From contig NZ_JARUBF010000001.1 of assembly GCF_029626025.1 (NCBI RefSeq), positions 2,418,001 through 2,482,000 on the forward strand: 64,000 bases of DNA, given 5' to 3'. Below the pieces are notes generated by a model, which was not told the DNA's origin, ran no database searches, and saw only the letters and a list, made by a program, of their open reading frames with translations. This DNA is from Solwaraspora sp. WMMD406 (GTDB lineage Bacteria; Actinomycetota; Actinomycetes; Mycobacteriales; Micromonosporaceae). This document shows positions 1 through 64,000 of this stretch, one piece after another. The stretch's first letter is position 1, and every line of letters begins with the position of its first letter. A program made the position numbers and the translations under genes.

Positions 1-1
1 G

Positions 2-928
2 GGCGACCCGCCGCCGCTGCCGCACTACGACTGCTTCCAGGCCCCCGACGAATACACCTTCGCCTTCAAAGGACTGTGGGAGTGCAACTGGCTGCAGGGC
101 GTCGAGGGCGGCATCGACCCCAGCCACGTCTCCTTCCTGCACCGGTTCATCGACTCGGACCCCCGGGACGTCTACGGGCAGCAGTTCAGCGAGGAGGTCG
201 CCGGCACCGGGCAGAAGCTGTCCAAACTGGTCGGCGACGCCTACCGGCCGGACATCGAGGTCGAACAGGCCGAACACGGCCTGCGGGTGTACGCGTTGCG
301 GCAGCTCACTGACGAGATCCGGCACGTACGCATCACGAACCTGGTCTTCCCCAACGCGTTCGTGGTGCCCTTCGGCAACAGCAAGGTCTTCTGCCAGTGG
401 CACGTGCCGATCGACGATTACCACCACTACTGGTACATGATCTTCTACGACTTCGCCGAGCCGACCGACAAGGAGGCGCTGCTCGCCCAGCGGCTCGCCG
501 AGGTCTCCCTGCCCGACTACCGGCCGCTACGCAACCGGGCCAACAACTGGGGCTTCGACCCGGCCGAACAGCGCGACCTGACCTACACCGGGATGGGTCT
601 GGACATCAACGTCCACGACCAGTGGGCGGTGGAGAGCATGGGCCCGATCCAGGACCGGACCGTCGAGCGGCTCGGCGTCTCCGACCGGGCGGTCACCGCC
701 AACCGCCGGCTGCTGCTGCGCGCGATCGACGCCGTCGAAGCCGGCAACCCGCTGCCGGCCCGCCCCGCCGACGACACCGCCGCCGCCGCGCTGACCGGCC
801 CGCTCGCCGTCGACACCATCGCCCCGACCGACGGCTGGGAACAGACCTGGCGCGACCGGGAGGCGCAGCGCCGGGCCGACTCCCCGTGGGCCGCCACCGC
901 GGCGCGGTCGGCGGTCGCCGATGCGTAG
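2..928 (+). CDS. Rieske non-heme iron oxygenase, large (alpha) subunit, 3' part
   Basis: The gene enters from the left edge in frame 2, so the N-terminal Rieske [2Fe-2S] domain lies outside the window. What remains is the catalytic domain. The segment GGIDPSHVSFLH near base 115 has the D-x2-H-x4-H arrangement that binds the mononuclear iron, and the C-terminal stretch DQWAVESMGPIQDR is typical of the phthalate 4,5-dioxygenase-like group of ring-hydroxylating and demethylating oxygenases. Such enzymes hydroxylate or O/N-dealkylate aromatic or heterocyclic substrates and need an external reductase, which is not encoded next door. The stop codon overlaps the start of the glutamine-synthetase-like gene by 8 bp, so the two are probably co-translated. 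The substrate cannot be read from the sequence. Confidence 0.9.
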   Translation, partial: GDPPPLPHYDCFQAPDEYTFAFKGLWECNWLQGVEGGIDPSHVSFLHRFIDSDPRDVYGQQFSEEVAGTGQKLSKLVGDAYRPDIEVEQAEHGLRVYALRQLTDEIRHVRITNLVFPNAFVVPFGNSKVFCQWHVPIDDYHHYWYMIFYDFAEPTDKEALLAQRLAEVSLPDYRPLRNRANNWGFDPAEQRDLTYTGMGLDINVHDQWAVESMGPIQDRTVERLGVSDRAVTANRRLLLRAIDAVEAGNPLPARPADDTAAAALTGPLAVDTIAPTDGWEQTWRDREAQRRADSPWAATAARSAVADA

Positions 929-2453
929 CGTCGACGAACGCGCCGTCGCCGACGGCGGCGACGGTCACCGGGCGCTACCGATGCTCGCCGCCGACCGGGG
1001 TGGCTTCATCGACCGCCACCAGCTGTGGACCGACGCCCAGTACGCCGCCGCCGGCCAACTACGCCGCGTCGTCGACGAACTCGGCATCGAGCTGATCCGG
1101 TTCTCCTTCGCCGACCAGCACGGCGTGCTGCGCGGCAAGACGCTGACCCGTACGGCCGCCAGCGCCGCGCTGCGGTCGGGGGTGACCGCCCCGTCGTCGC
1201 TGCTGCTCAAGGACCCGTCCGGGGCGTCGGTGTTCCCGGTCTTCGCCGCCGACCCGCAGGTTCCGGTGACCGGGTTCGCCGGAGCCGGCGACATCGTGCT
1301 GGTGCCGGACCCGACCACGTTCCGGGTGTTGCCGTGGGCGCAGCGGACCGGCTGGGTGCTGTGCGACCTGCGGCTACCCGACGGCTCGTCGGTGCCGTTC
1401 TGCAGCCGGAGCCTGCTGCGCGGCCAACTCGACCGGCTCGCCGCCGCCGGATACCGGATGACCGTCGGCGTCGAGCTGGAGTTCCACGTCTTCGCCGCCG
1501 ACGGTCCCGCCGACGGCGGCCTCGACGCCGACCAGGTGGGCCGCCCCACCGCGCCCGGCCGGCCCAGCGGCACCCGACCGCTGAGCCGGGGCGCGCAGCT
1601 GCTGCACGAGGACGGCCTGGACCGCGCCGACGAGATCGTCCAGCTGCTGCACCACGGCCTGACCCGGCTCGACCTGCCGCTGCGCAGCCTCGAACTGGAG
1701 TTCGGGCCGAGCCAGTTCGAGATCACCATGAGCGCCGGGGACGCGGCGGACGCCGCCGACCAGGTGCTGCTGGCCCGCTCGGCGATCCGGCAGATCTGTC
1801 GGCGGCACGGCTACCACGCCACCTTCATGTCCCGGCCGGCCGGAGCCGAGACCGCCTCCACCGGCTGGCACCTGCACCAGTCGCTGCGCGCGGTCGACTC
1901 CGGCGCGGCGGTCTTCGACCCGACCGCGCCCGGCGAGGCGCTCTCCCCGCTGGCCGGGCATTACCTGGCCGGACTGCTGGAACACGCCGGGGCGGCGGCC
2001 GCGTTCGCCACCCCGACGGTCAACGGCTACAAGCGCTACCTGCCGTTCTCGCTCGCCCCGGACCGGGTGGTGTGGGGGATCGACAACAAAGGGGCCATGG
2101 TGCGGGCCGTCGGTGCCGGCTCCGACACTGGCGTACGGCTGGAGAACCGCTGCGGCGAGCCGGCCGCCAACCCGTACCTCTACATCGCGTCGCAGCTGGT
2201 CAGCGGCCTGGACGGGATCGAGCGGCAGCTCGCTCCGCCACCAGCGGTGGAGGATCCGTACGCCGCCGACGCGCCCCGGCTGCCGGCCTCGCTGGCCGAG
2301 GCGGTGACCGCGTTGGCCGCCGATCCGGCGTTCGCCGCCGCCCTCGGCGACCCGGTGATCTCCTGGTACCTGACCCTCAAACGCCGTGAGTTCGCCCGCT
2401 ACCTCGCGTACGTCTCCGACTGGGAGCAGCGCGAGTACTTCGACCTGATCTGA
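921..2453 (+). CDS. glutamine-synthetase-like gamma-glutamyl ligase
   Basis: A 510-residue protein of the glutamine synthetase superfamily. The N-terminal beta-grasp part (GIELIRFSFADQHGVLRGK) is followed by the catalytic domain with the metal-binding GVELEFHVF near residue 178, and then NGYKRYLPFSLAP and RLENRCGEPAANPYLY, which correspond to the ATP/glutamate site. The spacing suits a single-domain GS homologue of the kind that gamma-glutamylates amines (GlnA3/GlnA4, IpuC, TdnQ/AtdA1) rather than ammonia. The usual NRSA signature reads NKGA here. The ATG overlaps the Rieske oxygenase stop. A Rieske oxygenase paired with a GS-like ligase recalls aniline dioxygenase clusters, where the amine is first glutamylated. 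This role is inferred. Together with the downstream amine-handling genes it points to an amine substrate. Confidence 0.85.
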   Translation: MRSVDERAVADGGDGHRALPMLAADRGGFIDRHQLWTDAQYAAAGQLRRVVDELGIELIRFSFADQHGVLRGKTLTRTAASAALRSGVTAPSSLLLKDPSGASVFPVFAADPQVPVTGFAGAGDIVLVPDPTTFRVLPWAQRTGWVLCDLRLPDGSSVPFCSRSLLRGQLDRLAAAGYRMTVGVELEFHVFAADGPADGGLDADQVGRPTAPGRPSGTRPLSRGAQLLHEDGLDRADEIVQLLHHGLTRLDLPLRSLELEFGPSQFEITMSAGDAADAADQVLLARSAIRQICRRHGYHATFMSRPAGAETASTGWHLHQSLRAVDSGAAVFDPTAPGEALSPLAGHYLAGLLEHAGAAAAFATPTVNGYKRYLPFSLAPDRVVWGIDNKGAMVRAVGAGSDTGVRLENRCGEPAANPYLYIASQLVSGLDGIERQLAPPPAVEDPYAADAPRLPASLAEAVTALAADPAFAAALGDPVISWYLTLKRREFARYLAYVSDWEQREYFDLI

Positions 2454-2491
2454 ACGCGGGCATGTCGACCCGATCTCGAAGGAGCTACCCG

Positions 2492-3946
2492 ATGCCGTCA
2501 TCCGTCGCCCCGCTGGCCGACCTGGAGCCGTACCACGTCGACGGCGAGTGGATCGTGCCGGGGGAGCGCACCCTGATCGAGGTACGGGACCCGTCGGACG
2601 GCACGGTGATCAGCCGGGTCGCCCAGGCGACCGCCGCCGACGTGGACGCCGCCGTGGCCGCCGCCGCTCGGGCGTACGCCGACCGGCGCTGGAGCGGACT
2701 GGCCCCGCTGGAACGCACCCGGGTGCTGCACCGGCTGGCCGACCTGATCGAGGCGCATCTCGAAGAGCTGGCGGTGCTGGAGACCCGCGACAACGGCAAA
2801 CCGATCGAACGATCCCGCGCCGACACCGGCGCGTCGGCCCGCGCCTTCCGACACTTCGCCGGGGCCACCAGCCGACTGACCGGCACTGTCGTGCCGATCG
2901 ACGGCGGCGGCCACCACGTCTACACCGTACTGGAACCGGTCGGGGTGGCGGCGCTGATCCTGCCGTGGAACTTCCCGATCATGACCGGCAGCTTCAAGAT
3001 CGCCCCGGCGTTGGCCGCCGGCTGTCCCATCGTGGTCAAGCCGGCCGAGCAGACCCCGCTGACCATGCTGCGGCTGGCCGCGCTGGCCGCCGAGGCCGGC
3101 GTACCACCGGGGGTGTTCAACGTGCTGACCGGGGACGGCGAGGTCGGCGCGGCGCTGGTGGCCCACCCCGGCGTGGCGAAGGTGTCGTTCACCGGCTCGA
3201 CCGAGGTGGGCCGGGTGGTGATGGCCGGTGCGGCACCTACGATGAAGCGGCTCACCCTGGAGTTGGGCGGCAAGAGCCCGAACATCGTCTTCGCCGATGC
3301 CGATCTCGACGCCGCCGTGCTGACCGCGATGCGGGCGTCGTTCGGCCACTCCGGGCAGATGTGCACCGCCGGCAGCCGGCTGCTGGTGCAGCGTTCCATC
3401 CTGGACGAGATGACCGAACGGCTGGCCGAGGCGACCCGCCGGGTGCCGGTCGGCAACGGACTCGACGGCGGTGTGACCGTCGGCCCGCTGGTCTCCGAGG
3501 AGCAGCGGCAACAGGTGCTGTCCTACATCGAAACCGGCATCCGGGAGGGCGCGACGGTCGCCGTCGGCGGCGGTGTGCCGGACCGGCCGGGCTACTTCGT
3601 CGAACCGACCCTGTTCACCGGGGTCCGCAACGACATGGTCATCGCCCGGGAGGAGATCTTCGGGCCGGTGACCGGCGTGATCGCCTTCGACGACGAGGAC
3701 GAGGCGGTCGCGATCGGCAACGACACGGCGTACGGGCTGGCGGCCGGGGTGTGGACCCGGGACCTGTCCCGCGCCCACCGGATGGCCGCCGCGCTGCGGG
3801 TCGGCACGGTCTGGGTCAACACCTACAACATCTTCGACCCGGCGTTGTCCTTCGGCGGGGTCGGTGACTCCGGTCTGGGTCGGGACCTGGGCGACGACGC
3901 CCTGCACTCGTACTGCGAACGCAAGGGCGTCGTGGTCGCGCTCTGA
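2492..3946 (+). CDS. NAD(P)-dependent aldehyde dehydrogenase
   Basis: A 484-residue member of the aldehyde dehydrogenase superfamily that oxidises an aldehyde to its carboxylic acid. The catalytic glutamate is in LELGGKSPN (about E257) and the nucleophilic cysteine in HSGQMCTAGSR (about C291). The cofactor-fold motif LPWNFP and the substrate-loop EEIFGPV are intact. I chose the ATG at 2492 because AAGGAG lies 7 bases before it. An earlier in-frame ATG at 2462 lacks a ribosome binding site. The gene follows the GS-like gene by 38 bp and probably belongs to the same transcript. It could process the aldehyde released by the oxygenase, the flavin oxidase or the copper amine oxidase nearby. Confidence 0.93.
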   Translation: MPSSVAPLADLEPYHVDGEWIVPGERTLIEVRDPSDGTVISRVAQATAADVDAAVAAAARAYADRRWSGLAPLERTRVLHRLADLIEAHLEELAVLETRDNGKPIERSRADTGASARAFRHFAGATSRLTGTVVPIDGGGHHVYTVLEPVGVAALILPWNFPIMTGSFKIAPALAAGCPIVVKPAEQTPLTMLRLAALAAEAGVPPGVFNVLTGDGEVGAALVAHPGVAKVSFTGSTEVGRVVMAGAAPTMKRLTLELGGKSPNIVFADADLDAAVLTAMRASFGHSGQMCTAGSRLLVQRSILDEMTERLAEATRRVPVGNGLDGGVTVGPLVSEEQRQQVLSYIETGIREGATVAVGGGVPDRPGYFVEPTLFTGVRNDMVIAREEIFGPVTGVIAFDDEDEAVAIGNDTAYGLAAGVWTRDLSRAHRMAAALRVGTVWVNTYNIFDPALSFGGVGDSGLGRDLGDDALHSYCERKGVVVAL

Positions 3947-3957
3947 CCGGCGGTACG

Positions 3958-4004
3958 GCGGTACGCCGGACCGCTGGCGGCACCAGGCCGGTCCGGCGTA
4001 CCGC
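3958..4004. terminator. 15-bp inverted repeat between aldehyde dehydrogenase and fusion gene
   Basis: Bases 3958-3972 (GCGGTACGCCGGACC) are the exact reverse complement of 3990-4004, separated by a 17-nt loop. The stem starts 12 bases after the aldehyde dehydrogenase stop and ends 12 bases before the next ATG. There is no T tract. It may end or attenuate transcription between the two genes, or bind a regulator. Confidence 0.55.
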
Positions 4005-4015
4005 CCCGAACACTG

Positions 4016-6556
4016 ATGGGATCCACGTTGGAAGACTCCGCATCCCCGAACGGGTTGGATGTCGCCGCGTTGCGCGCCGCCACCCCCGGAGCCACCCTCG
4101 CCCGGCACTTCAACGCCGCCGGCGCCGCGCTGCCCAGCCTCGCCGTGCTCGACACCGTGATCGACCACCTGCGCCTGGAGTCGCGCCTCGGCGGCTACGA
4201 AGCCGCCGAAGCCGTCGCCGACCACAGCGCGCGGGTCTACCGACGGGCCGGCGAGTTGATCGGCGCGGCCGCCGACGACATCGCCCTGGTGGAAAGCGCC
4301 ACCGTGGCCTGGCACCGGGCGATCGACGCGCTCCGCCTCGGACCCGGCGACCGGATCCTCGCCTCGGCCTCCAGCTACGTCAGCTCCGCGCTGCACCTGC
4401 TCGAACTGCGCCGGACCCGGGGCATCACGGTGGAGGTGCTGCCGACCGACGACACCGGCGGGGTCGACCTGACCGCCTTGGAGAAGGCCCTCCGCCAGCC
4501 GGCGGCACTCGTCACCGTCGCCCACGTACCCACCTCGTCGGCGCTTGTCGAACCGGTCGTCGAGATCGGGGCGCTCGCCGCGTCCCGCGGCGTACCGCTG
4601 CTGGTGGACGCCACCCAGTCGGTCGGCCAGCTGCCGGTGGACGTGCGCCGGATGCACGCCGGCGTCCTGGTCGCCACCGGCCGCAAGTTCCTGCGCGGAC
4701 CGCGCGGCACCGGTCTGCTTTACCTGGACCCGGCGCTGCGCGACATCGCCCGACCGCTCACCCCCGACGTACGAGGGGCCCGGTGGACCGGTGACGAACA
4801 GTTCGACCTGCTGCCCGGTGCCCGACAGTACGAGACCTGGGAAGCGTCGCACGCGTTGCGTCTCGGGCTGGGCGCGGCCCTCGGCGAGGTCCTCGCGCTC
4901 GGCGTCGCACCGATCGCCCGCTACGTCAGCGGGCTCGCCGACCGGCTGCGGGCCGGGCTTCGTGAGCTGCCCGGGATCACCGTGGTCGACCCGCCCGCCG
5001 CCGGCGGCGGGATCGTCACCTTCGTCCGCGACGACCAACCACCGGCCGAGACCGTACGGGACCTGCGCGCGGCCGGGTTCCATCTGGTCGCCGTTCCGGC
5101 CAGTCACGGCCAGTGGGACCTCGGCCGGCGCGGCCTACCGGCCGTGATCCGGGCCTCGGTGCACGTCTACAACGAGGCGGCGGAGGTGGACGCGCTGCTC
5201 GACCAGCTTTCCCGGCCAGCGGCCACCGCGACCAACGGGTCACCGGTTGCCCCGGTGGCTCGGCCGGTCACGCCGATCGTGGCCGCCGGGTCGGGGCCGA
5301 CCCCGGTGGCTGGCCCGGCGGTGGCCGCCACCGACCGGCGCGCCGTGGCCACGACGGCGTGGCCGGCCGTGGCCGTCGTGCCCGGTGCCGAGTCGCGGGC
5401 CGACGTGATCGTGGTCGGTGCCGGTGTGCACGGGCGGAGCGCCGCCTGGCAGTTGGCCGCCCGCGGCGCGCGGGTGGTCCTGCTCGACCGGTTCCCGGAC
5501 GGGCACACCGACGGCTCGTCGCACGGCCGGACCCGGATGATCCGCCGTGCCTACCCGTCGGCGGTCTGGGACGGGCTGATCGAGCGGGCCTACACCGCCT
5601 GGTCAGACCTGGAGCGGGCGGCGGGACGCCGGCTGGTCACCACGGTCGGCGGCCTCTACGCCCGGCCGGCCCGGGCCAGCGGCGGGCTGCGGGGACCCGG
5701 CTGTGTCACCGTCGACGCCAACCAGGCCGCCGGCATCCTGCCCGGCCTGGTGCTGGCCGACGACATGGTCGCCGTACACGACCCGGCGGCCGGCATCATC
5801 GACGCCGCCGCCGCGATGTCCGCCCTGACGCGGCTGGGCCAGGCCGCCGGGGTGGACCGCCGCGACGGCTGCCGGGTGCTCGGCTGGGTGCCGGACGGCG
5901 CCGGCGTCCGGGTCCGGACCGACGCGGGCAATCTGCTCGCCGACCGGCTGGTCGTTTGCGCCGGACCGTGGACCGCCGAACTGGTCCCGGATTTCGCCGA
6001 CCTGCTCACCGCCGTACGGATCATCAACATCCACATCGGATCTTCAGTGCCGGCGTTGACGACCCCGCCGGCGTTGGGGCCGTTCTCGGTCGAGGTGTCC
6101 GGCGTCGGCCTGCTCTACGGCATCCCCGGCTACGGTCCGGACGCGGTGAAGGTCGGGTTCGACCACGGCCCGGTCGACGACCTGAGCCGGCCGCCCGCCC
6201 AGGTCAGCGCCGCCGAACGGGACACCCTGCTGTCGGTGGCCCGCCGCTTCCTGCCGGCGGCCGACGGGCCGGTGCTGGCCGAGGTGGCCTGTCGCTACAC
6301 GATGGCGCCGGGAAACCGGTTCGCGGTCGGCACGTTGCCGGCACACCCGCAGGTGCTGGTGGCGGCGGCCTGTTCCGGGCACGGGTTCAAGTTCGGCCCG
6401 GCGATCGGCGCCGCGCTGGCGGATCTGGCCGCCGGGCAGGCCCGACCGGACCTGGACTTCCTCTCGCCGGCGGTGATGGGGGTGCGCGGAATCATCCCCG
6501 GAACACGGTCGCCGATCGCCGCTCGTACCAGCGGGCCAACTGTTCCCCCGCGCTGA
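4016..6556 (+). CDS. fusion: class-V PLP aminotransferase + sarcosine-oxidase-like FAD oxidase
   Basis: One uninterrupted 846-residue frame holds two enzymes. Residues 1-390 are a class-V (cysteine-desulfurase fold) PLP enzyme, with LLVDATQSVGQ carrying the cofactor aspartate and ATGRKFLRGPRGTG the Schiff-base lysine. Residues 390-460 are an Ala/Pro/Val-rich linker. From about 462 follows an MSOX/SolA-type flavoprotein: dinucleotide fold VIVVGAGVHG, the motif SSHGRTRMIRRAYP, and EVACRYTMAPG, where the cysteine (about 759) is the position that binds FAD covalently in monomeric sarcosine oxidase, then CSGHGFKFGPAIG. The family oxidises secondary amines or N-methyl amino acids. The start lacks a clear Shine-Dalgarno and follows the 3958-4004 hairpin. 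The 3' end overlaps the convergent GntR gene by 65 bp. The two domains probably act in sequence on one nitrogenous substrate (inference). Confidence 0.85.
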   Translation: MGSTLEDSASPNGLDVAALRAATPGATLARHFNAAGAALPSLAVLDTVIDHLRLESRLGGYEAAEAVADHSARVYRRAGELIGAAADDIALVESATVAWHRAIDALRLGPGDRILASASSYVSSALHLLELRRTRGITVEVLPTDDTGGVDLTALEKALRQPAALVTVAHVPTSSALVEPVVEIGALAASRGVPLLVDATQSVGQLPVDVRRMHAGVLVATGRKFLRGPRGTGLLYLDPALRDIARPLTPDVRGARWTGDEQFDLLPGARQYETWEASHALRLGLGAALGEVLALGVAPIARYVSGLADRLRAGLRELPGITVVDPPAAGGGIVTFVRDDQPPAETVRDLRAAGFHLVAVPASHGQWDLGRRGLPAVIRASVHVYNEAAEVDALLDQLSRPAATATNGSPVAPVARPVTPIVAAGSGPTPVAGPAVAATDRRAVATTAWPAVAVVPGAESRADVIVVGAGVHGRSAAWQLAARGARVVLLDRFPDGHTDGSSHGRTRMIRRAYPSAVWDGLIERAYTAWSDLERAAGRRLVTTVGGLYARPARASGGLRGPGCVTVDANQAAGILPGLVLADDMVAVHDPAAGIIDAAAAMSALTRLGQAAGVDRRDGCRVLGWVPDGAGVRVRTDAGNLLADRLVVCAGPWTAELVPDFADLLTAVRIINIHIGSSVPALTTPPALGPFSVEVSGVGLLYGIPGYGPDAVKVGFDHGPVDDLSRPPAQVSAAERDTLLSVARRFLPAADGPVLAEVACRYTMAPGNRFAVGTLPAHPQVLVAAACSGHGFKFGPAIGAALADLAAGQARPDLDFLSPAVMGVRGIIPGTRSPIAARTSGPTVPPR

Positions 6557-7247
6557 TCACATGAGCCTGCATCTCGCGGCGCGCCCGCGCCCCGTCCTCG
6601 GCGACGAGGGCTTCGATGATCCGTTCGTGCTCGTGGAAGTTGTCGTCGCGGTGTCGCGGATTGTCCTGCAGCACCAGGGCAGACACGTTCCGGGGGAACG
6701 CCTCGTTGATTTCCTTGATCACCCGGGCCAGCCAGTCGTTGCCGGCTACCTGGTGGATCAGGGTGTGGAAGCGGTCGTTGGCGGCGTTGGTCGACGTCGC
6801 CAGGGCCACCCGCGCACGGGCGACCCCCGGGTCGTCCTCGACCCGCCGGTGCGGGATGTTGCCCCGGGCCGCCTGTTCGGTGCGGCGCAGCAACGAGTTG
6901 GCCTCGCGCAGCTCGTCCAGCACGTCGTCGGTGATCCGGCTGACCGCCCGCTCGCAGGCCAGTGCCTCCAGTTCGGCGCGTACCTCGTAGGCCTCCCGGA
7001 CCTCCCAGGGGGCCGGCACCCGGACCACCGCGCCCCGGTGCGGGACGACCTCGATCAGGCCGCCGGTCTGCAGCTGGCGCAGCGCCTCGCGGACCGGGGT
7101 CCGGCTGACCCCGAGCATCTTGGCCAGTTCGGCCTGGCGCAGTTGCGCGCCGATCGGGATCTCGCCGGACATGATCCGGGCGCGGATGGCGGCCGCGGTG
7201 GCGTCGACGAGGGCACTGCTGGTGGTTTCGGTCGAGCTGGCTGGCAT
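6492..7247 (-). CDS. GntR-family regulator, FadR/FCD subfamily
   Basis: A 251-residue one-component regulator. The N-terminal winged helix contains GAQLRQAELAKMLGVSRTPVREALRQLQTGGLIEV, the GntR signature, here split as QLRQAELAKMLGVSRTPV and REALRQLQ. The C-terminal FCD ligand-binding domain keeps metal-type residues in NDRFHTLIHQVAGN, HEHERIIEAL and MQAHV. The ATG at 7247 has a G-rich stretch (GGGGGCA) upstream. Regulators of this subfamily usually repress catabolic operons and respond to a carboxylate or related inducer. The gene is divergent from the copper amine oxidase, and the palindromes at 7385-7409 between them are its most likely operator. A related site lies at the importer promoter near 9718. 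Confidence 0.92.
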   Translation of the reverse strand: MPASSTETTSSALVDATAAAIRARIMSGEIPIGAQLRQAELAKMLGVSRTPVREALRQLQTGGLIEVVPHRGAVVRVPAPWEVREAYEVRAELEALACERAVSRITDDVLDELREANSLLRRTEQAARGNIPHRRVEDDPGVARARVALATSTNAANDRFHTLIHQVAGNDWLARVIKEINEAFPRNVSALVLQDNPRHRDDNFHEHERIIEALVAEDGARARREMQAHVISAGEQLARWYERRSATVFRG

Positions 7248-7384
7248 GCCCGGTGCCCCCGTCTGTTCGGCGTCTGGCGCAGCCGGCCGGATCGGACGCG
7301 AGCTGCCATCACATCCACAGTGGTGCGATGTGGCTGTCACGATAGCAAGTCGCCCGTCGGGGCTGCGGGTCCCGACGTACCCGA

Positions 7385-7435
7385 TTTGGATCCAGGTTTT
7401 GGATCCAAAGATCCTGCTGTAGTATCCGAGACTAC
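7385..7435. promoter_or_regulatory. GntR operator pair and amine oxidase promoter
   Basis: This lies in the 318-bp divergent gap between the GntR gene and the amine oxidase. TTTGGATCCA (7385-7394) is followed two bases later by the perfect palindrome TTTGGATCCAAA (7398-7409). The second copy covers a possible -35 (TTGGAT, 7399), followed after 15 bp by TAGTAT (7420-7425) as a -10. The same operator, spacing and order recur at 9718. A second inverted repeat, GTAGT-N7-ACTAC, spans 7419-7435. The overlap of operator and -35 suggests repression. The rest of the gap shows nothing further. Confidence 0.65.
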
Positions 7436-7565
7436 CTTGGCCAGGGAGTTTTCCGAAAGCACCGATGCACCGGAGCCGCACCGAGCCCCCACCGAACGAG
7501 TGGGACCACCGTCTCCGGGTCGTCGCCGCCATCGGAATCCTCCCGCGACGGCGACAGGAGCAACC

Positions 7566-9608
7566 GTGAGCGCGTGCCACCCCAGCGCAGACGTCCGGAC
7601 CCGACGCACCCATCCGCTCGACCCGCTCGACGCGGCGGAGATCGCCCGCGCGGTCGCCGCCGCCCGCGCCGACGGCCGACTCGGCGAGCGGACCCGATTC
7701 TGGGGCGCCACACTCGACGAAGCGCACGCCCGTGCGGTCGTCGCCGGTCAGGCGTCCGCCGACGAGGTACGCGTGGAACTGGTGGCGCTGGACGCCAGCG
7801 TCGGTGCCGCCTGGGAGATCGACGTCGCGTTGGCCGGTGACGTCAGGTCGACCAGCGAGCCCGCCTCGGAGCCGGCCGGCGACCGCTGTCTGGACTGGCG
7901 TCCGCTCGATCCGCGCCGGCCCGGCATCACCTCCGAGGAAGCCCGCGCCGCCGCCCACGCCTGCCGGCGGAGTCCGCTGTTCCGTGAGGTGCTCGCCAAG
8001 CGGGGCATCGACGACGTGTCCCTGGTGATGATCGACGCCGAGTCGATGGGCGGCTTCGAGCCGGAGCGCTACGCCGACCGGCGGCTCACCTGGGGCACCG
8101 TCTGGCACCGGGTCGACGAGGGCGACAACGGCTACGTCCGGCCCGTCCAGGGCGTGGTGCCGATCATCGACATGGCCACAATGGAGGTTCTCGACGTCGA
8201 GGACCACGGGATGGTGCCGATCTCCGCCGAGGCCGGCCCGTTGGAGGCCGACGCCTGGCCGACCCGGCCCGGCCTCAAGCCGCTGGAGGTGGTGCAACCT
8301 GACGGGCCCAGCTTCGACGTCGACGGCTGGCAGGTCTCCTGGCAGGGTTGGCGGCTGCGGGTCGGTTTCACCCACCGGGAAGGACTGGTCCTGCACGACC
8401 TGGAGTTCCAGGGCCGGCCGGTGGTCAAGCGGGCCGCCTGCAACGAGATGTACGTGCCGTACCTCGACCCCAACTCCACCCAGTACCGCAAGAACTTCTT
8501 CGACTGGGGCGAGTACGGGGCCGGGCCGCTGACCAACTCGCTGGCCCTGGGCTGCGACTGCCTCGGCGTCATCTACTACTTCGACACCGCCTACCTCGGC
8601 GGTGACGGCGACCCGGTGACGATCCCGAACGCGATCTGCATGCACGAGGAGGACCACAGCATCCTCTGGAAGCACAACGACCTTCGGCGCGGGGTCAGCC
8701 AGGTGCGCCGGTCCCGGCGGCTGGTGATTTCCAACTTCCAGACCGTGGCCAACTACGACTACGGCTTCTACTGGTCGCTCTACCAGGACGGCCGCATCGA
8801 GTTGGAGGTCAAGCTGACCGGCATGCTGTCGGCCTCCGGGATCGACGACGGTGACGAGGTCCGTTACGGGCGGGTGGTCGCGCCGAACGTGCAGACCCCC
8901 ACCCACCAGCACTACTTCGGGCTGCGCCTGGACATGGCGGTGGACGGACCGCTCAACCGCCTCGTAGAGGAGCATGCCGAGGGAGAGACCGATCCGGCGC
9001 TCGACCCGTACGGCAACGCGGTGCGCAACGTGCGGACCCCGCTGCTGCGCGAGTCGCAGGCCGCGCGCCGCACCGATCCGGCGTCCGCGCGGCGTTGGCG
9101 GGTGGAGAGCGCCACCGAGACCAACCGGTACGGCGAACCGACCGCGTACCGGCTGCTGCTGCCGAACACCACCCGTTCGTTCGCCCGACCGGACTCGGTG
9201 ATGGCCCGCCGGGCACCCTTCATCCACCAGCACCTGTGGGCCACCCCGTACGACCAGCGGGAGCGGTTCCTCGGCGGGCAGTACCCGAACCACGCCGAGC
9301 CCGGCTCCGACGGCGTGCATGTCTGGCAGCGTCGGGACCGGTCGATCGACGGCACCGAGCTGGTGTTGTGGCCGGTGCTCGGCACCCACCACTTTCCCCG
9401 CCCGGAGCAGTGGCCGGTGATGCCGGTGGACGCGATCCACATGATCCTGGAGCCGGACGGGTTCTTCGACCGCAATCCGGCGATGGACGTTCTGGATCCG
9501 TCGACGGCGACGGCGACGGATCCGGCCATAGCGACGGCCACGGCCGCCGGGCCGGCCGCCGGCAGCACCTGTTGTTCATCCTCAGTAGACACGGCAGCGG
9601 CCGATTGA
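7566..9608 (+). CDS. copper-containing primary-amine oxidase
   Basis: A 680-residue copper amine oxidase (TynA/phenylethylamine oxidase family) that converts primary amines to aldehyde, ammonia and H2O2. The sequence shows VANYDYGF, where the tyrosine at about 397 is the precursor of the TPQ cofactor, HQH at about 447-449 as the first two copper ligands, a further His in LGTHHFPRP near the C-terminus, and YYFDTAYLG carrying the catalytic-base aspartate. The N2/N3 domains precede the catalytic core, and no signal peptide is visible, so it is probably cytoplasmic. The start is the GTG at 7566 with GGAG five bases before it. The frame stays open upstream, but only as the antisense of the GntR gene. 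The aldehyde product could feed the dehydrogenase at 2492. Confidence 0.93.
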   Translation: MSACHPSADVRTRRTHPLDPLDAAEIARAVAAARADGRLGERTRFWGATLDEAHARAVVAGQASADEVRVELVALDASVGAAWEIDVALAGDVRSTSEPASEPAGDRCLDWRPLDPRRPGITSEEARAAAHACRRSPLFREVLAKRGIDDVSLVMIDAESMGGFEPERYADRRLTWGTVWHRVDEGDNGYVRPVQGVVPIIDMATMEVLDVEDHGMVPISAEAGPLEADAWPTRPGLKPLEVVQPDGPSFDVDGWQVSWQGWRLRVGFTHREGLVLHDLEFQGRPVVKRAACNEMYVPYLDPNSTQYRKNFFDWGEYGAGPLTNSLALGCDCLGVIYYFDTAYLGGDGDPVTIPNAICMHEEDHSILWKHNDLRRGVSQVRRSRRLVISNFQTVANYDYGFYWSLYQDGRIELEVKLTGMLSASGIDDGDEVRYGRVVAPNVQTPTHQHYFGLRLDMAVDGPLNRLVEEHAEGETDPALDPYGNAVRNVRTPLLRESQAARRTDPASARRWRVESATETNRYGEPTAYRLLLPNTTRSFARPDSVMARRAPFIHQHLWATPYDQRERFLGGQYPNHAEPGSDGVHVWQRRDRSIDGTELVLWPVLGTHHFPRPEQWPVMPVDAIHMILEPDGFFDRNPAMDVLDPSTATATDPAIATATAAGPAAGSTCCSSSVDTAAAD

Positions 9609-9715
9609 CCTGGCCGGTGCGTCGGTCACCGCGCCGGCAACGGGGATCCCCCGCCCGCTGACATCAGACGTTCACATTGGCGATACGGACCCGAATTGGG
9701 TACCGATCATCCTGG

Positions 9716-9744
9716 TTTTGGATCCAATCTTATCGAAATTAAAT
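9716..9744 (+). promoter_or_regulatory. second GntR operator and importer operon promoter
   Basis: The palindrome TTGGATCCAA at 9718-9727, preceded by TT, repeats the operator core of 7398-7409. It again overlaps a possible -35 (TTGGAT) with a 15-bp spacer to TTAAAT (9739-9744). Together these give a promoter about 36 bases before the binding-protein ATG. The shared element and geometry suggest that one GntR regulator controls both the amine oxidase and the importer operon. Confidence 0.65.
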
Positions 9745-9779
9745 CCAGCTTCGTCCCATACCCTGCCGAGGAGCGCACT

Positions 9780-11426
9780 ATGTCGGACGATTCACGCAAA
9801 CTCCCACACCACCTCGTGTCCCGGCGCGCCATGCTGCGCGGAGCCGGACTGCTCGGCCTCGGATTCGGTGCCAGCAGCCTGCTCGCGGCCTGCGGTGTCG
9901 CCTCCGACGGTGACGACGACAGCGACGGTTCGACCAGCGGCGGCGGCACGCTGACCCTCGGGATCGACGCCACGAGCGCGGTCAACGATCCCGCCTTCTA
10001 CACCTCACTGGGCGACTGGATGGCCGTCGACTGCATCTGCCGCGGGCTGACCTTCATCTCCTTCGAGACCAACGACCCGCAACCCGACCTCGCCGAGAGC
10101 TGGGACATCTCCGACGACGGGCTGACCTATACCTTCAACCTGCGCCAAGGGGTGACCTTCCACGACGGCACCCCCTTCACTTCGGCCGACGTGCTGGCCA
10201 GCCTGGGCCGGCAGTTCAACCCCGACGACCCGACCCTGCCCGAGGGCGCGTCGCGCCCGCTCAACAGCCTCGGCGCCAACGTCGCGTCACTGACCGCCGT
10301 CGACGACCACACCGTCGAGATGGTGCTCACCCGACCGGACGCCACCGTGCTCAACCGGCTGTCCGACATCGGTGGCCGGATCATCTCCACAGCGGCCCTG
10401 GACGAGTACGGCGCGGACATCGGCAAGAACCTCGTCGGCACCGGACCCTTCCAGTTCTCCTCGGCCACCGCCGGGCAGCAGGTCGTGCTGACCGCGTTCG
10501 AGGACTACCGGGGCGGCCGCCCGTCGATCGACCGGCTGGTGCTGCAACAGGTCCAGGATCCGTCGACCATCGTCAGCTCCCTGCTCAGCGGCGACCTGTC
10601 GGCCACCCAGTTCACCCCGTACTCGGCGGTCGAGCAGCTTAAGGCCGACGACGCGGTCACCTTCCACGAGACGCCGTACAGCTTCGACGCGATGATGATG
10701 ATCGACGCCCGGCGGATTCCCGAGCTGGAGGTCCGCCAGGCGATCAACATGGCGATCGACCGGGAAGCGATCATCTCCCAGGCGTTCTTCGGCATCGGCG
10801 CGCTACCCGTCGGCTACACCATCCCGCCGTCGCAGAACGGACACGACCCGAGCCTGGCCGACCTGAGCCCGTACGACCCGGACGAGGCCCGCCGGCTGAT
10901 CGACGCCGCCGGCGCGACCGGGCGGCAGGTCGCGTTGATGGCCGCCAGCGACTCCTGGCACCCCCGGGCCGCGCAGATCGTCGCCCAGAACCTCACCGAC
11001 ATCGGGCTGACCGTGGTCAGCGACTCGGTCGACCCGGCGACCTACTTCAGCCGGCTGCTCGACCCCGACGACCCGTTCCACGAGCTGATGATCTGGGAAC
11101 GCAACTCCTACATCCCGGATCCCGACAACATGATCGGCGCGATGGGCCTGCCCTCCGGGGTCTACGGCGACTTCACCTCCGGGTTCAACACCCTGCCCGG
11201 CTCCGAGGCCTTCGCCGACGATCTCTACGCCGCCAAGAACCTGCCCAACGGTGACGAGCGCACCGCCGCCTACAGCGACATCCAGCGCCGCTTCGCCGAG
11301 CAGTACATGGTGCTGTCGATGCTGGCCTACTCCGCCAACCCGGTGGTGACCGGCGCCAACGTCGAAGGCGCCAACGTCGCCGCCCTCGGCAGCCACCGCT
11401 GCTTCATGGAGAACGCCAGTGTCTGA
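9780..11426 (+). CDS. ABC importer substrate-binding lipoprotein, dipeptide/oligopeptide type
   Basis: A 548-residue family-5 extracellular solute-binding protein (DppA/OppA type). The N-terminus has a twin-arginine motif (SRRAML) followed by a hydrophobic stretch ending in the lipobox LLAAC, so the protein is probably exported by Tat and lipid-anchored. The conserved family segment TYTFNLRQGVTFHDGTPFTSADV is present (residues about 115-137). The ATG at 9780 has GAGGAG six bases upstream and lies about 36 bp past the proposed promoter. It is the first gene of an operon with two permeases, two ATPases and many hydrolases. The ligand is therefore probably a peptide-like or other polar nitrogen compound degraded by the co-transcribed enzymes, but binding proteins of this family are diverse. 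Confidence 0.92.
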   Translation: MSDDSRKLPHHLVSRRAMLRGAGLLGLGFGASSLLAACGVASDGDDDSDGSTSGGGTLTLGIDATSAVNDPAFYTSLGDWMAVDCICRGLTFISFETNDPQPDLAESWDISDDGLTYTFNLRQGVTFHDGTPFTSADVLASLGRQFNPDDPTLPEGASRPLNSLGANVASLTAVDDHTVEMVLTRPDATVLNRLSDIGGRIISTAALDEYGADIGKNLVGTGPFQFSSATAGQQVVLTAFEDYRGGRPSIDRLVLQQVQDPSTIVSSLLSGDLSATQFTPYSAVEQLKADDAVTFHETPYSFDAMMMIDARRIPELEVRQAINMAIDREAIISQAFFGIGALPVGYTIPPSQNGHDPSLADLSPYDPDEARRLIDAAGATGRQVALMAASDSWHPRAAQIVAQNLTDIGLTVVSDSVDPATYFSRLLDPDDPFHELMIWERNSYIPDPDNMIGAMGLPSGVYGDFTSGFNTLPGSEAFADDLYAAKNLPNGDERTAAYSDIQRRFAEQYMVLSMLAYSANPVVTGANVEGANVAALGSHRCFMENASV

Positions 11427-11459
11427 GTGGGCCCTTGCACCGACCCCGCCGGAGCGACG

Positions 11460-12329
11460 GTGACGGTCGCCGGGACGCGGCCGATCGGGCGATGGGCAGC
11501 CGCCTACGGGCGGCGGTCCATCGCCCGATCGTGGCTGGCCGCGATCTCCTGGCTGGTGCTGATCGGCTTCATCCTGGTCGCCGTGGTCGGACCACTGCTG
11601 ATCGGTGCCGACCCGGAGCGGCAGACCAACGTGACCTTGGCCGGGTTCGGCACCGCCGGACACCCACTCGGCACCGACGACCTCGGCCGGGACTTCCTGG
11701 CCCGGCTGGTGTACGGTGCCCGGCCCTTGCTCCTGGTCGCCTTCCTGGCCACCGCCCTGGCCGCGCTGCTCGGCACCACGGTCGGGCTGCTCGCCGGCTA
11801 CCTCGGTGGCCGGTGGGAGCAGCTGCTGATGCGGGTCACCGACATCGGCCTGGCGTTCCCCTCCATGTTGTTGATCATCCTGGTGGTCGCCGCCAGCGGG
11901 CCGGGCATGCGCAGCCTCTCGCTCGGCGTCGGCGTGGCGCTCGCCCCCGGCCTGGCCCGCCTCGCCCGCGCCTTGACCGCCCGGGAAGCGTCCCGCGACT
12001 ACGTGCTCGCCGCCCGGCTCGGCGGCACGCGGTCACCACGGATCATGGTCCAGGAGATCCTGCCGAACATCGCCGGCCCCATGCTCGCCCAGATCGTGAT
12101 GACCTTGTCGGTCGCGGCCGGATTCGCCGCCGGCCTGTCCTACCTGGGACTCGGAATCCAGCCACCCACCCCGGACTGGGGATACATGGTGCAGGCCGGG
12201 CAGGAGTTCATCTACACCGCGCCGCGCCTGGTGGTGCTCCCCGCCGCGCTGACCCTGATCTTCGTGGTCGCCAGCAACTTCGTCGGCGACGACCTGCGCG
12301 ACGCCCTGGATCCGAGGAGGCGGCGATGA
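11460..12329 (+). CDS. ABC importer permease, DppC type
   Basis: A 289-residue inner-membrane permease with an N-terminal membrane segment (SWLVLIGFILVAVVGPLL) followed by the BPD_transp_1 domain with about five further helices. The region TDDLGRDFLARLVYGAR and the cytoplasmic coupling loop with REASRDYVLAARLGG are typical of DppC/OppC. Two GTG starts are possible. I prefer the one at 11460 because GGAG lies five bases upstream, whereas the GTG at 11427 follows the previous stop directly without a ribosome site. The stop overlaps the next start (ATGA). It pairs with the DppB-like permease downstream. The C-before-B gene order is less usual than B-C. Confidence 0.9.
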   Translation: MTVAGTRPIGRWAAAYGRRSIARSWLAAISWLVLIGFILVAVVGPLLIGADPERQTNVTLAGFGTAGHPLGTDDLGRDFLARLVYGARPLLLVAFLATALAALLGTTVGLLAGYLGGRWEQLLMRVTDIGLAFPSMLLIILVVAASGPGMRSLSLGVGVALAPGLARLARALTAREASRDYVLAARLGGTRSPRIMVQEILPNIAGPMLAQIVMTLSVAAGFAAGLSYLGLGIQPPTPDWGYMVQAGQEFIYTAPRLVVLPAALTLIFVVASNFVGDDLRDALDPRRRR

Positions 12330-13387
12330 CGGCGATGATCCGCCTGCTACGCGGTCGCTCGCTACCCATGCTCACCGTACGGCGCCTCGCCTCGGTGCCG
12401 ATGGTGCTGCTGATCCTCGCCTCCCTGGTGTTCGTCGCGGTACGCCGGCTCCCCGGTTCCCCGGCCTCCACCCTCGCGGTCAGCGGGACCCAGGGGCTCA
12501 CCGCCGAGCAGATCTCGGCCAACGAGGCCCGGATCAACGCGGCGTTCGGCCTGGACCGCCCGCTGTGGGAGCAGTACCTCGGCTATCTCGGGGACCTGTT
12601 TCGGCTCGACCTCGGCTCCTCCTTCTACGGCGGCAACAGCGTGCTGACCCTGCTCGGCGGAGCGTTGCCGGCCACCATCGAGTTGACCGTCGCCGCCATG
12701 GCGATCGCCGTACTCATCGGGGTGATCACCGGGGTGATCGCCGCGCTGCGCAAGGACACCTGGGTCGACACCGCCACCCGGTCGGTCGCCACCGTCAGCT
12801 TCTCGCTGCCCTGGTTCGCGCTCGGCGTACTCAGCATCGTGATCTTCGGGGTGTGGCTGCGCTGGATGCCGGTGATCGGTCGGCTGCCCAGCCAGCTCGA
12901 CTACCGGCCCACCACCAACTTCGTGCTGCTCGACGCGATCCTGCAGGACCGACCCGAACTGGTCTGGCCGTGGCTGCAGTACCTGATCCTGCCGGCCACC
13001 ACCCTCGCGCTGGCGATGGCCGGCTTCATCACCCGGATCGTGCGCGCCTCGGTGCTGGAGGTCCTCGGCGACGACTTCGTCCGGACCGCCCGGATGAAAG
13101 GGCTGCGGGAGCGGACCATCCTGCGCCGGCACGTGCTGCGCAACGCCGGACTGCCGATCGTGACCGTGCTCGGCCTGCAGTTCGGCTCGCTGCTCGGCGG
13201 CTCGGTCATCACCGAGACCGTCTTCTCCTACCCCGGCGTCGGCAACCTGCTGGTCAGCTCGGTGCTGCAACGCGACTACCCGGTGGTGCAGGGCGCCGCG
13301 CTGGCGATCGCGCTGCTGTTCGTACTGGTCAACGCCGCGATCGACCTGTTCTACCTGGTCCTCGACCCACGCCTGCGAAAGGGATGA
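12326..13387 (+). CDS. ABC importer permease, DppB type
   Basis: A 353-residue permease with an N-terminal anchor (MVLLILASLVFVAVRRLPG), a long extracytoplasmic loop containing FGLDRPLWEQYLGYLGDLFRLDLG (shown in two parts here: FGLDRPLWEQYLGYLG and DLFRLDLG), and a C-terminal six-helix BPD_transp_1 domain. The coupling motif is VRTARMKGLRERTILRRHVLR, followed by the ending ETVFSYPGVGNLL, all typical of DppB/OppB. GAGGAGG lies five bases before the ATG, which overlaps the preceding stop. It forms the membrane channel together with the DppC-type partner. Confidence 0.9.
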   Translation: MTAMIRLLRGRSLPMLTVRRLASVPMVLLILASLVFVAVRRLPGSPASTLAVSGTQGLTAEQISANEARINAAFGLDRPLWEQYLGYLGDLFRLDLGSSFYGGNSVLTLLGGALPATIELTVAAMAIAVLIGVITGVIAALRKDTWVDTATRSVATVSFSLPWFALGVLSIVIFGVWLRWMPVIGRLPSQLDYRPTTNFVLLDAILQDRPELVWPWLQYLILPATTLALAMAGFITRIVRASVLEVLGDDFVRTARMKGLRERTILRRHVLRNAGLPIVTVLGLQFGSLLGGSVITETVFSYPGVGNLLVSSVLQRDYPVVQGAALAIALLFVLVNAAIDLFYLVLDPRLRKG

Positions 13388-13394
13388 GTCCATC

Positions 13395-14087
13395 ATGGAT
13401 ATAGTGTTGGTGCACGGTGCCGGCGGCACCCCGAGCACCTGGTCACGCGTCGCGCCGCTGCTGAGCGCCACCGGCCACCAGGTGCACCTGGTCACCAACC
13501 CGATGCTCTCCCTGCACGCCGACGTCGCCAACACCGCCGCCGTCCTCGACGACTGCGCCGGCCCGGTGCTGCTGGTCGGCCACTCGTACGGCGGTGTGGT
13601 GATCACCAACGTCGGCCGCGACGACCGGGTGGCCGGCCTGGTCTACGTCTGCGCCTTCGCCCCCGACGAAGGCGAATCGGTGCAGGACATCATCGCCCGC
13701 TACCCGCCCGCCGAGGTCAGCCGGCACATGCGGCGCGGACCCGACGGCGAATGGGCCTCCGACCACAGCCCCGAATACTGGGCCGAGATCGGCTGGGACG
13801 TACCCGAGGACGAACGGGCCAGCTTCGACGCCGACTCCCGGCCCAGCGCCAACGCCATCTTCGCCGAGACGACCGGCGTACCGGCCTGGCGGACCACACC
13901 CGCCTGGTATTTGGTCGCCGCCGATGACAAGACGCTGCGCCCGGACACCCAACGCGACATGGCGGCCCGCGCCGGCGCCACCGTCAGCGAGATCGCCGGC
14001 AGCCACTTCACCCCCCGGGTCTGGCCCCGGGAAGTCGCCGACCTGGTCGAACAGGCCGCCGCCAGCCTCACCAAGGTGCCCCGGTGA
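13395..14087 (+). CDS. alpha/beta-fold hydrolase
   Basis: A 230-residue single-domain alpha/beta hydrolase. IVLVHGAGGTPSTW near the N-terminus supplies the oxyanion HG motif, VGHSYGG (about residues 59-65) the nucleophile serine elbow, and GSHFTPRVWPREV near the C-terminus the catalytic histidine. The short length and motif pattern resemble plant-type esterase/methylesterase relatives found in bacteria. There is no signal peptide, so it is cytosolic. Its position between the permease and ATPase genes of one importer, with a GTG overlap to the next gene, argues that it acts on the imported compound, probably an ester or amide. The substrate is not identifiable. Confidence 0.85.
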   Translation: MDIVLVHGAGGTPSTWSRVAPLLSATGHQVHLVTNPMLSLHADVANTAAVLDDCAGPVLLVGHSYGGVVITNVGRDDRVAGLVYVCAFAPDEGESVQDIIARYPPAEVSRHMRRGPDGEWASDHSPEYWAEIGWDVPEDERASFDADSRPSANAIFAETTGVPAWRTTPAWYLVAADDKTLRPDTQRDMAARAGATVSEIAGSHFTPRVWPREVADLVEQAAASLTKVPR

Positions 14088-15121
14088 CCTCCCCGCCACC
14101 GACCCGACCCGTGCTGACCGTACGCGGGCTGCGGGTCGAGTTCGACGTACCGGCCGGCCGGCTGCCCGCCGTCGCCGGCGTCGACCTCGACCTGTACGCC
14201 GGGGAGATCCTCGCCCTGGTCGGCGAATCCGGATCCGGCAAGTCCGCCCTCGCGATGAGCCTGGTCGGACTCAACCGGGCACCCGGCACCCACATCACCG
14301 GCGACGTCGACTTCAACGGCCAGAACCTGGTCGCCGCCAGCGAAGCCGCGCTGCGCCAGGTCCGGGGCCGGGACGTCTCGGTGGTCTTCCAGGACGCCCT
14401 CGCCGCCCTCAACCCGCTGCACCGGGCCGGCGGACAGGTCGCCGAGATGATCCGTACCCATCAGCGGGTCGGCCGGGCACGGGCCTGGCAGCGGGCCGAG
14501 GAGCTGCTGGCCGACGTCGGCATCGCCAACCCGACCCGCAACGCCCGCGCCTACCCGCACCAGCTCTCCGGCGGGATGCGCCAGCGCGTGATGATCGCCA
14601 TCGGGCTGGCCAACGACCCGACCGTTCTGATCGCCGACGAACCCACCACCGCCCTCGACGTCACCATCCAGGCCCAGGTGCTGGCCACCCTCAAACGGCT
14701 GCAGGCCGAACACGGCACCTCCATCGTGCTGATCACCCACGACCTCGGCGTCGTCGCCGAGGTCGCCGACCGGGTCGCCGTCATGTACGGCGGGCGCATC
14801 GTCGAGCAGGGCACCCGCGACCAGGTGCTGTACGACCCGCAGCACCCGTACACGATGGGGTTGCTGCACTCGGTGCCCCGTGTCGACGAGCCGGTCGCCG
14901 ACCGACTGCCGGCCATCCCCGGCAGCCCGCTCACCGGCGTCACCCGCCCGCCCGGCTGCGGCTTCGCCCCGCGCTGCGCCTTCGTCCACGATGCCTGTCA
15001 CACCGCGCCACCCGAGCTGACCCGCCGGTACGGCGACCCCGCCCACCTCGACGCCTGCCTGCTCGACGCGCCGACCCGCGCCGCCGCGCGCACCCCGGCG
15101 CAATCGGGAGGCCCGCGATGA
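14084..15121 (+). CDS. ABC importer ATPase, DppD type
   Basis: A 345-residue nucleotide-binding subunit. Walker A is GESGSGKS, the signature is LSGGMRQR, Walker B is [14 protein letters not shown], and the H-loop is ITHDLGVV. The C-terminal oligopeptide-transporter extension has the cysteine-bearing [13 protein letters not shown], which is typical of DppD/OppD. The GTG start overlaps the hydrolase stop, and the stop overlaps the next ATG. It powers import together with the DppF-type partner. Confidence 0.92.
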
Positions 15122-16134
15122 CCAGCAGCCTGCCGCTGATCCAGCTGACCGGACTGCGGGTCGAATACCCCGGCCGGGGCGGCGACCCGGTCCGCGCCGT
15201 CCGCGACGTCGACCTGGAAATCCGCGACGGCGAAACCCTCGGCCTGGTCGGCGAGTCCGGTTGCGGCAAGTCCACACTCGGCCGGGCCATCCTGCGGGTC
15301 ACCGAACCGACCGCCGGCAGCATCCGGCTGCTCGGCAAGGAGATCACCGGACTGCGCGGTACCGTGTTCCGGCAGACCCGCGCCGACCTGCAGATGGTCT
15401 TCCAGGACCCGTTCAGCTCGCTCAACCCGCGCCGGCGGATCGCCGACATCGTCGCCGAACCGCTGCGGCGCGGTCGGGGCGTCAGCCGGGCCGAGGCCGC
15501 CCGCGCCGTCGACGACCTGCTCGACCTCGTCGGACTCGGCCGCGACGCCGGCCGCCGCCGGCCGCACGAATTCTCCGGCGGGCAGCGCCAACGCATCGGT
15601 ATCGCCCGGGCGCTCGCCCCGTCGCCCCGGTTCATCGTCGCCGACGAACCCGTCTCCGCCCTCGACGTCTCCATCCAGGCGCAGGTGGTCAACCTGCTCG
15701 CCGACCTGACCCGCGAGCGCGGCCTGACCATGCTGTTCATCTCGCACGACCTCGGCGTGGTGCGGCACATCGCCGACCGGATCGCCGTCATGTACCTCGG
15801 CGAGATCATCGAGATCGCGGACCGGGACGCCTTCTTCGCCGGACCGGCCCACCCGTACAGCGAGGCGTTGCTGTCCGCCGTACCGACGCTGGACCGCGGC
15901 CCCGGCCGGGAACGCATCGTGCTCGCCGGCGAATTGCCCGACCCGGCGCACCCGCCGGCCGGCTGCCTGTTCCACACCCGCTGCCGGTACGTCGTCGACC
16001 GCTGCCGCACCGAACCCCCGGCGCTGCGGCAGCTCGCGCCGGACCGCACCGTCCGCTGCCACCTGCCACTGGTGCCGGAGAACGTTCCAGCGCCGTCGAC
16101 CGTCACCACCACCTCCGGAGGCGCACCACGATGA
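15118..16134 (+). CDS. ABC importer ATPase, DppF type
   Basis: A 338-residue partner ATPase. Walker A is [15 protein letters not shown], the Q-loop [13 protein letters not shown], the signature [15 protein letters not shown], Walker [15 protein letters not shown], the H-loop [11 protein letters not shown], and the C-terminal oligopeptide extension is [13 protein letters not shown]. The ATG at 15118 has GGGAGG six bases upstream and overlaps the previous stop. It completes a five-component importer whose genes are split only by the hydrolase gene at 13395. Confidence 0.92.
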
Positions 16135-16895
16135 TCATCGACGCATACAACACCACCCAGGACGTACGGGGCCGCTCGGACTATCTGACCGGTGCCCGGC
16201 CCGGTCAGGCCCCGCCCCCGTACACGCCGTTCGACCCACGCCGCATCCTCGACCGGATGGACGCCGCCGGCGTCGACATGGCGATGGTCTGCTCATTGGC
16301 CCAGCGGATCGAGAACGACTTCATCATCGGCCTGACCACGGCCCACCCGGACCGGCTGTTCGGCTTCGGTCAGGTCCGCCCGGCCGACGACGACGCGCTC
16401 GACGAGATCGCCCGGATCGCCGACGCCGGCCTCAAAGGGCTCAAACTGCATCCGAGCCTGCACGGCTACCACGTGGCCGACCACGGGCTGCTCGACCCGG
16501 TCTTCGACGCCTGTGCCGAACACGGGCTGATGGTGCTGATCAACGCCCTCGACGACGCGTTCTGTGCGCCACTGGCCATCGAGGAGATCGCCAAGGGCCA
16601 CCCGCAGGTGCCGACGATCATCGCCCATATGGGTGCGGTGTGGAACGTCCCGGAGGCAATCATCGTCGCCGAACGCAACCCGCACATCTACCTGGAGACA
16701 TCGGCCACGCTGATCAGCGACGTCCGACGCGCCTACGCCCGACTCGGCCCGGACAAGATCCTGCTCGGCAGCGAATGGCCCGGCTCCGACTTCGACCTGG
16801 AACGGATGAAGATCGCCAAAGCGATCCCCGACGCCGCCGACCGCGCCCTCGTCGAGGGCGGCAACATGGCCAAACTGCTCGGGATCGCCCCGTGA
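16131..16895 (+). CDS. amidohydrolase-2 family protein with altered N-terminal metal motif
   Basis: A 254-residue TIM-barrel protein of the amidohydrolase_2 (ACMS decarboxylase / dicarboxylate hydrolase) group. Recognisable elements are [18 protein letters not shown] and the ending [12 protein letters not shown], which carries the late metal-ligand aspartate region. The family normally opens with a D-x-H-x-H metal motif, but here the first strand reads [12 protein letters not shown], so both first histidines are missing. It may use another metal arrangement or be a decarboxylase-like variant. GGAGG precedes the ATG, which overlaps the ATPase stop. The next gene begins inside its stop codon. 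The substrate is probably a product of the imported compound. Confidence 0.8.
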
Positions 16896-17401
16896 CCAGC
16901 GACGACGTCGGGGACGCGGGTCGGCGCCACGACGTCGGGGACGCGGGTCGGCGCGACGACGTCGACCCGGTGCCGCCGCCGGCCGACATGACCCCGGCCG
17001 ACATCGAACTGCTCGACGTCGCCCAGCGACTACTGCTGCGCGTGTGGGTCGCCGGCCGACACGAAGTCGCCACCGCGCTGCGCACCCCGGACGGTGCCAT
17101 CCACACCGGCGTCCACCTGGAAGGCTCCTGCCGGCGCAGCTCCATCTGCGCCGAAGGCGTCGCCCTCGGCGCGGCCCGCGCCGCACTCACCGCCGGTGAG
17201 CCGTTGACCGTCGACAGCGTCGTGTCCGTGCAGATCAAACCCGCCGGCCGGTTCCGGATCATCGCCCCGTGCGGGGTGTGCCGCGAACTGATCAGCGACT
17301 ACAGCCCGCAGACCCGGGTCTGGATCACCGGAGTCGACGGTGGCGTCACCGCCATGGACGCCATCGACCTGCTACCGGAGAAGACCCGCCGCGCCTGGTG
17401 A
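16892..17401 (+). CDS. cytidine-deaminase-like zinc protein
   Basis: From the GTG at 16892 the protein has 169 residues. From an internal ATG at 16988 it has 137, which matches the usual size of tetrameric cytidine deaminase. The zinc site is visible as SSICAEGVALG (Cys and the proton-shuttle Glu) and APCGVCRELI (the PCxxC pair). The extra N-terminus is built from a 27-bp tandem repeat and is probably disordered or untranslated. The GTG overlaps the preceding stop, which favours translational coupling. The family removes an amino group from cytidine, blasticidin S or related rings. In this operon of hydrolases a deaminase for a heterocyclic catabolite is plausible, but the cluster has no other pyrimidine salvage gene. 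Confidence 0.8.
   Translation: MTSDDVGDAGRRHDVGDAGRRDDVDPVPPPADMTPADIELLDVAQRLLLRVWVAGRHEVATALRTPDGAIHTGVHLEGSCRRSSICAEGVALGAARAALTAGEPLTVDSVVSVQIKPAGRFRIIAPCGVCRELISDYSPQTRVWITGVDGGVTAMDAIDLLPEKTRRAW
16904..16964 (+). repeat. 27-bp tandem repeat in the 5' end of the deaminase-like gene
   Basis: GACGTCGGGGACGCGGGTCG occurs at 16904 and 16931, and a third partial copy starts at 16958, giving a period of 27 bp. In the deaminase frame it encodes the nonapeptide DVGDAGRRH/D. The period is a multiple of three, so copy number can vary without breaking the frame. Confidence 0.8.
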
Positions 17402-17424
17402 CCACTGTCCGGTGACCGCCGCTC

Positions 17425-17473
17425 GGTGACCGCCGACCGTCGATCACCGGAGGGTGACCGCCGACCGTCGATC
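17425..17473. repeat. 28-bp spaced direct repeat between deaminase and creatininase genes
   Basis: The 21-base element beginning GGTGACCGCCGACCGTCGAT occurs at 17425 and 17453 in the 112-bp gap between the deaminase-like and creatininase genes, with related partial copies of GGTGACCGCC just before it. This looks like a small tandem duplication rather than an operator. Confidence 0.6.
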
Positions 17474-17513
17474 GCCGACCGCGTGGTCCGGCGACTCGTG
17501 AGGAGACAAACCC

Positions 17514-18326
17514 GTGTCCGTACCGTCCCATCCCGACCTCGACCGAGCGGCGCTCGCCGCCGAACTCGGCGGCCCCGGCACCCCGGTCACCTGGGCCGAC
17601 CTGACCTGGCCGGACGCCGGTCAGACCGCCACCGCCGTCGACGCGGTGATCATCCCGGTCGGTGCCACCGAACAGCACGGCCCGCACCTGCCGCTCGCCG
17701 TCGACACCCTGATCTGTGACGCCATCGCCCGCGACGTCTCCGCGCTCACCGGCGTACCGGTGGTGCCACCGATCGGCTTCGGCGTCTCCGCCTCACACGG
17801 CGACTTCGCCGGTACCATCGCGCTGCGCCCGGAAACCCTGATCGCCGTCGTCGAAGACGTCATCGACTCGCTGCACGCCAGCGGCGTCCGGCAGTTCGTT
17901 CTGTTCAACGGACACATGTGGAACAGCGGGTCGCTCGACGTCTCGGCCGAAAAGCTGCGGGTACGCCACCGCGACGCGCGGGTGCGGTCCCTGGCATACG
18001 TCACCATGTACCCCGGCCCGGAGGTCGACGGGCACGTCTACCACGGGCGCGGACTGATGCACGCCAACTACTTCGAGACCTCGGTGATGCTCCACCTCTA
18101 CCCGGACCTGGTCCGGATGGACAGGGCCACCTCGCACCGCGACGTCGACTCGTTCTGGGACTACCGGATGGACCAGGTCAGCGACACCGGCGTGTGGGGC
18201 CGCGACGTCGCCGACGCCACCGCCGAGCACGGCCGCGCCGAGTACGACCGCTGCGTGGCCACCACCGCGCGGGCGGTGGCCGCAGCCGTACGGGAACCCT
18301 GGCCCGACCCCACCCACCGGCCCTGA
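17514..18326 (+). CDS. creatininase-family amidohydrolase
   Basis: A 270-residue member of the creatininase/MftE family, which opens cyclic amides or cleaves small amides with a bound divalent metal. The metal-site sequence PVGATEQHGPHLPLAVDT (about residues 44-61) supplies Glu, His and Asp ligands. ISxS-like HGDFAGTIALRPETL and FVLFNGHMWNSG correspond to the other conserved blocks, although NGHMWN replaces the common NGHGGN. The start is a GTG with AGGAG eight bases upstream. It sits in an importer operon beside cyclase, amidohydrolase and gamma-glutamyltransferase genes. A lactam, hydantoin-like ring or formamide is a plausible substrate, but creatinine itself is not implied. Confidence 0.88.
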   Translation: MSVPSHPDLDRAALAAELGGPGTPVTWADLTWPDAGQTATAVDAVIIPVGATEQHGPHLPLAVDTLICDAIARDVSALTGVPVVPPIGFGVSASHGDFAGTIALRPETLIAVVEDVIDSLHASGVRQFVLFNGHMWNSGSLDVSAEKLRVRHRDARVRSLAYVTMYPGPEVDGHVYHGRGLMHANYFETSVMLHLYPDLVRMDRATSHRDVDSFWDYRMDQVSDTGVWGRDVADATAEHGRAEYDRCVATTARAVAAAVREPWPDPTHRP

Positions 18327-18376
18327 CCGTCTGTCGCCCACCGGCCCTGACCGTCCCGCCCACCGGCCTGACCGGC
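18313..18376. repeat. 24-bp repeats at the creatininase 3' end
   Basis: CCCACCGGCCCTGACCGT occurs at 18313 and 18337, and a shortened copy (CCCACCGGCCTGACCG) at about 18359. The array covers the creatininase stop codon and most of the 70-bp gap before the cyclase gene. It is a minisatellite-like duplication. Confidence 0.65.
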
Positions 18377-18396
18377 GTCGCGAAGGAGCACCCCGC

Positions 18397-19029
18397 GTGA
18401 AGATCTACGACATCACCCTGCCGATCCACCCGAAGATGCTGCACTGGGGTCGTAAACCCGAAGTGGAGATCGTCGAGTCGCTGGCCAACGGCGACCCGTC
18501 CAACGTCACCCGGTGGCGGCTCGGCGCACACACCGGCACCCACGTCGACGCCCCGGCGCACTTCGTCGACGGCGCCACCCCGATCGACCAGGTGCCGCTG
18601 GAGACCCTGGTCGGCCCGGCGACCGTCGCCGACCTGACCGGCGTCGACGGTGACGTCACCGTCGCGCACCTGGTCGCCGCCGGAGTGTCCGGCGCGAAAC
18701 GGATCCTGCTCAAGACCGCCAACTCGGCCGGGCCGCTGCGCGAAACCGAACGCGCCGAGTCGTGGGTCGGGCTCAGCCCGGAAGCCGCCCGCTGGCTGAT
18801 CGAGCAGCAGGTGGCCCTGATCGGCATCGACTACCTGACCATCGAAAGCCACCAGCGCACCGACACCTGGGACGCCCACCACGCATTGCTCGGTGCCGGC
18901 GTGATCATCCTGGAGAACGCCGACCTGGACGCCGTCCCGGCGGGGGAGTACGAACTCGTCTGCCTACCGACCAAGCTGGTCGACGCCGATGGCGCGTTCG
19001 CCCGGACGATCCTGATCGACCGAGACTGA
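18397..19029 (+). CDS. cyclase / kynurenine-formamidase-like metal hydrolase
   Basis: A 210-residue protein of the putative cyclase family (KynB, isatin hydrolase). The metal-binding signature HTGTHVDAPAHF lies at about residues 46-57, with the start ITLPIHPKM and a late IGIDYLTIESH typical of the fold. Relatives hydrolyse arylformamides or cyclic amides such as isatin. The GTG start has AAGGAG eight bases upstream. It is co-oriented with and close to the creatininase and gamma-glutamyltransferase genes. It may act on a ring-opened or N-formyl intermediate (inference). There is no signal peptide. Confidence 0.88.
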   Translation: MKIYDITLPIHPKMLHWGRKPEVEIVESLANGDPSNVTRWRLGAHTGTHVDAPAHFVDGATPIDQVPLETLVGPATVADLTGVDGDVTVAHLVAAGVSGAKRILLKTANSAGPLRETERAESWVGLSPEAARWLIEQQVALIGIDYLTIESHQRTDTWDAHHALLGAGVIILENADLDAVPAGEYELVCLPTKLVDADGAFARTILIDRD

Positions 19030-19048
19030 CACCGGCGAGACTTGTCAG

Positions 19049-20563
19049 ATGACGCTCGACATCGCGCTCGCCGCACCGCATCCCGCCGCCCTCGACGCCG
19101 CCGCCGACATCGTCACGGCCGGCGGTGGCGCGGTCGACGCCGCCCTGGCCGCGGCAGCCGCGCTCACCGTCGCCTACCCGCACCAGTGCTCCGCCGGGGG
19201 TGACCTGATCGCCCTCATCCGTACCCCGGCCGAAAGGGTGCGGGCGGTGATGTCGGTCGGCGCGGCCGCCGCCGGCATCGACGTGGCCGCGCTACGCGCT
19301 GCCGGGGACCGGATGCCACCGATCGGGCCGCTCACCGTCACCGTGCCCGGCGTCGTGGCCGGCTGGGCGGCGCTCGCCGAACTCGGCGGCCAGCTGCCGT
19401 TGGCCCGGATCGTCGCGCCGGCGGTCGAGTTGGCATCCGGCGGCGTACCGGTGAGCCCCGGCCTGGCCGCCGCGATCGTCCGCCGGTGGGACGTGGTCCG
19501 TGCCGATCCCGGCCTGGCCGCCCTGCTACTCGACGGCGACGGGGCGCCGCTGCCGGCCGGCGCGGTGCTGCGCCAACCCGCGTTGGCCCGCACCCTCGGC
19601 GCGGTCGGTGCCGACTGGCGCGACTACTACCAGGGTGAGCTCGCCGAACGGCTGGCCGTCGGGCTGGCCGCGCTCGGCAGCCCGCTGACCGCCGCCGACC
19701 TCGCCGGACACGAAGCCGAGCTGGCCGACCCGCTGCGCCACACCACCGGCTCCGGGGTGACCTGGTCGGTCGCTCCGCCGCCCAGCCAGGGAGCCACCCT
19801 GCTGGCAATGCTCACTGCTCCCGACGGCGGACCGGCGGGCACGCTGCACACCGCCTACCGCGCCGCGCAGCGCCGCGACGCCCTGCTCGGTGACCCTCGG
19901 ATGAATCCGATCGACCTCGACGGACTGCTGCTGCGCGCCGACCACCCGGACCGCCCGGCCTCGCCGGCCTCGCCGAAGCCAGCCGGGGACACCGTCGCCG
20001 TCACCGCCGTCGGCAGTGACGGCACCGCCGTCACCCTCATCCAGAGCGTGTTCCAGACCTTCGGTGCCGGCATCTGCGAACCCGACACCGGTCTGGTGCT
20101 GCACAACCGGGGCTCGGTGTTCAGCCTCGACCCGACCCATCCTGGCCGGCTGCGCCCCGGAGCCCGCCCGCCGCACACCCTCTGCCCGTCGATCGCCACC
20201 GGACCGGACCGGGTCGTCGCCCTCGGCTGCCAGGGCGGCCGGGCCCAGCCGTGGATCCTCGCCCAGGTTGCCGCCGAGGCGCTGACGACCGGCGACCCGG
20301 CCGGGCTGCTCGCCCGGTCCCGCTGGGTGATCGGCGTCCGCGACGTCGGCCAGGCCCAGCCGAGCCTGCTGCTGGAACCCGACACGCCGGCCGCCGACGC
20401 GCTGGCGGCCACCGCCGCCGACCTCGGCCTGCGGGTGGTGCGGCTGCCGCAGCGCCACGACGACGCCGGGCACGTCCAGCTCGCCCGGCTCACCCAGGCC
20501 GGTCTCGACGCGGCCAGCGACCCCCGCGCCGACGGTGCCGCGCGAGTGCTGCGGAGCGGCTGA
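19049..20563 (+). CDS. gamma-glutamyltransferase-family Ntn hydrolase
   Basis: A 504-residue gamma-glutamyltransferase/cephalosporin-acylase-type protein. The family opening PHPAALDAAADIVTAGGGAVDAA is present (residues 10-32, without a signal peptide). The self-cleavage and nucleophile threonine is probably T315 in GDTVAVTAVGSDG, followed by VTLIQSVFQTFGAG, which matches the small-subunit motif. The absence of an export signal suggests a cytosolic enzyme, unlike most GGTs. It could remove a gamma-glutamyl group placed by the GS-like ligase at 921, closing a glutamylation cycle, or act as an amide acylase. Both are inferences. The stop overlaps the next start (TGATG). Confidence 0.88.
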   Translation: MTLDIALAAPHPAALDAAADIVTAGGGAVDAALAAAAALTVAYPHQCSAGGDLIALIRTPAERVRAVMSVGAAAAGIDVAALRAAGDRMPPIGPLTVTVPGVVAGWAALAELGGQLPLARIVAPAVELASGGVPVSPGLAAAIVRRWDVVRADPGLAALLLDGDGAPLPAGAVLRQPALARTLGAVGADWRDYYQGELAERLAVGLAALGSPLTAADLAGHEAELADPLRHTTGSGVTWSVAPPPSQGATLLAMLTAPDGGPAGTLHTAYRAAQRRDALLGDPRMNPIDLDGLLLRADHPDRPASPASPKPAGDTVAVTAVGSDGTAVTLIQSVFQTFGAGICEPDTGLVLHNRGSVFSLDPTHPGRLRPGARPPHTLCPSIATGPDRVVALGCQGGRAQPWILAQVAAEALTTGDPAGLLARSRWVIGVRDVGQAQPSLLLEPDTPAADALAATAADLGLRVVRLPQRHDDAGHVQLARLTQAGLDAASDPRADGAARVLRSG

Positions 20564-22554
20564 TGGAGCCAGCCGAAACAGCGACACCGGACGCGGCCGC
20601 TGCGGCGACGCCAGCCGCGGCCGAAGCAGCCACGGTGCTCGCCAGCCCGTACCGGCTCGGGCCGGTCGCGCTGCGGTCCCGGATCGTCAAGGCACCCACC
20701 TCGACCGGGGCGGCCGACGCCGCCGGGTTCGCCCAACCGTGGCACCTCGACCACTACGCGCGGGTCGGCCGGGGTGCCGCGTTGACCATCGTGGAGTTCA
20801 CCGCGATCGACGACGGCGCCGCCCGTGGCTTCCCCGGTCACCTCAGCATCGCCAGCGACGACCACGCCGCCGTGCTCGCCACCGTCGCCGAGCGGATCAC
20901 CGCCCACGTCGGGGTACCTGGTCTGCAACTCGCCCACGCCGGCCGACAGCGGACCCTGCCCGGCGAAGCCGTCGCCGCCTCGGCGGTGCCGTGGCCGACC
21001 ATCGAACGCCGGCTCGGGCTGCGCCCCCGCGCGATCACCGTCGACGAGATCGCCGAGGTCGTCGACAACTTCGGCCGGGCCGCCGGCCGCGCCGCGCGGG
21101 CCGGGTTCCGACTGGTGGAGATCCAGGCCGCCAACGGCTATCTGCTCGCCGGGTTCCTCTCTCCGCACACCAACCGGCGCCGCGACGGCTACGGCGGCGA
21201 CCCGGTCCGACGCCGCCGCATCCTGCTGGAGGTCGTCGCCCGCTGCCGGGCCGCGCTACCCGCCGAGGTGGCGCTGACCGTACGGCTGTCCGACCGCGAC
21301 CACGAACCCGGCGGCCAAGAGCTCGCCGAAACCGCCGCCCTGGTCCGGACCCTGGCCGCCACCGGCCACGTCGACGCCGTGCACGTGTCGTCGGGCAACC
21401 ACGAGACGCGGGTACGGCAGGTGCCGCCGGCCGCCGTGCCACCCGGTGCCGCCTGGCGGTCGGCCCGCGAACTGCGGGGCCACGGGCTACCGGTCATCGC
21501 CTGCGGCGGCATCACCGATCCGGTGCGGGCCGCCACGCTGATCCGGGACGGCAGCGCCGACCTGGTCGCACTCGGCCGGGCGTTCCTCGCCGACCCCGAC
21601 TGGGCCGCGAAAGCCCTGGGCGGTGCCACCGAACGGATCCGCCCCTGCGTACGCGGCAACGACGGCTGTCACGCCCGCGCCGCCCTGATCGGCCGTCCGG
21701 TCGCCTGCACCGTCAACCCGGCGCTGACCCGGCCGCCCCCCACCCCGCCGCCCCGGTCCACGCTGGATCGTCCGGTGATCGTCGCCGGGGCCGGCCCGGC
21801 CGGTCTGGAAGCCGCCAACACCCTCGCCGAGCACGGCCATCGGGTCCGGCTGTACACCGGCGGCCGGCTCGGCGGTGCCCTGCGGGACGCTGTGGACAGC
21901 GGAGTGCACGACAGCTTCAATCCGTACCTGAGGTGGCTGACCGGCCGGCTGGCGGCCAGCGACGTCGAGGTCGTCGACGCCCCGCTGCACCCCGGTGAGC
22001 TGGGCGGCCAGTGGGCCGGGCTGCTCGTCGCCACCGGCAGCGACCAACTGGTGCTGCCCGGCGTGGTACCGGCGCTCGACGTGCTGCGCGGCACGGTGCC
22101 GCCGCCGTCCGACGGTCCGGTGCTGGTGATCGGGGCCGGCCGGACCGGCACCAGCACCGCTGCCGCGCTGGCTCGCCGGGGTGCCGACGTCACGCTGATC
22201 GGCGACACCACCCGGGTGCTCGACACCGAACCCCCTGACGACCCGCCGACCTGGACCGACCTGCTCGCCTCCCTCGGCGTCCGGCTCGTGCTCGGCGGCC
22301 GGGCCACGATCATCAACACGCGGCGGGTACGGGTGAACGGCGAGGCTCTGCCGGCCGGGCTGATCGTCGCGGCGGTCGGCCGCGAGCCCCGCCACGACCT
22401 GTCCGACGCCGCCGGACTGGTCGCCGCCGGGCGTCCGGTGCTTCGCTGCGGCGACGCGCTGCGCCCGGCGCGGCTGCACGACGCCGTGCACGCCGGGGCG
22501 GACACCGCCCGTACGCTGCACGAGGCACTGGCGACCCGGCAGGTGGCATCGTGA
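20563..22554 (+). CDS. Old Yellow Enzyme / dienoyl-CoA-reductase-like flavoprotein with incomplete Fe-S site
   Basis: A 663-residue protein with the architecture of 2,4-dienoyl-CoA reductase and trimethylamine dehydrogenase. The FMN TIM barrel carries the catalytic LAHAGRQ (H125) and GRAFLADPDW, followed by a NAD(P)/FAD module (VIVAGAGPAGLEAA near residue 405, VLVIGAGRTGTSTA near 520). The interdomain iron-sulfur motif should read C-x2-C-x3-C-x11-12-C. Here C362, C369 and C382 are kept but position 365 is Gly (RPCVRGNDGC). The 4Fe-4S cluster may therefore be a 3Fe form, use another ligand, or be absent. It probably reduces an activated C=C bond or oxidises an amine. The ATG overlaps the GGT stop. 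Confidence 0.85.
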   Translation: MEPAETATPDAAAAATPAAAEAATVLASPYRLGPVALRSRIVKAPTSTGAADAAGFAQPWHLDHYARVGRGAALTIVEFTAIDDGAARGFPGHLSIASDDHAAVLATVAERITAHVGVPGLQLAHAGRQRTLPGEAVAASAVPWPTIERRLGLRPRAITVDEIAEVVDNFGRAAGRAARAGFRLVEIQAANGYLLAGFLSPHTNRRRDGYGGDPVRRRRILLEVVARCRAALPAEVALTVRLSDRDHEPGGQELAETAALVRTLAATGHVDAVHVSSGNHETRVRQVPPAAVPPGAAWRSARELRGHGLPVIACGGITDPVRAATLIRDGSADLVALGRAFLADPDWAAKALGGATERIRPCVRGNDGCHARAALIGRPVACTVNPALTRPPPTPPPRSTLDRPVIVAGAGPAGLEAANTLAEHGHRVRLYTGGRLGGALRDAVDSGVHDSFNPYLRWLTGRLAASDVEVVDAPLHPGELGGQWAGLLVATGSDQLVLPGVVPALDVLRGTVPPPSDGPVLVIGAGRTGTSTAAALARRGADVTLIGDTTRVLDTEPPDDPPTWTDLLASLGVRLVLGGRATIINTRRVRVNGEALPAGLIVAAVGREPRHDLSDAAGLVAAGRPVLRCGDALRPARLHDAVHAGADTARTLHEALATRQVAS

Positions 22555-24173
22555 CCGACGGTGACCTGCTCGTCGTCGGCGACGTGCACACGCTGGACCC
22601 GGCCGCTCCGCGCGCCGAGGCCGTGGCGGTGCGCTCCGGTCGGATCGTCGCCGTCGGCGACCTGCGCGCCGTCCGAGACGCCGTCCCCACCGGTACGCCG
22701 CAGCTCGCTCCGTCCGGCGGGATCGTGCTGCCCGGCTTCGTCGACAGCCACGTGCACCTGATCTGGGCCGGCCGGGCCGCCGCCCGGGTCGGCCTCGACG
22801 ACGCGACCAGCGTCCGCGACGTCTGCGACCGGATCACCGCGTACGCCCGCCGGCATCCCACTCGCCGGTGGATCGAGGCCGACGCCGGCTTCGACCCAGG
22901 TGACCTGGCCGAACGCCGCCTGCCGTCGGCCGCCGAACTGGAGGCCGCCGCCCCGGGCCGGCCGGTGCTGCTGGACCGCAAGGGCCACGACGGGATCGCC
23001 AACCTGACCGCGCTGCGGCTGGCCGGGATCACCGCCGCCACCCCGGACCCGCCGGGCGGACGGATCGACCGGTACGCCGACGGCACCCCGACCGGGTTGC
23101 TCGTCGAACACCCGGCGGTCGCCCTGGTCCGTGCCGTTGTTCCGGAGCCGGACCAGGGTACGAGGATCGACTGGATCACCGCCGGCCAGGCGGAACTGCT
23201 CGCCCACGGCATCACCACCGCCGTCGATCCGGCGGTGCCGGCCGCCGAACTGGCCGCGTACGCCGCTGCCGGGCGCTCCGGTGCGCTGCGGCTGCGTACC
23301 GTCGCGATGCCGCTCGGCGGCGACGACGTCGACGACGCGCGGATTCGGCGTACCCTCGATGAACTTGATCTTGACCGCGCCGCACCCGCGTTGTTGCGCG
23401 CCGGGCCGACGAAGCTGTTCCTCGACGGCGGCGGGTCCCTCGGCACCGCGCTGCGCTCGTCGCCGTGGCCGGGCACCGACGGCTACCACGGCAACCAGAG
23501 CCTGCGCACCGAGACGCTGCGGGCGCACTGCGCGGCGGCGGCCGCGCACGGTCGGGGCGTCGGCGTGCACGCCGTCGGTGACGCCGCGATCGACCTGACC
23601 CTGTCGGTCTTCGCCGAGGCTGCGGCCGGTACGCCGATCGCCGGACTGGGCTTCCACCTGATCCACGCCTACCTCGGACCGGGGCCGGTGGCGATGGCGA
23701 CCGCCCGCCGGCTCGGTGTGCCGGTGTCGGCGCATCCGGCGCTGCAGTGGGCGTTCGGGCTCAACCTGATCGAACGGCTCGGCGAGCCGGCCGCCGCAGC
23801 CGCCAACCCCCTACGGTCCTGGCTGGACGCCGGGGTGACGGTCGGTGGCGGCTCCGACGGGCCGGGACCGCCGATGTCGGTGCTGCACGGCATCTGGCAG
23901 GCCCGCACCCGTCGGGTCCGGGGCCGCGACGAGCCGCTCGGGCCGGATCAGGCGGTGACCGCCGCCGAGGCCCTCGCCATGTTCACCACCGGTGCGGCGC
24001 GGGTCGCCGGCAACCTCCGGGCTGGCTGGGGCGGCGGCGTGCTGCGGGTCGGCGAGCCGGCGGACCTGGCCGTGCTCGACGTCGACCCGCTCACCCCGGA
24101 CGCCGACGCGCTGCTCACCGGCACCGTACTGGCCACCGTGGTCGCCGGCGAGGTCTGCTACACGGTGGAGTGA
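22551..24173 (+). CDS. amidohydrolase, YtcJ-like (amidohydrolase_3)
   Basis: A 540-residue metal-dependent hydrolase. It has an N-terminal beta-sandwich with GDVHTLDP, the metal-binding GFVDSHVHL near residue 65, then LDRKGHDGIANLTAL, GVHAVGDAAIDLTL and the late GGGSDGPGPPMSVLHGI, all characteristic of the YtcJ/N-substituted formamide deformylase branch. The family hydrolyses amides or N-formyl compounds in the cytosol. The GTG overlaps the preceding stop. It is the last gene of the operon that began at 9780, and a hairpin follows at 24228. Confidence 0.88.
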   Translation: MTDGDLLVVGDVHTLDPAAPRAEAVAVRSGRIVAVGDLRAVRDAVPTGTPQLAPSGGIVLPGFVDSHVHLIWAGRAAARVGLDDATSVRDVCDRITAYARRHPTRRWIEADAGFDPGDLAERRLPSAAELEAAAPGRPVLLDRKGHDGIANLTALRLAGITAATPDPPGGRIDRYADGTPTGLLVEHPAVALVRAVVPEPDQGTRIDWITAGQAELLAHGITTAVDPAVPAAELAAYAAAGRSGALRLRTVAMPLGGDDVDDARIRRTLDELDLDRAAPALLRAGPTKLFLDGGGSLGTALRSSPWPGTDGYHGNQSLRTETLRAHCAAAAAHGRGVGVHAVGDAAIDLTLSVFAEAAAGTPIAGLGFHLIHAYLGPGPVAMATARRLGVPVSAHPALQWAFGLNLIERLGEPAAAAANPLRSWLDAGVTVGGGSDGPGPPMSVLHGIWQARTRRVRGRDEPLGPDQAVTAAEALAMFTTGAARVAGNLRAGWGGGVLRVGEPADLAVLDVDPLTPDADALLTGTVLATVVAGEVCYTVE

Positions 24174-24227
24174 GGCGGGCTCTCGCGCAGACCTCGACGA
24201 CTGTTGACCGCGTCACGGGCTCACCAG

Positions 24228-24263
24228 CTGCGCCGGGCCTGGGATTCCCGGCCGGTTGCGCAG
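24228..24263 (+). terminator. hairpin after the importer operon
   Basis: An outer stem CTGCGC (24228-24233) / GCGCAG (24258-24263) encloses an inner GGCC/GGCC-type and GGG/CCC pairing. It lies 55 bases after the last operon stop. It has no T run, as is common in actinobacterial terminators. Confidence 0.45.
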
Positions 24264-24300
24264 CACACCCCCGTCGCCGGATCGAGGTACGGATCGACGA

Positions 24301-24525
24301 TCACGCCGCACCGTAGAGCCGCCGGACCAGATCGCGCATCTGCTCATCGCTGATCTCGCCGCGAGTCCACCGCTCCATGACGGTCTCGACGTCGGCGTTC
24401 GCCGTCAGCCCTTCAGCCCGCGCTGAGGCCGCCGCCTGAGTCAGTGACCGGGCCCGCTCGCCAGTCAGCTCGTCGAAGACCTCCACCGGGACCATGACAG
24501 CCTCGGTCTTACGGTGCGAACCCAC
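24301..24525 (-). CDS. orphan antitoxin-like protein, N-terminus uncertain
   Basis: Seventy-four residues from a GTG at 24525, or 64 from the ATG at 24495. The C-terminal part ASARAEGLTANADVETVMER plus WTRGEISDEQM resembles the VbhA-type antitoxin segment. The upstream in-frame stretch (YRRTEQLPSVLERFRNGD, before any standard start codon) resembles the DNA-binding half of Phd/YefM antitoxins. Either a CTG or other rare start is used, or the 5' end has decayed. No toxin gene is adjacent: the next gene on this strand is a hydrolase. It is probably a relic or a solitary regulator. Confidence 0.5.
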   Translation of the reverse strand: MGSHRKTEAVMVPVEVFDELTGERARSLTQAAASARAEGLTANADVETVMERWTRGEISDEQMRDLVRRLYGAA

Positions 24526-24653
24526 GCCTACCAGCGTACGGTCGCCGTTACGGAAGCGTTCGAGAACACTGGGCAGTTGCTCAGTACGCCGGTATCGGTG
24601 GCGCAGTAGTGGGTCGACGTGCTGACGCCCGACGCGATGGCCAGGACCACGCC

Positions 24654-25640
24654 CTACCGGCCGGACGCGGCGAGGAAGTCGGCGATGTCGTTGGCGACCC
24701 GGTCCGGGTGCTCGCCGTTGATCGCGTGCGAGGCGTCCGGGTAGACGATCACCGTCGCTTCGGGCAGCGCGCGCTCGGCGACCTCCACCGCCTCGGTGGT
24801 GTCGTGCATCCGGGACTCGCTGGCGAGCAGCGCCAGCGTCGGTGTCCGTACCCCGGCCAGGTCTTCGGGTGTGATCCGGTGCGGTGCCGACAGCTTCAGC
24901 GCGTACGTCTGCATGCCGGCTTCGATCATCCGGGCGACCGGTACGTCCTCGACGGGCGCGTCGTTGGCGGTCCAGCTGGCGAAGTCGTCGCGCCAGGACT
25001 TGGGAAACCAGCGGACGCTGGCCGGGATCGACCGCAGGATCGCCTGCCAGGACAGGTCGGCGAAGACCAGGACCGGGTCGAGCAGCGTGACACTGGCGAT
25101 CTTCTCCGGCTGGTGCACGACGAGGTTCGTCGCGGTCCAGCCGCCGATCGACAGCCCGACCAGATGGACGGCCGGCTCCGGCAACTCGACCAGCACCTCG
25201 TGCAGCCACTGGGCGTGGTCTTCGGGCGTGTCGATCGGCCGCTGTTGGACGCTCATGCCCGGCTCGCCCAGCAGGTCGATGGTGTAGACGCTGCGCAGCC
25301 GCAGCAGCGCGGGCAGGTTGTCCGCCCAGATCGGTGCGGCCGAGGCCCGCCCCGGCACCAGCAGCAGCGGATCGGCGTCCGGGTCGGCGCCGGTGAACCG
25401 GTAGAGCCGCACCACGCCGTAACTGGTTCGTACGTCGAGGGTCTGATCAGGCTGCGGCAGCTCCGCCATGGCCTGCCGGTAGGCGGCGAGGAAGCGGTCG
25501 TGTGCGGCGGTCGAGGTGAAGTAGCCGACCGGTGCGGGGGTCCGCATGGCGAAGGCGGCGATCAGGAGTACGGCGGCGATCAGGGCGGCTCCGCCGACGA
25601 CGAGCCAGCGGCGGCGCGGGCGGGGGAGTGGACGGCGCAT
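24654..25640 (-). CDS. membrane-anchored alpha/beta hydrolase
   Basis: A 328-residue protein with one N-terminal membrane segment (WLVVGGAALIAAVLLIAAF, residues 12-30) after a basic stretch, so it is probably an anchored, outward-facing hydrolase. The fold motifs are PLLLVPGRASAAPIW (oxyanion region), HLVGLSIGGWTA (nucleophile Ser), a late acidic residue in LALLASESRMHD, and PDASHAINGEHPD (catalytic His). The ATG has GGAGGA upstream. It is divergent from the TetR gene, with repeated operator-like sequences between them. It is a common arrangement of an efflux or detoxification hydrolase with its own repressor. The substrate is unknown. Confidence 0.85.
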   Translation of the reverse strand: MRRPLPRPRRRWLVVGGAALIAAVLLIAAFAMRTPAPVGYFTSTAAHDRFLAAYRQAMAELPQPDQTLDVRTSYGVVRLYRFTGADPDADPLLLVPGRASAAPIWADNLPALLRLRSVYTIDLLGEPGMSVQQRPIDTPEDHAQWLHEVLVELPEPAVHLVGLSIGGWTATNLVVHQPEKIASVTLLDPVLVFADLSWQAILRSIPASVRWFPKSWRDDFASWTANDAPVEDVPVARMIEAGMQTYALKLSAPHRITPEDLAGVRTPTLALLASESRMHDTTEAVEVAERALPEATVIVYPDASHAINGEHPDRVANDIADFLAASGR

Positions 25641-25675
25641 CGGTGTCCTCCGGGCAGGGCTCGGGTCAGCTACTT

Positions 25676-25727
25676 ACCGTACGGTCAGAAGTCTAACCAA
25701 ACGGTAGAATTTTTGCCCGTTGGGTAA
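25676..25727. promoter_or_regulatory. TetR operator cluster in the divergent gap
   Basis: Three related elements lie in the 97-bp gap between the hydrolase and tetR genes: the perfect palindrome ACCGTACGGT (25676-25685), AACCAAACGGTAG (25695-25707) and CCCGTTGGGTAAG (25716-25728). Each contains two half-sites of the ACC-N4-GGT or CCGTT/AACGG type. They would suit autoregulation by the adjacent TetR protein and control of the hydrolase. Confidence 0.55.
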
Positions 25728-25737
25728 GCTCGGCCCC

Positions 25738-26340
25738 ATGGCAGCAACCGGTCCCGACCTCGTCGGCAAGCCGTTGACGATCACCGAACGGGCGCGGCGG
25801 GCGCAGTTCGTCCAGGTGACCATCGACCTCGTCGCCGAGCACGGGTATCCTGGCGCGTCGCTGGCCCGGATCGCCGAGGCCGCCGGCGTCTCCAAAGCGG
25901 CCGTGCTCTACCACTTCCCGACCAAGGACGCGGTGGTCCGAGCCGCCTACCAGACGGTGATCGGCGCACTCACCACCGCGGTCGGCGCGGCCGTGGCGGA
26001 CCATTCGAGTGCCGCCGCCCTCTACGCCTACGTCCGTACGCTGGTCGGCCACCTCGCCGCCCGGACCGACCACGCACGCATGATCATCGAGGCGATCACC
26101 GCTGGTGCCGGGATCACCGACAGCCCGGACGACCGGGGTCGCCGGGCGGCGGTCGCGGGGCTGATCGACGCGGCGAAGGCGGCCGGCGACTACCGCGCCG
26201 ACGTCGATTCCCGCAGTACGGCCGTGATCGTCAACGGGGCGATCGACGCGATCGTGGCCCAGCGGCTCGCGGATTCCGGGTTTGACGCGGTCGGGGCCGC
26301 CGACACCCTCGTCGACCTGCTCGACAGGTCGTTGCGCTAG
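25738..26340 (+). CDS. TetR-family transcriptional regulator
   Basis: A 200-residue repressor. The N-terminal HTH reads VTIDLVAEHGYPGASLARIAEAAGVSKAAVLYHFPTKDAVVRA, quoted here as GASLARIAEAAGV and SKAAVLYHFPTKD, a textbook TetR_N domain. The C-terminal part is an all-helical ligand domain. I used the ATG at 25738. A TTG at 25720 is also in frame, and neither has a strong ribosome site. It is divergent from the hydrolase at 24654, whose expression it probably controls through the sites at 25676-25727. The ligand is unknown. Confidence 0.9.
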   Translation: MAATGPDLVGKPLTITERARRAQFVQVTIDLVAEHGYPGASLARIAEAAGVSKAAVLYHFPTKDAVVRAAYQTVIGALTTAVGAAVADHSSAAALYAYVRTLVGHLAARTDHARMIIEAITAGAGITDSPDDRGRRAAVAGLIDAAKAAGDYRADVDSRSTAVIVNGAIDAIVAQRLADSGFDAVGAADTLVDLLDRSLR

Positions 26341-26381
26341 CGGCCCGGTACACCCGCCGACTCGACCAGAGCGATCATATT

Positions 26382-26428
26382 GCGAGACGGCGTCTCTGTT
26401 GACGGTCGAGGCGGTGCTGGCTTAGGCT
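26382..26428 (+). promoter_or_regulatory. operator A (IclR-type palindrome) and promoter
   Basis: GCGAGACGGCGTCTCT (26382-26397) contains the perfect inner palindrome AGACG-GC-GTCT-type core. It is the most symmetric of six related sites (also at 36641, 37783, 40688, 53916 and 55308). Two bases further is a sigma-70-like -35 TTGACG (26399-26404), then 18 bp, then TAGGCT (26423-26428). The operator directly upstream of the -35 fits an activator or a dual regulator. Confidence 0.65.
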
Positions 26429-26461
26429 GGCGGTACGACCACATAGCCGCAGGAGAACGCC

Positions 26462-26587
26462 ATGATCCGAGTTCCGCAAGGCTCTGGATTGCTGGTGCGC
26501 GGTTACGAGGAGCCGCTGCGGGTCCACCCGCCGCGCGAGGGCATGCGCCCCGGGACCGCTGCCGGGGACCCGCAGACCCCGTTCTGA
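26462..26587 (+). CDS. 41-residue peptide, first gene after operator A
   Basis: The ATG has AGGAG six bases upstream and lies about 33 bp after a recognisable promoter, so translation is likely. The product begins MIRVPQGSGLLVRGYEEPLR and ends GTAAGDPQTPF. It has no signal peptide, cysteine or membrane segment, and it is rich in Pro, Gly and Arg with a single Tyr. A TauD-type dioxygenase gene follows 165 bp downstream. It could be a leader peptide, a small regulatory protein, or the substrate of the oxygenase. I do not recognise its family. No second good ORF lies in the 165-bp spacer. Confidence 0.55.
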   Translation: MIRVPQGSGLLVRGYEEPLRVHPPREGMRPGTAAGDPQTPF

Positions 26588-26752
26588 TTTCCAGAGTCCC
26601 GCCGACCCGTCGCCCACCCGTCACGTGTGCGCCGCCGGTCCGGCGGGAAGCCACCCTGTCTGACACACCGGTACAGCGGACGCCACCCGCGTCGCACCGG
26701 GACACCGGCAACTCTCTTCCATCAGAATCGACGACCCTCGGAGCGCATCACC

Positions 26753-27823
26753 ATGACGACCGCAATCGACCTCGCCCCGATCTCCGGCCCGTCCGCCTGG
26801 CGCGGCGACGAGCTGGCCACCACCACCGAATGGATCTACCAGCTCAGTGACGCCGAGCGGACCGAGTTGGAGACCGTCGGCCGGCAGTTCGTCGCCGACG
26901 ACCCCGACCTGCGTACGGTCACCGCCGCCGACTACCCGCTGCCGGTCTGCGCCGGCCTCAACGCCGAGTGCGCGCAGCAGATGGACTCCGGGCGCGGCTT
27001 CATCCTGGTGCGCGGGCTGCGCACCGAGGAGTACGGCGACACCCTCGCCGGTGCCATCTTCTTCCTGATGGGCCTGCACCTCGGCGTACCGATGGCGCAG
27101 AACCAGATGGGCGACGTCCTCGACCACGTCATCGCCACCTCCAACAAGACCCTCGACGACCCGTCGGCGCTGCCGTCGCGGGTCCGGGACCGGCTGCCGT
27201 TCCACTCCGACAGCTCCGACGTGGTCGCGCTGATGTGCCTGCGCGCGGCGAAGGATGGCGGGGCGAGCAGCCTGGTCAGCGGCACCACCATCTACAACGA
27301 GATCCTGCGCCGCCGGCCGGACCTGGCGCCGCTGCTGTTCGAGCCGTGGCATTGGGACTGGTACAAGCAGGACCACGACGCCCCGGCGAACACCTACCTG
27401 TCGCCGATTTGCAGCTACGTCGACGGCATCTTCAGCACGTACGCCGGCAGCTCGATGATCTTCTCGGCGCAGGACTACCCGGAGGTGCCCCGGCTCACCG
27501 AGGCACAGATCGAGTTGCTGCACCTCTACGACGAGATCGCCCAAGAGCCGGGCCTGGCCCTGGACATGGACTTCCAGCCCGGCGACGTGCAGTGGCTGCT
27601 GAACTACGCCGCCCTGCACTCGCGGACCGGCTACGTCGACTTCCCGGAGCCGGAGCGCCGCCGCCACCTGTTGCGGCTGTGGCTCAAGCGCGACGTCGGC
27701 CGGCCGCTGGTGGACGGCTTCGGCAAGAACGTCGTCACCGACCGGGGCGCGGCCGACGTGGTGCCGGGCGGTCGGTTCCAGATCGCCGAGGCGGTCGTGC
27801 CGAACTTCGAGTGGGGCAACTGA
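26753..27823 (+). CDS. TauD/TfdA-family Fe(II)/2-oxoglutarate dioxygenase
   Basis: A 356-residue oxygenase. The facial triad is visible as PFHSDSSD (H151 and D153) and the distal H289 in NYAALHSRTGYVDFPEPERRR, whose nearby arginine would bind 2-oxoglutarate. The length and the segment RGFILVRGLR match the TauD superfamily, including a branch with many uncharacterised catabolic members. The ATG has GGAG nine bases upstream. It shares operator A with the peptide gene and so probably belongs to the same regulon as the P450 locus. Hydroxylation leading to dealkylation or desulfonation of a small organic compound is the usual chemistry. The substrate is unknown. Confidence 0.88.
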   Translation: MTTAIDLAPISGPSAWRGDELATTTEWIYQLSDAERTELETVGRQFVADDPDLRTVTAADYPLPVCAGLNAECAQQMDSGRGFILVRGLRTEEYGDTLAGAIFFLMGLHLGVPMAQNQMGDVLDHVIATSNKTLDDPSALPSRVRDRLPFHSDSSDVVALMCLRAAKDGGASSLVSGTTIYNEILRRRPDLAPLLFEPWHWDWYKQDHDAPANTYLSPICSYVDGIFSTYAGSSMIFSAQDYPEVPRLTEAQIELLHLYDEIAQEPGLALDMDFQPGDVQWLLNYAALHSRTGYVDFPEPERRRHLLRLWLKRDVGRPLVDGFGKNVVTDRGAADVVPGGRFQIAEAVVPNFEWGN

Positions 27824-27841
27824 CCACTTCCGATACGTGGA

Positions 27842-27879
27842 CGGTCCGCCGCGCTCCAAAGTCGTAGCGCGGCGGACCG
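27842..27879 (+). terminator. 14-bp perfect hairpin after the TauD gene
   Basis: CGGTCCGCCGCGCT (27842-27855) pairs exactly with 27866-27879 across a 10-nt loop, 19 bases after the TauD stop. It is a strong, U-poor terminator candidate. The 210 bases that follow (27880-28090) contain no convincing gene. Confidence 0.75.
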
Positions 27880-28090
27880 CCCGCATTTCTGCAACCCTGC
27901 CATCCGCTCTACGGGCCATGAAATTTGAGTGGCGTGAACGGGCTGGAGTGCGGTTACGCGCCAATGGGGACGATCTATCCGTCGCTTGTGCCTTGCGGTC
28001 TGCCAGCCGTCCGTTCGGTGCCGGTGGCTTTGCTCCGGCCAAGCTGGGCGGCCACGACTGCGCCTGCATGGGCTGCGCAAGTAACCCAAA

Positions 28091-28540
28091 CTATGACCAG
28101 CCGCTGAGTGCGAAAGGTGCCCGGTCCTGGAACGCATTTACGCAGGCGGCGGTGTACGGGTAGGTGTTGGTCGGCAGCATGTCAGCGGGAAACCATGCGA
28201 TCTTGGCGCACTTGTGCGGTTCGGCGTTGACCGGCTCGCCGTGCCGGCTTTGGTCGAAGGCCACGGCGAAGGCGAGGCCGACGCGGGCGAGGCCGCTGGA
28301 GTTGCGGTGGTGCACCGTGGTGACCAACTGTGGCTCCGAAGGGCTGAGGCGCACACCTATTTCCTCATCGGCCTCGCGGACGATGGCGGTGACCGCGTGT
28401 TCGCCTTGCTCCAGCTTCCCGGATGGAAGATTCCACTGGCCGTCCGCGTAGCCGGTTCCTTCGCGCAGCGCGAGTAAGAGATGGTCGGCGCGGGTGAGTA
28501 GGAGCAGCACATCAACCGGGTGCGCGGGGAGGGCGGTCAC
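28091..28540 (-). CDS. NUDIX hydrolase
   Basis: A 149-residue NUDIX protein. The signature GKLEQGEHAVTAIVREADEE plus IGV matches G-x5-E-x7-REUxEExGU completely, and the opening VDVLLLLTRADHLLLALREG is the usual first strand. The GTG at 28540 is the likely start, 12 bases after the stop of the kinase remnant. An earlier start would extend through non-homologous sequence. NUDIX enzymes cleave nucleoside diphosphates linked to another group, such as dNTPs, NADH, ADP-ribose or CDP-alcohols. It appears intact although the neighbouring genes are decayed, and was probably once co-transcribed with the kinase. Confidence 0.88.
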   Translation of the reverse strand: MTALPAHPVDVLLLLTRADHLLLALREGTGYADGQWNLPSGKLEQGEHAVTAIVREADEEIGVRLSPSEPQLVTTVHHRNSSGLARVGLAFAVAFDQSRHGEPVNAEPHKCAKIAWFPADMLPTNTYPYTAACVNAFQDRAPFALSGWS

Positions 28541-28551
28541 GCTGGCCGAGG

Positions 28552-29007
28552 TTAGCCGGTCGTGCCAGGTAGTAGTGGGTCGACCCGCCGGGCGATCCAT
28601 GCCACGCGGGCGGCGGTGTCGATCCCGGTGGGCACGTCGGTCAGCGGTAGGTTCACGTTGGCGCAGGTTGCGCGGAGTGCCTCGGCGGTTTCGGCTTGGA
28701 GGTGGGCGACCTTGGCTCGCATCGGGTCGTTGGGATGGTCGAAGCGGTCGGATAGGTAGAAGACCGCGTCGTAGGTAGTAGGTGCCCATGTGCGGCAGAA
28801 CGTAGCTATCGCGTCGAGTACGGCGGCGTCAGGGCTGCCGGGTGCGGGGGCGAGGATCATGCGGGCGTAGGCGAGAACGTCGACCACCGTCTTGTCGCAG
28901 ATGAGGAGCTGTTGATGGCGGGCGGCGCGCAGCGTCGTGGACAGGTGCGCGGCGAACAGGTCCACTTCGCAGGTCAGGTCGAAGTTGCCCTTGCCGTGAA
29001 TGACGTT
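28552..29007 (-). pseudogene. 5'-truncated AAA/NadR-like nucleotide kinase
   Basis: About 150 residues of the C-terminal part of a small P-loop kinase remain: EVDLFAAHLSTTLRAARHQQ, LICDKTVVDVLAYARMIL, VFYLSDRFDHPNDPMR. The frame stays open upstream to 29280, but that part is antisense to the transposase remnant and not homologous. The N-terminal Walker A loop is missing, so the enzyme should be inactive. The break coincides with the left side of the IS3-type remnant, which suggests that insertion removed the 5' end. It is followed directly by the NUDIX gene. Confidence 0.65.
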
Positions 29008-29590
29008 TCCTCGATGAAGGGCCCTCCCTGTCACGCTTAGATGAGACAGCCCGTTGACCGTTGACACTCTTCCTGGACGGTCGCGAGGAGAGATCATCAG
29101 CATGACGTCGAAGCCCAGTGAGAGCCCTGATCCGGACGCCCGGCCCCAGCGGCGGACATTCAGCGCGGAATTCAAAGCCGGGATCCTGGACGAGTACGAC
29201 GCGGCCCCGGACGCGGCGGCTCGCGGGGCGATCCTGCGCCGGGAACGGCTGTATGGGTCACCCATTCTGGACTGGCGCAAGGCCCGGGACGCCGGAGCCG
29301 CGGCCGGCCTGACGGACCGCCGTCAAGCGGCCGCGCGGGCGGCGAAGAAGACCGAGAACGCTGAACTTGCCCGGCTGCAACGGCAGAACGCCCGACTGTA
29401 GGCCGAACTGTCCAAAACCAAGACAGCTCTGAACATCATGGGGAAACCGCACGCGCTCTTGGAACTGCTCTTCGAGAGCGCGGATTCCCCGCCGATGCCC
29501 AGCCCGTCCTCGTCGAGGCGTTCGAGGCGTTGACACCGGTGTGGGGCATCGCCCGAGCGTGCCGGCAGGCACCACGAGTCGGCCGCTTAG
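29008..29590 (+). mobile_element. IS3-family insertion sequence remnant
   Basis: The element holds an orfA-like transposase (from 29102) with an internal stop, and only the first 20 or so codons of an orfB-like frame near 29530 (LTPVWGIARACRQAPR, compare the usual LTPVxGxxAAC start of IS3 orfB). The rest of orfB, with its DDE domain, is absent. The left limit near 29008 is set by the end of kinase homology. The right limit near 29590 is approximate. No terminal inverted repeats could be confirmed. It is immobile by itself. Confidence 0.65.
29102..29533 (+). pseudogene. IS3-type transposase orfA with nonsense mutation
   Basis: The ATG at 29102 opens RRTFSAEFKAGILDEYDAAP, the HTH_Tnp_1 (IS3 OrfA) start, and continues to LARLQRQNARL. 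A TAG at 29399-29401 interrupts it, and the same frame continues as AELSKTKTALNIMGKPHALL to the TGA at 29531, which matches the intact family's C-terminus. A single nonsense change therefore inactivated the gene. GGAG lies before the ATG. Confidence 0.7.
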
Positions 29591-29708
29591 CTCCCCGGAA
29601 GAGCATCCCGGCTGGTCGCGAGGGCGGCGGCGCGTTCGTCGAGCCGGCTCATCAGAAGAACGCGTGGGCGGCGAACTCGGCGTGGGTGGCCGCCGCAGGT
29701 CCTGGCGG

Positions 29709-30262
29709 TCAGTGGTCGCGGCCGAGAAGGATGTGTGGATAGCCCTTGTTCACCGGTTGGCCCAGTTCGATATCGAGGGAGGCGATGAACGCGTCCAGGC
29801 GCTGCGTGGCGTCGCCGACGTCCACGGCCTCACCCTTGAACTCGAACTCGACGAAGTCGCCAGCGTCCACCACGTGGTCGAGGACGATCTCCACGTCGGG
29901 CAGGGTCCATGCCTCGCGGGTCTTGTCAACAGTCACGAGAGGTTGGAAGTCCAGCGATTCCAGCAGGAGGCGGACGGCCTCGGCATCCCCGACGCGGGTC
30001 TCGTACTCGTCGGCATGGGTCTTGACGATGGCAGCAACGGGGTGCCAGCGCTTGAAGTTGATCGATGCTCCGTGGTCTTCGTTGCGGATACGCAGCCACT
30101 CGGAGATCACCGTCGGAGCGAGAAAGTCGCGGTGCGGGGCGTTGTAGTAGGCGTCGACCTGTCGGGTGGGCTCGGCGGGTTCGCGCCGAGTTCGGTGAGC
30201 CTGGCCCTGAGGACCTCGGCGTCGGCCAGGCGGTACTTCTTCTCGACCTCGATGTAGCGCAC
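29709..30262 (-). pseudogene. CYTH-domain (class IV adenylate cyclase-like) gene with one frameshift
   Basis: Read on the minus strand, a GTG at 30262 with AGGAA upstream opens MRYIEVEKKYRLADAEVLRA (GTG as Met), the E-x-E-x-K metal/triphosphate motif of CYTH proteins. About 27 codons in, near 30181-30184, the frame shifts. The continuation is EPTRQVDAYYNAPHRDF, then ISEWLRIRNED and NFKRWHP to the stop at 29709. Adding one G at the break restores a continuous protein of about 184 residues, the normal size of CyaB-like enzymes. This is either a real mutation or a sequencing error. CYTH proteins bind triphosphates (cAMP synthesis, thiamine triphosphatase or unknown roles). The next gene upstream is an aldo/keto reductase, 13 bp away. 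Confidence 0.7.
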
Positions 30263-30275
30263 GGTGTTGTTCCTA

Positions 30276-31340
30276 TCAGTCGATGTACGGGTTGTCGTGG
30301 AGCACGGCGCGGATCTGCGTGATGTCGTCGGCGTGGAGTGGATGGTCTAGGGCGGTGAGGACGGTGTCGATCTGCTCAGCGTTCCGGAAGCCGACGAGGA
30401 TCGCGGCGTCAGGGGAGTGGTGCAGGGCGTACTGCACGCAGAGCCGCGCCATGTTGGCGGGGCTGTGTCCGTATCGGTGGCGCAGGGGCGCGAGGCGGGC
30501 GTGGAGCTGACGGCGGTTGTCCGGCGTGAAAGTTGGGTCGGCGCGGCGGTGGTCGCCAGTGCTGTACTGCCGCTGGTCAGGGTCGGACCCGGCTTGGAGC
30601 AGAAGGCCCTGCCCGAGGACTTGCTTGATCAGGACGCCCAGGCCGTCGCGGCGGGCGAAGCGGAAGATGTCGGTCTCATGGTCGGCGTAGAGCGGGCTGA
30701 GGAGGTTGTAACGGGTGGTGATCACGTCGGGGCGCAACTGGTCGTACAGGTGCAGCCAGCGGCGTGTCTCGGCCGCTTGCGGCCCGTCGGTGGCGGCCCA
30801 TTCCTCGGCGAATCGGTGTGGTGCGCGCATGCCGACCGCGTGGATCACTCCCTGGGCCCGCCAGGTCTGAATGAGGTCGGCCGCGTCAAGCAGGTACCGG
30901 TCGTCAGGGCCGAAGTCGCTGCTGTGGAGGAAGTAGATGTCGAGGTGGTCGGTGCCGACGTTGTCCAGGGTGGTGGCGAGTTGCGCGCGCATCTGCGCAG
31001 GGTGGTAGGCGTGGCGGGCGGTGCCGGCGAAGTAGCCGACCTTGCTGGAGATGGTCAGGTCCTGCCGAGGGACGAGGCGGAGAAGCCGGCCAAGGAGGCG
31101 TTCGGAGTGGCCAAGGCCGTAGACGTCGGCGGTGTCGTAGAGCGTTACGCCTCGTTCCAGGGCGTGTACGAGTCCGGCGAAGGCTGCGTCGGGGTCGACG
31201 TCGTCCCAGCCGATCGGGGCGCCTCGGTTGGTGATGGGGCCGCCGATGGTCCAGCAACCGGCCCCGATGACGGAGACGTCGGCGTTGAGGCCGACGAGAA
31301 GGCGGCGCGGTAGGAGGATCATGGTGTCGGATCCGCTCAT
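30276..31340 (-). CDS. aldo/keto reductase family protein
   Basis: A 354-residue NADPH-dependent oxidoreductase. The TIM-barrel motifs are GVTLYDTADVYGLGHSER (catalytic Asp and Tyr), LTISSKVGYF (Lys) and LDIYFLHSSD (His), and near the end PDAAILVGFRNAEQI, which corresponds to the cofactor-binding tail. The ATG at 31340 overlaps the stop of the upstream coupled ORF (ATGA). It appears intact amid decayed neighbours (the CYTH gene, IS remnant and APH/XRE remnants). It has the usual family length. The physiological carbonyl substrate is unknown. Confidence 0.88.
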   Translation of the reverse strand: MSGSDTMILLPRRLLVGLNADVSVIGAGCWTIGGPITNRGAPIGWDDVDPDAAFAGLVHALERGVTLYDTADVYGLGHSERLLGRLLRLVPRQDLTISSKVGYFAGTARHAYHPAQMRAQLATTLDNVGTDHLDIYFLHSSDFGPDDRYLLDAADLIQTWRAQGVIHAVGMRAPHRFAEEWAATDGPQAAETRRWLHLYDQLRPDVITTRYNLLSPLYADHETDIFRFARRDGLGVLIKQVLGQGLLLQAGSDPDQRQYSTGDHRRADPTFTPDNRRQLHARLAPLRHRYGHSPANMARLCVQYALHHSPDAAILVGFRNAEQIDTVLTALDHPLHADDITQIRAVLHDNPYID

Positions 31341-31826
31341 GTGCCGCACGGATCGGTTGCGTTGATCAGCTGCCAGCTGCGGGTGGCGGTCCAGCGGCGG
31401 TGTTCGTGCCGGAGGACGTCCCGGCGGTCGGCTGGGAGGGCTGCGGCGACTGCGGCGACGACCGGTTCCAGGTCGCTGCGCAACTGGATCAGGCGGGCAT
31501 CGGCTGCGGCTTGGCATCGCGCGTCGAGCTCACCATCGTCTGCGTCGTACGGATCGGTGCTGGGCAGGTCGTCGAGCATCGCGCCGAGTAGCTGGTAGGC
31601 GGCGTCCTTCAGCAGCCGGCGCAGGTCGCGGACCATGGTGTAGGGCTGGCCGGTGAGGATCTTCTCCAACGACTTGAGGGTGTAGTCCAGCGCGAAGTGC
31701 GAGCCGCGCCTTTCCGCAGGGCCACGGCTGCCCGCAACGGCGGCACAACCAGAGCGGACGCAGCGGCAGATGCTCCGTCGGTACTGCCCGGCCCAGTTCC
31801 GCCGGGCTTGCTCCGTTGCCGATCAT
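31337..31826 (-). pseudogene. hypothetical protein, probably one frameshifted gene
   Basis: Two frames on the minus strand fit end to end. From the ATG at 31826 runs LPLRPLWLCRRCGQPWPC, with four cysteines of a kind seen in short actinobacterial hypotheticals. Near 31690 the homologous-looking text moves to another frame as LDYTLKSLEKILTGQPYTMV and continues to the stop at 31337. Removing one base near GCGCTGGAC would join them into a protein of about 162 residues. The start overlaps the 52-residue ORF (TGATG), and the end overlaps the aldo/keto reductase (ATGA), so the three look co-translated. If the frames are separate, the second would start at a TTG at 31669. No function is assigned. Confidence 0.45.
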
Positions 31827-31984
31827 CAGCGGTCGCGCTTCCGCGCCTGCTGCTCGAACACGATTCGCCAGACGTGCGTCAGCAGCGGCAGATCGGCCAC
31901 CGGCCGTTCCACCGGTTGATCGCAATCCGTGAGGTCGCGGGACAGTTCACCGGTCGCGGCATACCGCGAGATATACACGGTCAT
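31826..31984 (-). CDS. 52-residue hypothetical protein
   Basis: The ATG at 31984 opens MTVYISRYAATGELSRDLTD, and the protein ends HVWRIVFEQQARKRDR. The stop overlaps the ATG of the next minus-strand frame in a TGATG junction, which supports translation. There is no strong ribosome site, but a 13-bp hairpin lies 32 bases upstream. There is one cysteine and no membrane segment. I do not recognise the family. It may be the head of a small operon with the frameshifted hypothetical gene and the aldo/keto reductase. Confidence 0.5.
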   Translation of the reverse strand: MTVYISRYAATGELSRDLTDCDQPVERPVADLPLLTHVWRIVFEQQARKRDR

Positions 31985-32015
31985 GGCCGACCCCGGACCG
32001 GCGCTGGCCCCGGTG

Positions 32016-32053
32016 CGTGGTGGGCTTGCCTACGCGCCGACAAGCCCACCACG
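32016..32053. terminator. 13-bp perfect hairpin in the intergenic stretch
   Basis: CGTGGTGGGCTTG (32016-32028) pairs exactly with 32041-32053 across a 12-nt loop. It lies upstream of the 52-residue minus-strand ORF. There is no T tract. It could be a terminator or a regulatory stem. The stretch 31985-32390 shows no other convincing gene. Confidence 0.5.
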
Positions 32054-32390
32054 GTCGGCCAGCGGCAGGGAGCGGACCGCCGGTCACCAGCCCTCGCAGC
32101 CTCGGTGGCAGTACGCGAACGGGGAGTCACCCGTGCGGCCGACGGGGTGCCGGGCGTGAGCACTTGCCGGTGGGTCGGGTCGCCTTCCGACCTGCCGCCC
32201 AATGGCACGTCCATCTGGATCTCCCTGGCGTGTGAGTGCCGCTGGCCCGTCGGCGTGCCATGGAGTCGAGGTGAACCTGGACTGGCCCGCCGACGTGTTC
32301 TGCGTTAACGATCGCCGGAATGTCAGGGCGGAAATAGACGCACGGTGGTGGGCCACGGTGCACATCACCGTGTCTGAACTGGGCTGACGC

Positions 32391-32419
32391 CTAGGGGACG
32401 GGCGGCACACGTCCCCTAG
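32391..32419 (-). terminator. terminator hairpin after the phosphotransferase remnant
   Basis: CTAGGGGACG (32391-32400) and CGTCCCCTAG (32410-32419) form a perfect 10-bp stem with a 9-nt loop, 16 bases beyond the stop of the minus-strand phosphotransferase remnant. It fits a rho-independent-like terminator for that strand. Confidence 0.6.
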
Positions 32420-32435
32420 ACCTGGAAGGCTCGCT

Positions 32436-32984
32436 TCAGAGGATCCGCCACTGGCGCAGATCCGCCCCGTCGTCAACGAGGCCGGCAATCCGGCGATGCA
32501 CTTCGTAGGCGGCCTCGGTTCCGGGGCGGGACTTTCGGGCGTTGGTAGCGATCATTTGCAGCTCGCGTAGCTGGCACAGCTCCTCGAACTGGGACCAGGA
32601 GGTGACATCCCAGCCGTAGGCGGCGGTGAAATCGGCGAAGGCTCCCTGGCCGGGCGGGTCGAATCGGCGGCAGTGGACAGCGACCGTAGCGATGTCCCAC
32701 TCCCTGGGTCCGAGGGCGGCACCGTCCCAGTCAGCCAGTACGGGCGTACCGTCGAAGCGCCGCAGCGCGTTACGGATCTGCGGATCAGCCTGGATCAGGC
32801 TCGTACCCAGGGGAAACCGCATTGCTTCCCAGCTCACCGCCAGCGTCTCAAGCCGGCCCATCAGCAGATCCTGTTCCTTGCCGTTCAGGACCTCAGACCG
32901 GGCGACGGACCATTCGATGCTGCGGATCGGTCGCAGTACCGGCAGCGGCACCGGCGGAGCCGGCAGGGCGTGCCTCAGCCACAT
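32436..32984 (-). pseudogene. truncated aminoglycoside-phosphotransferase-family protein
   Basis: About 170 residues of the C-lobe of an APH-like kinase. FDGTPVLADWDGAALGPREW carries the DFD-type magnesium motif (here DWD), followed by the helices WDIATVAVHCRRFDPPGQG and AYGWDVTSW. The N-lobe is absent, and the catalytic HGDxHxxN reads QADPQIRN, so the catalytic residues are lost. At its 5' end the frame runs straight into the XRE regulator remnant without a spacer, as expected if one deletion removed the regulator's 3' end and the kinase's 5' end. The product should be inactive. Confidence 0.7.
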
Positions 32985-33636
32985 CTCCGAGCCGCATCAA
33001 CGCATCAGCGCACATCGTCGCCAGCAACGCCGCCACCCCGGACAGCCGGGACTGGACCGCCGCCGGCTGCCGCCGCAGCGACAGCATCTGAACCTCGCGG
33101 CAGTCGGCAGCCAGAAACGACAGCATGACCTCGGGCGAAGCCGAGGGGTAGACCCTCATGTGCTCGCTGGCGGACTCTTCGATCAACTCTAGTTGTGGAG
33201 GAGCGACGCTCGACGCCGCCAGAGCCTCGTCCAATCCCAGACGAAGTCTCACCATATCGCTGACCTCCACGCTGGTACCCACACCGGCCAGCGACCGGTC
33301 CGCTCCACCCTCCACGGCGACACGGCCAAGGTCAACAGGCACAACAGCGTCCTCGTCGCGGCCGAGCCCCATCGCCGGACGCGGAATGCTCAGACCGTCG
33401 GCTATCCGTTCCAACACCTCGTAGGCCGTGACCTGCCGGACGCCCTTGGCTATCTCAGCAGCGCGGTTGGACGAGACACCGACAAGAGCTGCGATCCTGC
33501 CGTACGACACGCCCCGCGCGTGGAGGAAGCGGAAGACAGCAGTGACATCGCGCCGCCGCAGAGACTCGCTGATCGGTCGGCCGTTCCACAATCCCGAGTT
33601 CCACCACTCAGGGTCCACCTGCACGGCCACGAGCAC
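32893..33636 (-). pseudogene. 3'-truncated XRE-type regulator
   Basis: The GTG at 33636 (or 33630) opens the conserved start of a large actinobacterial regulator group: ISESLRRRDVTAVFRFLHAR, GVSYGRIAALVGVSSNRAAE, YEVLERIADGLSIPRPAMGL. These proteins normally have about 400 residues with a C-terminal TPR-like half. Here recognisable homology ends near 32985 (LMRLGDVAEAR), followed by 20 or so random residues in a frame that overlaps the phosphotransferase remnant. The HTH is intact, so a shortened DNA-binding protein might still be made. Confidence 0.65.
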
Positions 33637-34326
33637 CCCCGATCAAACGACGGCCACTCGCCAGCACAGCGCATCCGCGCCGTCACATCAAGTCAAGGCG
33701 GCCAAGTCGACGGCATCCACCCCAGTGTCGGCACATGCAGCAACACCCGGAACACCCACGATGGGCCCTCACGATGTCGCCACCTGGAATCAAGCAACCA
33801 GCCTGCCCTACATCGAGCGCAGGACCTCCCTAACTGGACGTGTCATCCTGATTCACCTTTGCCGTTTTGAAGCTCTTGACCCCATATGGGCGGGCCAGCC
33901 GGGCGACGCATGAGGGTGCCGACCCTGTGGTTGTGCCGGCACCGTTAGCGACTTGTAGACAAACCCAACCAGACACTCATAGCGATCTAAAAGCTCTAAA
34001 GTTGGACGTTCGCGAATGCTGTCGATCGGGGTGGAATCATAATGAAACCGCAGTTGTATCAACGATCTTCACTTATCGGGCCGGGCTAATCGGGCGCAAC
34101 GTGAACAAGACGTCCAGCAATTCAGGGGTCGCTGTTGTGGGGTAACGATTGGTGAGTCACAGGTGTCGGCACTGGCTGAGTTGCTGTGGCGCGAGTTATC
34201 GATCTCATTGCCGTCGATGAACTTGGCCGGAGGGCTCGACGTTGACCTTGACGACGCCGTAGCCCTCACGGCCCTCCAAAGAGCCGCTGGCAGCTCGCTA
34301 GGAACGCTCTCCGTACTCGGCTTTGG
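33637..34326. other. 690-bp low-GC stretch without a clear gene
   Basis: Base composition drops clearly here, especially at 33930-34320, compared with the flanking operons. I see no RNA gene, IS or strong inverted repeat. The only frame worth noting is a GTG at 34163 (+) reading MSALAELLWRELSISLPSMN then LAGGLDVDLDDAVALTALQR before running into the antisense of the P450 gene. It could be the 5' remnant of a gene cut off when the P450 locus was placed here. Confidence 0.4.
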
Positions 34327-36549
34327 TCAGAGGTCGAGCACCAAGCGGTCGGAGCCGCACCGGCCGACGCAGATCATCATGCTGCGGCCGGCGGCCCGTT
34401 CGTCGGCGGTGAGCAGCGAGTCGCGGTGCTCCGGCGTGCCAGCGAGCACCCGGGTCTCGCAGGCGCCGCAGTAGCCCTTCTCACAGTCGTAGGTCAGGCC
34501 GGGCACCGCCTCGCGCAGCACCTCGATCATCCGCTTGTCCTTCGGCACCCGCAGGGTGACCCCGGTGCGGGCCAGGTGCACGTCGAACTCGGTGTTGGCG
34601 GCCGGGTCGAACGGCACCTCCAGGTCGTCGCCGGCGGCGAAGCGTTCCACGTGCAGTTGCCCACCACGGCCGGCCTCGGCGCACACTCGCTCCACCGCGT
34701 CGATCATCGCGCCGGGTCCGCAGCAGTAGACGGCGGTGCCGTCGCCGGTGCCGTCGATCAGCGCGGCCAGGTCGGGCAGTCCGGCCTCGTCCTGCGGCAG
34801 CAGGACGGCCCGGTCGCCGGCCAGGGCGACCAGTTCGTCGGTGAAGGCCATCGAGGCCCGGCTGCGGCCCCCGTATACGACGCGGAACGGTGTGCCGCGT
34901 CGGACGGCTTCGCGGATCATGGCCAGGATCGGGGTGATCCCGATGCCGCCGGCCAGGAAGAGGTACGCGGGGGCGTCGACCAGTGGGAAGTGGTTGCGTG
35001 GGCCCCGTACGGTCAGCGTCGCGCCGGTGGCGGCGACGGTGTGCAGCTCGACGGATCCGCCCCGGCCGGCGGCTTCCCGCAGCACGCCGATCCGGTAGTG
35101 GCCGGTGTCGTCCGGGTCGCCGCAGAGCGAGTACTGCCGCACCCGGCCGGACGGTAGCCGTACCTCCAAATGGGCGCCGGGTGCCCAGGTCGGTAGCGGG
35201 GCACCGTCGGCGGCGGCCAGCCGTACCTCCCGCACCTGCTCGGCGACGGCGGTGACCGCCTCGACGACCAACTCCCGGTCGCCACCCGGGCGGCTCGCCA
35301 CCGGGGTACCCCCGGTCGCCGCGTCGGCGGCGCGGCGACCGGGGGTGAACACGGCCGGGATCGCGTCCCAGCCGGTCTGGTTTCCCTTGGTGGGGTAGCC
35401 GACGAGGCCGTCTTCGACGACCTGGTAGTCGGGCAGTCGGGTCAGCACCTGGGTGATCATCTCGCGGAACATCAGCCGGGCCAGGTGCGCGCCGGCGCAG
35501 CGGTGGCTGCCGATGCCGAAGCTGAGGTGGCGGGTGGCGTCGCGGTCCAGCCGGACCTGTTCGGGCTCGGGGAAGACCGCCGGGTCGTGGTTGGCGGCGA
35601 CCCAGGGGATCAGCACCCGTTCGCCGGCGCTGACCGGGCAGCCGCCGACCTCGGCGTCGGTACGGGCCGTGCGGGCCATCGACTGCGACGGTGCGAAGAC
35701 CCGCAGGAACTCCTCGGTGGCGCTGTCGAGCAGGTCGGGGGAGTCGATGAGGCGCTGCCGCTGCTCCGGGTTGCGGCTCAGGTGCACCAGGGTCGACCCG
35801 GTCAGCGACGTGGTGGTGTCCACGCCACCGGCGACCAGCAGGCCGATCACCGAGACGAGCTCGTCGACGCTGAAGGGTTCGCCGTCTGGGCGGCGTTGGG
35901 CGACAAGGTAGCTGACCGCGTCGTCGGCGGGCTCGGCCCGCCGGTCCCGGATCAGGTCCCGAATCCGTTCGTCCAGGTACGCCAGGCCCTGCGCGCCACG
36001 GACGGCGCGGTCGCTGCCGGGCAGCGCGGCGAAGATGTCGTGGATCGGCTTGGCCAGCTTGGCCCAGTCGGATTCGGGGAAGCCGAGCCAGTCGAGGGTG
36101 ACGGCGGCTGGCAGCGGGTTGGTCAGGTCGCGGACGAAGTCGACGGAGCCTTCGGTGATGAAGGCGTCGATGACTCGGGTGGTGTGTCGGGCGATCATCG
36201 GCGCGAGTGTCGCCACCGCGTCCTGGGTGAGCAGCGGGTTGATCAGGTCGCGGTAGCCGCTGGCGGCCGGCGGGTCTAGCTCGATCGGGTACTGCTCCAG
36301 GCCGGGTCCGCGCGGGATGACGATGGCGGTGCCGTCGCCGCCGGCGGTGGCGCGGGCGGAGGAGAAGGTGTCGTCGTCGCGGGCGACGCGGACCACGTCG
36401 GTGTAGCGGGTGGTGTAGACGAATCCGCCGTGTGCGGCGGTTCGCCCGACCGGGCATTTTTCCCGGTACGTCCGGTAGTAGCCGACCGGGTCGGCGTTAC
36501 ACGCGGCGGAGTGGTGGTCGAACTCCGTCATCTGGTCGAAGTCAGTCAT
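34327..36549 (-). CDS. self-sufficient cytochrome P450 (heme-FMN reductase-2Fe2S fusion)
   Basis: A 740-residue three-module monooxygenase of the CYP116B/P450RhF layout. The heme domain (1-400) has I-helix AGGVDTT (240-246), ExxR in EEFLRVF (about 280) and the cysteine loop FGIGSHRCAGAH (C351). After a linker (402-425) comes a phthalate-dioxygenase-reductase-like FMN/NAD module with RQYSLCG (471-477) and LAGGIGITPILAM. A plant-type ferredoxin follows, with CEKGYCGAC and the late CVGRC. All electron carriers are thus in one chain using NAD(P)H. Operator B lies about 90 bp upstream. The neighbours on the other side are an alcohol and an aldehyde dehydrogenase. This suggests stepwise oxidation of a hydroxylated methyl or alkyl group (inference). 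Confidence 0.93.
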   Translation of the reverse strand: MTDFDQMTEFDHHSAACNADPVGYYRTYREKCPVGRTAAHGGFVYTTRYTDVVRVARDDDTFSSARATAGGDGTAIVIPRGPGLEQYPIELDPPAASGYRDLINPLLTQDAVATLAPMIARHTTRVIDAFITEGSVDFVRDLTNPLPAAVTLDWLGFPESDWAKLAKPIHDIFAALPGSDRAVRGAQGLAYLDERIRDLIRDRRAEPADDAVSYLVAQRRPDGEPFSVDELVSVIGLLVAGGVDTTTSLTGSTLVHLSRNPEQRQRLIDSPDLLDSATEEFLRVFAPSQSMARTARTDAEVGGCPVSAGERVLIPWVAANHDPAVFPEPEQVRLDRDATRHLSFGIGSHRCAGAHLARLMFREMITQVLTRLPDYQVVEDGLVGYPTKGNQTGWDAIPAVFTPGRRAADAATGGTPVASRPGGDRELVVEAVTAVAEQVREVRLAAADGAPLPTWAPGAHLEVRLPSGRVRQYSLCGDPDDTGHYRIGVLREAAGRGGSVELHTVAATGATLTVRGPRNHFPLVDAPAYLFLAGGIGITPILAMIREAVRRGTPFRVVYGGRSRASMAFTDELVALAGDRAVLLPQDEAGLPDLAALIDGTGDGTAVYCCGPGAMIDAVERVCAEAGRGGQLHVERFAAGDDLEVPFDPAANTEFDVHLARTGVTLRVPKDKRMIEVLREAVPGLTYDCEKGYCGACETRVLAGTPEHRDSLLTADERAAGRSMMICVGRCGSDRLVLDL

Positions 36550-36620
36550 GGCGCACGAGCTCCACGGATGCTGGCTGCCGCGCGGTGTTTCCCAGCCGCG
36601 CCACTGGGTGTCTGTGGCCG

Positions 36621-36656
36621 AGGGTAATCCCGTTCACATTACGAGACAACGTTTCG
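36621..36656 (-). promoter_or_regulatory. operator B and P450 promoter
   Basis: ACGAGACAACGTTTCG (36641-36656) matches the six-site operator pattern. On the minus strand TTGTCT inside it could be a -35, with TACCCT (36626-36621) after 17 bp as a -10, about 70 bases before the P450 ATG. The P450 and dehydrogenase genes are both on the minus strand here, so this site sits between the dehydrogenase stop and the P450 start. Confidence 0.6.
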
Positions 36657-36675
36657 CTTCGAGTCGCCGAACGGG

Positions 36676-37758
36676 TCAGAAGGTGAGGACGGCTTTGCCG
36701 ACCGTACCGCTGCGGACCGCCGCCACCGCGTCGTTGATCTGCCCGAACGGGTAGTGGCTGAGCAGTTTGTCGACCGGGAACCGCCCGGCGGTGTGCAGGT
36801 CGAGCAGCTTCGGCAGGAACACCTGCGGCAGGCTGGCGCCACCGATGATGCCGGTGACGGTGCGCCCGTTGAGGATGCTGCGCCAGTCGAAGCTCATCTG
36901 CTCGCTGGGGCCGACGCCGACGACCCCGCACCGGCCCAGCGGACCGAGCGCCTCGACCGCGGTCCGCGCCACCTCCTCGCGCCCGGTGGCGTCGATGGCG
37001 AGGTCGAAGCCGTCCGGGGCGATCGCGGCGAGCCGTTCCGTGGTGTCGCCGTCGCGCGAGTCGACGCCGTGGGTGGCGCCGAGCAGCCGGGCGGTGTCCA
37101 GCTTGTCGGCGTTGACGTCCACGGCGGCGATCGTGGAGCAGCCGGCGACCCGGGCGGCGAGGATCGCCGCGACGCCGACCGCGCCCGCGCCGAACACCAC
37201 GATCGACGACCCGACCGTCGGGCGCAGCACGTTGAGCACCGCGCCCGCGCCGGTGCCGAACCCGCAGCCGAACGGACCCACCACCCGCAGGTCGATCTCC
37301 TTGCTGATCGGCACCACGGCGCGAGCCGGGGCGACGACGTGGCTGGCGAACGACGACTGGCCGAGGAAGTGGCCGTTGACCGGTTGACCGTCGCGCGACA
37401 GCGCGCTGCTGCCGTCGGGTCGGCGGCCGGTGAAGTTGACCGCGTCGAAGCTGCGGCAGTAGGCCGGGCTGCCGGTCAGGCAGAGCGAGCAGGTGCCGCA
37501 GGAGGTGAAGCTCATCGCCACGTGATCGCCGACCGAGATGCCGGCGACCCGGTCGCCGACCTGTTCGACTACTCCGCTGCCCTCATGGCCGAGGACGGCC
37601 GGGGTGGGGAAGAAGGTGGCGAACTCCAGGTCGGTGCCGCAGATGCCGACGCTGTGCACGCGGACCAGCACCTCGTCCGGGCCGGGCTCGGCCAGGTCGA
37701 TCTCCTGCAGGGTGAACGGCCCACCCGCGTTGTCCAGAACCGCTGCCGTGACCCGCAC
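36676..37758 (-). CDS. zinc-dependent alcohol dehydrogenase (MDR family)
   Basis: A 360-residue medium-chain dehydrogenase. The catalytic zinc ligands are in SVGICGTDLE (Cys) and LGHEGSGVV (His, Glu), the structural zinc site is SCGTCSLCLTGSPAYC, and the Rossmann glycine motif is FGAGAVGVAAILAA. The mix GPFGCGFGTGAGAVLNVLRP resembles the aryl-alcohol (benzyl alcohol) dehydrogenase branch. The GTG at 37758 is chosen because GGGGAGGG lies just upstream. The gene is divergent from the aldehyde dehydrogenase with operator C between them, and 126 bp upstream of the P450 gene on the same strand. It would oxidise an alcohol made by the P450, with the aldehyde passing to the dehydrogenase at 37832. 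Confidence 0.92.
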   Translation of the reverse strand: MRVTAAVLDNAGGPFTLQEIDLAEPGPDEVLVRVHSVGICGTDLEFATFFPTPAVLGHEGSGVVEQVGDRVAGISVGDHVAMSFTSCGTCSLCLTGSPAYCRSFDAVNFTGRRPDGSSALSRDGQPVNGHFLGQSSFASHVVAPARAVVPISKEIDLRVVGPFGCGFGTGAGAVLNVLRPTVGSSIVVFGAGAVGVAAILAARVAGCSTIAAVDVNADKLDTARLLGATHGVDSRDGDTTERLAAIAPDGFDLAIDATGREEVARTAVEALGPLGRCGVVGVGPSEQMSFDWRSILNGRTVTGIIGGASLPQVFLPKLLDLHTAGRFPVDKLLSHYPFGQINDAVAAVRSGTVGKAVLTF

Positions 37759-37782
37759 ACACCCTCCCCGGTAACTCACAAA

Positions 37783-37826
37783 GCGAGACTGCATCTTGAC
37801 ATGCGGAACATGAAGGGTCAAGGATT
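37783..37826 (+). promoter_or_regulatory. operator C in the divergent dehydrogenase gap
   Basis: GCGAGACTGCATCTTG (37783-37798) overlaps the -35 TTGACA (37796-37801) of a rightward promoter. A weak -10 (AGGATT, 37821) is close to the aldehyde dehydrogenase ATG. The site can control both the alcohol dehydrogenase (left) and aldehyde dehydrogenase (right). It belongs to the six-member operator set. Confidence 0.6.
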
Positions 37827-37831
37827 CCACC

Positions 37832-39301
37832 ATGGCTGACCTGCGCGTTCCCGCTGCCCGCCAGCTGATCGACGGTGCCTGGGAGGCCGCCGCCGACAAC
37901 GGCGAACTACCTGTCCTGGACCCGGCGACCCGCCAGGTCATCCAACCGGTGGCCCGCGCCCGGGCCGCCGACGTCGACCGGGCCGTGGCCGCCGCCCGCC
38001 GGGCCGCCCCCGCCTGGGCCGCCACCTCGCCGAGCGAACGGGGCGCGACGCTGCGCCGGTGGGCCGACCTGATCGCCGCGCACGTCGAGGACCTCGCCGC
38101 GTACGAGGCCCGTGACGTGGGCAAACCCCGCTCCGGCGGCCGGCTCAACATCTACATCGCGCACGGCATCGTCGACTACTTCGCCGGTGCCGCCGACAAG
38201 CTCACCGGCGTCACGCTGCCCACCCGTACCCCGGACTACTTCGGTTACACCCGGCCGGAGCCGTACGGGGTCTGCGCGGTGGTGATCCCGTGGAACGTGC
38301 CGGCCGTACTGACCGCCGCGAACGTCGCGCCGGCGTTGGCCGCCGGCAACACGGTGGTGCTCAAGCCGTCGGAGATCGCGCCGCTGGCCCCGTTCGCCCT
38401 GTCTGAGCTGGGCCTGCGGGCCGGCCTGCCGCCGGGGGTGCTCAATGTCGTCACCGGGCTCGGCCCGGAGGCCGGGGTGGCGCTCACCGGCCACCCGGAC
38501 GTCGATCACATCAGCTTCGTTGGCTCCACGGTCACCGGCCGCGCGGTGATGCGGGCCGCCGCCGAGCACCTGGTCCCGGTCAAACTCGAACTCGGCGGCA
38601 AGTCGCCGAACGTCGTCTTCGCCGACGCCGACCTGGACGCGGCGATCCCGGCGATCGTCGCCTCGATCACCGAGAACGCCGGCCAGAACTGCTACGCCGG
38701 GTCCCGGCTGGTCGTCGAGGAGTCGATCCGCGCCGAGGTGGTCGAGCGGGTCGCCGCCGCGATGGCCGAGATCCGGGTCGGCTCCTGGGACCAGGATCTC
38801 GACATGGGTCCGCTGGTCAGCCAGGCTCAGTACGAGCGGGTCCGGGGCTTCCTGGCCGAGGCGCCGGCCGCCGGGGCGCGGCTGGTCACCGGCGGGGAGC
38901 CGGCCACCACCAGGTTGGGCGACGGCTGGTACGTCGCCCCGACGGTCTTCGACGACGTCGATCCGGGTGCGCGGCTGGCCCGCGAGGAGATCTTCGGACC
39001 GGTGCTGGCCATCCAGGGTTTCCGGGGCACCGACGAGGCGGTGGCGATCATGAACGACACCGACTTCGGCCTGCTGACCTGCGTCTGGACCTCGGACGTC
39101 TCCCGGGCGCTGCGCCTGGCCGGTCAGGCCCGCAGCGGGCAGGTGGCGGTCAACCAGTTCCACGACGCGGGGGTGATCGGCTTCCCGTTCAACATGCAGA
39201 AGGAGAGCGGGTTCAGTCGGGGCGGCGGCTACGCGGCGCTGCGCGAGTACACCCAGGAGAAGGCCGTCGCGGTCCGGCTGCTCGATCGACCGCCGACGTG
39301 A
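37832..39301 (+). CDS. aldehyde dehydrogenase, betaine-aldehyde-dehydrogenase-like
   Basis: A 489-residue NAD-dependent dehydrogenase. The catalytic Glu is in LELGGKSPN (E253) and the nucleophile in ENAGQNCYAGSR (C287). VIPWNVPAVL and REEIFGPVL are standard. The protein is distinct in sequence from the family member at 2492. The ATG has a weak AAGGAT upstream. The stop overlaps the GTG of the PucR-type regulator. It is divergent from the alcohol dehydrogenase and shares operator C, consistent with a consecutive alcohol-aldehyde-acid oxidation after P450 attack. Confidence 0.93.
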   Translation: MADLRVPAARQLIDGAWEAAADNGELPVLDPATRQVIQPVARARAADVDRAVAAARRAAPAWAATSPSERGATLRRWADLIAAHVEDLAAYEARDVGKPRSGGRLNIYIAHGIVDYFAGAADKLTGVTLPTRTPDYFGYTRPEPYGVCAVVIPWNVPAVLTAANVAPALAAGNTVVLKPSEIAPLAPFALSELGLRAGLPPGVLNVVTGLGPEAGVALTGHPDVDHISFVGSTVTGRAVMRAAAEHLVPVKLELGGKSPNVVFADADLDAAIPAIVASITENAGQNCYAGSRLVVEESIRAEVVERVAAAMAEIRVGSWDQDLDMGPLVSQAQYERVRGFLAEAPAAGARLVTGGEPATTRLGDGWYVAPTVFDDVDPGARLAREEIFGPVLAIQGFRGTDEAVAIMNDTDFGLLTCVWTSDVSRALRLAGQARSGQVAVNQFHDAGVIGFPFNMQKESGFSRGGGYAALREYTQEKAVAVRLLDRPPT

Positions 39302-40545
39302 CCGGCCCGGCCGAACGCCCGATGCCGGCCCGGCCCCGGCTGTCGGTGGCGGCCGAGCCGACACCCGGGCAGTTCGCCCAGTGGCTGACCGACCTGGCGT
39401 TCGGCGGAGCGGGCTGGCCGGTGCTGCTGGCCCGGCTGGCCGAGGCCACCGGTGTCGGATGTCGGCTGCTCGCCGTCACCGGTGAGCTGCTGGCCGGCAG
39501 CGACGACAACCCCGGCGACCGGTCGGACGGCGCGTCGGGGGCGCGGAGAGCGGACCAGTCGGGGGCGCGGGGTGCGGACCCGGCCGCGTTGCGGGCCGAG
39601 CGGGTCCGCTGCGCCGACGGCTGGGTCGGCCGGTCGGTGCCGGTCGGCACCGGTAGCCGCCGGCTCGGCGTACTGCTGCTGGCCGAGCCGGTCGACGGAC
39701 GCCAGCTCGACTACGCCCGCGCGGCGGTCACCGCGCTGCTGATCGAGGCGGTACGCCGTGAGCCGCCGCAGCCGCCGCCACCGGTGGGTGCCGAGGCGGT
39801 GCTGCGGGCGTTGCGCGACGGCACCGGTACGGCGTCGCCGGCCGAGCAGGCCGACCTGGTGCGGGCCGCCACGGCGTACGGCTGGCGGCTGGACCAGCCG
39901 CACGTCGGGGTCGCCCTGGCGTACACCGGGTCGCAGCACCGGCGCTGGGCGTCGGCGATCACCTGGCTTGACCGCCCGGTGCTGGCCGATGGCCGCCACG
40001 GCTGGACGCTGCTGCAGGGCGACGCCCAGCGGGAGGTGACCCGGCTGCGCCGCCGGTTGGAGCAGATCGTCGGCACCGGCCAGGTACGGGTGGCGTGCGG
40101 CCGGTCGGTGACCGGGCCGGGCGGTACGCCGGAGTCGTTCCGCGACGCCCGCCGGCTCCTGCGGTTGCTGCGGCACCATCCGGGTGGGCCGGTGGGCTCG
40201 GTACCGGACGCGGCCGACGCCGAGTTGCCGTTCGACCGGGCCGGCCTGGCGCAGCTGCTGCTGGCGGTGCCGGACGAGCGGCTGCGCTGGTACGTGGACC
40301 GGCATCTGGGCCCGATCGTCGAGCGGGACGACCTGCTGCGCACGCTGGACCATTGGCTGGCCAGTGGGGGAAGCAGGCAAGCTGTCAGTGAGCAACTGCA
40401 TTTGCACCGTAACTCGGTCGGTTACCGGGTGGGGTTGATCAAGCGGCTGCTGGGCGTGGATCCCCTCGATCCGCCGACCGCCGCGGTGCTGCGCGCCGCG
40501 CTGGTCGCCCGACAGCTGCTGATCACCGCTCCGGATTGCGAATAA
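39298..40545 (+). CDS. PucR/CdaR-type transcriptional regulator
   Basis: A 415-residue regulator. The C-terminal HTH_30 domain is clear: LLRTLDHWLASGGSRQAVSE then QLHLHRNSVGYRVGLIKRLL, typical of PucR activators of purine or other catabolic genes. The preceding region (ARRLLRLLRHHPGG) is the GGDEF-like central fold, and the N-terminus is a divergent sensor region with a 24-bp repeat in its coding DNA. The GTG overlaps the aldehyde dehydrogenase stop, so both are on one transcript. The likely target is the following gap, where 24-bp direct repeats precede the importer operon. Confidence 0.85.
   Translation: MTGPAERPMPARPRLSVAAEPTPGQFAQWLTDLAFGGAGWPVLLARLAEATGVGCRLLAVTGELLAGSDDNPGDRSDGASGARRADQSGARGADPAALRAERVRCADGWVGRSVPVGTGSRRLGVLLLAEPVDGRQLDYARAAVTALLIEAVRREPPQPPPPVGAEAVLRALRDGTGTASPAEQADLVRAATAYGWRLDQPHVGVALAYTGSQHRRWASAITWLDRPVLADGRHGWTLLQGDAQREVTRLRRRLEQIVGTGQVRVACGRSVTGPGGTPESFRDARRLLRLLRHHPGGPVGSVPDAADAELPFDRAGLAQLLLAVPDERLRWYVDRHLGPIVERDDLLRTLDHWLASGGSRQAVSEQLHLHRNSVGYRVGLIKRLLGVDPLDPPTAAVLRAALVARQLLITAPDCE
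39534..39581 (+). repeat. 24-bp tandem repeat inside the PucR-type gene
   Basis: GTCGGGGGCGCGG occurs at 39534 and 39558, within two near-identical 24-bp units coding SGARRADQ and SGARGADP. The in-frame duplication lies in a variable part of the sensor region. Confidence 0.65.
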
Positions 40546-40592
40546 CCGCAGGTCGATAGCTGTCCGACGGTCGTTCGGGTGTCGGCGGATCA

Positions 40593-40674
40593 CAGGCACG
40601 TTACGTCGCTGAGCCAGTTTCGGTCGAGGCGTTGACAGGTCGCCGGCCCGCAGGCAAAGTACGTCGCTAAGCAA
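40593..40674 (+). promoter_or_regulatory. two 24-bp direct repeats and a -35 in the importer operon promoter
   Basis: CAGGCACGTTACGTCGCTGA (40593) and CAGGCAAAGTACGTCGCTAA (40651) start two 24-bp units matching at 19 positions, 58 bp apart. A TTGACA (40632-40637) lies between them. The spacing of almost 5.5 helical turns and their position suggest a second regulator, possibly the adjacent PucR-type protein, acting on the operon that starts at 40725. Confidence 0.5.
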
Positions 40675-40687
40675 CCTGAATCACAAT

Positions 40688-40703
40688 GCAAGACGCCATA
40701 TCG
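40688..40703 (+). promoter_or_regulatory. operator D
   Basis: GCAAGACGCCATATCG matches the six-site operator pattern. It lies between the direct repeats and the ribosome site of the gene at 40725, downstream of the TTGACA at 40632. That position fits repression more than activation. Confidence 0.55.
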
Positions 40704-40724
40704 TTTGGTAGACCGGAGGGTGTT

Positions 40725-41753
40725 GTGCGAGCGATGGTCCAGACCGGCTTCGGCGGGCCCGAGGTCGTGCGCCCGCACGACCTGCCCGACCCGGAGCCCG
40801 GTCCGGCCGACGCCGTCATCGCCGTCGACACCGCCACCCTCAACCGCCTCGACCTGCTGCAGCGTCGCGGCCCCGGACTGCTGCCCGGCTTCGCGCTACC
40901 ACACATCGCCGGCATGGACGTCGCAGGCCGGGTGGTCGCCACCGGAGCCGACGTCGGCGACGTACGCGTCGGCGACCGCGTCGTCGTCGACCCCACCATC
41001 GGCTGCGGGCGCTGCGCCAGCTGCCTCGACGGCGCCCCCGGCTACTGCGCGTCGCTGCGCGTCGTCGGCGGCAACCGGCCCGGCGGATTCGCCGAGTACG
41101 TCGCCGTACCAGCCGCCGTCACCCACCGCGTCCCCGACCACGTCGACCTCGCCGACGCCGCCGCCCTGCCGACCGCCTGGGTGGTCGCGTGGCACGCCCT
41201 GCACCGGGTCGGCCGGCTACGCGCCGGCGAGACCGTACTGATTCCGGCCGCCACCAGCGCGGTCAGCATCGCCGCCCTGCAACTCGCCCGCCGGGCCGGG
41301 GCCACCGTCATCGCGCTCGCCCGCACCGACGCCAAGCGCTCCGCCGCCGCCGACCTCGGCGCCCACGTCGTCCTCGATCTCGACGACCACACCGCCGCCA
41401 CGGTCCGCGACCACACCGACGGCCACGGCGTCGACCTGGTCCTGGACCACGTCGGCGCGGCCACCTGGAACACGTCGCTGACCAGCCTGCGCATCGAAGG
41501 CCGGCTGGTTCTGCTCGGCAACACCAGCGGCGACCAGGTCAACCTGTCCCTGGCCAACGTCTACCACCGGGGCCTGCGGCTGCTCGGCGCCGGCGCCTAC
41601 GCCCCGGCCGACTTCGCCGCCATGCTCGACGCCTTCTTCGCCGGCGGCATGCGAGTGGTCCGGGCCGCCGAATACCCGCTCGCCGACCTCGCCGAGGCGT
41701 ACGCCCGGCAGGAATCCGGCGACCTCGTCGGCAAGATCCTGGTCCGGCCATGA
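40725..41753 (+). CDS. zinc-binding quinone oxidoreductase / alcohol dehydrogenase
   Basis: A 342-residue MDR-family protein. The structural zinc site is GCGRCASCLDGAPGYC, and the NAD(P) fold is ETVLIPAATSAVSIAALQLA, where the glycine-rich turn is replaced by PAATSAVS. The C-terminal helix VYHRGLRLLGAG is typical of quinone oxidoreductase relatives. The GTG at 40725 is chosen because GGAGG lies five bases before it. An ATG at 40734 is less well placed. It is the first gene of the operon that continues with an amidohydrolase and a BMP-type importer, and its stop overlaps the next ATG. The substrate is probably a catabolic alcohol or enone. Confidence 0.88.
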   Translation: MRAMVQTGFGGPEVVRPHDLPDPEPGPADAVIAVDTATLNRLDLLQRRGPGLLPGFALPHIAGMDVAGRVVATGADVGDVRVGDRVVVDPTIGCGRCASCLDGAPGYCASLRVVGGNRPGGFAEYVAVPAAVTHRVPDHVDLADAAALPTAWVVAWHALHRVGRLRAGETVLIPAATSAVSIAALQLARRAGATVIALARTDAKRSAAADLGAHVVLDLDDHTAATVRDHTDGHGVDLVLDHVGAATWNTSLTSLRIEGRLVLLGNTSGDQVNLSLANVYHRGLRLLGAGAYAPADFAAMLDAFFAGGMRVVRAAEYPLADLAEAYARQESGDLVGKILVRP

Positions 41754-43240
41754 CGACGACGCCGATCCCCGCCCCGACCCCGGATCCGACCCTCGCCGGC
41801 ACCGGAGCCAGCCGCGGCGTCGCCGACCTGCTGATCGTTGACGCCGACATCGTCACCATGGCCCCCGACCGGGCGGTCGTGACCGGCGGCGCGATCGCCA
41901 TCGCCGACGGCCGGATCGCCGACATCGGGCCGGCCGACGCGCTGCGCGTCGGGTACCCGCACACCCCGGAGCTCGACGCCGCCGGCTGCCTGGTCGTCCC
42001 CGGCCTGGTGAACGCCCACCAGCACACCACCGCCGACCCGCTGATCCGCAGCGGCATCGGCGACCACGTCCCCGCCCGGCAGGCCATCTTCGACTGGATC
42101 GTGCCGCTGCACGCCTCCGTCACCGGAGACGATGACGAACTCTCGGCCACCCTCACCGCCGTCGAGGCGCTCAGCTACGGCGTCACCACCCTGCTGGAGC
42201 CGGGCACCGTCGCCCACCCGCTGCGGGTCGCCGCCGGACTGCGTACCGCCGGAATCCGGGCCCGGGTCGGCCGCTGGGGCTGGGACGCCCCGGACGCCCC
42301 GTACGCGATGCCGGCCGCCGACACCCTCGCCGCCCAGGCCGAGACGGTCACCGCCCTGGCCGGCGACCCGCTGGTCACCGGCTGGATCACCCTGGTCGGC
42401 CACGACCTGGTCAGCGACGACCTGTTCACCGGCGCGGCCGAGCTGGCCGAGCGGCTCGACGTACCGATGACCTGGCACCTGTCGCCCAGCGCCGACGACC
42501 CGGCCGCGTACGCCGTCGCCGGCCGCCCCCGGCCGGTGCTGCACCTGCGCGACCTCGGCGTACTCGGCCCCCGGCTGCTGCTCGGTCACGCCGTCTGGCT
42601 CGACGACGACGAACTCGACGCGCTCGCCGCCAGCGGCACCGCCGTCGCCTCCTGCCCCGGTGCCTACCTGCGCCTCGGGCAGGGCGTCACCCGGGCCGGC
42701 CGGCACACCGAACTGCTGCGCGCCGGCGGCCGGCTGGCCCTGGGCTGCGACTCGCACAACGCCGGCGACACCCCGGACGTGTGGCGGGCCGCCCGACTGT
42801 TCGCCGGACTGGACCGCGACCGGGGCGCGCCCGACCCGCTGCGCGCCGACGAGGTCTTCGCCCTGGCCACCATCGACGGTGCGACCGCCGTCGGGCTCGG
42901 GCGACTGACCGGCTCGATCGAGGTCGGCAAGGCCGCCGACCTGGTCGTGCTGGACACCCGCACCATCGCGTGGACCCCGCGCGGTGACCTGGCCACCCAG
43001 CTCGTCTGGGGCGCGGCCAGCCACACCGTGCGGGACGTACTGGTCGACGGCCGGCCGGTGGTCCGGGATCACCGGATCACCACCGTCGACGTCGACGCCC
43101 TGCGGACCGAGGTCGCGTCGCGCGGCGCGGACCTGCTCCGCCGGGCCGGCATCGACATCCCGCATCGCTGGCCTGCCGTGCCGGCGACCGAGTACCGCGC
43201 GCACCGGACCGGACCGGCCGGCGTGACGCCCCCACAGTGA
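41750..43240 (+). CDS. ATZ/TRZ-type amidohydrolase (deaminase or dechlorinase fold)
   Basis: A 496-residue member of the amidohydrolase group that includes guanine deaminase, SAH deaminase and AtzA/TrzN. The metal ligands are visible in VNAHQHTTAD (H-x-H), MTWHLSPS, LLLGHAVWL and LALGCDSHN (Asp). The N-terminal beta sandwich (LLIVDADIVTMAP) is present. The family deaminates or hydrolyses purine- or triazine-like rings, which suits its place in front of a nucleoside-type importer. The ATG overlaps the preceding stop. The first 25 residues are Pro/Thr-rich and may be dispensable. The substrate is not assigned. Confidence 0.9.
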   Translation: MTTTPIPAPTPDPTLAGTGASRGVADLLIVDADIVTMAPDRAVVTGGAIAIADGRIADIGPADALRVGYPHTPELDAAGCLVVPGLVNAHQHTTADPLIRSGIGDHVPARQAIFDWIVPLHASVTGDDDELSATLTAVEALSYGVTTLLEPGTVAHPLRVAAGLRTAGIRARVGRWGWDAPDAPYAMPAADTLAAQAETVTALAGDPLVTGWITLVGHDLVSDDLFTGAAELAERLDVPMTWHLSPSADDPAAYAVAGRPRPVLHLRDLGVLGPRLLLGHAVWLDDDELDALAASGTAVASCPGAYLRLGQGVTRAGRHTELLRAGGRLALGCDSHNAGDTPDVWRAARLFAGLDRDRGAPDPLRADEVFALATIDGATAVGLGRLTGSIEVGKAADLVVLDTRTIAWTPRGDLATQLVWGAASHTVRDVLVDGRPVVRDHRITTVDVDALRTEVASRGADLLRRAGIDIPHRWPAVPATEYRAHRTGPAGVTPPQ

Positions 43241-43251
43241 GAGGAACCGCA

Positions 43252-44331
43252 GTGACAATACGGATCGGAAAAGGCGCGGCGGCGTTGCTCGCCGGCGCCG
43301 TCAGCCTCGCCCTGGTCGGTTGCGCCGACAACGACGCGACCGCGCCGAGCCCCTCCGGCAGCGAAAGCGGCGGCACCGTCATCGCCGGTCAGCCCGACGT
43401 CAACGGCGACGGCAAGGTGCTGATCGGGGTGCTCAGCCCCGGCGACATCAACGACAACGGCTACTACGAGAGCTTCGTCGCCGAGGCCGAACGCTTCGCC
43501 ACCGAAGAGGGCTGGGAGGTCATCAAGCGCGGCTCGGTGCCGCCCACCGAAGCGCTCAGCGCCGCCCGCGCGCTGTGCCAGCAGGGCGTCGACATGGTCG
43601 CCCTGGGTGCCTCCGAGCTCAAGGACGCCATCCCGGCCTCCGAGGAGCCGGCCTGCGAGAACGTCGCCTGGTACGTGCCGTCGTCGGAGAACATCCCGCA
43701 GACACCGAAGATCGTCATCTCCAGCGACGACCCCAACCAGAGCATGCTCGCCGCCGGCTACGCCACCGGCCTGCTGATGCAGGAAAACGGTGACACCAAG
43801 GCCGGGTTCGTCACCGGCATGGAGGTCGACTTCGCGATCAACGCCGCCCGCGCCTTCCAGGCCGGCATCCGGATGGTCGTGCCCGAGGCCGACCTGGTGA
43901 TCACCTACACCGGTGACTTCAACGACTCGGCGAAGGCCCGGGAAGCCGTGCAGGCGCAGATCGACCAAGGCGTCAGCGTGGTCTACCCGTACCTCGGTGG
44001 TGCCACCGACGCCGCTGCCGCGCTGGCTAACGAGAACGGGGCGCTGACGCTGACCCCGGGCACCGACCGGTGCGAGTCGACCGAGCCGGAGTTCGACATC
44101 TCCGTCATCTTCGACCCGGGCGCCTACTTCGCCGCCGCGCTGACCCTGTTCGCCGACGGTGAGCTGGAGATGGGCACCACCAAGGTGTGGCAGATCGGCG
44201 TCGACCCGTACCCGGCGATCAAGATCTGCGACCCGACGCCGGAGCAGACCGAGAAGATGGACGCGTTCGTCGCCGACGTGGCGGGTGGCACCATCGACAC
44301 CGCCGCCGAGGTGGAGCGACTGGGCAACTGA
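43252..44331 (+). CDS. BMP-family (PnrA-like) substrate-binding lipoprotein
   Basis: A 359-residue lipoprotein: a short basic start, the hydrophobic stretch LLAGAVSLALVGC with the lipobox cysteine, then the Bmp domain (VLIGVLSPGDINDNGYYESF, AGFVTGMEVDFAINA, VSVVYPYLGGATDAA). BMP proteins bind purine nucleosides or related compounds, riboflavin or autoinducer-like ligands for ABC import. The GTG at 43252 has GAGAGG six bases upstream and is preferred to the GTG at 43237. The ATPase and two permeases follow, so this is a complete importer for a nucleoside-like nutrient. Confidence 0.92.
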   Translation: MTIRIGKGAAALLAGAVSLALVGCADNDATAPSPSGSESGGTVIAGQPDVNGDGKVLIGVLSPGDINDNGYYESFVAEAERFATEEGWEVIKRGSVPPTEALSAARALCQQGVDMVALGASELKDAIPASEEPACENVAWYVPSSENIPQTPKIVISSDDPNQSMLAAGYATGLLMQENGDTKAGFVTGMEVDFAINAARAFQAGIRMVVPEADLVITYTGDFNDSAKAREAVQAQIDQGVSVVYPYLGGATDAAAALANENGALTLTPGTDRCESTEPEFDISVIFDPGAYFAAALTLFADGELEMGTTKVWQIGVDPYPAIKICDPTPEQTEKMDAFVADVAGGTIDTAAEVERLGN

Positions 44332-44425
44332 CGCCCGACCGTCCGACGTACGCCCTCCTGCCACCCCGCCGCGATCCCGCTGCCAGAGCCGACAACCCAG
44401 AGCCGACAACGAGGTGAAACGGACT

Positions 44426-46066
44426 GTGCACACCGACGGCCAAAAGGCGCCGGCGCTCACCCTGCGCGGAGTGAGCAAGCGCTACGGTCCGGTCGTCGCC
44501 TGCGACGCCGTGGATCTCACCGTACGACCCGGTGAGATCCACGGCCTCCTCGGCGAGAACGGGGCCGGCAAGTCGACGTTGATGAAGATCCTGCTCGGGC
44601 TGGTGCACCGCGACGGCGGCACGATCGAGCGGGACGGCCGACCGGTGGAGATCGACACCCCGCAGGCGGCGGCCGACCTCGGGCTGGGCATGGTGCACCA
44701 GCACTTCAGCCTGATCGAGCCGCTCAGCGTCTGGGAGAACGTCATCCTGGGAGACACCGGCCGGGTCGACAAGGCGGCGGCCTGCGCCCAGGTCGAGACC
44801 GTCGCCCAGCGGTACGGCCTGCCGATCGATCCGCTGACCCGGGTGGACCGGCTCTCCGCCGGTGAACGGCAACGAGTCGAACTGATCAAGTGCCTGCGTC
44901 GGGATCCGTCGGTGCTGATCCTCGACGAGCCGACCTCGGTGCTCACCCAGGCCGAGTCGGCCGAGTTGTTCACCGTGCTGCGCCGGGTGGTGCAGGCGGA
45001 GAACCGGGCGGTCATTCTGATCAGCCACAAACTGGCCGAGATCGTCGCGGCCACCGACCGGGTGACCGTGCTGCGTCGCGGCGCGGTCGTCTTCCACGGT
45101 GCCACCGCCGACACCACCCCGCAGTCGCTGGCCCGGCAGATGGTCGGCCGGGAGGTGTCGCTGCGGGCCGAGAGCGCCGCGCTGGGCCTGCTGCCGGTCG
45201 AGCGGACGTCCGACGAGTCCGCAACGCCCGCCGAGCCCGCCACATCCGACGCGGCGGCGGACCGGCCGGCGACCGTACCACCGGACCAGCCGGCGGCGGA
45301 CGGTTCCGCGTCGCCCGCGACCCCACCGGCCCTGCGGCTGCGCGACGTCACCGTTCTCCTCGGTGACCTGCCGATCCTCGACACCCTGAACCTCGACGTG
45401 GCAGCCGGCGAGATCGTCGGACTGTACGGCGTCGAAGGCAACGGCCAAGCTACCCTCGGTGACCTGCTTTCCGGCCTGGTCGTCCCCGACTCGGGCGGCG
45501 TCGAACTCGCCGGCGCACCGGTCGATCTGGCCGCGCCGGGCGCGCTGCACCTCGCCGGCCTGGGCATCGTGCCCGAGGACCGACACCGATCCGGGGTGGT
45601 GCTCGACATGACGATCGCGGAGAACCTGGCGATGAAGTCGCTGGCGGCCGTCTCCGGCTCCGGCGGGCTGCTCAACCGGCGCAGGATGCACCAGATCGCC
45701 CGGCAGCGGATGGCCGAGTTCAACATCGTCGCGCCGTCGCCGGACACCCCGGTGCGCAGCCTCTCCGGCGGCAACCAGCAGCGGGTCGTCCTGGCCCGGG
45801 AGCTGTCCGCCGGACCGAAGGTGCTGGTCGCCGCCCAACCGACGCACGGCCTGGACGTCGGCGCCATCGAAGACATGTACGTGCGGCTACGTGCCGCCGC
45901 GGCGGAAGGAGTGGCGGTGCTGCTGATCTCCACCGAACTGGAGGAGGTGATGGCCCTGGCCGACCGGATCGCGGTGATCTCCTCCGGCCGCATCGTCGGG
46001 GTGCTCACCACCGAGCAGGCCACCGCCGAGCGTCTCGGCATGCTGGTCGGCGGGGTGAGTCACTGA
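44426..46066 (+). CDS. BMP-type ABC importer ATPase (two NBDs)
   Basis: A 546-residue double ATPase of the NupA/YufO kind. The first domain is complete: GENGAGKSTLMKIL, LSAGERQRVELI, VLILDEPTSVLT. The second has the degenerate Walker A GVEGNGQATLGDLL usual in this family, and LSGGNQQRVVLAREL. Between them is an Ala/Pro/Asp-rich linker (about residues 255-300), longer than in homologues. The GTG at 44426 is preferred because AGGTGA lies eight bases upstream; a GTG at 44414 is also in frame. The stop overlaps the first permease start. Confidence 0.9.
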   Translation: MHTDGQKAPALTLRGVSKRYGPVVACDAVDLTVRPGEIHGLLGENGAGKSTLMKILLGLVHRDGGTIERDGRPVEIDTPQAAADLGLGMVHQHFSLIEPLSVWENVILGDTGRVDKAAACAQVETVAQRYGLPIDPLTRVDRLSAGERQRVELIKCLRRDPSVLILDEPTSVLTQAESAELFTVLRRVVQAENRAVILISHKLAEIVAATDRVTVLRRGAVVFHGATADTTPQSLARQMVGREVSLRAESAALGLLPVERTSDESATPAEPATSDAAADRPATVPPDQPAADGSASPATPPALRLRDVTVLLGDLPILDTLNLDVAAGEIVGLYGVEGNGQATLGDLLSGLVVPDSGGVELAGAPVDLAAPGALHLAGLGIVPEDRHRSGVVLDMTIAENLAMKSLAAVSGSGGLLNRRRMHQIARQRMAEFNIVAPSPDTPVRSLSGGNQQRVVLARELSAGPKVLVAAQPTHGLDVGAIEDMYVRLRAAAAEGVAVLLISTELEEVMALADRIAVISSGRIVGVLTTEQATAERLGMLVGGVSH

Positions 46067-47367
46067 TGGCCGTGACGACCGGAGGCGACGCCGCCGGCCG
46101 GCGGCTGCTCGCCCGGCTCAACCCCGGCGTCGGCGGCTGGCAGGTCGCCGCCGCGACAGTGGTCACCGTGGCCGCCGCGCTCGGCCTGTCCGCGCTGCTG
46201 ATCGCCGTCACCGGCGGTTCCCCGTCCGCCTCGGTCCAGGCGCTCTACCAGGGCAGCGTGTCGAGCCCGGCGGCCTGGAGCAACTCCCTGCTGTACGTCG
46301 CGCCACTGCTGCTGGTCGCGGTCGGTGCCTGCGTCAGCGCCCGGTCCGGCTTTTTCAACATCGGCCAGGAAGGGCAGGTGCTGATCGGCGCGCTGGCCGG
46401 TGCCTGGGTCGGTCTGCGGCTCGCGCTGCCCGGCCCGCTGCTGCTGGTCGTGGTGCTGCTCGCCGCGTTGCTCGCCGCCGGCGGCTGGGCCGGGCTGAGC
46501 GCGCTGATGTACCGCTTCCGGGGCGTCAACGTCGTCGTCAGTACGCTGCTGATGACCTTCCTGGCCCAGCAACTCGTGGCTTTCGCCGTCAACACCCCGT
46601 GGCTGCTGCAGGAGTCCCGGTTGGGCAGCGGCGTCGTCTCGCCGCAGTCCAACCCGCTACCGGAAAACGGCCGGCTCGCCTCCCTCGGCGACTACCCGAA
46701 CCTGCAGGTCAACGGTGGCCTGATCCTGGCGATCCTGGTCGCGGTCGCGCTCAGCCTGGCGATGACCCGTACCCGATGGGGGTTCCGGCTGAAGATGCTC
46801 GGCCTCAACCCGGTCACCGCCCAGCACGCCGGCGTACGGGTCGGTGCGCTCGGCGGCATGGCGTTGGCCATCTCCGGCGCGTTCGCCGGGCTCGCCGGCG
46901 CGCTGCTACTGACCAGCCCGGTCGGCAGCCACCGCCTGCAGCCCGGCATGTCGCTCAACATCGGCTGGGACGGCCTGCTCGTCGCGCTGGTCGCCCGGAA
47001 CAATCCGCTGCTGGCCATCCCGGTCGCGGTCCTGTTCGGGGTGCTGCGGGCCGGCGGAAGCTTCCTCGCCGCCACCGGCGTCCCGTCGTTCCTGGTCGAC
47101 GTGGTCAAGGCGCTGCTTGTCCTGGCCTTCGTCGCACCGCCGGTGGTGATCGGCATGCTGCGGCGGCGTCGGGCCGGCGGGCAGTCGGCCGGCACCCCGC
47201 CGCCCGCCGCCGGCCTGCCTGTCCCGACCACGCCGTCCGACGACCCGGCCGCGCCGGGCCGCGACGTACCGGCGATCGACGTACCGCCGGCCGACCGATC
47301 CCACGACGGGGCTCGCCGTGGCACCAGCGGCAACGAGGAGAACGCCATGGAAGGGAAGCCGGCATGA
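46066..47367 (+). CDS. BMP-type ABC importer permease (YufP-like)
   Basis: A 433-residue inner-membrane permease of the BPD_transp_2 family. FFNIGQEGQVLIGAL and NVVVSTLLMTFLAQQL are family hallmarks, with about nine hydrophobic helices. The C-terminus carries an unusual tail of about 70 residues rich in Pro, Ala and Asp (QSAGTPPPAAGLPVPTTPSD region) that is absent from typical homologues. The ATG shares a base with the ATPase stop, and its own stop overlaps the next ATG. Confidence 0.9.
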   Translation: MAVTTGGDAAGRRLLARLNPGVGGWQVAAATVVTVAAALGLSALLIAVTGGSPSASVQALYQGSVSSPAAWSNSLLYVAPLLLVAVGACVSARSGFFNIGQEGQVLIGALAGAWVGLRLALPGPLLLVVVLLAALLAAGGWAGLSALMYRFRGVNVVVSTLLMTFLAQQLVAFAVNTPWLLQESRLGSGVVSPQSNPLPENGRLASLGDYPNLQVNGGLILAILVAVALSLAMTRTRWGFRLKMLGLNPVTAQHAGVRVGALGGMALAISGAFAGLAGALLLTSPVGSHRLQPGMSLNIGWDGLLVALVARNNPLLAIPVAVLFGVLRAGGSFLAATGVPSFLVDVVKALLVLAFVAPPVVIGMLRRRRAGGQSAGTPPPAAGLPVPTTPSDDPAAPGRDVPAIDVPPADRSHDGARRGTSGNEENAMEGKPA

Positions 47368-48278
47368 GCGCCGCCGACAACATCGCCACCATCCTGTCCA
47401 GCGGCGCGCGGTTGACCATCCCGCTGGCCTTCGCCGCCTGCGGCGAGTACGTCGCCCAACGGGCCGGCACCCTCAACATCTCGGTCGAGGCGATGATGCT
47501 CGGCGCCGCGTTCGGATCGATCGCGGTGGCCAGCGCCACCGGCAGCGCCACGATCGGGTTGGCCGCCGGTGCCCTGGTCGGGGTGGTGATCGCCGTGGTG
47601 CACGCCAACCTGTCGCACCGGGCGCAGATCAACACCTTCGTCGTCGGCTTGGTGCTCAACGCGCTCGTCCTGGGTCTGACCAGCTATCTGATCACGGTCA
47701 GCACCTTCACCGGCCACCAGGTGTGGCGGGTGGACATCCCGGTGCTGCGCGACATCCCGGTCATCGGGCCGGTGCTGTTCGTCCAGCGCTGGCCGGCGTA
47801 CCTGCTGCTGATCGCTATCCCGCTCACCTGGTGGTTGGTGGAACGCAGCCGGTGGGGTCTGGAACTGCGGGCGGTGGGGGAGAACCCGCAGGCCGCCGAC
47901 GTCAGCGGCATCAAGGTCAACCACCGGCGGCGGCAGGCGCTGCTGTTCTGCGGGCTGCTCGCCGGCCTCGGCGGCGCCTACCTCGCGGTCGGTGAGGTCG
48001 GCTCGTTCAACCAGAACATGACCGCCGGCCGCGGCTACCTGGTGATCGCGGCGGTGATGTTCGGTGCCTGGCGACTGGGCCGGACGATGATCGGCTGTGC
48101 CGTCTTCGGCCTGGCCGACGCGATGCGGCTGGCGCTGCCGGCCCTGGGCGTGACCATCAACTCGCAACTGCTGATCGCGGCGCCGTACCTGCTGGCCTTG
48201 CTCGCCATGCTGGTCTTCGCCACCCAGCACCGAGAGCCCAGAGCCCTGGCCCAACCGTTCCAACGCGGCACCACCTGA
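47364..48278 (+). CDS. BMP-type ABC importer permease (YufQ-like)
   Basis: A 304-residue BPD_transp_2 permease. The opening ARLTIPLAFAACGEYVAQRA and GTLNISVEAMMLGAAF, and the cytosolic loop RSRWGLELRAVGENPQAADV, are the usual family features. There are about eight membrane segments. The ATG overlaps the preceding stop. It is the last gene of the operon that starts at 40725, 15 bp before the convergent YetF-like gene. Confidence 0.9.
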   Translation: MSAADNIATILSSGARLTIPLAFAACGEYVAQRAGTLNISVEAMMLGAAFGSIAVASATGSATIGLAAGALVGVVIAVVHANLSHRAQINTFVVGLVLNALVLGLTSYLITVSTFTGHQVWRVDIPVLRDIPVIGPVLFVQRWPAYLLLIAIPLTWWLVERSRWGLELRAVGENPQAADVSGIKVNHRRRQALLFCGLLAGLGGAYLAVGEVGSFNQNMTAGRGYLVIAAVMFGAWRLGRTMIGCAVFGLADAMRLALPALGVTINSQLLIAAPYLLALLAMLVFATQHREPRALAQPFQRGTT

Positions 48279-48293
48279 CGGCACCCGCCCGAC

Positions 48294-48812
48294 TCAGCGG
48301 GTCGCGCCGCGCGTGACGTCTTCCAGCGCGGTGCCGTCGCCCAGCTGCTGACGCGTGATCACGCTGAACGAACCGTCGGTTTCCAGCACCACGGCGGCCA
48401 CCTGGGCGATGTCTCCGACGCCCTGCGATCGGACCGCCTGGCGGATCTCGTTGTCGGTGACCCGTTGCCGGCGCATCGACGCGGTGAGCAGCTCACCGTC
48501 GCGCAGCAGCAGCGTCGGAGTGGACTTCAGCGCCGACCGCAGCGGTGCCCACCGCACCGACAGCCAGGTCGCGGCGAACTGGAGAGCCACCAACAGGATC
48601 AACGCCGCCGCGCCTTCGGCGAACGAGACGTCGCCGGAGAGCAGGATGGTCGCCAGGGTGGAGCCGAGCGCGACCGTGACGACCAGGTCGAAGGCGTTCA
48701 TCTTCGCCAGGGTCCGTTTGCCGGACACCCTGAGCACGCCGACGAGAAGGACATAGGTCAGGACACCGACGGCGGTAACTCGCCACAGGTCTCGCGGGTC
48801 GTCGAGTAACAT
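48294..48812 (-). CDS. DUF421 (YetF-like) membrane protein
   Basis: A 172-residue protein with three N-terminal membrane helices (VGVLTYVLLVGVLRVSGKR, FDLVVTVALGSTLATILL, ALILLVALQFAATW) and a C-terminal cytosolic domain with RRQRVTDNEIRQAVRSQG and VAAVVLETDGSFSVI, typical of the YetF/DUF421 family. The function of the family is poorly known, with links to envelope stress and spore coats. It faces away from the catabolic operon and is probably unrelated. The ATG is at 48812. Confidence 0.88.
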   Translation of the reverse strand: MLLDDPRDLWRVTAVGVLTYVLLVGVLRVSGKRTLAKMNAFDLVVTVALGSTLATILLSGDVSFAEGAAALILLVALQFAATWLSVRWAPLRSALKSTPTLLLRDGELLTASMRRQRVTDNEIRQAVRSQGVGDIAQVAAVVLETDGSFSVITRQQLGDGTALEDVTRGATR

Positions 48813-48952
48813 GCCGCTCGGATACCCGAGACGGCTCCCCGCTACCCCGGCGACCGGCTCACCGGCCGGACTCCTGGGCCGATGATTCGCCGCGACGGCG
48901 ATCGGGTAGCGATGGCGGTCATGGGATCTGATCGGACGAAAACGGCTCGGCT

Positions 48953-50038
48953 GTGCGCACCGTCACCGGGTCACCCACGAAGAGGTGGCGGTGTGCTGCG
49001 GTGACCGGCTCCGTCTGGCCGCTCGGTCCGAGCGTCGCCGCACTCGTGGTCGCCCTGGTCATCATCGTGGCCGCCGGCAAGTCGCTGGCCACGACCGCTG
49101 ACACCCTGGCCGACCGGACCGGCATGGGCGAAGCGGTCGCCGGCGCGCTGTTGCTCGGCGCGGTCACCTCGCTGCCCGGGATCGCCACCACGGCGCTCGG
49201 CGCGTGGCAGGGCGACGCCCAGTTCGCCATCGCCAACCCGATCGGTGGGATCGCCGTACAGACGGTCTGGCTGGCCATCGCCGACCTGCTCTACCGCCGG
49301 TCCAACATCGAGCACGCCGCCGCCTCGCTGGAGAACATCATGCAGGCGTTGGTGCTGGTGGCGCTGCTCTGCCTGCCGATCGTCGCCTACGCCACCCCCA
49401 CCCTCACCGTCGGCTGGATCCATCCGGTGAGTCTGCTCATCCCGGTGTTCTATCTCTACGGGCTGTACCTGGTGCGGCGGCTGCGCGACAACCCGATGTG
49501 GCGGGCCGAGCAGACGCCCGACACCCGTCAGGACGTGCCGGACGAGGCCAACGGCGAATCCGAGGGCGGGCCGAGCACCCGCCGGCTGTGGCTGCGGCTG
49601 GCCGCGCTCGCCGTCCTGGTCGGTGGCACCGGTTTCCTCATCGGGCAGGGCGGGCTCGGGGTGATCGCGGCGACCGGGCTGCCCAGCGGCTTCGTCGGCT
49701 TCACCATCACCACCGCGATCACGTCACTGCCCGAGTTGGTCACCTTGATCGCGGCCGTACGCATCGGCGCGTTGACCCTCGGAATCGGCAACATCCTCGG
49801 CGGCAACGCCTTCGACTCGCTGATGATCTTCCTTGCCGACGCCACGTATCGGCCCGGCTCCGTCTATTCCGACGCCGCCAGCGCCGGACTTCTGCTGGCC
49901 GGGTCCACCGCCCTGATGACGGTCACCCTCGCCGCCGGGCTGATCATGCGGGAACGCCGGGGCGTCGGGTTCGAAGGCGTCGCCATTCCAGTGATCTATC
50001 TGGCCGCCGTCGTGCTGCTGCTGATCCGGGTGGCCTGA
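48953..50038 (+). CDS. sodium/calcium-exchanger-family membrane protein
   Basis: Up to 361 residues and about ten helices. The two alpha repeats of the cation/Ca2+ exchanger superfamily are visible: GEAVAGALLLGAVTSLPGIA (first) and FTITTAITSLPELVTLIAAV with LGIGNILGGNAFDSL (second), separated by a charged cytosolic loop (residues about 180-210). The start is uncertain: the GTG at 48953 gives a 16-residue basic leader, and a GTG at 49001 starts directly before the first helix. Neither has a good ribosome site. The ion and direction of transport are not assigned. It does not appear linked to the neighbouring catabolic genes. Confidence 0.85.
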   Translation: MRTVTGSPTKRWRCAAVTGSVWPLGPSVAALVVALVIIVAAGKSLATTADTLADRTGMGEAVAGALLLGAVTSLPGIATTALGAWQGDAQFAIANPIGGIAVQTVWLAIADLLYRRSNIEHAAASLENIMQALVLVALLCLPIVAYATPTLTVGWIHPVSLLIPVFYLYGLYLVRRLRDNPMWRAEQTPDTRQDVPDEANGESEGGPSTRRLWLRLAALAVLVGGTGFLIGQGGLGVIAATGLPSGFVGFTITTAITSLPELVTLIAAVRIGALTLGIGNILGGNAFDSLMIFLADATYRPGSVYSDAASAGLLLAGSTALMTVTLAAGLIMRERRGVGFEGVAIPVIYLAAVVLLLIRVA

Positions 50039-50060
50039 CAGCGGTCCACGTCAGCGCCGC

Positions 50061-50112
50061 CGCAGCGCCGGCTCGGTCAGCGCCGGCGCAGCGCCGGCTC
50101 GGTCAGCGCCGG
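50061..50112. repeat. 26-bp tandem duplication over the end of the aldo/keto reductase gene
   Basis: The unit starting CGCAGCGCCGGCTCGGTCAG occurs at 50061-50086 and again, identically, at 50087-50112. The reductase stop codon (50077-50079, minus strand) lies in the first copy, so the second copy codes for the C-terminal residues LTEPALRRR. A further partial copy lies at about 50050. Confidence 0.8.
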
Positions 50113-51102
50113 CGGCTGGTAGCCGGCGTCGACCGGATTCACGTTGCTCCCCGGCGGCACCAGTTCGTCGATCCGGTCCAGCACGTCGCCCGGCAGGGTC
50201 GGCAGGTCACCGGCACCGAGCTGGCTGCGCAACTGCGGCAGCGTACGCGGGCCGATGATCGCGGACGTGATGGCCGGATGGCTGAGGACGAAGCCCAGCG
50301 CCAGCTCGATCAGGGTCAGCCCGGCCTGCGTCGCCAGCGTGTCCAGCTCGCCGACGACGTCCAGTTTGCGCTGGCGGGCGGCGGCGTCGCGGAAGTCGAA
50401 GTGGTCGCCGTTGCGCCCGGCCCGCGAGTCGTCCGGCACGTCCGCCGAGCGGTACTTGCCGGTCAGCCAGCCACCGTTGAGCGGGCTGAACGCGAGCACC
50501 CCGAGCCGGTGCCGCTGGCAGGTCGGCAGCACGCCGGCCTCCACCCCCCGAGCCATGATCGAGTACGGCAGCTGCTCGGTGGTGAACCGCTCCCGCTGCC
50601 GCCGCCGCGCCACCCACTGCGCCTCGACGATCTCCTCCGCCGGGAACGCCGAGCTGCCGATCATCAGCACCTTGCCCTCCCGTACCAGATCGGACAGGGC
50701 ACCCAGGGTTTCGTCGACGTCGGTGTCCGGCGCCGGCCGGTGCACCTGGTAGAGGTCGATCCGGTCGGTGCCGAGCCGCCGCAGGCTGCCCTCGACGGCC
50801 TGGCGGATCCAGCGCCGCGAGTTGCCGCGTCGGTTACGGTCGTCGCCCATCGGCTCGTGGAACTTCGTCGCCAGCACCACGTCTTCGCGGCGACCACGCA
50901 GCGCCCGGCCGACGATCTCCTCCGACTCGCCGTGCGCGTAGACGTCGGCGACGTCGACGACGTTGATCCCGGCGTCGAGCGCTTCGTCGACGATCCGGTG
51001 GCATTCGGCCTCGTCAGTATTGCCCCAGGCGCCGAACATCATGGTGCCGAGGCAGAGCGTGCTGACCTCGACTCCGGTGGCACCCAGCTTGCGATAGCGC
51101 AT
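50077..51102 (-). CDS. aldo/keto reductase
   Basis: A 341-residue NADPH-dependent oxidoreductase. NVVDVADVYAHGESEEIV has the catalytic Asp/Tyr block, VVLATKFHEPM the Lys and LYQVHRPAPD the His. The cofactor tail is TSAIIGPRTLPQLRSQLG. GGAAGG lies seven bases before the ATG at 51102. The last ten residues are encoded by a tandem duplication. It is divergent from the VOC gene and is not obviously part of the regulon. The carbonyl substrate is unknown. Confidence 0.9.
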   Translation of the reverse strand: MRYRKLGATGVEVSTLCLGTMMFGAWGNTDEAECHRIVDEALDAGINVVDVADVYAHGESEEIVGRALRGRREDVVLATKFHEPMGDDRNRRGNSRRWIRQAVEGSLRRLGTDRIDLYQVHRPAPDTDVDETLGALSDLVREGKVLMIGSSAFPAEEIVEAQWVARRRQRERFTTEQLPYSIMARGVEAGVLPTCQRHRLGVLAFSPLNGGWLTGKYRSADVPDDSRAGRNGDHFDFRDAAARQRKLDVVGELDTLATQAGLTLIELALGFVLSHPAITSAIIGPRTLPQLRSQLGAGDLPTLPGDVLDRIDELVPPGSNVNPVDAGYQPPALTEPALRRR

Positions 51103-51299
51103 GACGACGACCTTCCCGATCCGGTGCCGACCACACCGGCACGGATGCCACGCTCGCACGCGGGGTACGTCGCCGGCACCGTACCGCCGGATCGAAGCAC
51201 GGTCGCCGGGTTTGTGTCCCCGGCACATGGCCGCCGGCTACCGTGCTGAATAGCCTGGTAGACGCGGTAGTACAGACTTTTCGGCAACTGGAGGTTCCT

Positions 51300-51746
51300 G
51301 TGGCGACCGGCCTGACCCACGCCCGATGGACGCACGTGGCACTGCCCACCGGCGACCTCGACAAGGCCATCTCGTTCTACACCTCGCTCACCCCGCTGGT
51401 GGTGGTCGAGCGGTTCGCCGACGCCGACGGTGAAAGCGTCTGGCTCTCCAACGACAAGCAGGTCGAGACGCCGTTCGTGCTGGTGCTGGTGTCGTTCAAC
51501 AAGGACAAGGGCGGCCAGCTCGGGCTGCTGCACCCGTTCGCGCACATCGGCATCGAGGTGCCGAACCGCTCCGACGTCGACGAGATCGCCGATCGCGCCC
51601 GCGAGCTGGGCTGCCTGCACTGGGAGCCCCGGCAGATGCCGCCGCCGGTCGGCTACATCTGCGCGTTGAAGGACCCGGACGGCAACGTCATCGAGATCTC
51701 CCACGACCAGCAGGTGTTCGACACCGTACGGCGGCTGTGGGCCTGA
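51300..51746 (+). CDS. VOC-family (glyoxalase/dioxygenase fold) protein
   Basis: A 148-residue single-domain VOC protein. The beta-alpha-beta-beta-beta repeats are seen in THARWTHVALPTGDLDKAIS and GLLHPFAHIGIEVPNRSDVD, with metal-ligand-like His in WTHVAL, AHIGIEV and the Glu of GNVIEIS. The GTG at 51300 has GGAGG five bases upstream. The end overlaps the next gene by 10 bp, so the pair is co-translated. The family includes glyoxalases, extradiol dioxygenases and resistance proteins. Its role here is unknown. Confidence 0.87.
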   Translation: MATGLTHARWTHVALPTGDLDKAISFYTSLTPLVVVERFADADGESVWLSNDKQVETPFVLVLVSFNKDKGGQLGLLHPFAHIGIEVPNRSDVDEIADRARELGCLHWEPRQMPPPVGYICALKDPDGNVIEISHDQQVFDTVRRLWA

Positions 51747-52144
51747 CCGACGAGCGCACCCGCGAGGCGGTGCTGCGCTACCTGGCCGCGCTCAACGCGC
51801 GGGACGCCGACGCGGTCGCCGGCTGCGTCAGCGTCGGCTTCGTCAACGAGCACACCGCCGCGTTGGGGCGTACCGTCACCGGCCGGGCCACGTACCGGGC
51901 CCGACTGGACGGGTTCCTGGCCGAGTTTGCCGACCTGCGCTACGAGGTCGAGGAGCTGCTGGTCGACGCCGACCGGGCGGCGGTGGCGTACCGGATGTCG
52001 TTCCGGCTGGTGTCGGCCGGCAAGGCACCGGTACGCATCCGGGGCATGTTCCGCTTCCGGGTGGACGTCGACGGGCTGATCGCGCATCGGGTCGACTACT
52101 GGGACAGCGCCGAGGTGCACCGGCAGATCGCCGCCGCCAGCTGA
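51737..52144 (+). CDS. SnoaL/NTF2-like protein
   Basis: A 135-residue protein of the NTF2-like superfamily. AVLRYLAALNARDADAVAGC is the first helix pair, and FRFRVDVDGLIAHRVDYWDS is the typical late strand. The fold forms a small pocket used by ketosteroid isomerase, SnoaL cyclases, dehydratases or plain binding proteins. The GTG overlaps the VOC gene. The catalytic residues cannot be assigned by sequence alone. Confidence 0.82.
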   Translation: MGLTDERTREAVLRYLAALNARDADAVAGCVSVGFVNEHTAALGRTVTGRATYRARLDGFLAEFADLRYEVEELLVDADRAAVAYRMSFRLVSAGKAPVRIRGMFRFRVDVDGLIAHRVDYWDSAEVHRQIAAAS

Positions 52145-52174
52145 TCCCGGCCCGGGGGTGGGTAGAGTGGCGCC

Positions 52175-52954
52175 GTGGTGGTCACGGGGCGACCGGCGAG
52201 CGCGACCGACGAGGTGACCGGCGACGGGCCGGCCATCCAGACGGTGCAGCGCGCCGCGACGATCCTGCGGGCGTTCACCGTCGAGCGACCCCGGCTCACC
52301 CTGGCCGAGCTCACCGCTGATCTGGCCATCAGCCGGGCCACCGCGCACCGGTACGCGCGGGCGTTGCGGGCCGCCAACCTGTTGCGCTTCGACGTCGCTA
52401 CCGCCACCTACACTCTCGGCCCGCAGATCCTGGCGATGGAGGCGGCGGCCCGCGCCGCGCTGCCGATCGTCACCGCAGCCGAGCCTTATCTTGATCGGCT
52501 GACCCGGGCGACCAATCTGACGTCGGTGCTCAGCGTCTGGAACGGCGAGGCGCCGACGGTGGTCCGCTGCATGGACAACACCAGCGGCGACGTCCGGCTC
52601 AGCGTCCGTACCGGCTCGCCGTTGGACCTGACCCGGTCGGCGCAGGGCCGGGTCTTCTGCGCGTTCCTGCCGCCGGGGGAGAACCCGGTGGTGGCCCGGC
52701 AGTTGCGGTTGTCGGCCGCGCTGCGGGAGGTGGTCGCGCAGGTCCGCCGGGACGGCGTCGCGGTCAACTCGCCGGAGGATTTCGGGGTACGGGTGATCGC
52801 CGCCCCGGTGTTCGAACGGACCCAGGTGGTGGCCGCGCTCGCGGTGCTGGGCACCAGTGTGGCGTTGGGCGGCGCGGCGGAGACCGCCGCGGCGGACACG
52901 CTGCGGCGGTTGTCCGGTGAGCTGTCCGAGGCGCTCGGCGCGATCGCCGGTTAG
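52175..52954 (+). CDS. IclR-family regulator 1
   Basis: A 259-residue regulator. The N-terminal winged HTH begins IQTVQRAATILRAFTVERPR and continues LTLAELTADLAISRATAHRY. The C-terminal effector domain contains SAQGRVFCAFLPPGENP and VIAAPVFERTQVVAALAV. It is a clear paralogue of the IclR protein on the opposite strand at 52971. They are convergent, only 16 bp apart. The GTG at 52175 is used; a GTG at 52178 is equivalent. One of the two is the best candidate for binding the six-site operator. IclR proteins usually respond to aromatic or small organic acids. Confidence 0.9.
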   Translation: MVVTGRPASATDEVTGDGPAIQTVQRAATILRAFTVERPRLTLAELTADLAISRATAHRYARALRAANLLRFDVATATYTLGPQILAMEAAARAALPIVTAAEPYLDRLTRATNLTSVLSVWNGEAPTVVRCMDNTSGDVRLSVRTGSPLDLTRSAQGRVFCAFLPPGENPVVARQLRLSAALREVVAQVRRDGVAVNSPEDFGVRVIAAPVFERTQVVAALAVLGTSVALGGAAETAAADTLRRLSGELSEALGAIAG

Positions 52955-52970
52955 CTGGCGCGACATCCGG

Positions 52971-53831
52971 TCAGCGGCTGCCGTTGCCGTTGCCGCCCTG
53001 ACCCCGGCCGCTGCCCTGGCTCCGGCCGTTGCCGTTGCCGTCCGGACCGCCGGCGACGCTGCCCAGCTCGGCGGTGACCACGCCGGCGGTCCGTTGCAGG
53101 GCGGCGGCCAGCGGGCTGTCCGTACCCTCCGGCACCGACGTGGTGGTGCCGACGATCGCCATCGCGGCGATCAGCGTCTGGCCCCGGAAGATCGGCGCGG
53201 CGATGCTGCGGACCCCGTTGACCGACGGGGTGTTGGCGGAAATGCCGGTCCGCCGGATCTTGTCGACCTCGTGGCGCAGCTCGGCCGAGGCGGCCAGGTC
53301 GGCGGCGAGTCCGGGTACGTCGTCGGCCGGCAGGAAGGCGCAGAAGACCCGGCCCTGGGCGGATTCGGTGCGCGACAGCCGGGAGCCGGTGCGGACGCTG
53401 ACCCGGATCACCCGGTCGGTGTTGTCGTCGGCGCGGACCACCACCGCCGTGTCGCCGTCCCAGACGCTGAGCACCACGGTTTCGTCGACCTCGCGGACCA
53501 GCTGCTGCATGTGCGGCCCGGCGATGCTGATCACCGGCATCGCGGCGCGGGCGGCGGCGGACAGGGTGAGGATCTGCGGGCCGAGGGAGTAGAGGCCCTC
53601 TCGTTCGTCGTAGCGCAGCAGGTTGCTCTCCCGCAGCGCTTTGGTGTAGCGGTGCGCGGTGGCCTTGCTGGTGCCGAGGCTGGCTGTCAGCTCGTTGAGG
53701 CTCAGCCGGGGGCGGGCGGCGGTGAACGCGTTGAGGATCACCGCGGCGCGCTGCACGGTCTGGATCGCCGGCGTGCTCGGCTCGACCGCCGCCGAAGGGC
53801 TCGGCTCGACCGAGGGGCTGTCATCCGCCAT
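52971..53831 (-). CDS. IclR-family regulator 2, with Gly/Asn-rich tail
   Basis: A 286-residue paralogue of the convergent IclR gene. IQTVQRAAVILNAFTAARPR opens the HTH, and SAQGRVFCAFLPADDVPG and SIAAPIFRGQTLIAAMAI lie in the effector domain. The last 25 residues (PDGNGNGRSQGSGRGQGGNG and onward) are low complexity, from short CCGTTG-type DNA repeats, and are not part of the family. Operator E lies 85 bp before the ATG at 53831, suggesting autoregulation. The upstream neighbour on the same strand is the M20-like gene, 112 bp away. Confidence 0.9.
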   Translation of the reverse strand: MADDSPSVEPSPSAAVEPSTPAIQTVQRAAVILNAFTAARPRLSLNELTASLGTSKATAHRYTKALRESNLLRYDEREGLYSLGPQILTLSAAARAAMPVISIAGPHMQQLVREVDETVVLSVWDGDTAVVVRADDNTDRVIRVSVRTGSRLSRTESAQGRVFCAFLPADDVPGLAADLAASAELRHEVDKIRRTGISANTPSVNGVRSIAAPIFRGQTLIAAMAIVGTTTSVPEGTDSPLAAALQRTAGVVTAELGSVAGGPDGNGNGRSQGSGRGQGGNGNGSR

Positions 53832-53915
53832 CTGGCTTTCCTAACGGGAGGCGGGGCACGCACGGCGGGCGAAGCGTCGGGTGGAGCGTCGAGGATGCCG
53901 TAACGTGCGCGGAGA

Positions 53916-53931
53916 ATGAGACAGCATCATG
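53916..53931 (-). promoter_or_regulatory. operator E, upstream of IclR gene 2
   Basis: ATGAGACAGCATCATG fits the six-site operator pattern. It lies 13 bp downstream of the M20-like gene stop and about 85 bp upstream of the IclR gene 2 ATG on the same strand. No convincing -35/-10 pair was found. Confidence 0.55.
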
Positions 53932-53943
53932 GCATACGGTACC

Positions 53944-55275
53944 TTACGTTGTCGATGAGCCCGAGTGCCGTACCGCCACATCGGCGTAGAGGTCGGCGAA
54001 CCGGACCAGATCCGCGACGGCGTACCGGTCGAGCCGTGGGTCGTCCGGGTCCGGCCCGCGTGACGGCGGTCCCAGCCGTACCGTGGGCACCCCGCGACCG
54101 CGCAACACCACCCCGTCGGTCGACCCGGTCCAGCCGGTGACCGGGCGGGGCGGCTCGCCGTGGGCGGCCGTCCAGGCGGCGTACGCGTGTCGGGCGATCG
54201 GCGCGTCGGCGGCGGTGGCGGCGGCCGGGTGGACCAGCCGGCCGTCGACGGTCACCGGGCAGTCCCGCAGCGGCGTACCGGCCAGCGTCTCGTCGAGCAC
54301 CGCCCGAAGCCGGGCGCGGATCTCGCCTGGATCGTCACCGGGCACGGTCACCAGGTAGAGGTGCAGCTCCAGCCGGCCCGGGAGCAGATCCGGCTTGCCG
54401 GGCGAGCCGGCGGCCACCGCGCCGATGCCGACTTCGGCGCCGACCGGCGCCGCCGGGTCGGTCCGACGGTCTGCCAGATGCCGTCGCCGGAACTCTTCCA
54501 GCGCGGCGATCACGGTGCCGAGGTGGGCGATCAGACCCCCCGGCGGTACGGCGGACTCACGGGCCAGCGCCGGATGGAAGCTGCTGGTCAGCCGTACCCG
54601 CAGGAACATCGCCCCGGGTTCGGCGGTGAGCACGCCGGCCGGGCCGGTCTTGGCCACCACCGCGGCGGCCGGCGGCGGGTGCCGGTCCAGGTGGTGGGTC
54701 ACGCCGCTGGGGGTGAGGCCGGACGGGTGGTGCCGGTGGGTGCCGGCGGCGGCCAGCAGCAGGGTCAGCCGGTGGGGACGGCCGGTGGCGCGGAGTCGGT
54801 CGGCGGCGAGGGTGAAGCCGACGAGGGCCGACGCGGCGGCGGCCCGGGCAACGCCGAGGCCGAAGCCGGTGACCAGTGCGGCGTCGTCCGGGGCGGTGGC
54901 CTGGCGCAGACCGGCGAGTTCGGCCCGGGACCCGGTGACCGGCTCGTCGGCGTCGGGGTCGCCGGTGAGCGAGGTGTCGAGGTGGGAGTAGATCAGCAGT
55001 TCCGGCGCGTCACCGAGGTGTGCGGTGGCGAGCAGGTTCGCGGCGTTTGGGGCCTCGGCGGTGGCGGGTAGCGGATCGACCCGCCAGGTGGATCCGGGCC
55101 AGCGGTCCGCCGCCCAGGCGGCGACCCGCTCGGCGGTGGGCCGTTCCCGCCCGTACGGGGTCGGTCCGGCGGTCAGCACCGTCAGCGCGTCGACGATCCG
55201 CTCCGGCGCGGCGACGCTCCGGCGCGGCGCGATGGCGGTCCGCTCCGGCTCCGTGCTCGTCGAGTCCTCGCTCAT
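53944..55275 (-). CDS. M20-like metallopeptidase-family protein lacking most metal residues
   Basis: A 443-residue protein with the M20/carboxypeptidase-G2 outline: LLIYSHLDTSLTG carries the first H-x-D, followed by a lid-domain-like centre and a late GSTDGVVLRGRGVPTVRLGP block. The second metal segment (normally D-x-K-G) reads GFGLGVARAA, and the Glu-Glu catalytic pair (normally EEIG) reads AAAGTHRHH. The C-terminal histidine is also not obvious. It may bind one metal or be a non-catalytic homologue. The start at 55275 follows GATGAGG. An upstream ATG at 55326 would place operator F inside the coding region, so it is rejected. Confidence 0.75.
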   Translation of the reverse strand: MSEDSTSTEPERTAIAPRRSVAAPERIVDALTVLTAGPTPYGRERPTAERVAAWAADRWPGSTWRVDPLPATAEAPNAANLLATAHLGDAPELLIYSHLDTSLTGDPDADEPVTGSRAELAGLRQATAPDDAALVTGFGLGVARAAAASALVGFTLAADRLRATGRPHRLTLLLAAAGTHRHHPSGLTPSGVTHHLDRHPPPAAAVVAKTGPAGVLTAEPGAMFLRVRLTSSFHPALARESAVPPGGLIAHLGTVIAALEEFRRRHLADRRTDPAAPVGAEVGIGAVAAGSPGKPDLLPGRLELHLYLVTVPGDDPGEIRARLRAVLDETLAGTPLRDCPVTVDGRLVHPAAATAADAPIARHAYAAWTAAHGEPPRPVTGWTGSTDGVVLRGRGVPTVRLGPPSRGPDPDDPRLDRYAVADLVRFADLYADVAVRHSGSSTT

Positions 55276-55307
55276 CGCCTCATCCCACCAGTCTGGGTGA
55301 CAGTTAT

Positions 55308-55357
55308 ACAAGATGACATCTCGCATGTTGACATAGCCGGGGCATGGTCTCTAGCGT
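55308..55357 (+). promoter_or_regulatory. operator F and ferredoxin operon promoter
   Basis: ACAAGATGACATCTCG (55308-55323) belongs to the operator set. Five bases further lies TTGACA (55328-55333), then 18 bp, then TAGCGT (55352-55357), a good sigma-70-like promoter about 105 bp before the ferredoxin ATG. The same site lies 33 bp upstream of the divergent M20-like gene. The arrangement (operator directly upstream of the -35) equals that at operator A. Confidence 0.7.
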
Positions 55358-55461
55358 GACGGGACATCAAGAGGTCACCCGCCCGTCTCGATAAGCGCAG
55401 GTCGCAGGGGGGTCAGGCCTAGGCAGGCCGGACGACGGCCGACTGCGACGCAGGAGGACCG

Positions 55462-55773
55462 ATGACCTACGTGGTCACCGACGAATGTGTGGACGTGCAG
55501 GACCGCTCGTGCGTCGAGGAATGCCCCGTGGACTGCATCTACGAGGGCGACCGGATGATGTACATCAACCCGGACGAGTGCGTCGACTGCGGCCGCTGCG
55601 AACCGGTCTGCCCGGTCACCTCGATCTTCCACCTGGACGACCTGCCCGCCGACCAGGCCCACTTCGGCCCGATCAACGCCGAGTTCTTCACTGAGATCGG
55701 CACCCCCGGCGGGGCTCGCAAGATCGGCCGGGTCGGCCACGACCACCCGGCCGTCGGCGGGAGCGCCGGCTGA
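55462..55773 (+). CDS. fdxA: 7Fe/8Fe-type ferredoxin (FdxA-like)
   Basis: A 103-residue ferredoxin. CVDVQDRSCVEECPVDCIYE holds the first cluster motif (with the spacing of the actinobacterial 3Fe-4S/4Fe-4S type), and DECVDCGRCEPVCPVTSI is the second, complete C-x2-C-x2-C-x3-CP site. AGGAGG lies four bases before the ATG. The stop overlaps the start of the ferredoxin reductase gene. It may deliver electrons to the Rieske oxygenase at the left edge or to another oxygenase. The P450 at 34327 has its own redox domains and should not need it. Confidence 0.93.
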   Translation: MTYVVTDECVDVQDRSCVEECPVDCIYEGDRMMYINPDECVDCGRCEPVCPVTSIFHLDDLPADQAHFGPINAEFFTEIGTPGGARKIGRVGHDHPAVGGSAG

Positions 55774-56753
55774 TGACCGTCGAGCACGACGTCGACCTCG
55801 CCATCGTCGGCGCCGGCCCGACCGGGCTCTACGCCGCCTACTACGCCGGCTTCCGAGGCATGACCGTAGCGATCGTCGACTCCCTGCCCGAACCCGGTGG
55901 GCAGATCGCCGCCCTCTACCCGGAGAAAGACATCTTCGACATCGCCGGCCTGCCGGCGATCAAAGGACAGCAGCTCGTCGACGCCCTGCTCACCCAGGCC
56001 GCCACCGCCAAACCCGCCTTCGTGCTGGGCGAGAGCGCCGTGGAGCTGACCAACGCCGACGACCACGTCCGGATCGGCACCGATGCCGGCAGCCAGGTCC
56101 GCGCCAAAGCGGCCCTGCTGACCGCCGGCATCGGCACGTTCACCCCCCGCGAGCTGCCGGTCGGCTCCGACTACCTCGGTCGCGGACTGCGCTACTTCGT
56201 GCCCCGGCTGGAGGAACTAGCCGGCCAGGACGTCGTGGTCGTCGGCGGCGGCGACTCCGCCGTCGACTGGGCGCTGGCCTTGGAGCCGTACGCCACCAGC
56301 GTCACCCTGGTGCACCGCCGGCCGCAGTTCCGCGCCCACGAACGCAGCGTCGAGCAACTGCACGCCTCGACCGTGCGAATCGTCACCCCGTACGAGGTCA
56401 GTGGCATCGCCGGCGACCCGCAGCTGACCTCGGTCACCATCAGTGAGGTACGCGGTGACGGGCGCGAGGAACTGCCCGCTCAGGCGGTGGTCGCCGCCCT
56501 CGGCTTCATCGCCGACCTCGGCCCGATGCAACAGTGGGGGCTGGAGATGACCAACCGGCACATCGCCGTCGACCGGTCGATGCGGACCAACCTGCCCCGG
56601 GTCTTCGCCGCCGGCGACGTCACCGACTACCCCGGCAAGGTACGGCTGATCTCGGTCGGCTTCGGCGAGGCCGCCGCCGCCGTGAACAACCTGGCGCCAC
56701 TTGTCGACCCGGCGTTGAGCACCGTTCCCGGCCACTCCTCGGACGCCGCGTGA
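55773..56753 (+). CDS. ferredoxin-NADP+ reductase, thioredoxin-reductase-like
   Basis: A 326-residue FAD/NAD(P) flavoprotein. LAIVGAGPTGLYAAYYAGFR binds FAD, VVVVGGGDSAVDWALAL binds NADP, and FAAGDVTDYPGKVRLISVGF is the C-terminal FAD site. The redox-active CxxC of thioredoxin reductase is absent, which defines the YumC/ONFR-type ferredoxin reductases. The ATG shares a base with the ferredoxin stop. The natural partner is the ferredoxin just before it. The next gene starts inside its stop. Confidence 0.92.
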   Translation: MTVEHDVDLAIVGAGPTGLYAAYYAGFRGMTVAIVDSLPEPGGQIAALYPEKDIFDIAGLPAIKGQQLVDALLTQAATAKPAFVLGESAVELTNADDHVRIGTDAGSQVRAKAALLTAGIGTFTPRELPVGSDYLGRGLRYFVPRLEELAGQDVVVVGGGDSAVDWALALEPYATSVTLVHRRPQFRAHERSVEQLHASTVRIVTPYEVSGIAGDPQLTSVTISEVRGDGREELPAQAVVAALGFIADLGPMQQWGLEMTNRHIAVDRSMRTNLPRVFAAGDVTDYPGKVRLISVGFGEAAAAVNNLAPLVDPALSTVPGHSSDAA

Positions 56754-57766
56754 GCGCCCCGGCCGCCGACGCCCGGCGCAACCCTGACAGCGTCCCGGCC
56801 GCCGACGCCCGGCGCACCCCCGACAGCGCCCCGAACGCCGACGCCGAGGCGGCGGCCGGGCCTCATCTGCTCGCCACCCGGCGCGGCCTGGCCCGGGTCT
56901 GCGGCGACGGCACCGCCGAACTGCTCGACCTGCCGTACCGGGACGTGGCCGAGCTGCTGCGGGCCGGTGCCGGGCTCGCTCCGGCCGCCGCCGCGCCGGC
57001 CCGCGACCGGCTGCCGCTGGACACCATCACCGCCGAGCTGGTCGCCCCGCTGGGCAGCACCCGGGCGGTCTGGGGAGTCGGCCTCAACTACCACTGCAAG
57101 GCCCGGGTCGCCGGCCGGGCCGCCCCCACCGAACCGGTGCTCTACCTCAAGTCGGCCAGCGCCGGCTCCGGCCCGGACGCCACCGTCGCGCTGCCCGACT
57201 CGGTCAGCGCCCAACCCGACTACGAGGGCGAGATCGCCCTGGTCATCGGGGCACGGATGCACCGTACGCCGGCCGAACAGGCCTGGTCGCACGTTGCCGC
57301 GATCACCGCCGCCAACGACCTGACCGCCCGGGACGTGATGGCCGCCTCGGCCAACCCGACGCTGGCCAAGAGCTTCCCCGGGTACGGCGCGCTCGGTGCC
57401 TCGGTGCTCGACATCGCCGCCGTCGCCGACCGCGACGCCATCCCGGTACGGACCACGGTCAACGGCGAGGTACGCCAGGACGCCACCAGCGCCGACCTGA
57501 TCTTCCCGGTGCCGCAGCTGCTCGCCTGGATCACCCGGTACGTGATCCTGGAACCGGGCGACGTGGTGCTCACCGGCACCCCGGCCGGCACCGGCCAGGA
57601 CCGGGGCTGCTTCCTGCGCCCGGGTGACCTGGTCGAGGTCTCGGTCGGCGGGGTGCTGCCCCTGCGTACCCGGTTCCGCGCCGAATCGTCCGCCGACCAG
57701 CCCGACGGGAGATCCCACGCGGTGCCGCCGTCCGCTCCTTCGCACAGAAAGTCCGCTGACCGATGA
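56750..57766 (+). CDS. fumarylacetoacetate-hydrolase-family protein
   Basis: A 338-residue FAH-fold protein. VWGVGLNYHCKARVAGRAAP begins the catalytic domain, PDYEGEIALVIGARM has the E-x-E metal ligands, and VVLTGTPAGTG is the conserved end. The family cleaves C-C bonds of oxo acids or acts as hydratase/decarboxylase in aromatic breakdown. The first 35 residues come from a 36-bp tandem repeat and are not conserved. The GTG overlaps the ferredoxin reductase stop, and the stop overlaps the next ATG. Confidence 0.9.
   Translation: MSAPAADARRNPDSVPAADARRTPDSAPNADAEAAAGPHLLATRRGLARVCGDGTAELLDLPYRDVAELLRAGAGLAPAAAAPARDRLPLDTITAELVAPLGSTRAVWGVGLNYHCKARVAGRAAPTEPVLYLKSASAGSGPDATVALPDSVSAQPDYEGEIALVIGARMHRTPAEQAWSHVAAITAANDLTARDVMAASANPTLAKSFPGYGALGASVLDIAAVADRDAIPVRTTVNGEVRQDATSADLIFPVPQLLAWITRYVILEPGDVVLTGTPAGTGQDRGCFLRPGDLVEVSVGGVLPLRTRFRAESSADQPDGRSHAVPPSAPSHRKSADR
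56754..56850 (+). repeat. 36-bp tandem repeat at the FAH gene 5' end
   Basis: The unit with CCGGCCGCCGACGCCCGGCG starts at 56759 and again at 56795, followed by a third, diverged copy. It codes APAADARRNPDS, VPAADARRTPDS and a decayed third dodecapeptide. As for the other arrays, the period is a multiple of three. Confidence 0.8.
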
Positions 57767-58950
57767 CTGACAACGCTCCCCGCTACGACCTGGTGCTGGC
57801 CGGTGGTGAGGTGTTCGACGCCGCCACCGGGGCCAGCCAGATCGCCGACGTCGCGGTGACCGGCGACCGGATCGCCCGGATCGCTCCCGGCCTCGCCACC
57901 GACGCCCGCGAGGTGATCGACTGCGCCGGCCGGTACGTGCTGCCCGGCCTGGTCGAGGGGCACACCCACATCTTCGCCGAGGTGTCCAAGGTGGGTGCCC
58001 CGCCGGACGAGGCGCACCTGCACCGGGGTGTCGTCGCCGCCTGCGACGCCGGCACCGTCGGTGCCTCCACCTTCGCCGCCTTCGAACGCTACGTGGCCGC
58101 CCCGGCGCGGATGCGGCTGGTCAACTTCCTCAACGTCAGCGTGCTCGGGCTGATCGACTTCCGGTTCGGCGAGCTGATGAACCCGGACACCCTGGTGATC
58201 GAGGACGCCCTGGCGGTCGCCGCCGACAACCCGCACCGGGTCCGGGGCTTCAAGATCCGGCTCTCCGAGGACGTCGTCGGGCACCACTGGCGGCCACTGC
58301 TCAAACGCTCCCTGGAGCTGTCCGCCGACGCCGACCTGCCGCTGATGATCCACATCGGGGAGACCCCGGAGCCGCTGCCGGCCGTGCTGGAGATGCTGCG
58401 TCCCGGCGACGTCGTCGCGCACTGCTATACCGGCAAGCCGTACGGCATCATGGCCGACGGCAGGGTGCTGCCCGAGGTGTACGCGGCCCGCGACCGCGGC
58501 GTGCTGTTCGAGTCGGCGCACGGCAAGAGCAACCTGAGCTTCACGGTCGCCGAGCCGGCGATCGCGCAGGGCTTCTACCCCGACGTGATCACCTCCGACA
58601 CCTCGGCCCGCAACTGGCGCGGCCCGGTGTTCGACCTGGTCACCAGCATGGCCAAGCTGCGGGCACTGGGCATGACCATGGCGCAGATCGTGCCCCGGGT
58701 GACCAGCGCCCCGGCCCGGCTGACCGGCCTGGACGCCGAAGGCTACGGCAGCCTGGTCGAAGGCGGCCCGGCACACGTCACGGTGCTCGCCGACGCCGAC
58801 GAGGCGGTGCTGCCCGACGCGGCCGGCAACCAGATCACCGCGCCCCGGCTGGAGCCGGACGTGGTGCTGCTCGCCGGTGAGCGGGTGCCGACCGTACCGT
58901 GGCGCGGCCTGCCCGCCGGCCAGGCGGGCGCTACCGGCCGGGCCGGCTGA
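57763..58950 (+). CDS. amidohydrolase/deacetylase-family metallohydrolase
   Basis: A 395-residue cyclic-amidohydrolase-fold protein. LPGLVEGHTHIFAEVSKVGA has the H-x-H metal site, VRGFKIRLSEDVVG contains the bridging lysine candidate, and LMIHIGETPEP, VVAHCYTGKPYG and VITSDTSARNW give the later ligands. It resembles the PhpE/deacetylase branch that includes dihydroorotase-like and N-acyl-amino-acid hydrolases. The ATG overlaps the FAH stop. The operon context predicts an amide or ring hydrolysis step upstream of C-C cleavage. Confidence 0.9.
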   Translation: MTDNAPRYDLVLAGGEVFDAATGASQIADVAVTGDRIARIAPGLATDAREVIDCAGRYVLPGLVEGHTHIFAEVSKVGAPPDEAHLHRGVVAACDAGTVGASTFAAFERYVAAPARMRLVNFLNVSVLGLIDFRFGELMNPDTLVIEDALAVAADNPHRVRGFKIRLSEDVVGHHWRPLLKRSLELSADADLPLMIHIGETPEPLPAVLEMLRPGDVVAHCYTGKPYGIMADGRVLPEVYAARDRGVLFESAHGKSNLSFTVAEPAIAQGFYPDVITSDTSARNWRGPVFDLVTSMAKLRALGMTMAQIVPRVTSAPARLTGLDAEGYGSLVEGGPAHVTVLADADEAVLPDAAGNQITAPRLEPDVVLLAGERVPTVPWRGLPAGQAGATGRAG

Positions 58951-58962
58951 GGTCGGACACTG

Positions 58963-59766
58963 ATGGGTACCGGCACCGGGGTGCACACCGGCCGGGCCGC
59001 GCTGCGCGAGCGGCTGCGGCGCGGCCGGCGGGTGGTGGGCACGTTCTGCAAGCTGCCCGGCACCGACGCGATCGAGCTGGCAGCCCAGGCCGGTCTCGAC
59101 TTCGTCGTGGTCGACCTGGAGCATTCCGGGTTGGACGAGCGGACCGCCGCCGGGCAGCTGCGGCACGCCGCGCTGCTCGGCCTGCCGGCCCTGGTACGGC
59201 TGGCTGCCGTCGATACGGCGCAGGTCAACCGGCTGCTGGAGGCCGGCGCGGCCGGGGTGCAGCTGTCCACCGTACGCGGTCGGGCGCAGGTCGCCGCGCT
59301 GCACGCCGCCGTCCGGTATGCCCCCGCCGGTCGGCGCAGCATCAGCCTGGCCCACCCGGCCGCCGGGTACGGGGCCACCGGCCTGGACGCCTACCTGGCC
59401 GCCGAAGCCGCCGACCCGCCGCTGCTGGTCGCCCAGATCGAGACCGCCGACACCGACGACCCGCTGTCCGACCTGCTGACCGGCGCCCACGGCGCGCCCG
59501 GCGTCGACGTGGCCTTCGCCGGCACCACCGACCTGGCGGTCAGCCTCGGCCTGGCCACCACCGACGACCCGGCACCGCTGCTGCGCCGGGTCGGTGAGAT
59601 CACCGACGCCGCCCGCGCCGCCGGTGTCACCCTGGGCGGGTGGGTGCCGGGCCGCGCCGACGACACCCTGCGGCGGTACGGGCTGACCAGCGCCACCTAC
59701 CTGGTCGCCGGCTCCGACCTGCAACTGCTCGGTGCCGGACTGCGCCAACTCGCCACCGACAGCTGA
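58963..59766 (+). CDS. HpcH/HpaI-type aldolase (class II pyruvate aldolase)
   Basis: A 267-residue TIM-barrel lyase. GTFCKLPGTDAIELAAQAGL, FVVVDLEHSG, GVQLSTVRGRAQV and VAQIETAD carry the Arg, metal-ligand Glu and Asp region of the family. DVAFAGTTDLAVSLGL is the usual late block. These enzymes split 4-hydroxy-2-oxo acids to pyruvate and an aldehyde. The ATG at 58963 lies 12 bases after the previous stop. Together with the FAH protein it would complete a lower catabolic pathway to central metabolites. Confidence 0.9.
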   Translation: MGTGTGVHTGRAALRERLRRGRRVVGTFCKLPGTDAIELAAQAGLDFVVVDLEHSGLDERTAAGQLRHAALLGLPALVRLAAVDTAQVNRLLEAGAAGVQLSTVRGRAQVAALHAAVRYAPAGRRSISLAHPAAGYGATGLDAYLAAEAADPPLLVAQIETADTDDPLSDLLTGAHGAPGVDVAFAGTTDLAVSLGLATTDDPAPLLRRVGEITDAARAAGVTLGGWVPGRADDTLRRYGLTSATYLVAGSDLQLLGAGLRQLATDS

Positions 59767-59808
59767 GGCCACCGACGACTGAACCAGCCCCTCGAAGGGA
59801 GTCCGGAC

Positions 59809-60186
59809 GTGCTGAACCCGCTGCTCTACCGCACCTCGGTCAACTGGGACGACATCCCGGCCACGCAGGTGCGTCCCGGCGTGCGACGCAAGGTGTACGC
59901 CACCGACGAGGTGGTGCTCGCCTGGCACGAACTCGCCGTCGGCATGACGCTCAACCCGCACACGCACGACGACTTCGACCAACTGGTGATGATCCTCGGC
60001 GGCCGGTGCAACTACTACGTCGACGGGGTGCCGCACGACCTGGGCGCGGGTGCGATGCTGCTGGTGCCGCGCGGCGCCGAGCACTACGTCGAGCCGACCG
60101 AGGGTCCGTGTATCAACCTGGACGTGTTCGCCCCGCCGCGCGCCGATTTCCTGGCGCACGCCTGGCGTCCCACCGCGCAGGGCTGA
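59809..60186 (+). CDS. single-domain cupin protein
   Basis: A 125-residue cupin. MTLNPHTHDDFDQLVMILGG gives motif 1 (two His, Asp/Gln region) and MLLVPRGAEHYVEPTEGPC motif 2 with the last His. The metal site looks complete. Small cupins of catabolic operons are isomerases, oxygenases or binding proteins. The GTG has AAGGGAG about 10 bases upstream. The ribokinase gene begins 9 bases after its stop. Confidence 0.85.
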   Translation: MLNPLLYRTSVNWDDIPATQVRPGVRRKVYATDEVVLAWHELAVGMTLNPHTHDDFDQLVMILGGRCNYYVDGVPHDLGAGAMLLVPRGAEHYVEPTEGPCINLDVFAPPRADFLAHAWRPTAQG

Positions 60187-60195
60187 GCGGCCGCG

Positions 60196-61116
60196 ATGAC
60201 CGACATCGTGGTGGTGGGCAGCCTCAACGTCGACGTGGTGGTGCCCCTCGACCGTCTGCCCGACCCCGGGCAGACGGTGCTCAGCGCCGCCGACCATTCC
60301 CGGGCCGGTGGCGGCAAGGGCGCCAACCAGGCGGTGGCCGCCGCCCGGTTGGGCCGTTCGGTGGCGATGGTCGGCGCGGTCGGTGACGACCCCGAGGGAG
60401 AGTGGCTGACCGGGCTGCTGGCCGCCGAAGGCGTCGACACCTCGCCGGTGCTGCGCGCGCCCCGCCCCACCGGGCAGGCGATCGTCCTGGTCACCGCCGA
60501 CGGCGACAGCACCATCGCGGTCAGCTCCGGGGCCAACATGTGGCTCGCACCGGAGCATCTGCGGCCGTACGCCGACCTGATAGGTGCCGCTGCCGCCGTA
60601 CTGCTGCAGCAGGAGATCGACGCGACGGTGGTGGACGCGGCGGTGGCCGCCGCCCAGGGCCTGGTCGTGGTGAATCCGGCACCGGCCCGACCGATCGACG
60701 CGGCGACCCTGGCCAGGGTCGACGTGCTGGTGCCCAACCGGGGCGAACTGGCGGCGCTGGCCGGTGCGGCCGTGCCGGCCGGCGGCGGGACCGACGTCAC
60801 CGGCGAGGTCGCCGCGCTGGCCGCGATGGCCCGGGCGCTGGGCACCCGGGGGCCGGTGGTGGTGACCCTCGGCGCAGACGGCGCTCTGGTGGTGACCGCC
60901 GACCGGGAGCAGTTGGTGCCGGCCGAGCAGGTCGACGCGGTGGACGCCACCGGGGCGGGGGACACGTTCTGCGCGGCGTTGGCCGACGCGTTGCTCGACG
61001 GGGCGTCGATCGAGGTCGCGGCCGGCTGGGCGTCCCGGGCGGCGGCGGTGACGGTGACCCGGCCCGGCGCGATGGCCAGTGCCCCGCGCCGGCCCGAGGT
61101 GCTCGCCGTCGGCTAG
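60196..61116 (+). CDS. PfkB-family carbohydrate kinase, ribokinase-like
   Basis: A 306-residue PfkB kinase. The first signature is RAGGGKGANQAVAAARLG and the second DAVDATGAGDTFCAALADAL, with the catalytic Asp in GAGDTF. The opening VVVGSLNVDVVV is the ribokinase start. It would phosphorylate ribose or a related sugar or nucleoside. In the context of a nucleoside-type importer 13 kb upstream and the hydrolases between, a sugar part released from a glycosidic compound is a reasonable substrate (inference). It is the last gene of the ferredoxin operon. Confidence 0.92.
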   Translation: MTDIVVVGSLNVDVVVPLDRLPDPGQTVLSAADHSRAGGGKGANQAVAAARLGRSVAMVGAVGDDPEGEWLTGLLAAEGVDTSPVLRAPRPTGQAIVLVTADGDSTIAVSSGANMWLAPEHLRPYADLIGAAAAVLLQQEIDATVVDAAVAAAQGLVVVNPAPARPIDAATLARVDVLVPNRGELAALAGAAVPAGGGTDVTGEVAALAAMARALGTRGPVVVTLGADGALVVTADREQLVPAEQVDAVDATGAGDTFCAALADALLDGASIEVAAGWASRAAAVTVTRPGAMASAPRRPEVLAVG

Positions 61117-61575
61117 GTGGTCAAATCTGGTCGGTCGTCGGTGGCCCGTCGTCGGTGGCTGCCACGGGGCGGACGGCATAGCGCGACGATGACTGTCGCG
61201 GCGGCGGCGACGAGGATCGTCGGGGCGAGGAGCAGCAGTCCTTCGTCGCCGGGGACCGTCCACGACCAGATCGGTCCTTCGTGCAGGTGAACCCGGCTCG
61301 ATCCGGCGGACCGAGACCTCGAACCAGCCGCCACCGGTCGGCTCCAGCGCCTGGTAGGCATTGGCGAAGGTCAGCAGCCAGCCGGCTTTCGTCGCGGTCA
61401 GGATCTCGGCCGTACGGCGGTCGGCGTGTCCCGGGTAGGAGACCGGGCCGAGTCGCCAGCCGGCGGCGGTCAGCCGCTCGGTCTCGGCGGCCAACCGGTC
61501 CAGCGCGGCGTAGAGCGTCGCGGCCAGCAGCCGCGTTTCACCCCCGGACAGCTTGGTGACCTGCTGAATAAACAA
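61113..61575 (-). pseudogene. frameshifted hypothetical gene with one C-terminal membrane segment
   Basis: The minus strand reads from a TTG at 61575 as VTKLSGGETRLLAATLYAAL, then GWLLTFANAYQALEPTGGGW and FEVSVRRIEPG. Near 61290-61310 the sensible text moves to another frame, VHLHEGPIWSWTVPGDEGLL, followed by the hydrophobic LLLLAPTILVAAAATVIVAL and a basic tail to the stop at 61113. The region is not a multiple of three, which indicates a one-base indel or a sequencing error. The start is poor, and the gene begins only 10 bases after the MFS gene stop. I do not recognise the family. Confidence 0.45.
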
Positions 61576-61584
61576 ATGATTTGA

Positions 61585-62763
61585 CTATCGTGCCAGTGGG
61601 TCGACCGCAACGAGCGCGTGCCGCCGGCCCACCACCCACAGGGTCAGGGCGAAGCAACTCAGCCCCACCCCGGCCAGCGACACCGCCGGCCAGCCGCCCG
61701 CCGACCAGAGGATCGCGGCAGCGGCCGAGCCGGCGGCGCCACCGAGGAAGTTCGCCGTCATGTACGCCGTGTTGAGCCGACTGCGTGCCTCATACGAGAC
61801 GGCCAGCACCCGCAACTGGTTGAGAATCCCGTTCGCCTGCAACGCCGCGTCGAGCACGATCACCACGACGATCACCAGCAGGACGCTGCGCCCGGCGAAG
61901 AACGCCGTGATGAACGAGGCCAGCACCAGGACCCAGGCCGCGCCGGTCGCCGGCAGCGACCAGCCCAGGTCGTGCAGCCGGCCGCTGCGCTGCGCGGCGA
62001 CCGCGCCGGCCAGCCCGGCGAGGCCGAACAGCCCGATCACCGACACCGGATAGTCGAACGGCGGACCACTGAGCAGGAACGTCAACGCCGTCCAGAACAT
62101 GGTGAACGCGGCGAAGCCGGTGGCGGACAGCACCAACGTCCACCGGACCGAGCGGTCGCGGGCGACCACCACGGCGACGGACGCGATCAGCGCCGGGTAC
62201 GCCAGCCGGGTCTTCGGCGCCAGCGACGGGATCGCCCGGTACATCACCACGGCGAAGCCGACCGCCACCACCGCCGCCAACAGGAAGATCGCCCGCCAGC
62301 CCGCGACGTCGGCGACCAGCCCGCTGATGGTCCGCGAGGCCAGGATGCCGGTCAGGATCCCGGCGACGACCGTACCGACCGCGCTGCCGCGCCGGGCGTC
62401 GTCGGCGAGATCGCTGGCGAGCGGGGTGAGCAACTGCCCCGAGACGGTCGCCACCCCGAGCACGCTGATCGCCACGAGCAGTACACCGAACGACGGCGCG
62501 AGCGCGCACAGCATCAGCGCGCCCGCCGCGCAGAGCATCAGCACCGGTACCAGCTTGCGCCGGTCGAGAAGGTCGCCCAGCGGCACCAGGAAGAGGATCC
62601 CGACCGCGTAGCCGATCTGGGTGGCGGTGACCAGTAGACCGGCGGTCGCGGTGGTGACGTCGAGGTCGGCGGCGATGAGGTCGAGCAGCGGCTGCGCCCA
62701 GTAGAGGTTGGCGACGGCGGCACCGGCGGCCACCGCGAACAGGAACGTCAGCCCCCGGCGCAC
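61585..62763 (-). CDS. MFS transporter
   Basis: A 392-residue major-facilitator protein with about twelve hydrophobic helices. The motif-A-like loop after helix 2 reads VPLGDLLDRRKLVPVL, and the middle loop lies around residue 190 (YRAIPSLAPKTRLAYP). The pattern resembles the DHA1/YbcL-type exporters of drugs or metabolites. The start is a GTG at 62763 without a strong ribosome site. It is not clearly linked to the catabolic operons and could export a toxic intermediate. Confidence 0.88.
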   Translation of the reverse strand: MRRGLTFLFAVAAGAAVANLYWAQPLLDLIAADLDVTTATAGLLVTATQIGYAVGILFLVPLGDLLDRRKLVPVLMLCAAGALMLCALAPSFGVLLVAISVLGVATVSGQLLTPLASDLADDARRGSAVGTVVAGILTGILASRTISGLVADVAGWRAIFLLAAVVAVGFAVVMYRAIPSLAPKTRLAYPALIASVAVVVARDRSVRWTLVLSATGFAAFTMFWTALTFLLSGPPFDYPVSVIGLFGLAGLAGAVAAQRSGRLHDLGWSLPATGAAWVLVLASFITAFFAGRSVLLVIVVVIVLDAALQANGILNQLRVLAVSYEARSRLNTAYMTANFLGGAAGSAAAAILWSAGGWPAVSLAGVGLSCFALTLWVVGRRHALVAVDPLAR

Positions 62764-62819
62764 GGCGTACCCGGGTCGTCGTCGAAACAGATCACGCCCG
62801 ACCGTACGCCACGAGTGGA

Positions 62820-63149
62820 TCAGATCAGCGTGACCGGGTTGGTGAGGGCGGCCAGCCGCCCGTCGGGGTGGCGCACCTCGACCCGGACGGTGGCCGTGGC
62901 ACCGCCGGTGTCGAGTCGCTCGCCGGTGTCGGCGCTTCGGTCGCTGGTCGAGACGGTCAGCGACAGGTCGACGTCGGTCGAACCGGCGATCCAGCTGTGG
63001 CCGGCCGCGATGCCGGCCAGTAGCGCCTTCACCGTGTGCTCACCGGCGCGGACGACGGTGTGCGGAGTGCCGATCTGGCCGGCGAGGTGGGTCGAGCCCG
63101 CTCGTGGGGCCGGCTCCCGGCCTGGCGACGATCCGTCCGAGGTGGGCAC
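62820..63149 (-). pseudogene. C-terminal fragment of a CehA/McbA-like metallohydrolase
   Basis: Up to 109 residues. The segment IGTPHTVVRAGEHTVKALLA then GIAAGHSWIAGSTDVDLSLT resembles the end of CehA/McbA-type PHP-fold esterases (carbaryl hydrolase family). The metal-binding N-terminal PHP domain is missing: upstream is only an intergenic stretch with a tandem repeat and a large palindrome. It may be a 5'-deleted remnant or a stand-alone small domain. The similarity is judged by eye. Confidence 0.4.
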
Positions 63150-63186
63150 AGGCCCACCCTAGTGAACGGTCGGCCACCCGTGAGAA

Positions 63187-63214
63187 ACGGACTGAGCGTT
63201 ACGGACTGAGCGTT
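63187..63214. repeat. 14-bp tandem repeat
   Basis: ACGGACTGAGCGTT occurs twice without spacing (63187-63200 and 63201-63214) in the 212-bp gap between the metallohydrolase fragment and the acetamidase gene. Confidence 0.75.
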
Positions 63215-63272
63215 CGCGGGCGGGCGGTGACGTGTCCGGGACCGATGTCCCGCCGGAGGCGAATGTCCCGCC

Positions 63273-63320
63273 GGGCGTGATCCCGTACGGGGATCATGAT
63301 CCCCGTACGGGATCACGCCC
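63273..63320. repeat. perfect 48-bp palindrome
   Basis: Bases 63273-63296 are the exact reverse complement of 63297-63320, with the centre at ATCATGAT and no spacer. Each arm contains the smaller palindrome CCCGTACGGG. It lies 41 bases beyond the stop of the minus-strand acetamidase gene, so it may be its terminator. Such a long, perfect, loopless repeat could also extrude a cruciform or bind a dimeric or tetrameric protein. Confidence 0.8.
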
Positions 63321-63361
63321 GACAGCATTGGGTGCCAGGGGCAGGCCGTGGGCACACCACC

Positions 63362-64000
63362 TCAGATCTGGGTCGGGAAGTCGGCCTTGCGGATCATGCA
63401 GTGCACGCCCTTGACCGCGTCGACGACCTGACTGACCTCGAAGTCGGCGGCGGCGCTCAAGTACGCCAGGGCGGTGTCGCGGGGCATGCCCTGGGTCCGG
63501 GCCAGGAAGTCGACCGCTGCCCGGACCGCCCGGCGCATCGCCTCGTTCAGGTCGGCGTCGAGCCCGACCGGAATCCAGTGGGTCGCGGTCTCGGCCAGCG
63601 GGGCCTCACCGGCACCGACCAGCGTCGCGGCCTGCGCCGCCGGGATCACGGTCAGCCGTACGGTGGCCCGCAGCGGTGCTTCGAGGGCGGTCAACGCCAC
63701 CTCGCCGTCGCCCTGCGCGTAGTGCGGGTCGCCGGCGTAGAAGCCGGCATCGGGCAGCTGGACCGGCAGGTAGAGTCGGGAGCCGACCTGTAGTTCGTTG
63801 ATGTCCAGATTGCCGCCGTGCCCGCCGGGCGGCACCGAGTGCACCATGTCGTCGGTGTCGACGGCGACGCCCATCAGGCCGAGGAACGGCGCGAGCGGGA
63901 ACCGGGCGGCCCGGCCCTCGCCGAACGGCAGGACGCCGTACAGCCGGCCGCCGCTGGAGACGACCTCGGTGAAGTGGCAGACGCTGCCGTACTCGCGGGG
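63362..64000 (-). CDS. acetamidase/formamidase family protein, 3' part
   Basis: The gene runs in from the right edge. 212 residues are visible, in frame to the last base. The stretch VPPGGHGGNLDINEL has the conserved GGN-D segment of the FmdA/AmdA family, AGDPHYAQGDGEVALTALEAP is the diagnostic block, and the end is MPRDTALAYLSAAADFEVSQ then VVDAVKGVHCMI. The enzymes release ammonia from formamide, acetamide or similar short amides. The N-terminal half lies outside the window. The stop is followed by the 48-bp palindrome. Confidence 0.9.
   Translation of the reverse strand, partial: PREYGSVCHFTEVVSSGGRLYGVLPFGEGRAARFPLAPFLGLMGVAVDTDDMVHSVPPGGHGGNLDINELQVGSRLYLPVQLPDAGFYAGDPHYAQGDGEVALTALEAPLRATVRLTVIPAAQAATLVGAGEAPLAETATHWIPVGLDADLNEAMRRAVRAAVDFLARTQGMPRDTALAYLSAAADFEVSQVVDAVKGVHCMIRKADFPTQI

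Follow-up and report, generated by a model that had tools for sequence, protein, structure and literature searches.

A conserved operator motif and its probable IclR-family repressor in a Solwaraspora catabolic gene cluster

Related IclR-family systems

Group 2 regulators of the IclR family recognize the consensus TGRAACA-N1-2-TGTTYCA (Suvorova and Gelfand 2021, PMC8222616); that survey distinguishes 181 regulator groups, and tandem sites 18–22 nt apart occur in many of them. The operators of Escherichia coli IclR (TGGAAATNATTTCCA) and KdgR (RWWGAAACGNCGTTTCAKKA), listed in Table 1 of the same paper, are odd-centred palindromes, as are the sites described here. The KdgR core GAAACGNCGTTTC resembles the CGAAACG half of our site B, but the targets of the E. 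coli proteins are other ones and the half-sites here are mostly GAGAC or AAGAT. A report on OhpR/OhpA of Cupriavidus pinatubonensis (PMC8449657), from whose text the word 'operator' is absent, likewise places an IclR-type regulator beside an uptake gene and the gene of a self-sufficient P450 (CYP116B), albeit in a small 2-hydroxyphenylacetate locus rather than a regulon of seven sites. An IclR system with a group-2-like operator is a known kind of system; a search of openly accessible literature on IclR with Micromonospora, Microtetraspora, Rieske/TauD or CYP116B listed no account of this regulon.

The operator motif

The window analysed is a stretch of 64,000 nucleotides from Solwaraspora sp. 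WMMD406. A sequence-only reading had proposed six related 16-bp palindromes in it, at 26382, 36641, 37783, 40688, 53916 and 55308. Every letter of the six is confirmed and the sites are real, but the register is not as proposed: the motif is symmetric about a base rather than about a gap, and the unit is a 15-mer that starts one base later (26383, 36642, 37784, 40689, 53917 and 55309). All six are versions of one odd-centred motif, CRAGAYG-N-CRTCTYG (also CRAGAY-NNN-RTCTYG). Counted strictly, 6, 5, 4, 4, 2 and 6 of the seven pairs are self-complementary in sites A to F, respectively, so site E (53917) is a weak palindrome.

A symmetrised, promoter-weighted matrix from 65 sites at 7 promoters resolves the motif into two inverted 7-bp boxes around a 1-base centre, with C at half-site position 1 (0.88) and G at position 4 (0.90). 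Inverted 7-mers, a one-base centre, a purine-rich left half, placement near or over promoters and probable autoregulation are shared with group 2, and 20-nt pairs in two distant loci (one partner weak in each) may be a further likeness. The half CRAGAYG carries C where group 2 has T (position 1) and G where it has A (position 4); because of this departure from the consensus, we call the operator 'group-2-like', a sequence variant and not a member by letters.

Sites and target promoters

Each of the six sites occupies the same promoter in 8/8 close genomes (a set that includes our own), and all lie in intergenic gaps (6/6), as had been claimed. Operator A (CGAGACGGCGTCTCT, 26383–26397), also found in G002 and M. 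echinofusca, precedes a 41-aa open reading frame (26462–26587, plus strand) and a TauD/TfdA-type dioxygenase (26753–27823, plus strand; Pfam PF02668). The putative plus-strand promoter behind it (26399–26428) has −35 TTGACG at 26399–26404 and −10 TAGGCT at 26423–26428. Counted from where the site starts, the −35 lies at +16 and the −10 at +39 or +40 in 9/10 genomes. Operator B (CGAGACAACGTTTCG, 36642–36656) overlaps the −35 box (TTGTCT, 36649–36644; −10 TACCCT, 36626–36621) of a self-sufficient P450–reductase fusion (34327–36549, minus strand; Pfam P450, Fer2 and NAD-binding; near full-length matches to PDB 6kbh and 6laa), a geometry kept in 13/13 when counting is limited to the aligned GTTGTCT/ATTGTCT site.

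Situated in the divergent gap between the zinc alcohol dehydrogenase ADH1 (36676–37764, minus strand; Pfam, NCBIfam) and an aldehyde dehydrogenase, ALDH (37832–39301, plus strand; Pfam E 1.3e-157), is operator C (CGAGACTGCATCTTG, 37784–37798), a perfect match in 8/8. The ADH1 −10 box CAAGAT (37798–37793) lies inside it, with geometry conserved in 13/13. Sites A, C and F had also been said to touch or precede a TTGACA or TTGACG −35 box; the letters are true for all three and a conserved −10 accompanies A and F, but none accompanies C on that strand, and site C as a TTGACA promoter of ALDH was discarded on a conserved −10 in 0/13.

Beyond a PucR-family regulator (39298–40545, plus strand; Pfam HTH_30, GGDEF_2) is operator D (CAAGACGCCATATCG, 40689–40703), shared with G031. 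It lies downstream of the ADH2/importer promoter (−35 TTGACA, 40632–40637), an order seen in 9/9 genomes (the eight close ones and G031), and is followed by a presumed operon of ADH2, amidohydrolase and BMP-type ABC importer genes (40725–48278, plus strand; Pfam). Operator E (TGAGACAGCATCATG, 53917–53931) covers the −10 box (CATGAT, 53931–53926) of the regulator gene IclR2; this geometry recurs in 14/20 overall, in 8/8 of the close clade and in 0/5 Microtetraspora clusters. Between E and F lies a minus-strand gene (53944–55275) without a Pfam or NCBIfam match, provisionally labelled M20.

Operator F (CAAGATGACATCTCG, 55309–55323), again a perfect match in 8/8, stands before the ferredoxin promoter (−35 TTGACA, 55328–55333; −10 TAGCGT, 55352–55357; geometry 18/18) of a presumed operon for ferredoxin, reductase, FAA hydrolase, amidohydrolase and HpcH aldolase (55462–59766, plus strand; Pfam). 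A seventh site, 649 bp beyond the window, precedes a Rieske dioxygenase operon and has the perfect consensus.

Conservation beyond the close clade

In all Microtetraspora clusters (5/5), the promoters of P450, ADH1/ALDH, ferredoxin and IclR2 each have a site; where the FAA-hydrolase operon is separated it has its own site, CGAAACAAYATCTCG, also in 5/5, and the ADH2 promoters carry weak versions with three mismatches. Five further Microtetraspora loci hold an IclR2 copy without other window genes and with a site before it, in 4/5 about 46–49 bp ahead of the sole in-frame ATG. Dactylosporangium has imperfect sites, of which TGAGATGGCATCTCA is the best.

These conserved positions, and the co-occurrence of motif and IclR, lend good comparative support to the earlier proposal that the six operons form one regulon. 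Recurrence of the motif at matching positions in relatives, and in a few bacteria further off, makes it very probable that the pathway is switched jointly by a neighbouring regulator.

A proposed autoregulated repressor

The operators' owner is most likely IclR2 (52971–53831, minus strand, 286 aa), judging by comparative genomics. Its N-terminal helix–turn–helix (PF09339 HTH_IclR, 1.1e-12, 47.9 bits against a cut-off of 22) and effector domain (PF01614 IclR_C, 2.9e-20, 73 bits against 24) place it in the IclR family, its length is in line with the roughly 250 aa of such proteins, and it matches the solved IclR proteins KdgR (5y6i, 1.3e-17) and TtgV (2xrn, 2.2e-11). The suggestion that the sites belong to an IclR-type protein is well supported, in that the motif tracks an IclR subfamily and not the PucR of the cluster; binding itself we infer. 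One IclR paralogue had been credited with a copy in its own promoter, and IclR2 indeed has one in 8/8 close genomes and at further loci elsewhere. Among 28 IclR2-like external loci, 13 have a site with at most one mismatch no more than 150 bp ahead of the matched stretch; in one of them, a Chloroflexi MAG, it directly follows a candidate start codon instead of preceding it. Three of the 28 (L092, L112 and L114) have no site at this threshold, and in L096 and L113 the sole site is distant from IclR2.

We propose, with a probability of about 0.72, that an autoregulated repressor of the IclR family, most probably IclR2, uses the sites as its operators. Bound to CRAGAYG-N-CRTCTYG as one dimer or as two, it would obstruct RNA polymerase at seven locations, namely TauD with the 41-aa frame, P450, ADH1 with ALDH, the ADH2/importer operon, the regulator's own gene, the ferredoxin/FAA-hydrolase operon and the Rieske dioxygenase operon that follows the window. 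The repressor would be released by a compound of the pathway, so that substrate uptake and breakdown would begin together. The substrate is probably aromatic or nitrogen-containing; the genes for Rieske, Glyoxalase, FAA-hydrolase and HpcH proteins, taken together, suggest a route by way of an aromatic ring. A loose set of oxygenases, dehydrogenases, importer and ring-cleavage-type genes thereby becomes a single pathway that can be tested and whose operator is defined, and its substrate could be sought by asking what releases IclR2. The approach is ordinary regulon reconstruction and the surprise moderate.

The second paralogue, IclR1 (52175–52954, plus strand; Pfam IclR_C, HTH_IclR), may share the operators; the two proteins would then form a two-input switch through heterodimers or competition, which we regard as less likely than not. 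IclR1 and IclR2 are 51% identical and convergent neighbours in the close clade, with similar recognition helices (SRATAHRYARAL and SKATAHRYTKAL), and IclR1, which is found alongside the motif in the close clade, in Microtetraspora and in Streptosporangium, may be a binder or co-binder. However, these helices differ at three residues, the IclR1 promoter has a site in just 1/8 close genomes, and motif-bearing G002 and Dactylosporangium each have a single IclR match, in which the stretch SKATAHRYTKAL is identical to that of IclR2. In the tree these single IclRs form a third group with copies in Rhizohabitans, G031 and G077, whose members are thus not strict IclR2 orthologues. The operator–regulator link and the IclR1/IclR2 pair offer a natural case of recognition splitting between paralogues. 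A broader picture, in which a widespread and so far undescribed IclR subfamily with CRAGAYG-type operators governs a one-substrate catabolic regulon across Actinomycetota and perhaps beyond, the two convergent paralogues share the operators as a two-signal switch, and the conserved 41-aa protein is the first product from one operator, is speculative and rather unlikely.

Repression or activation

Relative to starts inferred from conserved promoter hexamers, the site centres lie near −48, −44, −35, −5, −5, +9 and +30, positions that point to repression and are fitted better by an autoregulated repressor than by an activator. IclR2 could instead activate, or act in both directions, and draw in polymerase from sites beside the −35 box, as A and F lie just upstream of conserved −35 boxes (centres near −44 and −48) and activators exist in the family (PMC8222616); but −35, −5, −5, +9 and +30 at the other promoters, as counted from predicted starts, are poor activating positions, and we consider this unlikely.

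Ownership of the motif by the PucR-family regulator (39298), a gene inside the cluster and conserved in the close clade, is very improbable. No PucR match at E ≤ 1e-15 was found in 10/10 IclR-bearing genomes outside the closest clade, five of them Microtetraspora with the full site set, in whose clusters the same genes carry sites (5/5), whereas the same query picks up PucR in 9 further genomes from the family; PucR was rejected on these counts. A TetR gene (25720) was likewise set aside as owner, since G034, G114 and G003 have site A but no TetR gene next to TauD.

Motif occurrence against chance

The window was scanned with an externally trained matrix (29 distinct 31-mers from loci outside own-genus genomes). 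Exactly the six sites rank 1–6 among window 15-mers, at 23.7, 18.9, 17.2, 16.5, 15.9 and 10.5 bits, and rank 7 scores just 6.8 bits. Across 100 dinucleotide shuffles, 0, 0.02, 0.07, 0.14, 0.17 and 1.16 hits are expected per window at these six cut-offs, and the best shuffled score is 21.5 bits. The 7.16-Mb genome has the perfect consensus at three places (site C, site F and the seventh site), all in or beside the cluster, and a match with at most one mismatch at 83, six of them within 38 kb against about 0.4 expected.

When half-sites were permuted, the motif ranked 1/360 in the 28 external loci, with 36 perfect matches (mean 0.58, motif included), but 5th/360 with one mismatch permitted (63 matches, where other permutations reach as many as 97). 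When the window is taken by itself, 28/360 permutations attain its 5 matches. That the likeness of the six sites is coincidence in GC-rich promoter gaps has a negligible chance of being right: matches with at most one mismatch are frequent across the genome (83, where the reversed pattern used as a control gives 55), 29 perfect matches are scattered over 18 genomes without an IclR2 match, and site E, by score alone, is not significant and falls in the shuffled range, yet position-specific conservation, extending to site E in 8/8 close genomes, and the matrix and permutation rankings speak against coincidence, which conservation refutes.

The 41-aa reading frame and paired sites

The 41-aa frame, first gene of the presumed site A transcript, is a conserved island: its DNA is 97% identical, against 68–75% just downstream and 74–84% just upstream, and its protein is 97–100% identical in seven relatives and 79% and 74% (34 aa) in two more. 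A scan of 24000–58000 gave no Rfam family at gathering score, and the stretch after site A has a fold z-score of −1.35, with 6/100 shuffles folding equally well. An RNA-level explanation was therefore dropped, and the stretch is read as coding. A distant match in G547 (E 3.5e-4), with no window gene alongside in the 3 kb examined, is probably coincidence.

No operator in the window is paired with a second site of at least 10 bits. Sites 20 nt apart occur in two distant loci (L090:12050/12070 and L111:2882/2902; weaker partners 12.8 and 14.8 bits), the tandem distance that PMC8222616 gives for IclR proteins. Upstream of site E, again at 20 nt, G060 and G034 have a degenerate partner with the sequence CAAGATAAGGTACCG. 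A look-alike of site E lies 20 nt upstream of it in three close genomes.

Putative operator motif

All six 16-mers that the sequence-only reading had taken as palindromic operators (sites A–F) are found letter for letter, but their register is revised: the pattern fits better one base in, as a base-centred 15-mer. Shared by the six sites (15-mer starts 26383, 36642, 37784, 40689, 53917 and 55309) is the pattern CRAGAYG-N-CRTCTYG, with one base at its centre. The symmetrised matrix, built from 65 sites at seven promoters, has C (0.88), G/A (0.96), A (0.91), G (0.90), A (0.99) and C/T (1.00) at positions 1–6, and an outer C (0.82) seven bases farther out than the motif. Across the close genomes (n = 8; own, six of the genus, and G003), site A takes the forms CGAGACGGCGTCTCT, CGAGATGGCGTCTCT and CGAGATGGCATCTCT; genome G002 has CGAGATGGTGTCTCG. 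These substitutions preserve the R/Y symmetry.

As the pattern was derived from the six window sites, tests were run on other sequence. Scored with a matrix of 29 distinct 31-mers, comprising 18 distinct cores and taken from loci outside the own-genus genomes, the six sites are the six top-scoring 15-mers of the window, with a drop from 10.5 to 6.8 bits after the sixth. The consensus served to choose the training sites of this matrix, so that its independence covers sequence and not definition. All six are intergenic, which upholds their earlier placement in gaps between genes. In 28 external loci (492,014 bases) the motif has 36 perfect matches, where permuted half-sites average 0.58. Of these loci, 25 carry one or more sites at a tolerance of one mismatch; in L096 and L113 the site lies far from IclR2. 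Allowing one mismatch makes the permutation test weak: the motif ranks only fifth of 360, and 28 of the 360 permutations equal its count when the window alone is considered.

Each of sites A–F is present at the same promoter in 8/8 close genomes, a count that needs two mismatches for B in three genomes and for E in all. The genome scan suggested earlier, carried out as a count of the perfect consensus, gave three matches: site C, site F and a seventh site at C1:2482649 (L137:2649), 649 bp beyond the window end and kept in 8/8 close genomes. Downstream of the seventh site are genes for the alpha and beta subunits of a Rieske dioxygenase and a Glyoxalase-family protein; biphenyl and naphthalene dioxygenase chains top the PDB matches for the alpha subunit. 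Divergent from this operon at the site is an acetamidase/formamidase gene. In 18 scanned family genomes (of 133 without an IclR2 match), perfect matches total 29, none clustered like those of the window.

Comparison with known IclR motifs

Suvorova and Gelfand (PMC8222616) sort IclR motifs into two groups, of which group 2 is TGRAACA-N1-2-TGTTYCA; the window motif has the same arrangement but carries other letters at positions 1 and 4. The same paper gives a spacing of 18–22 nt for tandem IclR sites; two distant loci have paired sites 20 nt apart, with one weak partner in each pair. The literature searched, which left aside the regulator-group list of that paper, holds no description of the regulon.

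Candidate regulators

Four regulators were considered as owner of the putative operators: TetR (25720), PucR (39298–40545, +), IclR1 (52175–52954, +) and IclR2 (52971–53831, −). A site lies upstream of IclR2 in the close clade, five Microtetraspora clusters and Streptosporangium, and five further Microtetraspora loci have a site before IclR2 with no other window gene nearby. A homologue in a Chloroflexi MAG has CGAGAGACCGTCTCG 48 bp ahead of the matched stretch, where it directly follows a candidate start codon. IclR relatives are found in 10/10 genomes without detected PucR, and a tree of 32 proteins resolves separate IclR1 and IclR2 clades plus a third group that includes the single IclR of G002 and of Dactylosporangium. 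Given this co-occurrence, the promoter sites and the tree, the motif would hence belong to an IclR subfamily, with IclR2 the likeliest owner here. IclR1, the other paralogue to which the sequence-only reading had offered the operator, is a less likely owner; it has a site at its own promoter in only 1/8 close genomes.

PucR was undetected in Microtetraspora (five genomes), Streptosporangium, Rhizohabitans, Dactylosporangium, 'Rhodococcus' and Micromonospora sp. CPCC 205371. The query is able in principle to detect PucR: it recovers orthologues in nine further genomes of the family. At the five Microtetraspora clusters the sites precede the same genes, and PucR was rejected as owner; the remaining five PucR-negative genomes have fewer or weaker sites. 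TetR was dismissed because it does not adjoin TauD in genomes G034, G114 and G003, yet site A is kept there.

The five Microtetraspora loci where IclR2 stands alone (L099, L100, L101, L103 and L106) hold a second copy of the gene in their genomes, with CAGGATGCTGTCTCG upstream and no other window gene nearby.

Promoter geometry

Counted from the site start, and in genomes many of which are close relatives so that the counts are not independent, conserved −35/−10 pairs lie at a constant distance: +16/+39 or +40 for TauD (9/10), +7/+30 for P450 (13/13), −23/0 for ADH1 (13/13) and +19/+43 for ferredoxin (18/18). For ADH2 they lie at −57/−34 in the eight close genomes and −60/−37 in G031 (9/9 clear sites), and at −60/−37 in 3/5 weak Microtetraspora sites; for IclR2, −24/0 or −23/0 is seen in 14/20 (8/8 close genomes, 0/5 Microtetraspora). 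At the Rieske promoter, TTGACA precedes the site by 36–37 bases in 8/8 close genomes. No conserved pair was found for ALDH (0/13) or the 53944 gene (0/18). With the start assumed 12 bases beyond the first base of the −10, site centres fall at approximately −44 (TauD), −35 (P450), −5 (ADH1), +30 (ADH2), −5 (IclR2), −48 (ferredoxin) and +9 (Rieske). At ADH1 and IclR2 a half-site, CAAGAT or CATGAT, doubles as the −10 box. Because the centres scatter over and behind the promoter, they would suit a repressor rather than an activator as the predicted regulator.

The 41-residue reading frame

Lying between site A and TauD (start 26753) is a 41-aa ORF (26462–26587, +), the first gene behind the site. 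Its protein is 97–100% identical in seven relatives, and its DNA forms an island of 97% identity against 68–75% just downstream; in each of the seven comparisons, synonymous codon changes are at least as many as others. Identity falls to 79% in Micromonospora echinofusca (L098:1330) and to 74%, over 34 aa, in G002 (L091:3444); the ORF is present in 3/396 phylum genomes, own counted and one a weak match. No Pfam or NCBIfam match was obtained at E ≤ 1.

Other observations

The 443-aa protein encoded at 53944–55275 (−) has relatives throughout the clade and no Pfam or NCBIfam match at the cut-offs used. Locus L116, from a record titled Rhodococcus sp. IEGM 1379, bears a Cyanobacteriota label in the tree output, a conflict that points to a mixed assembly or a mislabel. 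Two inverted copies of TAAGACCGCATCTCG lie 884 bp apart at C1:3211961 and 3212845, with another on the small contig C3 (18366); they may represent insertion-element ends.
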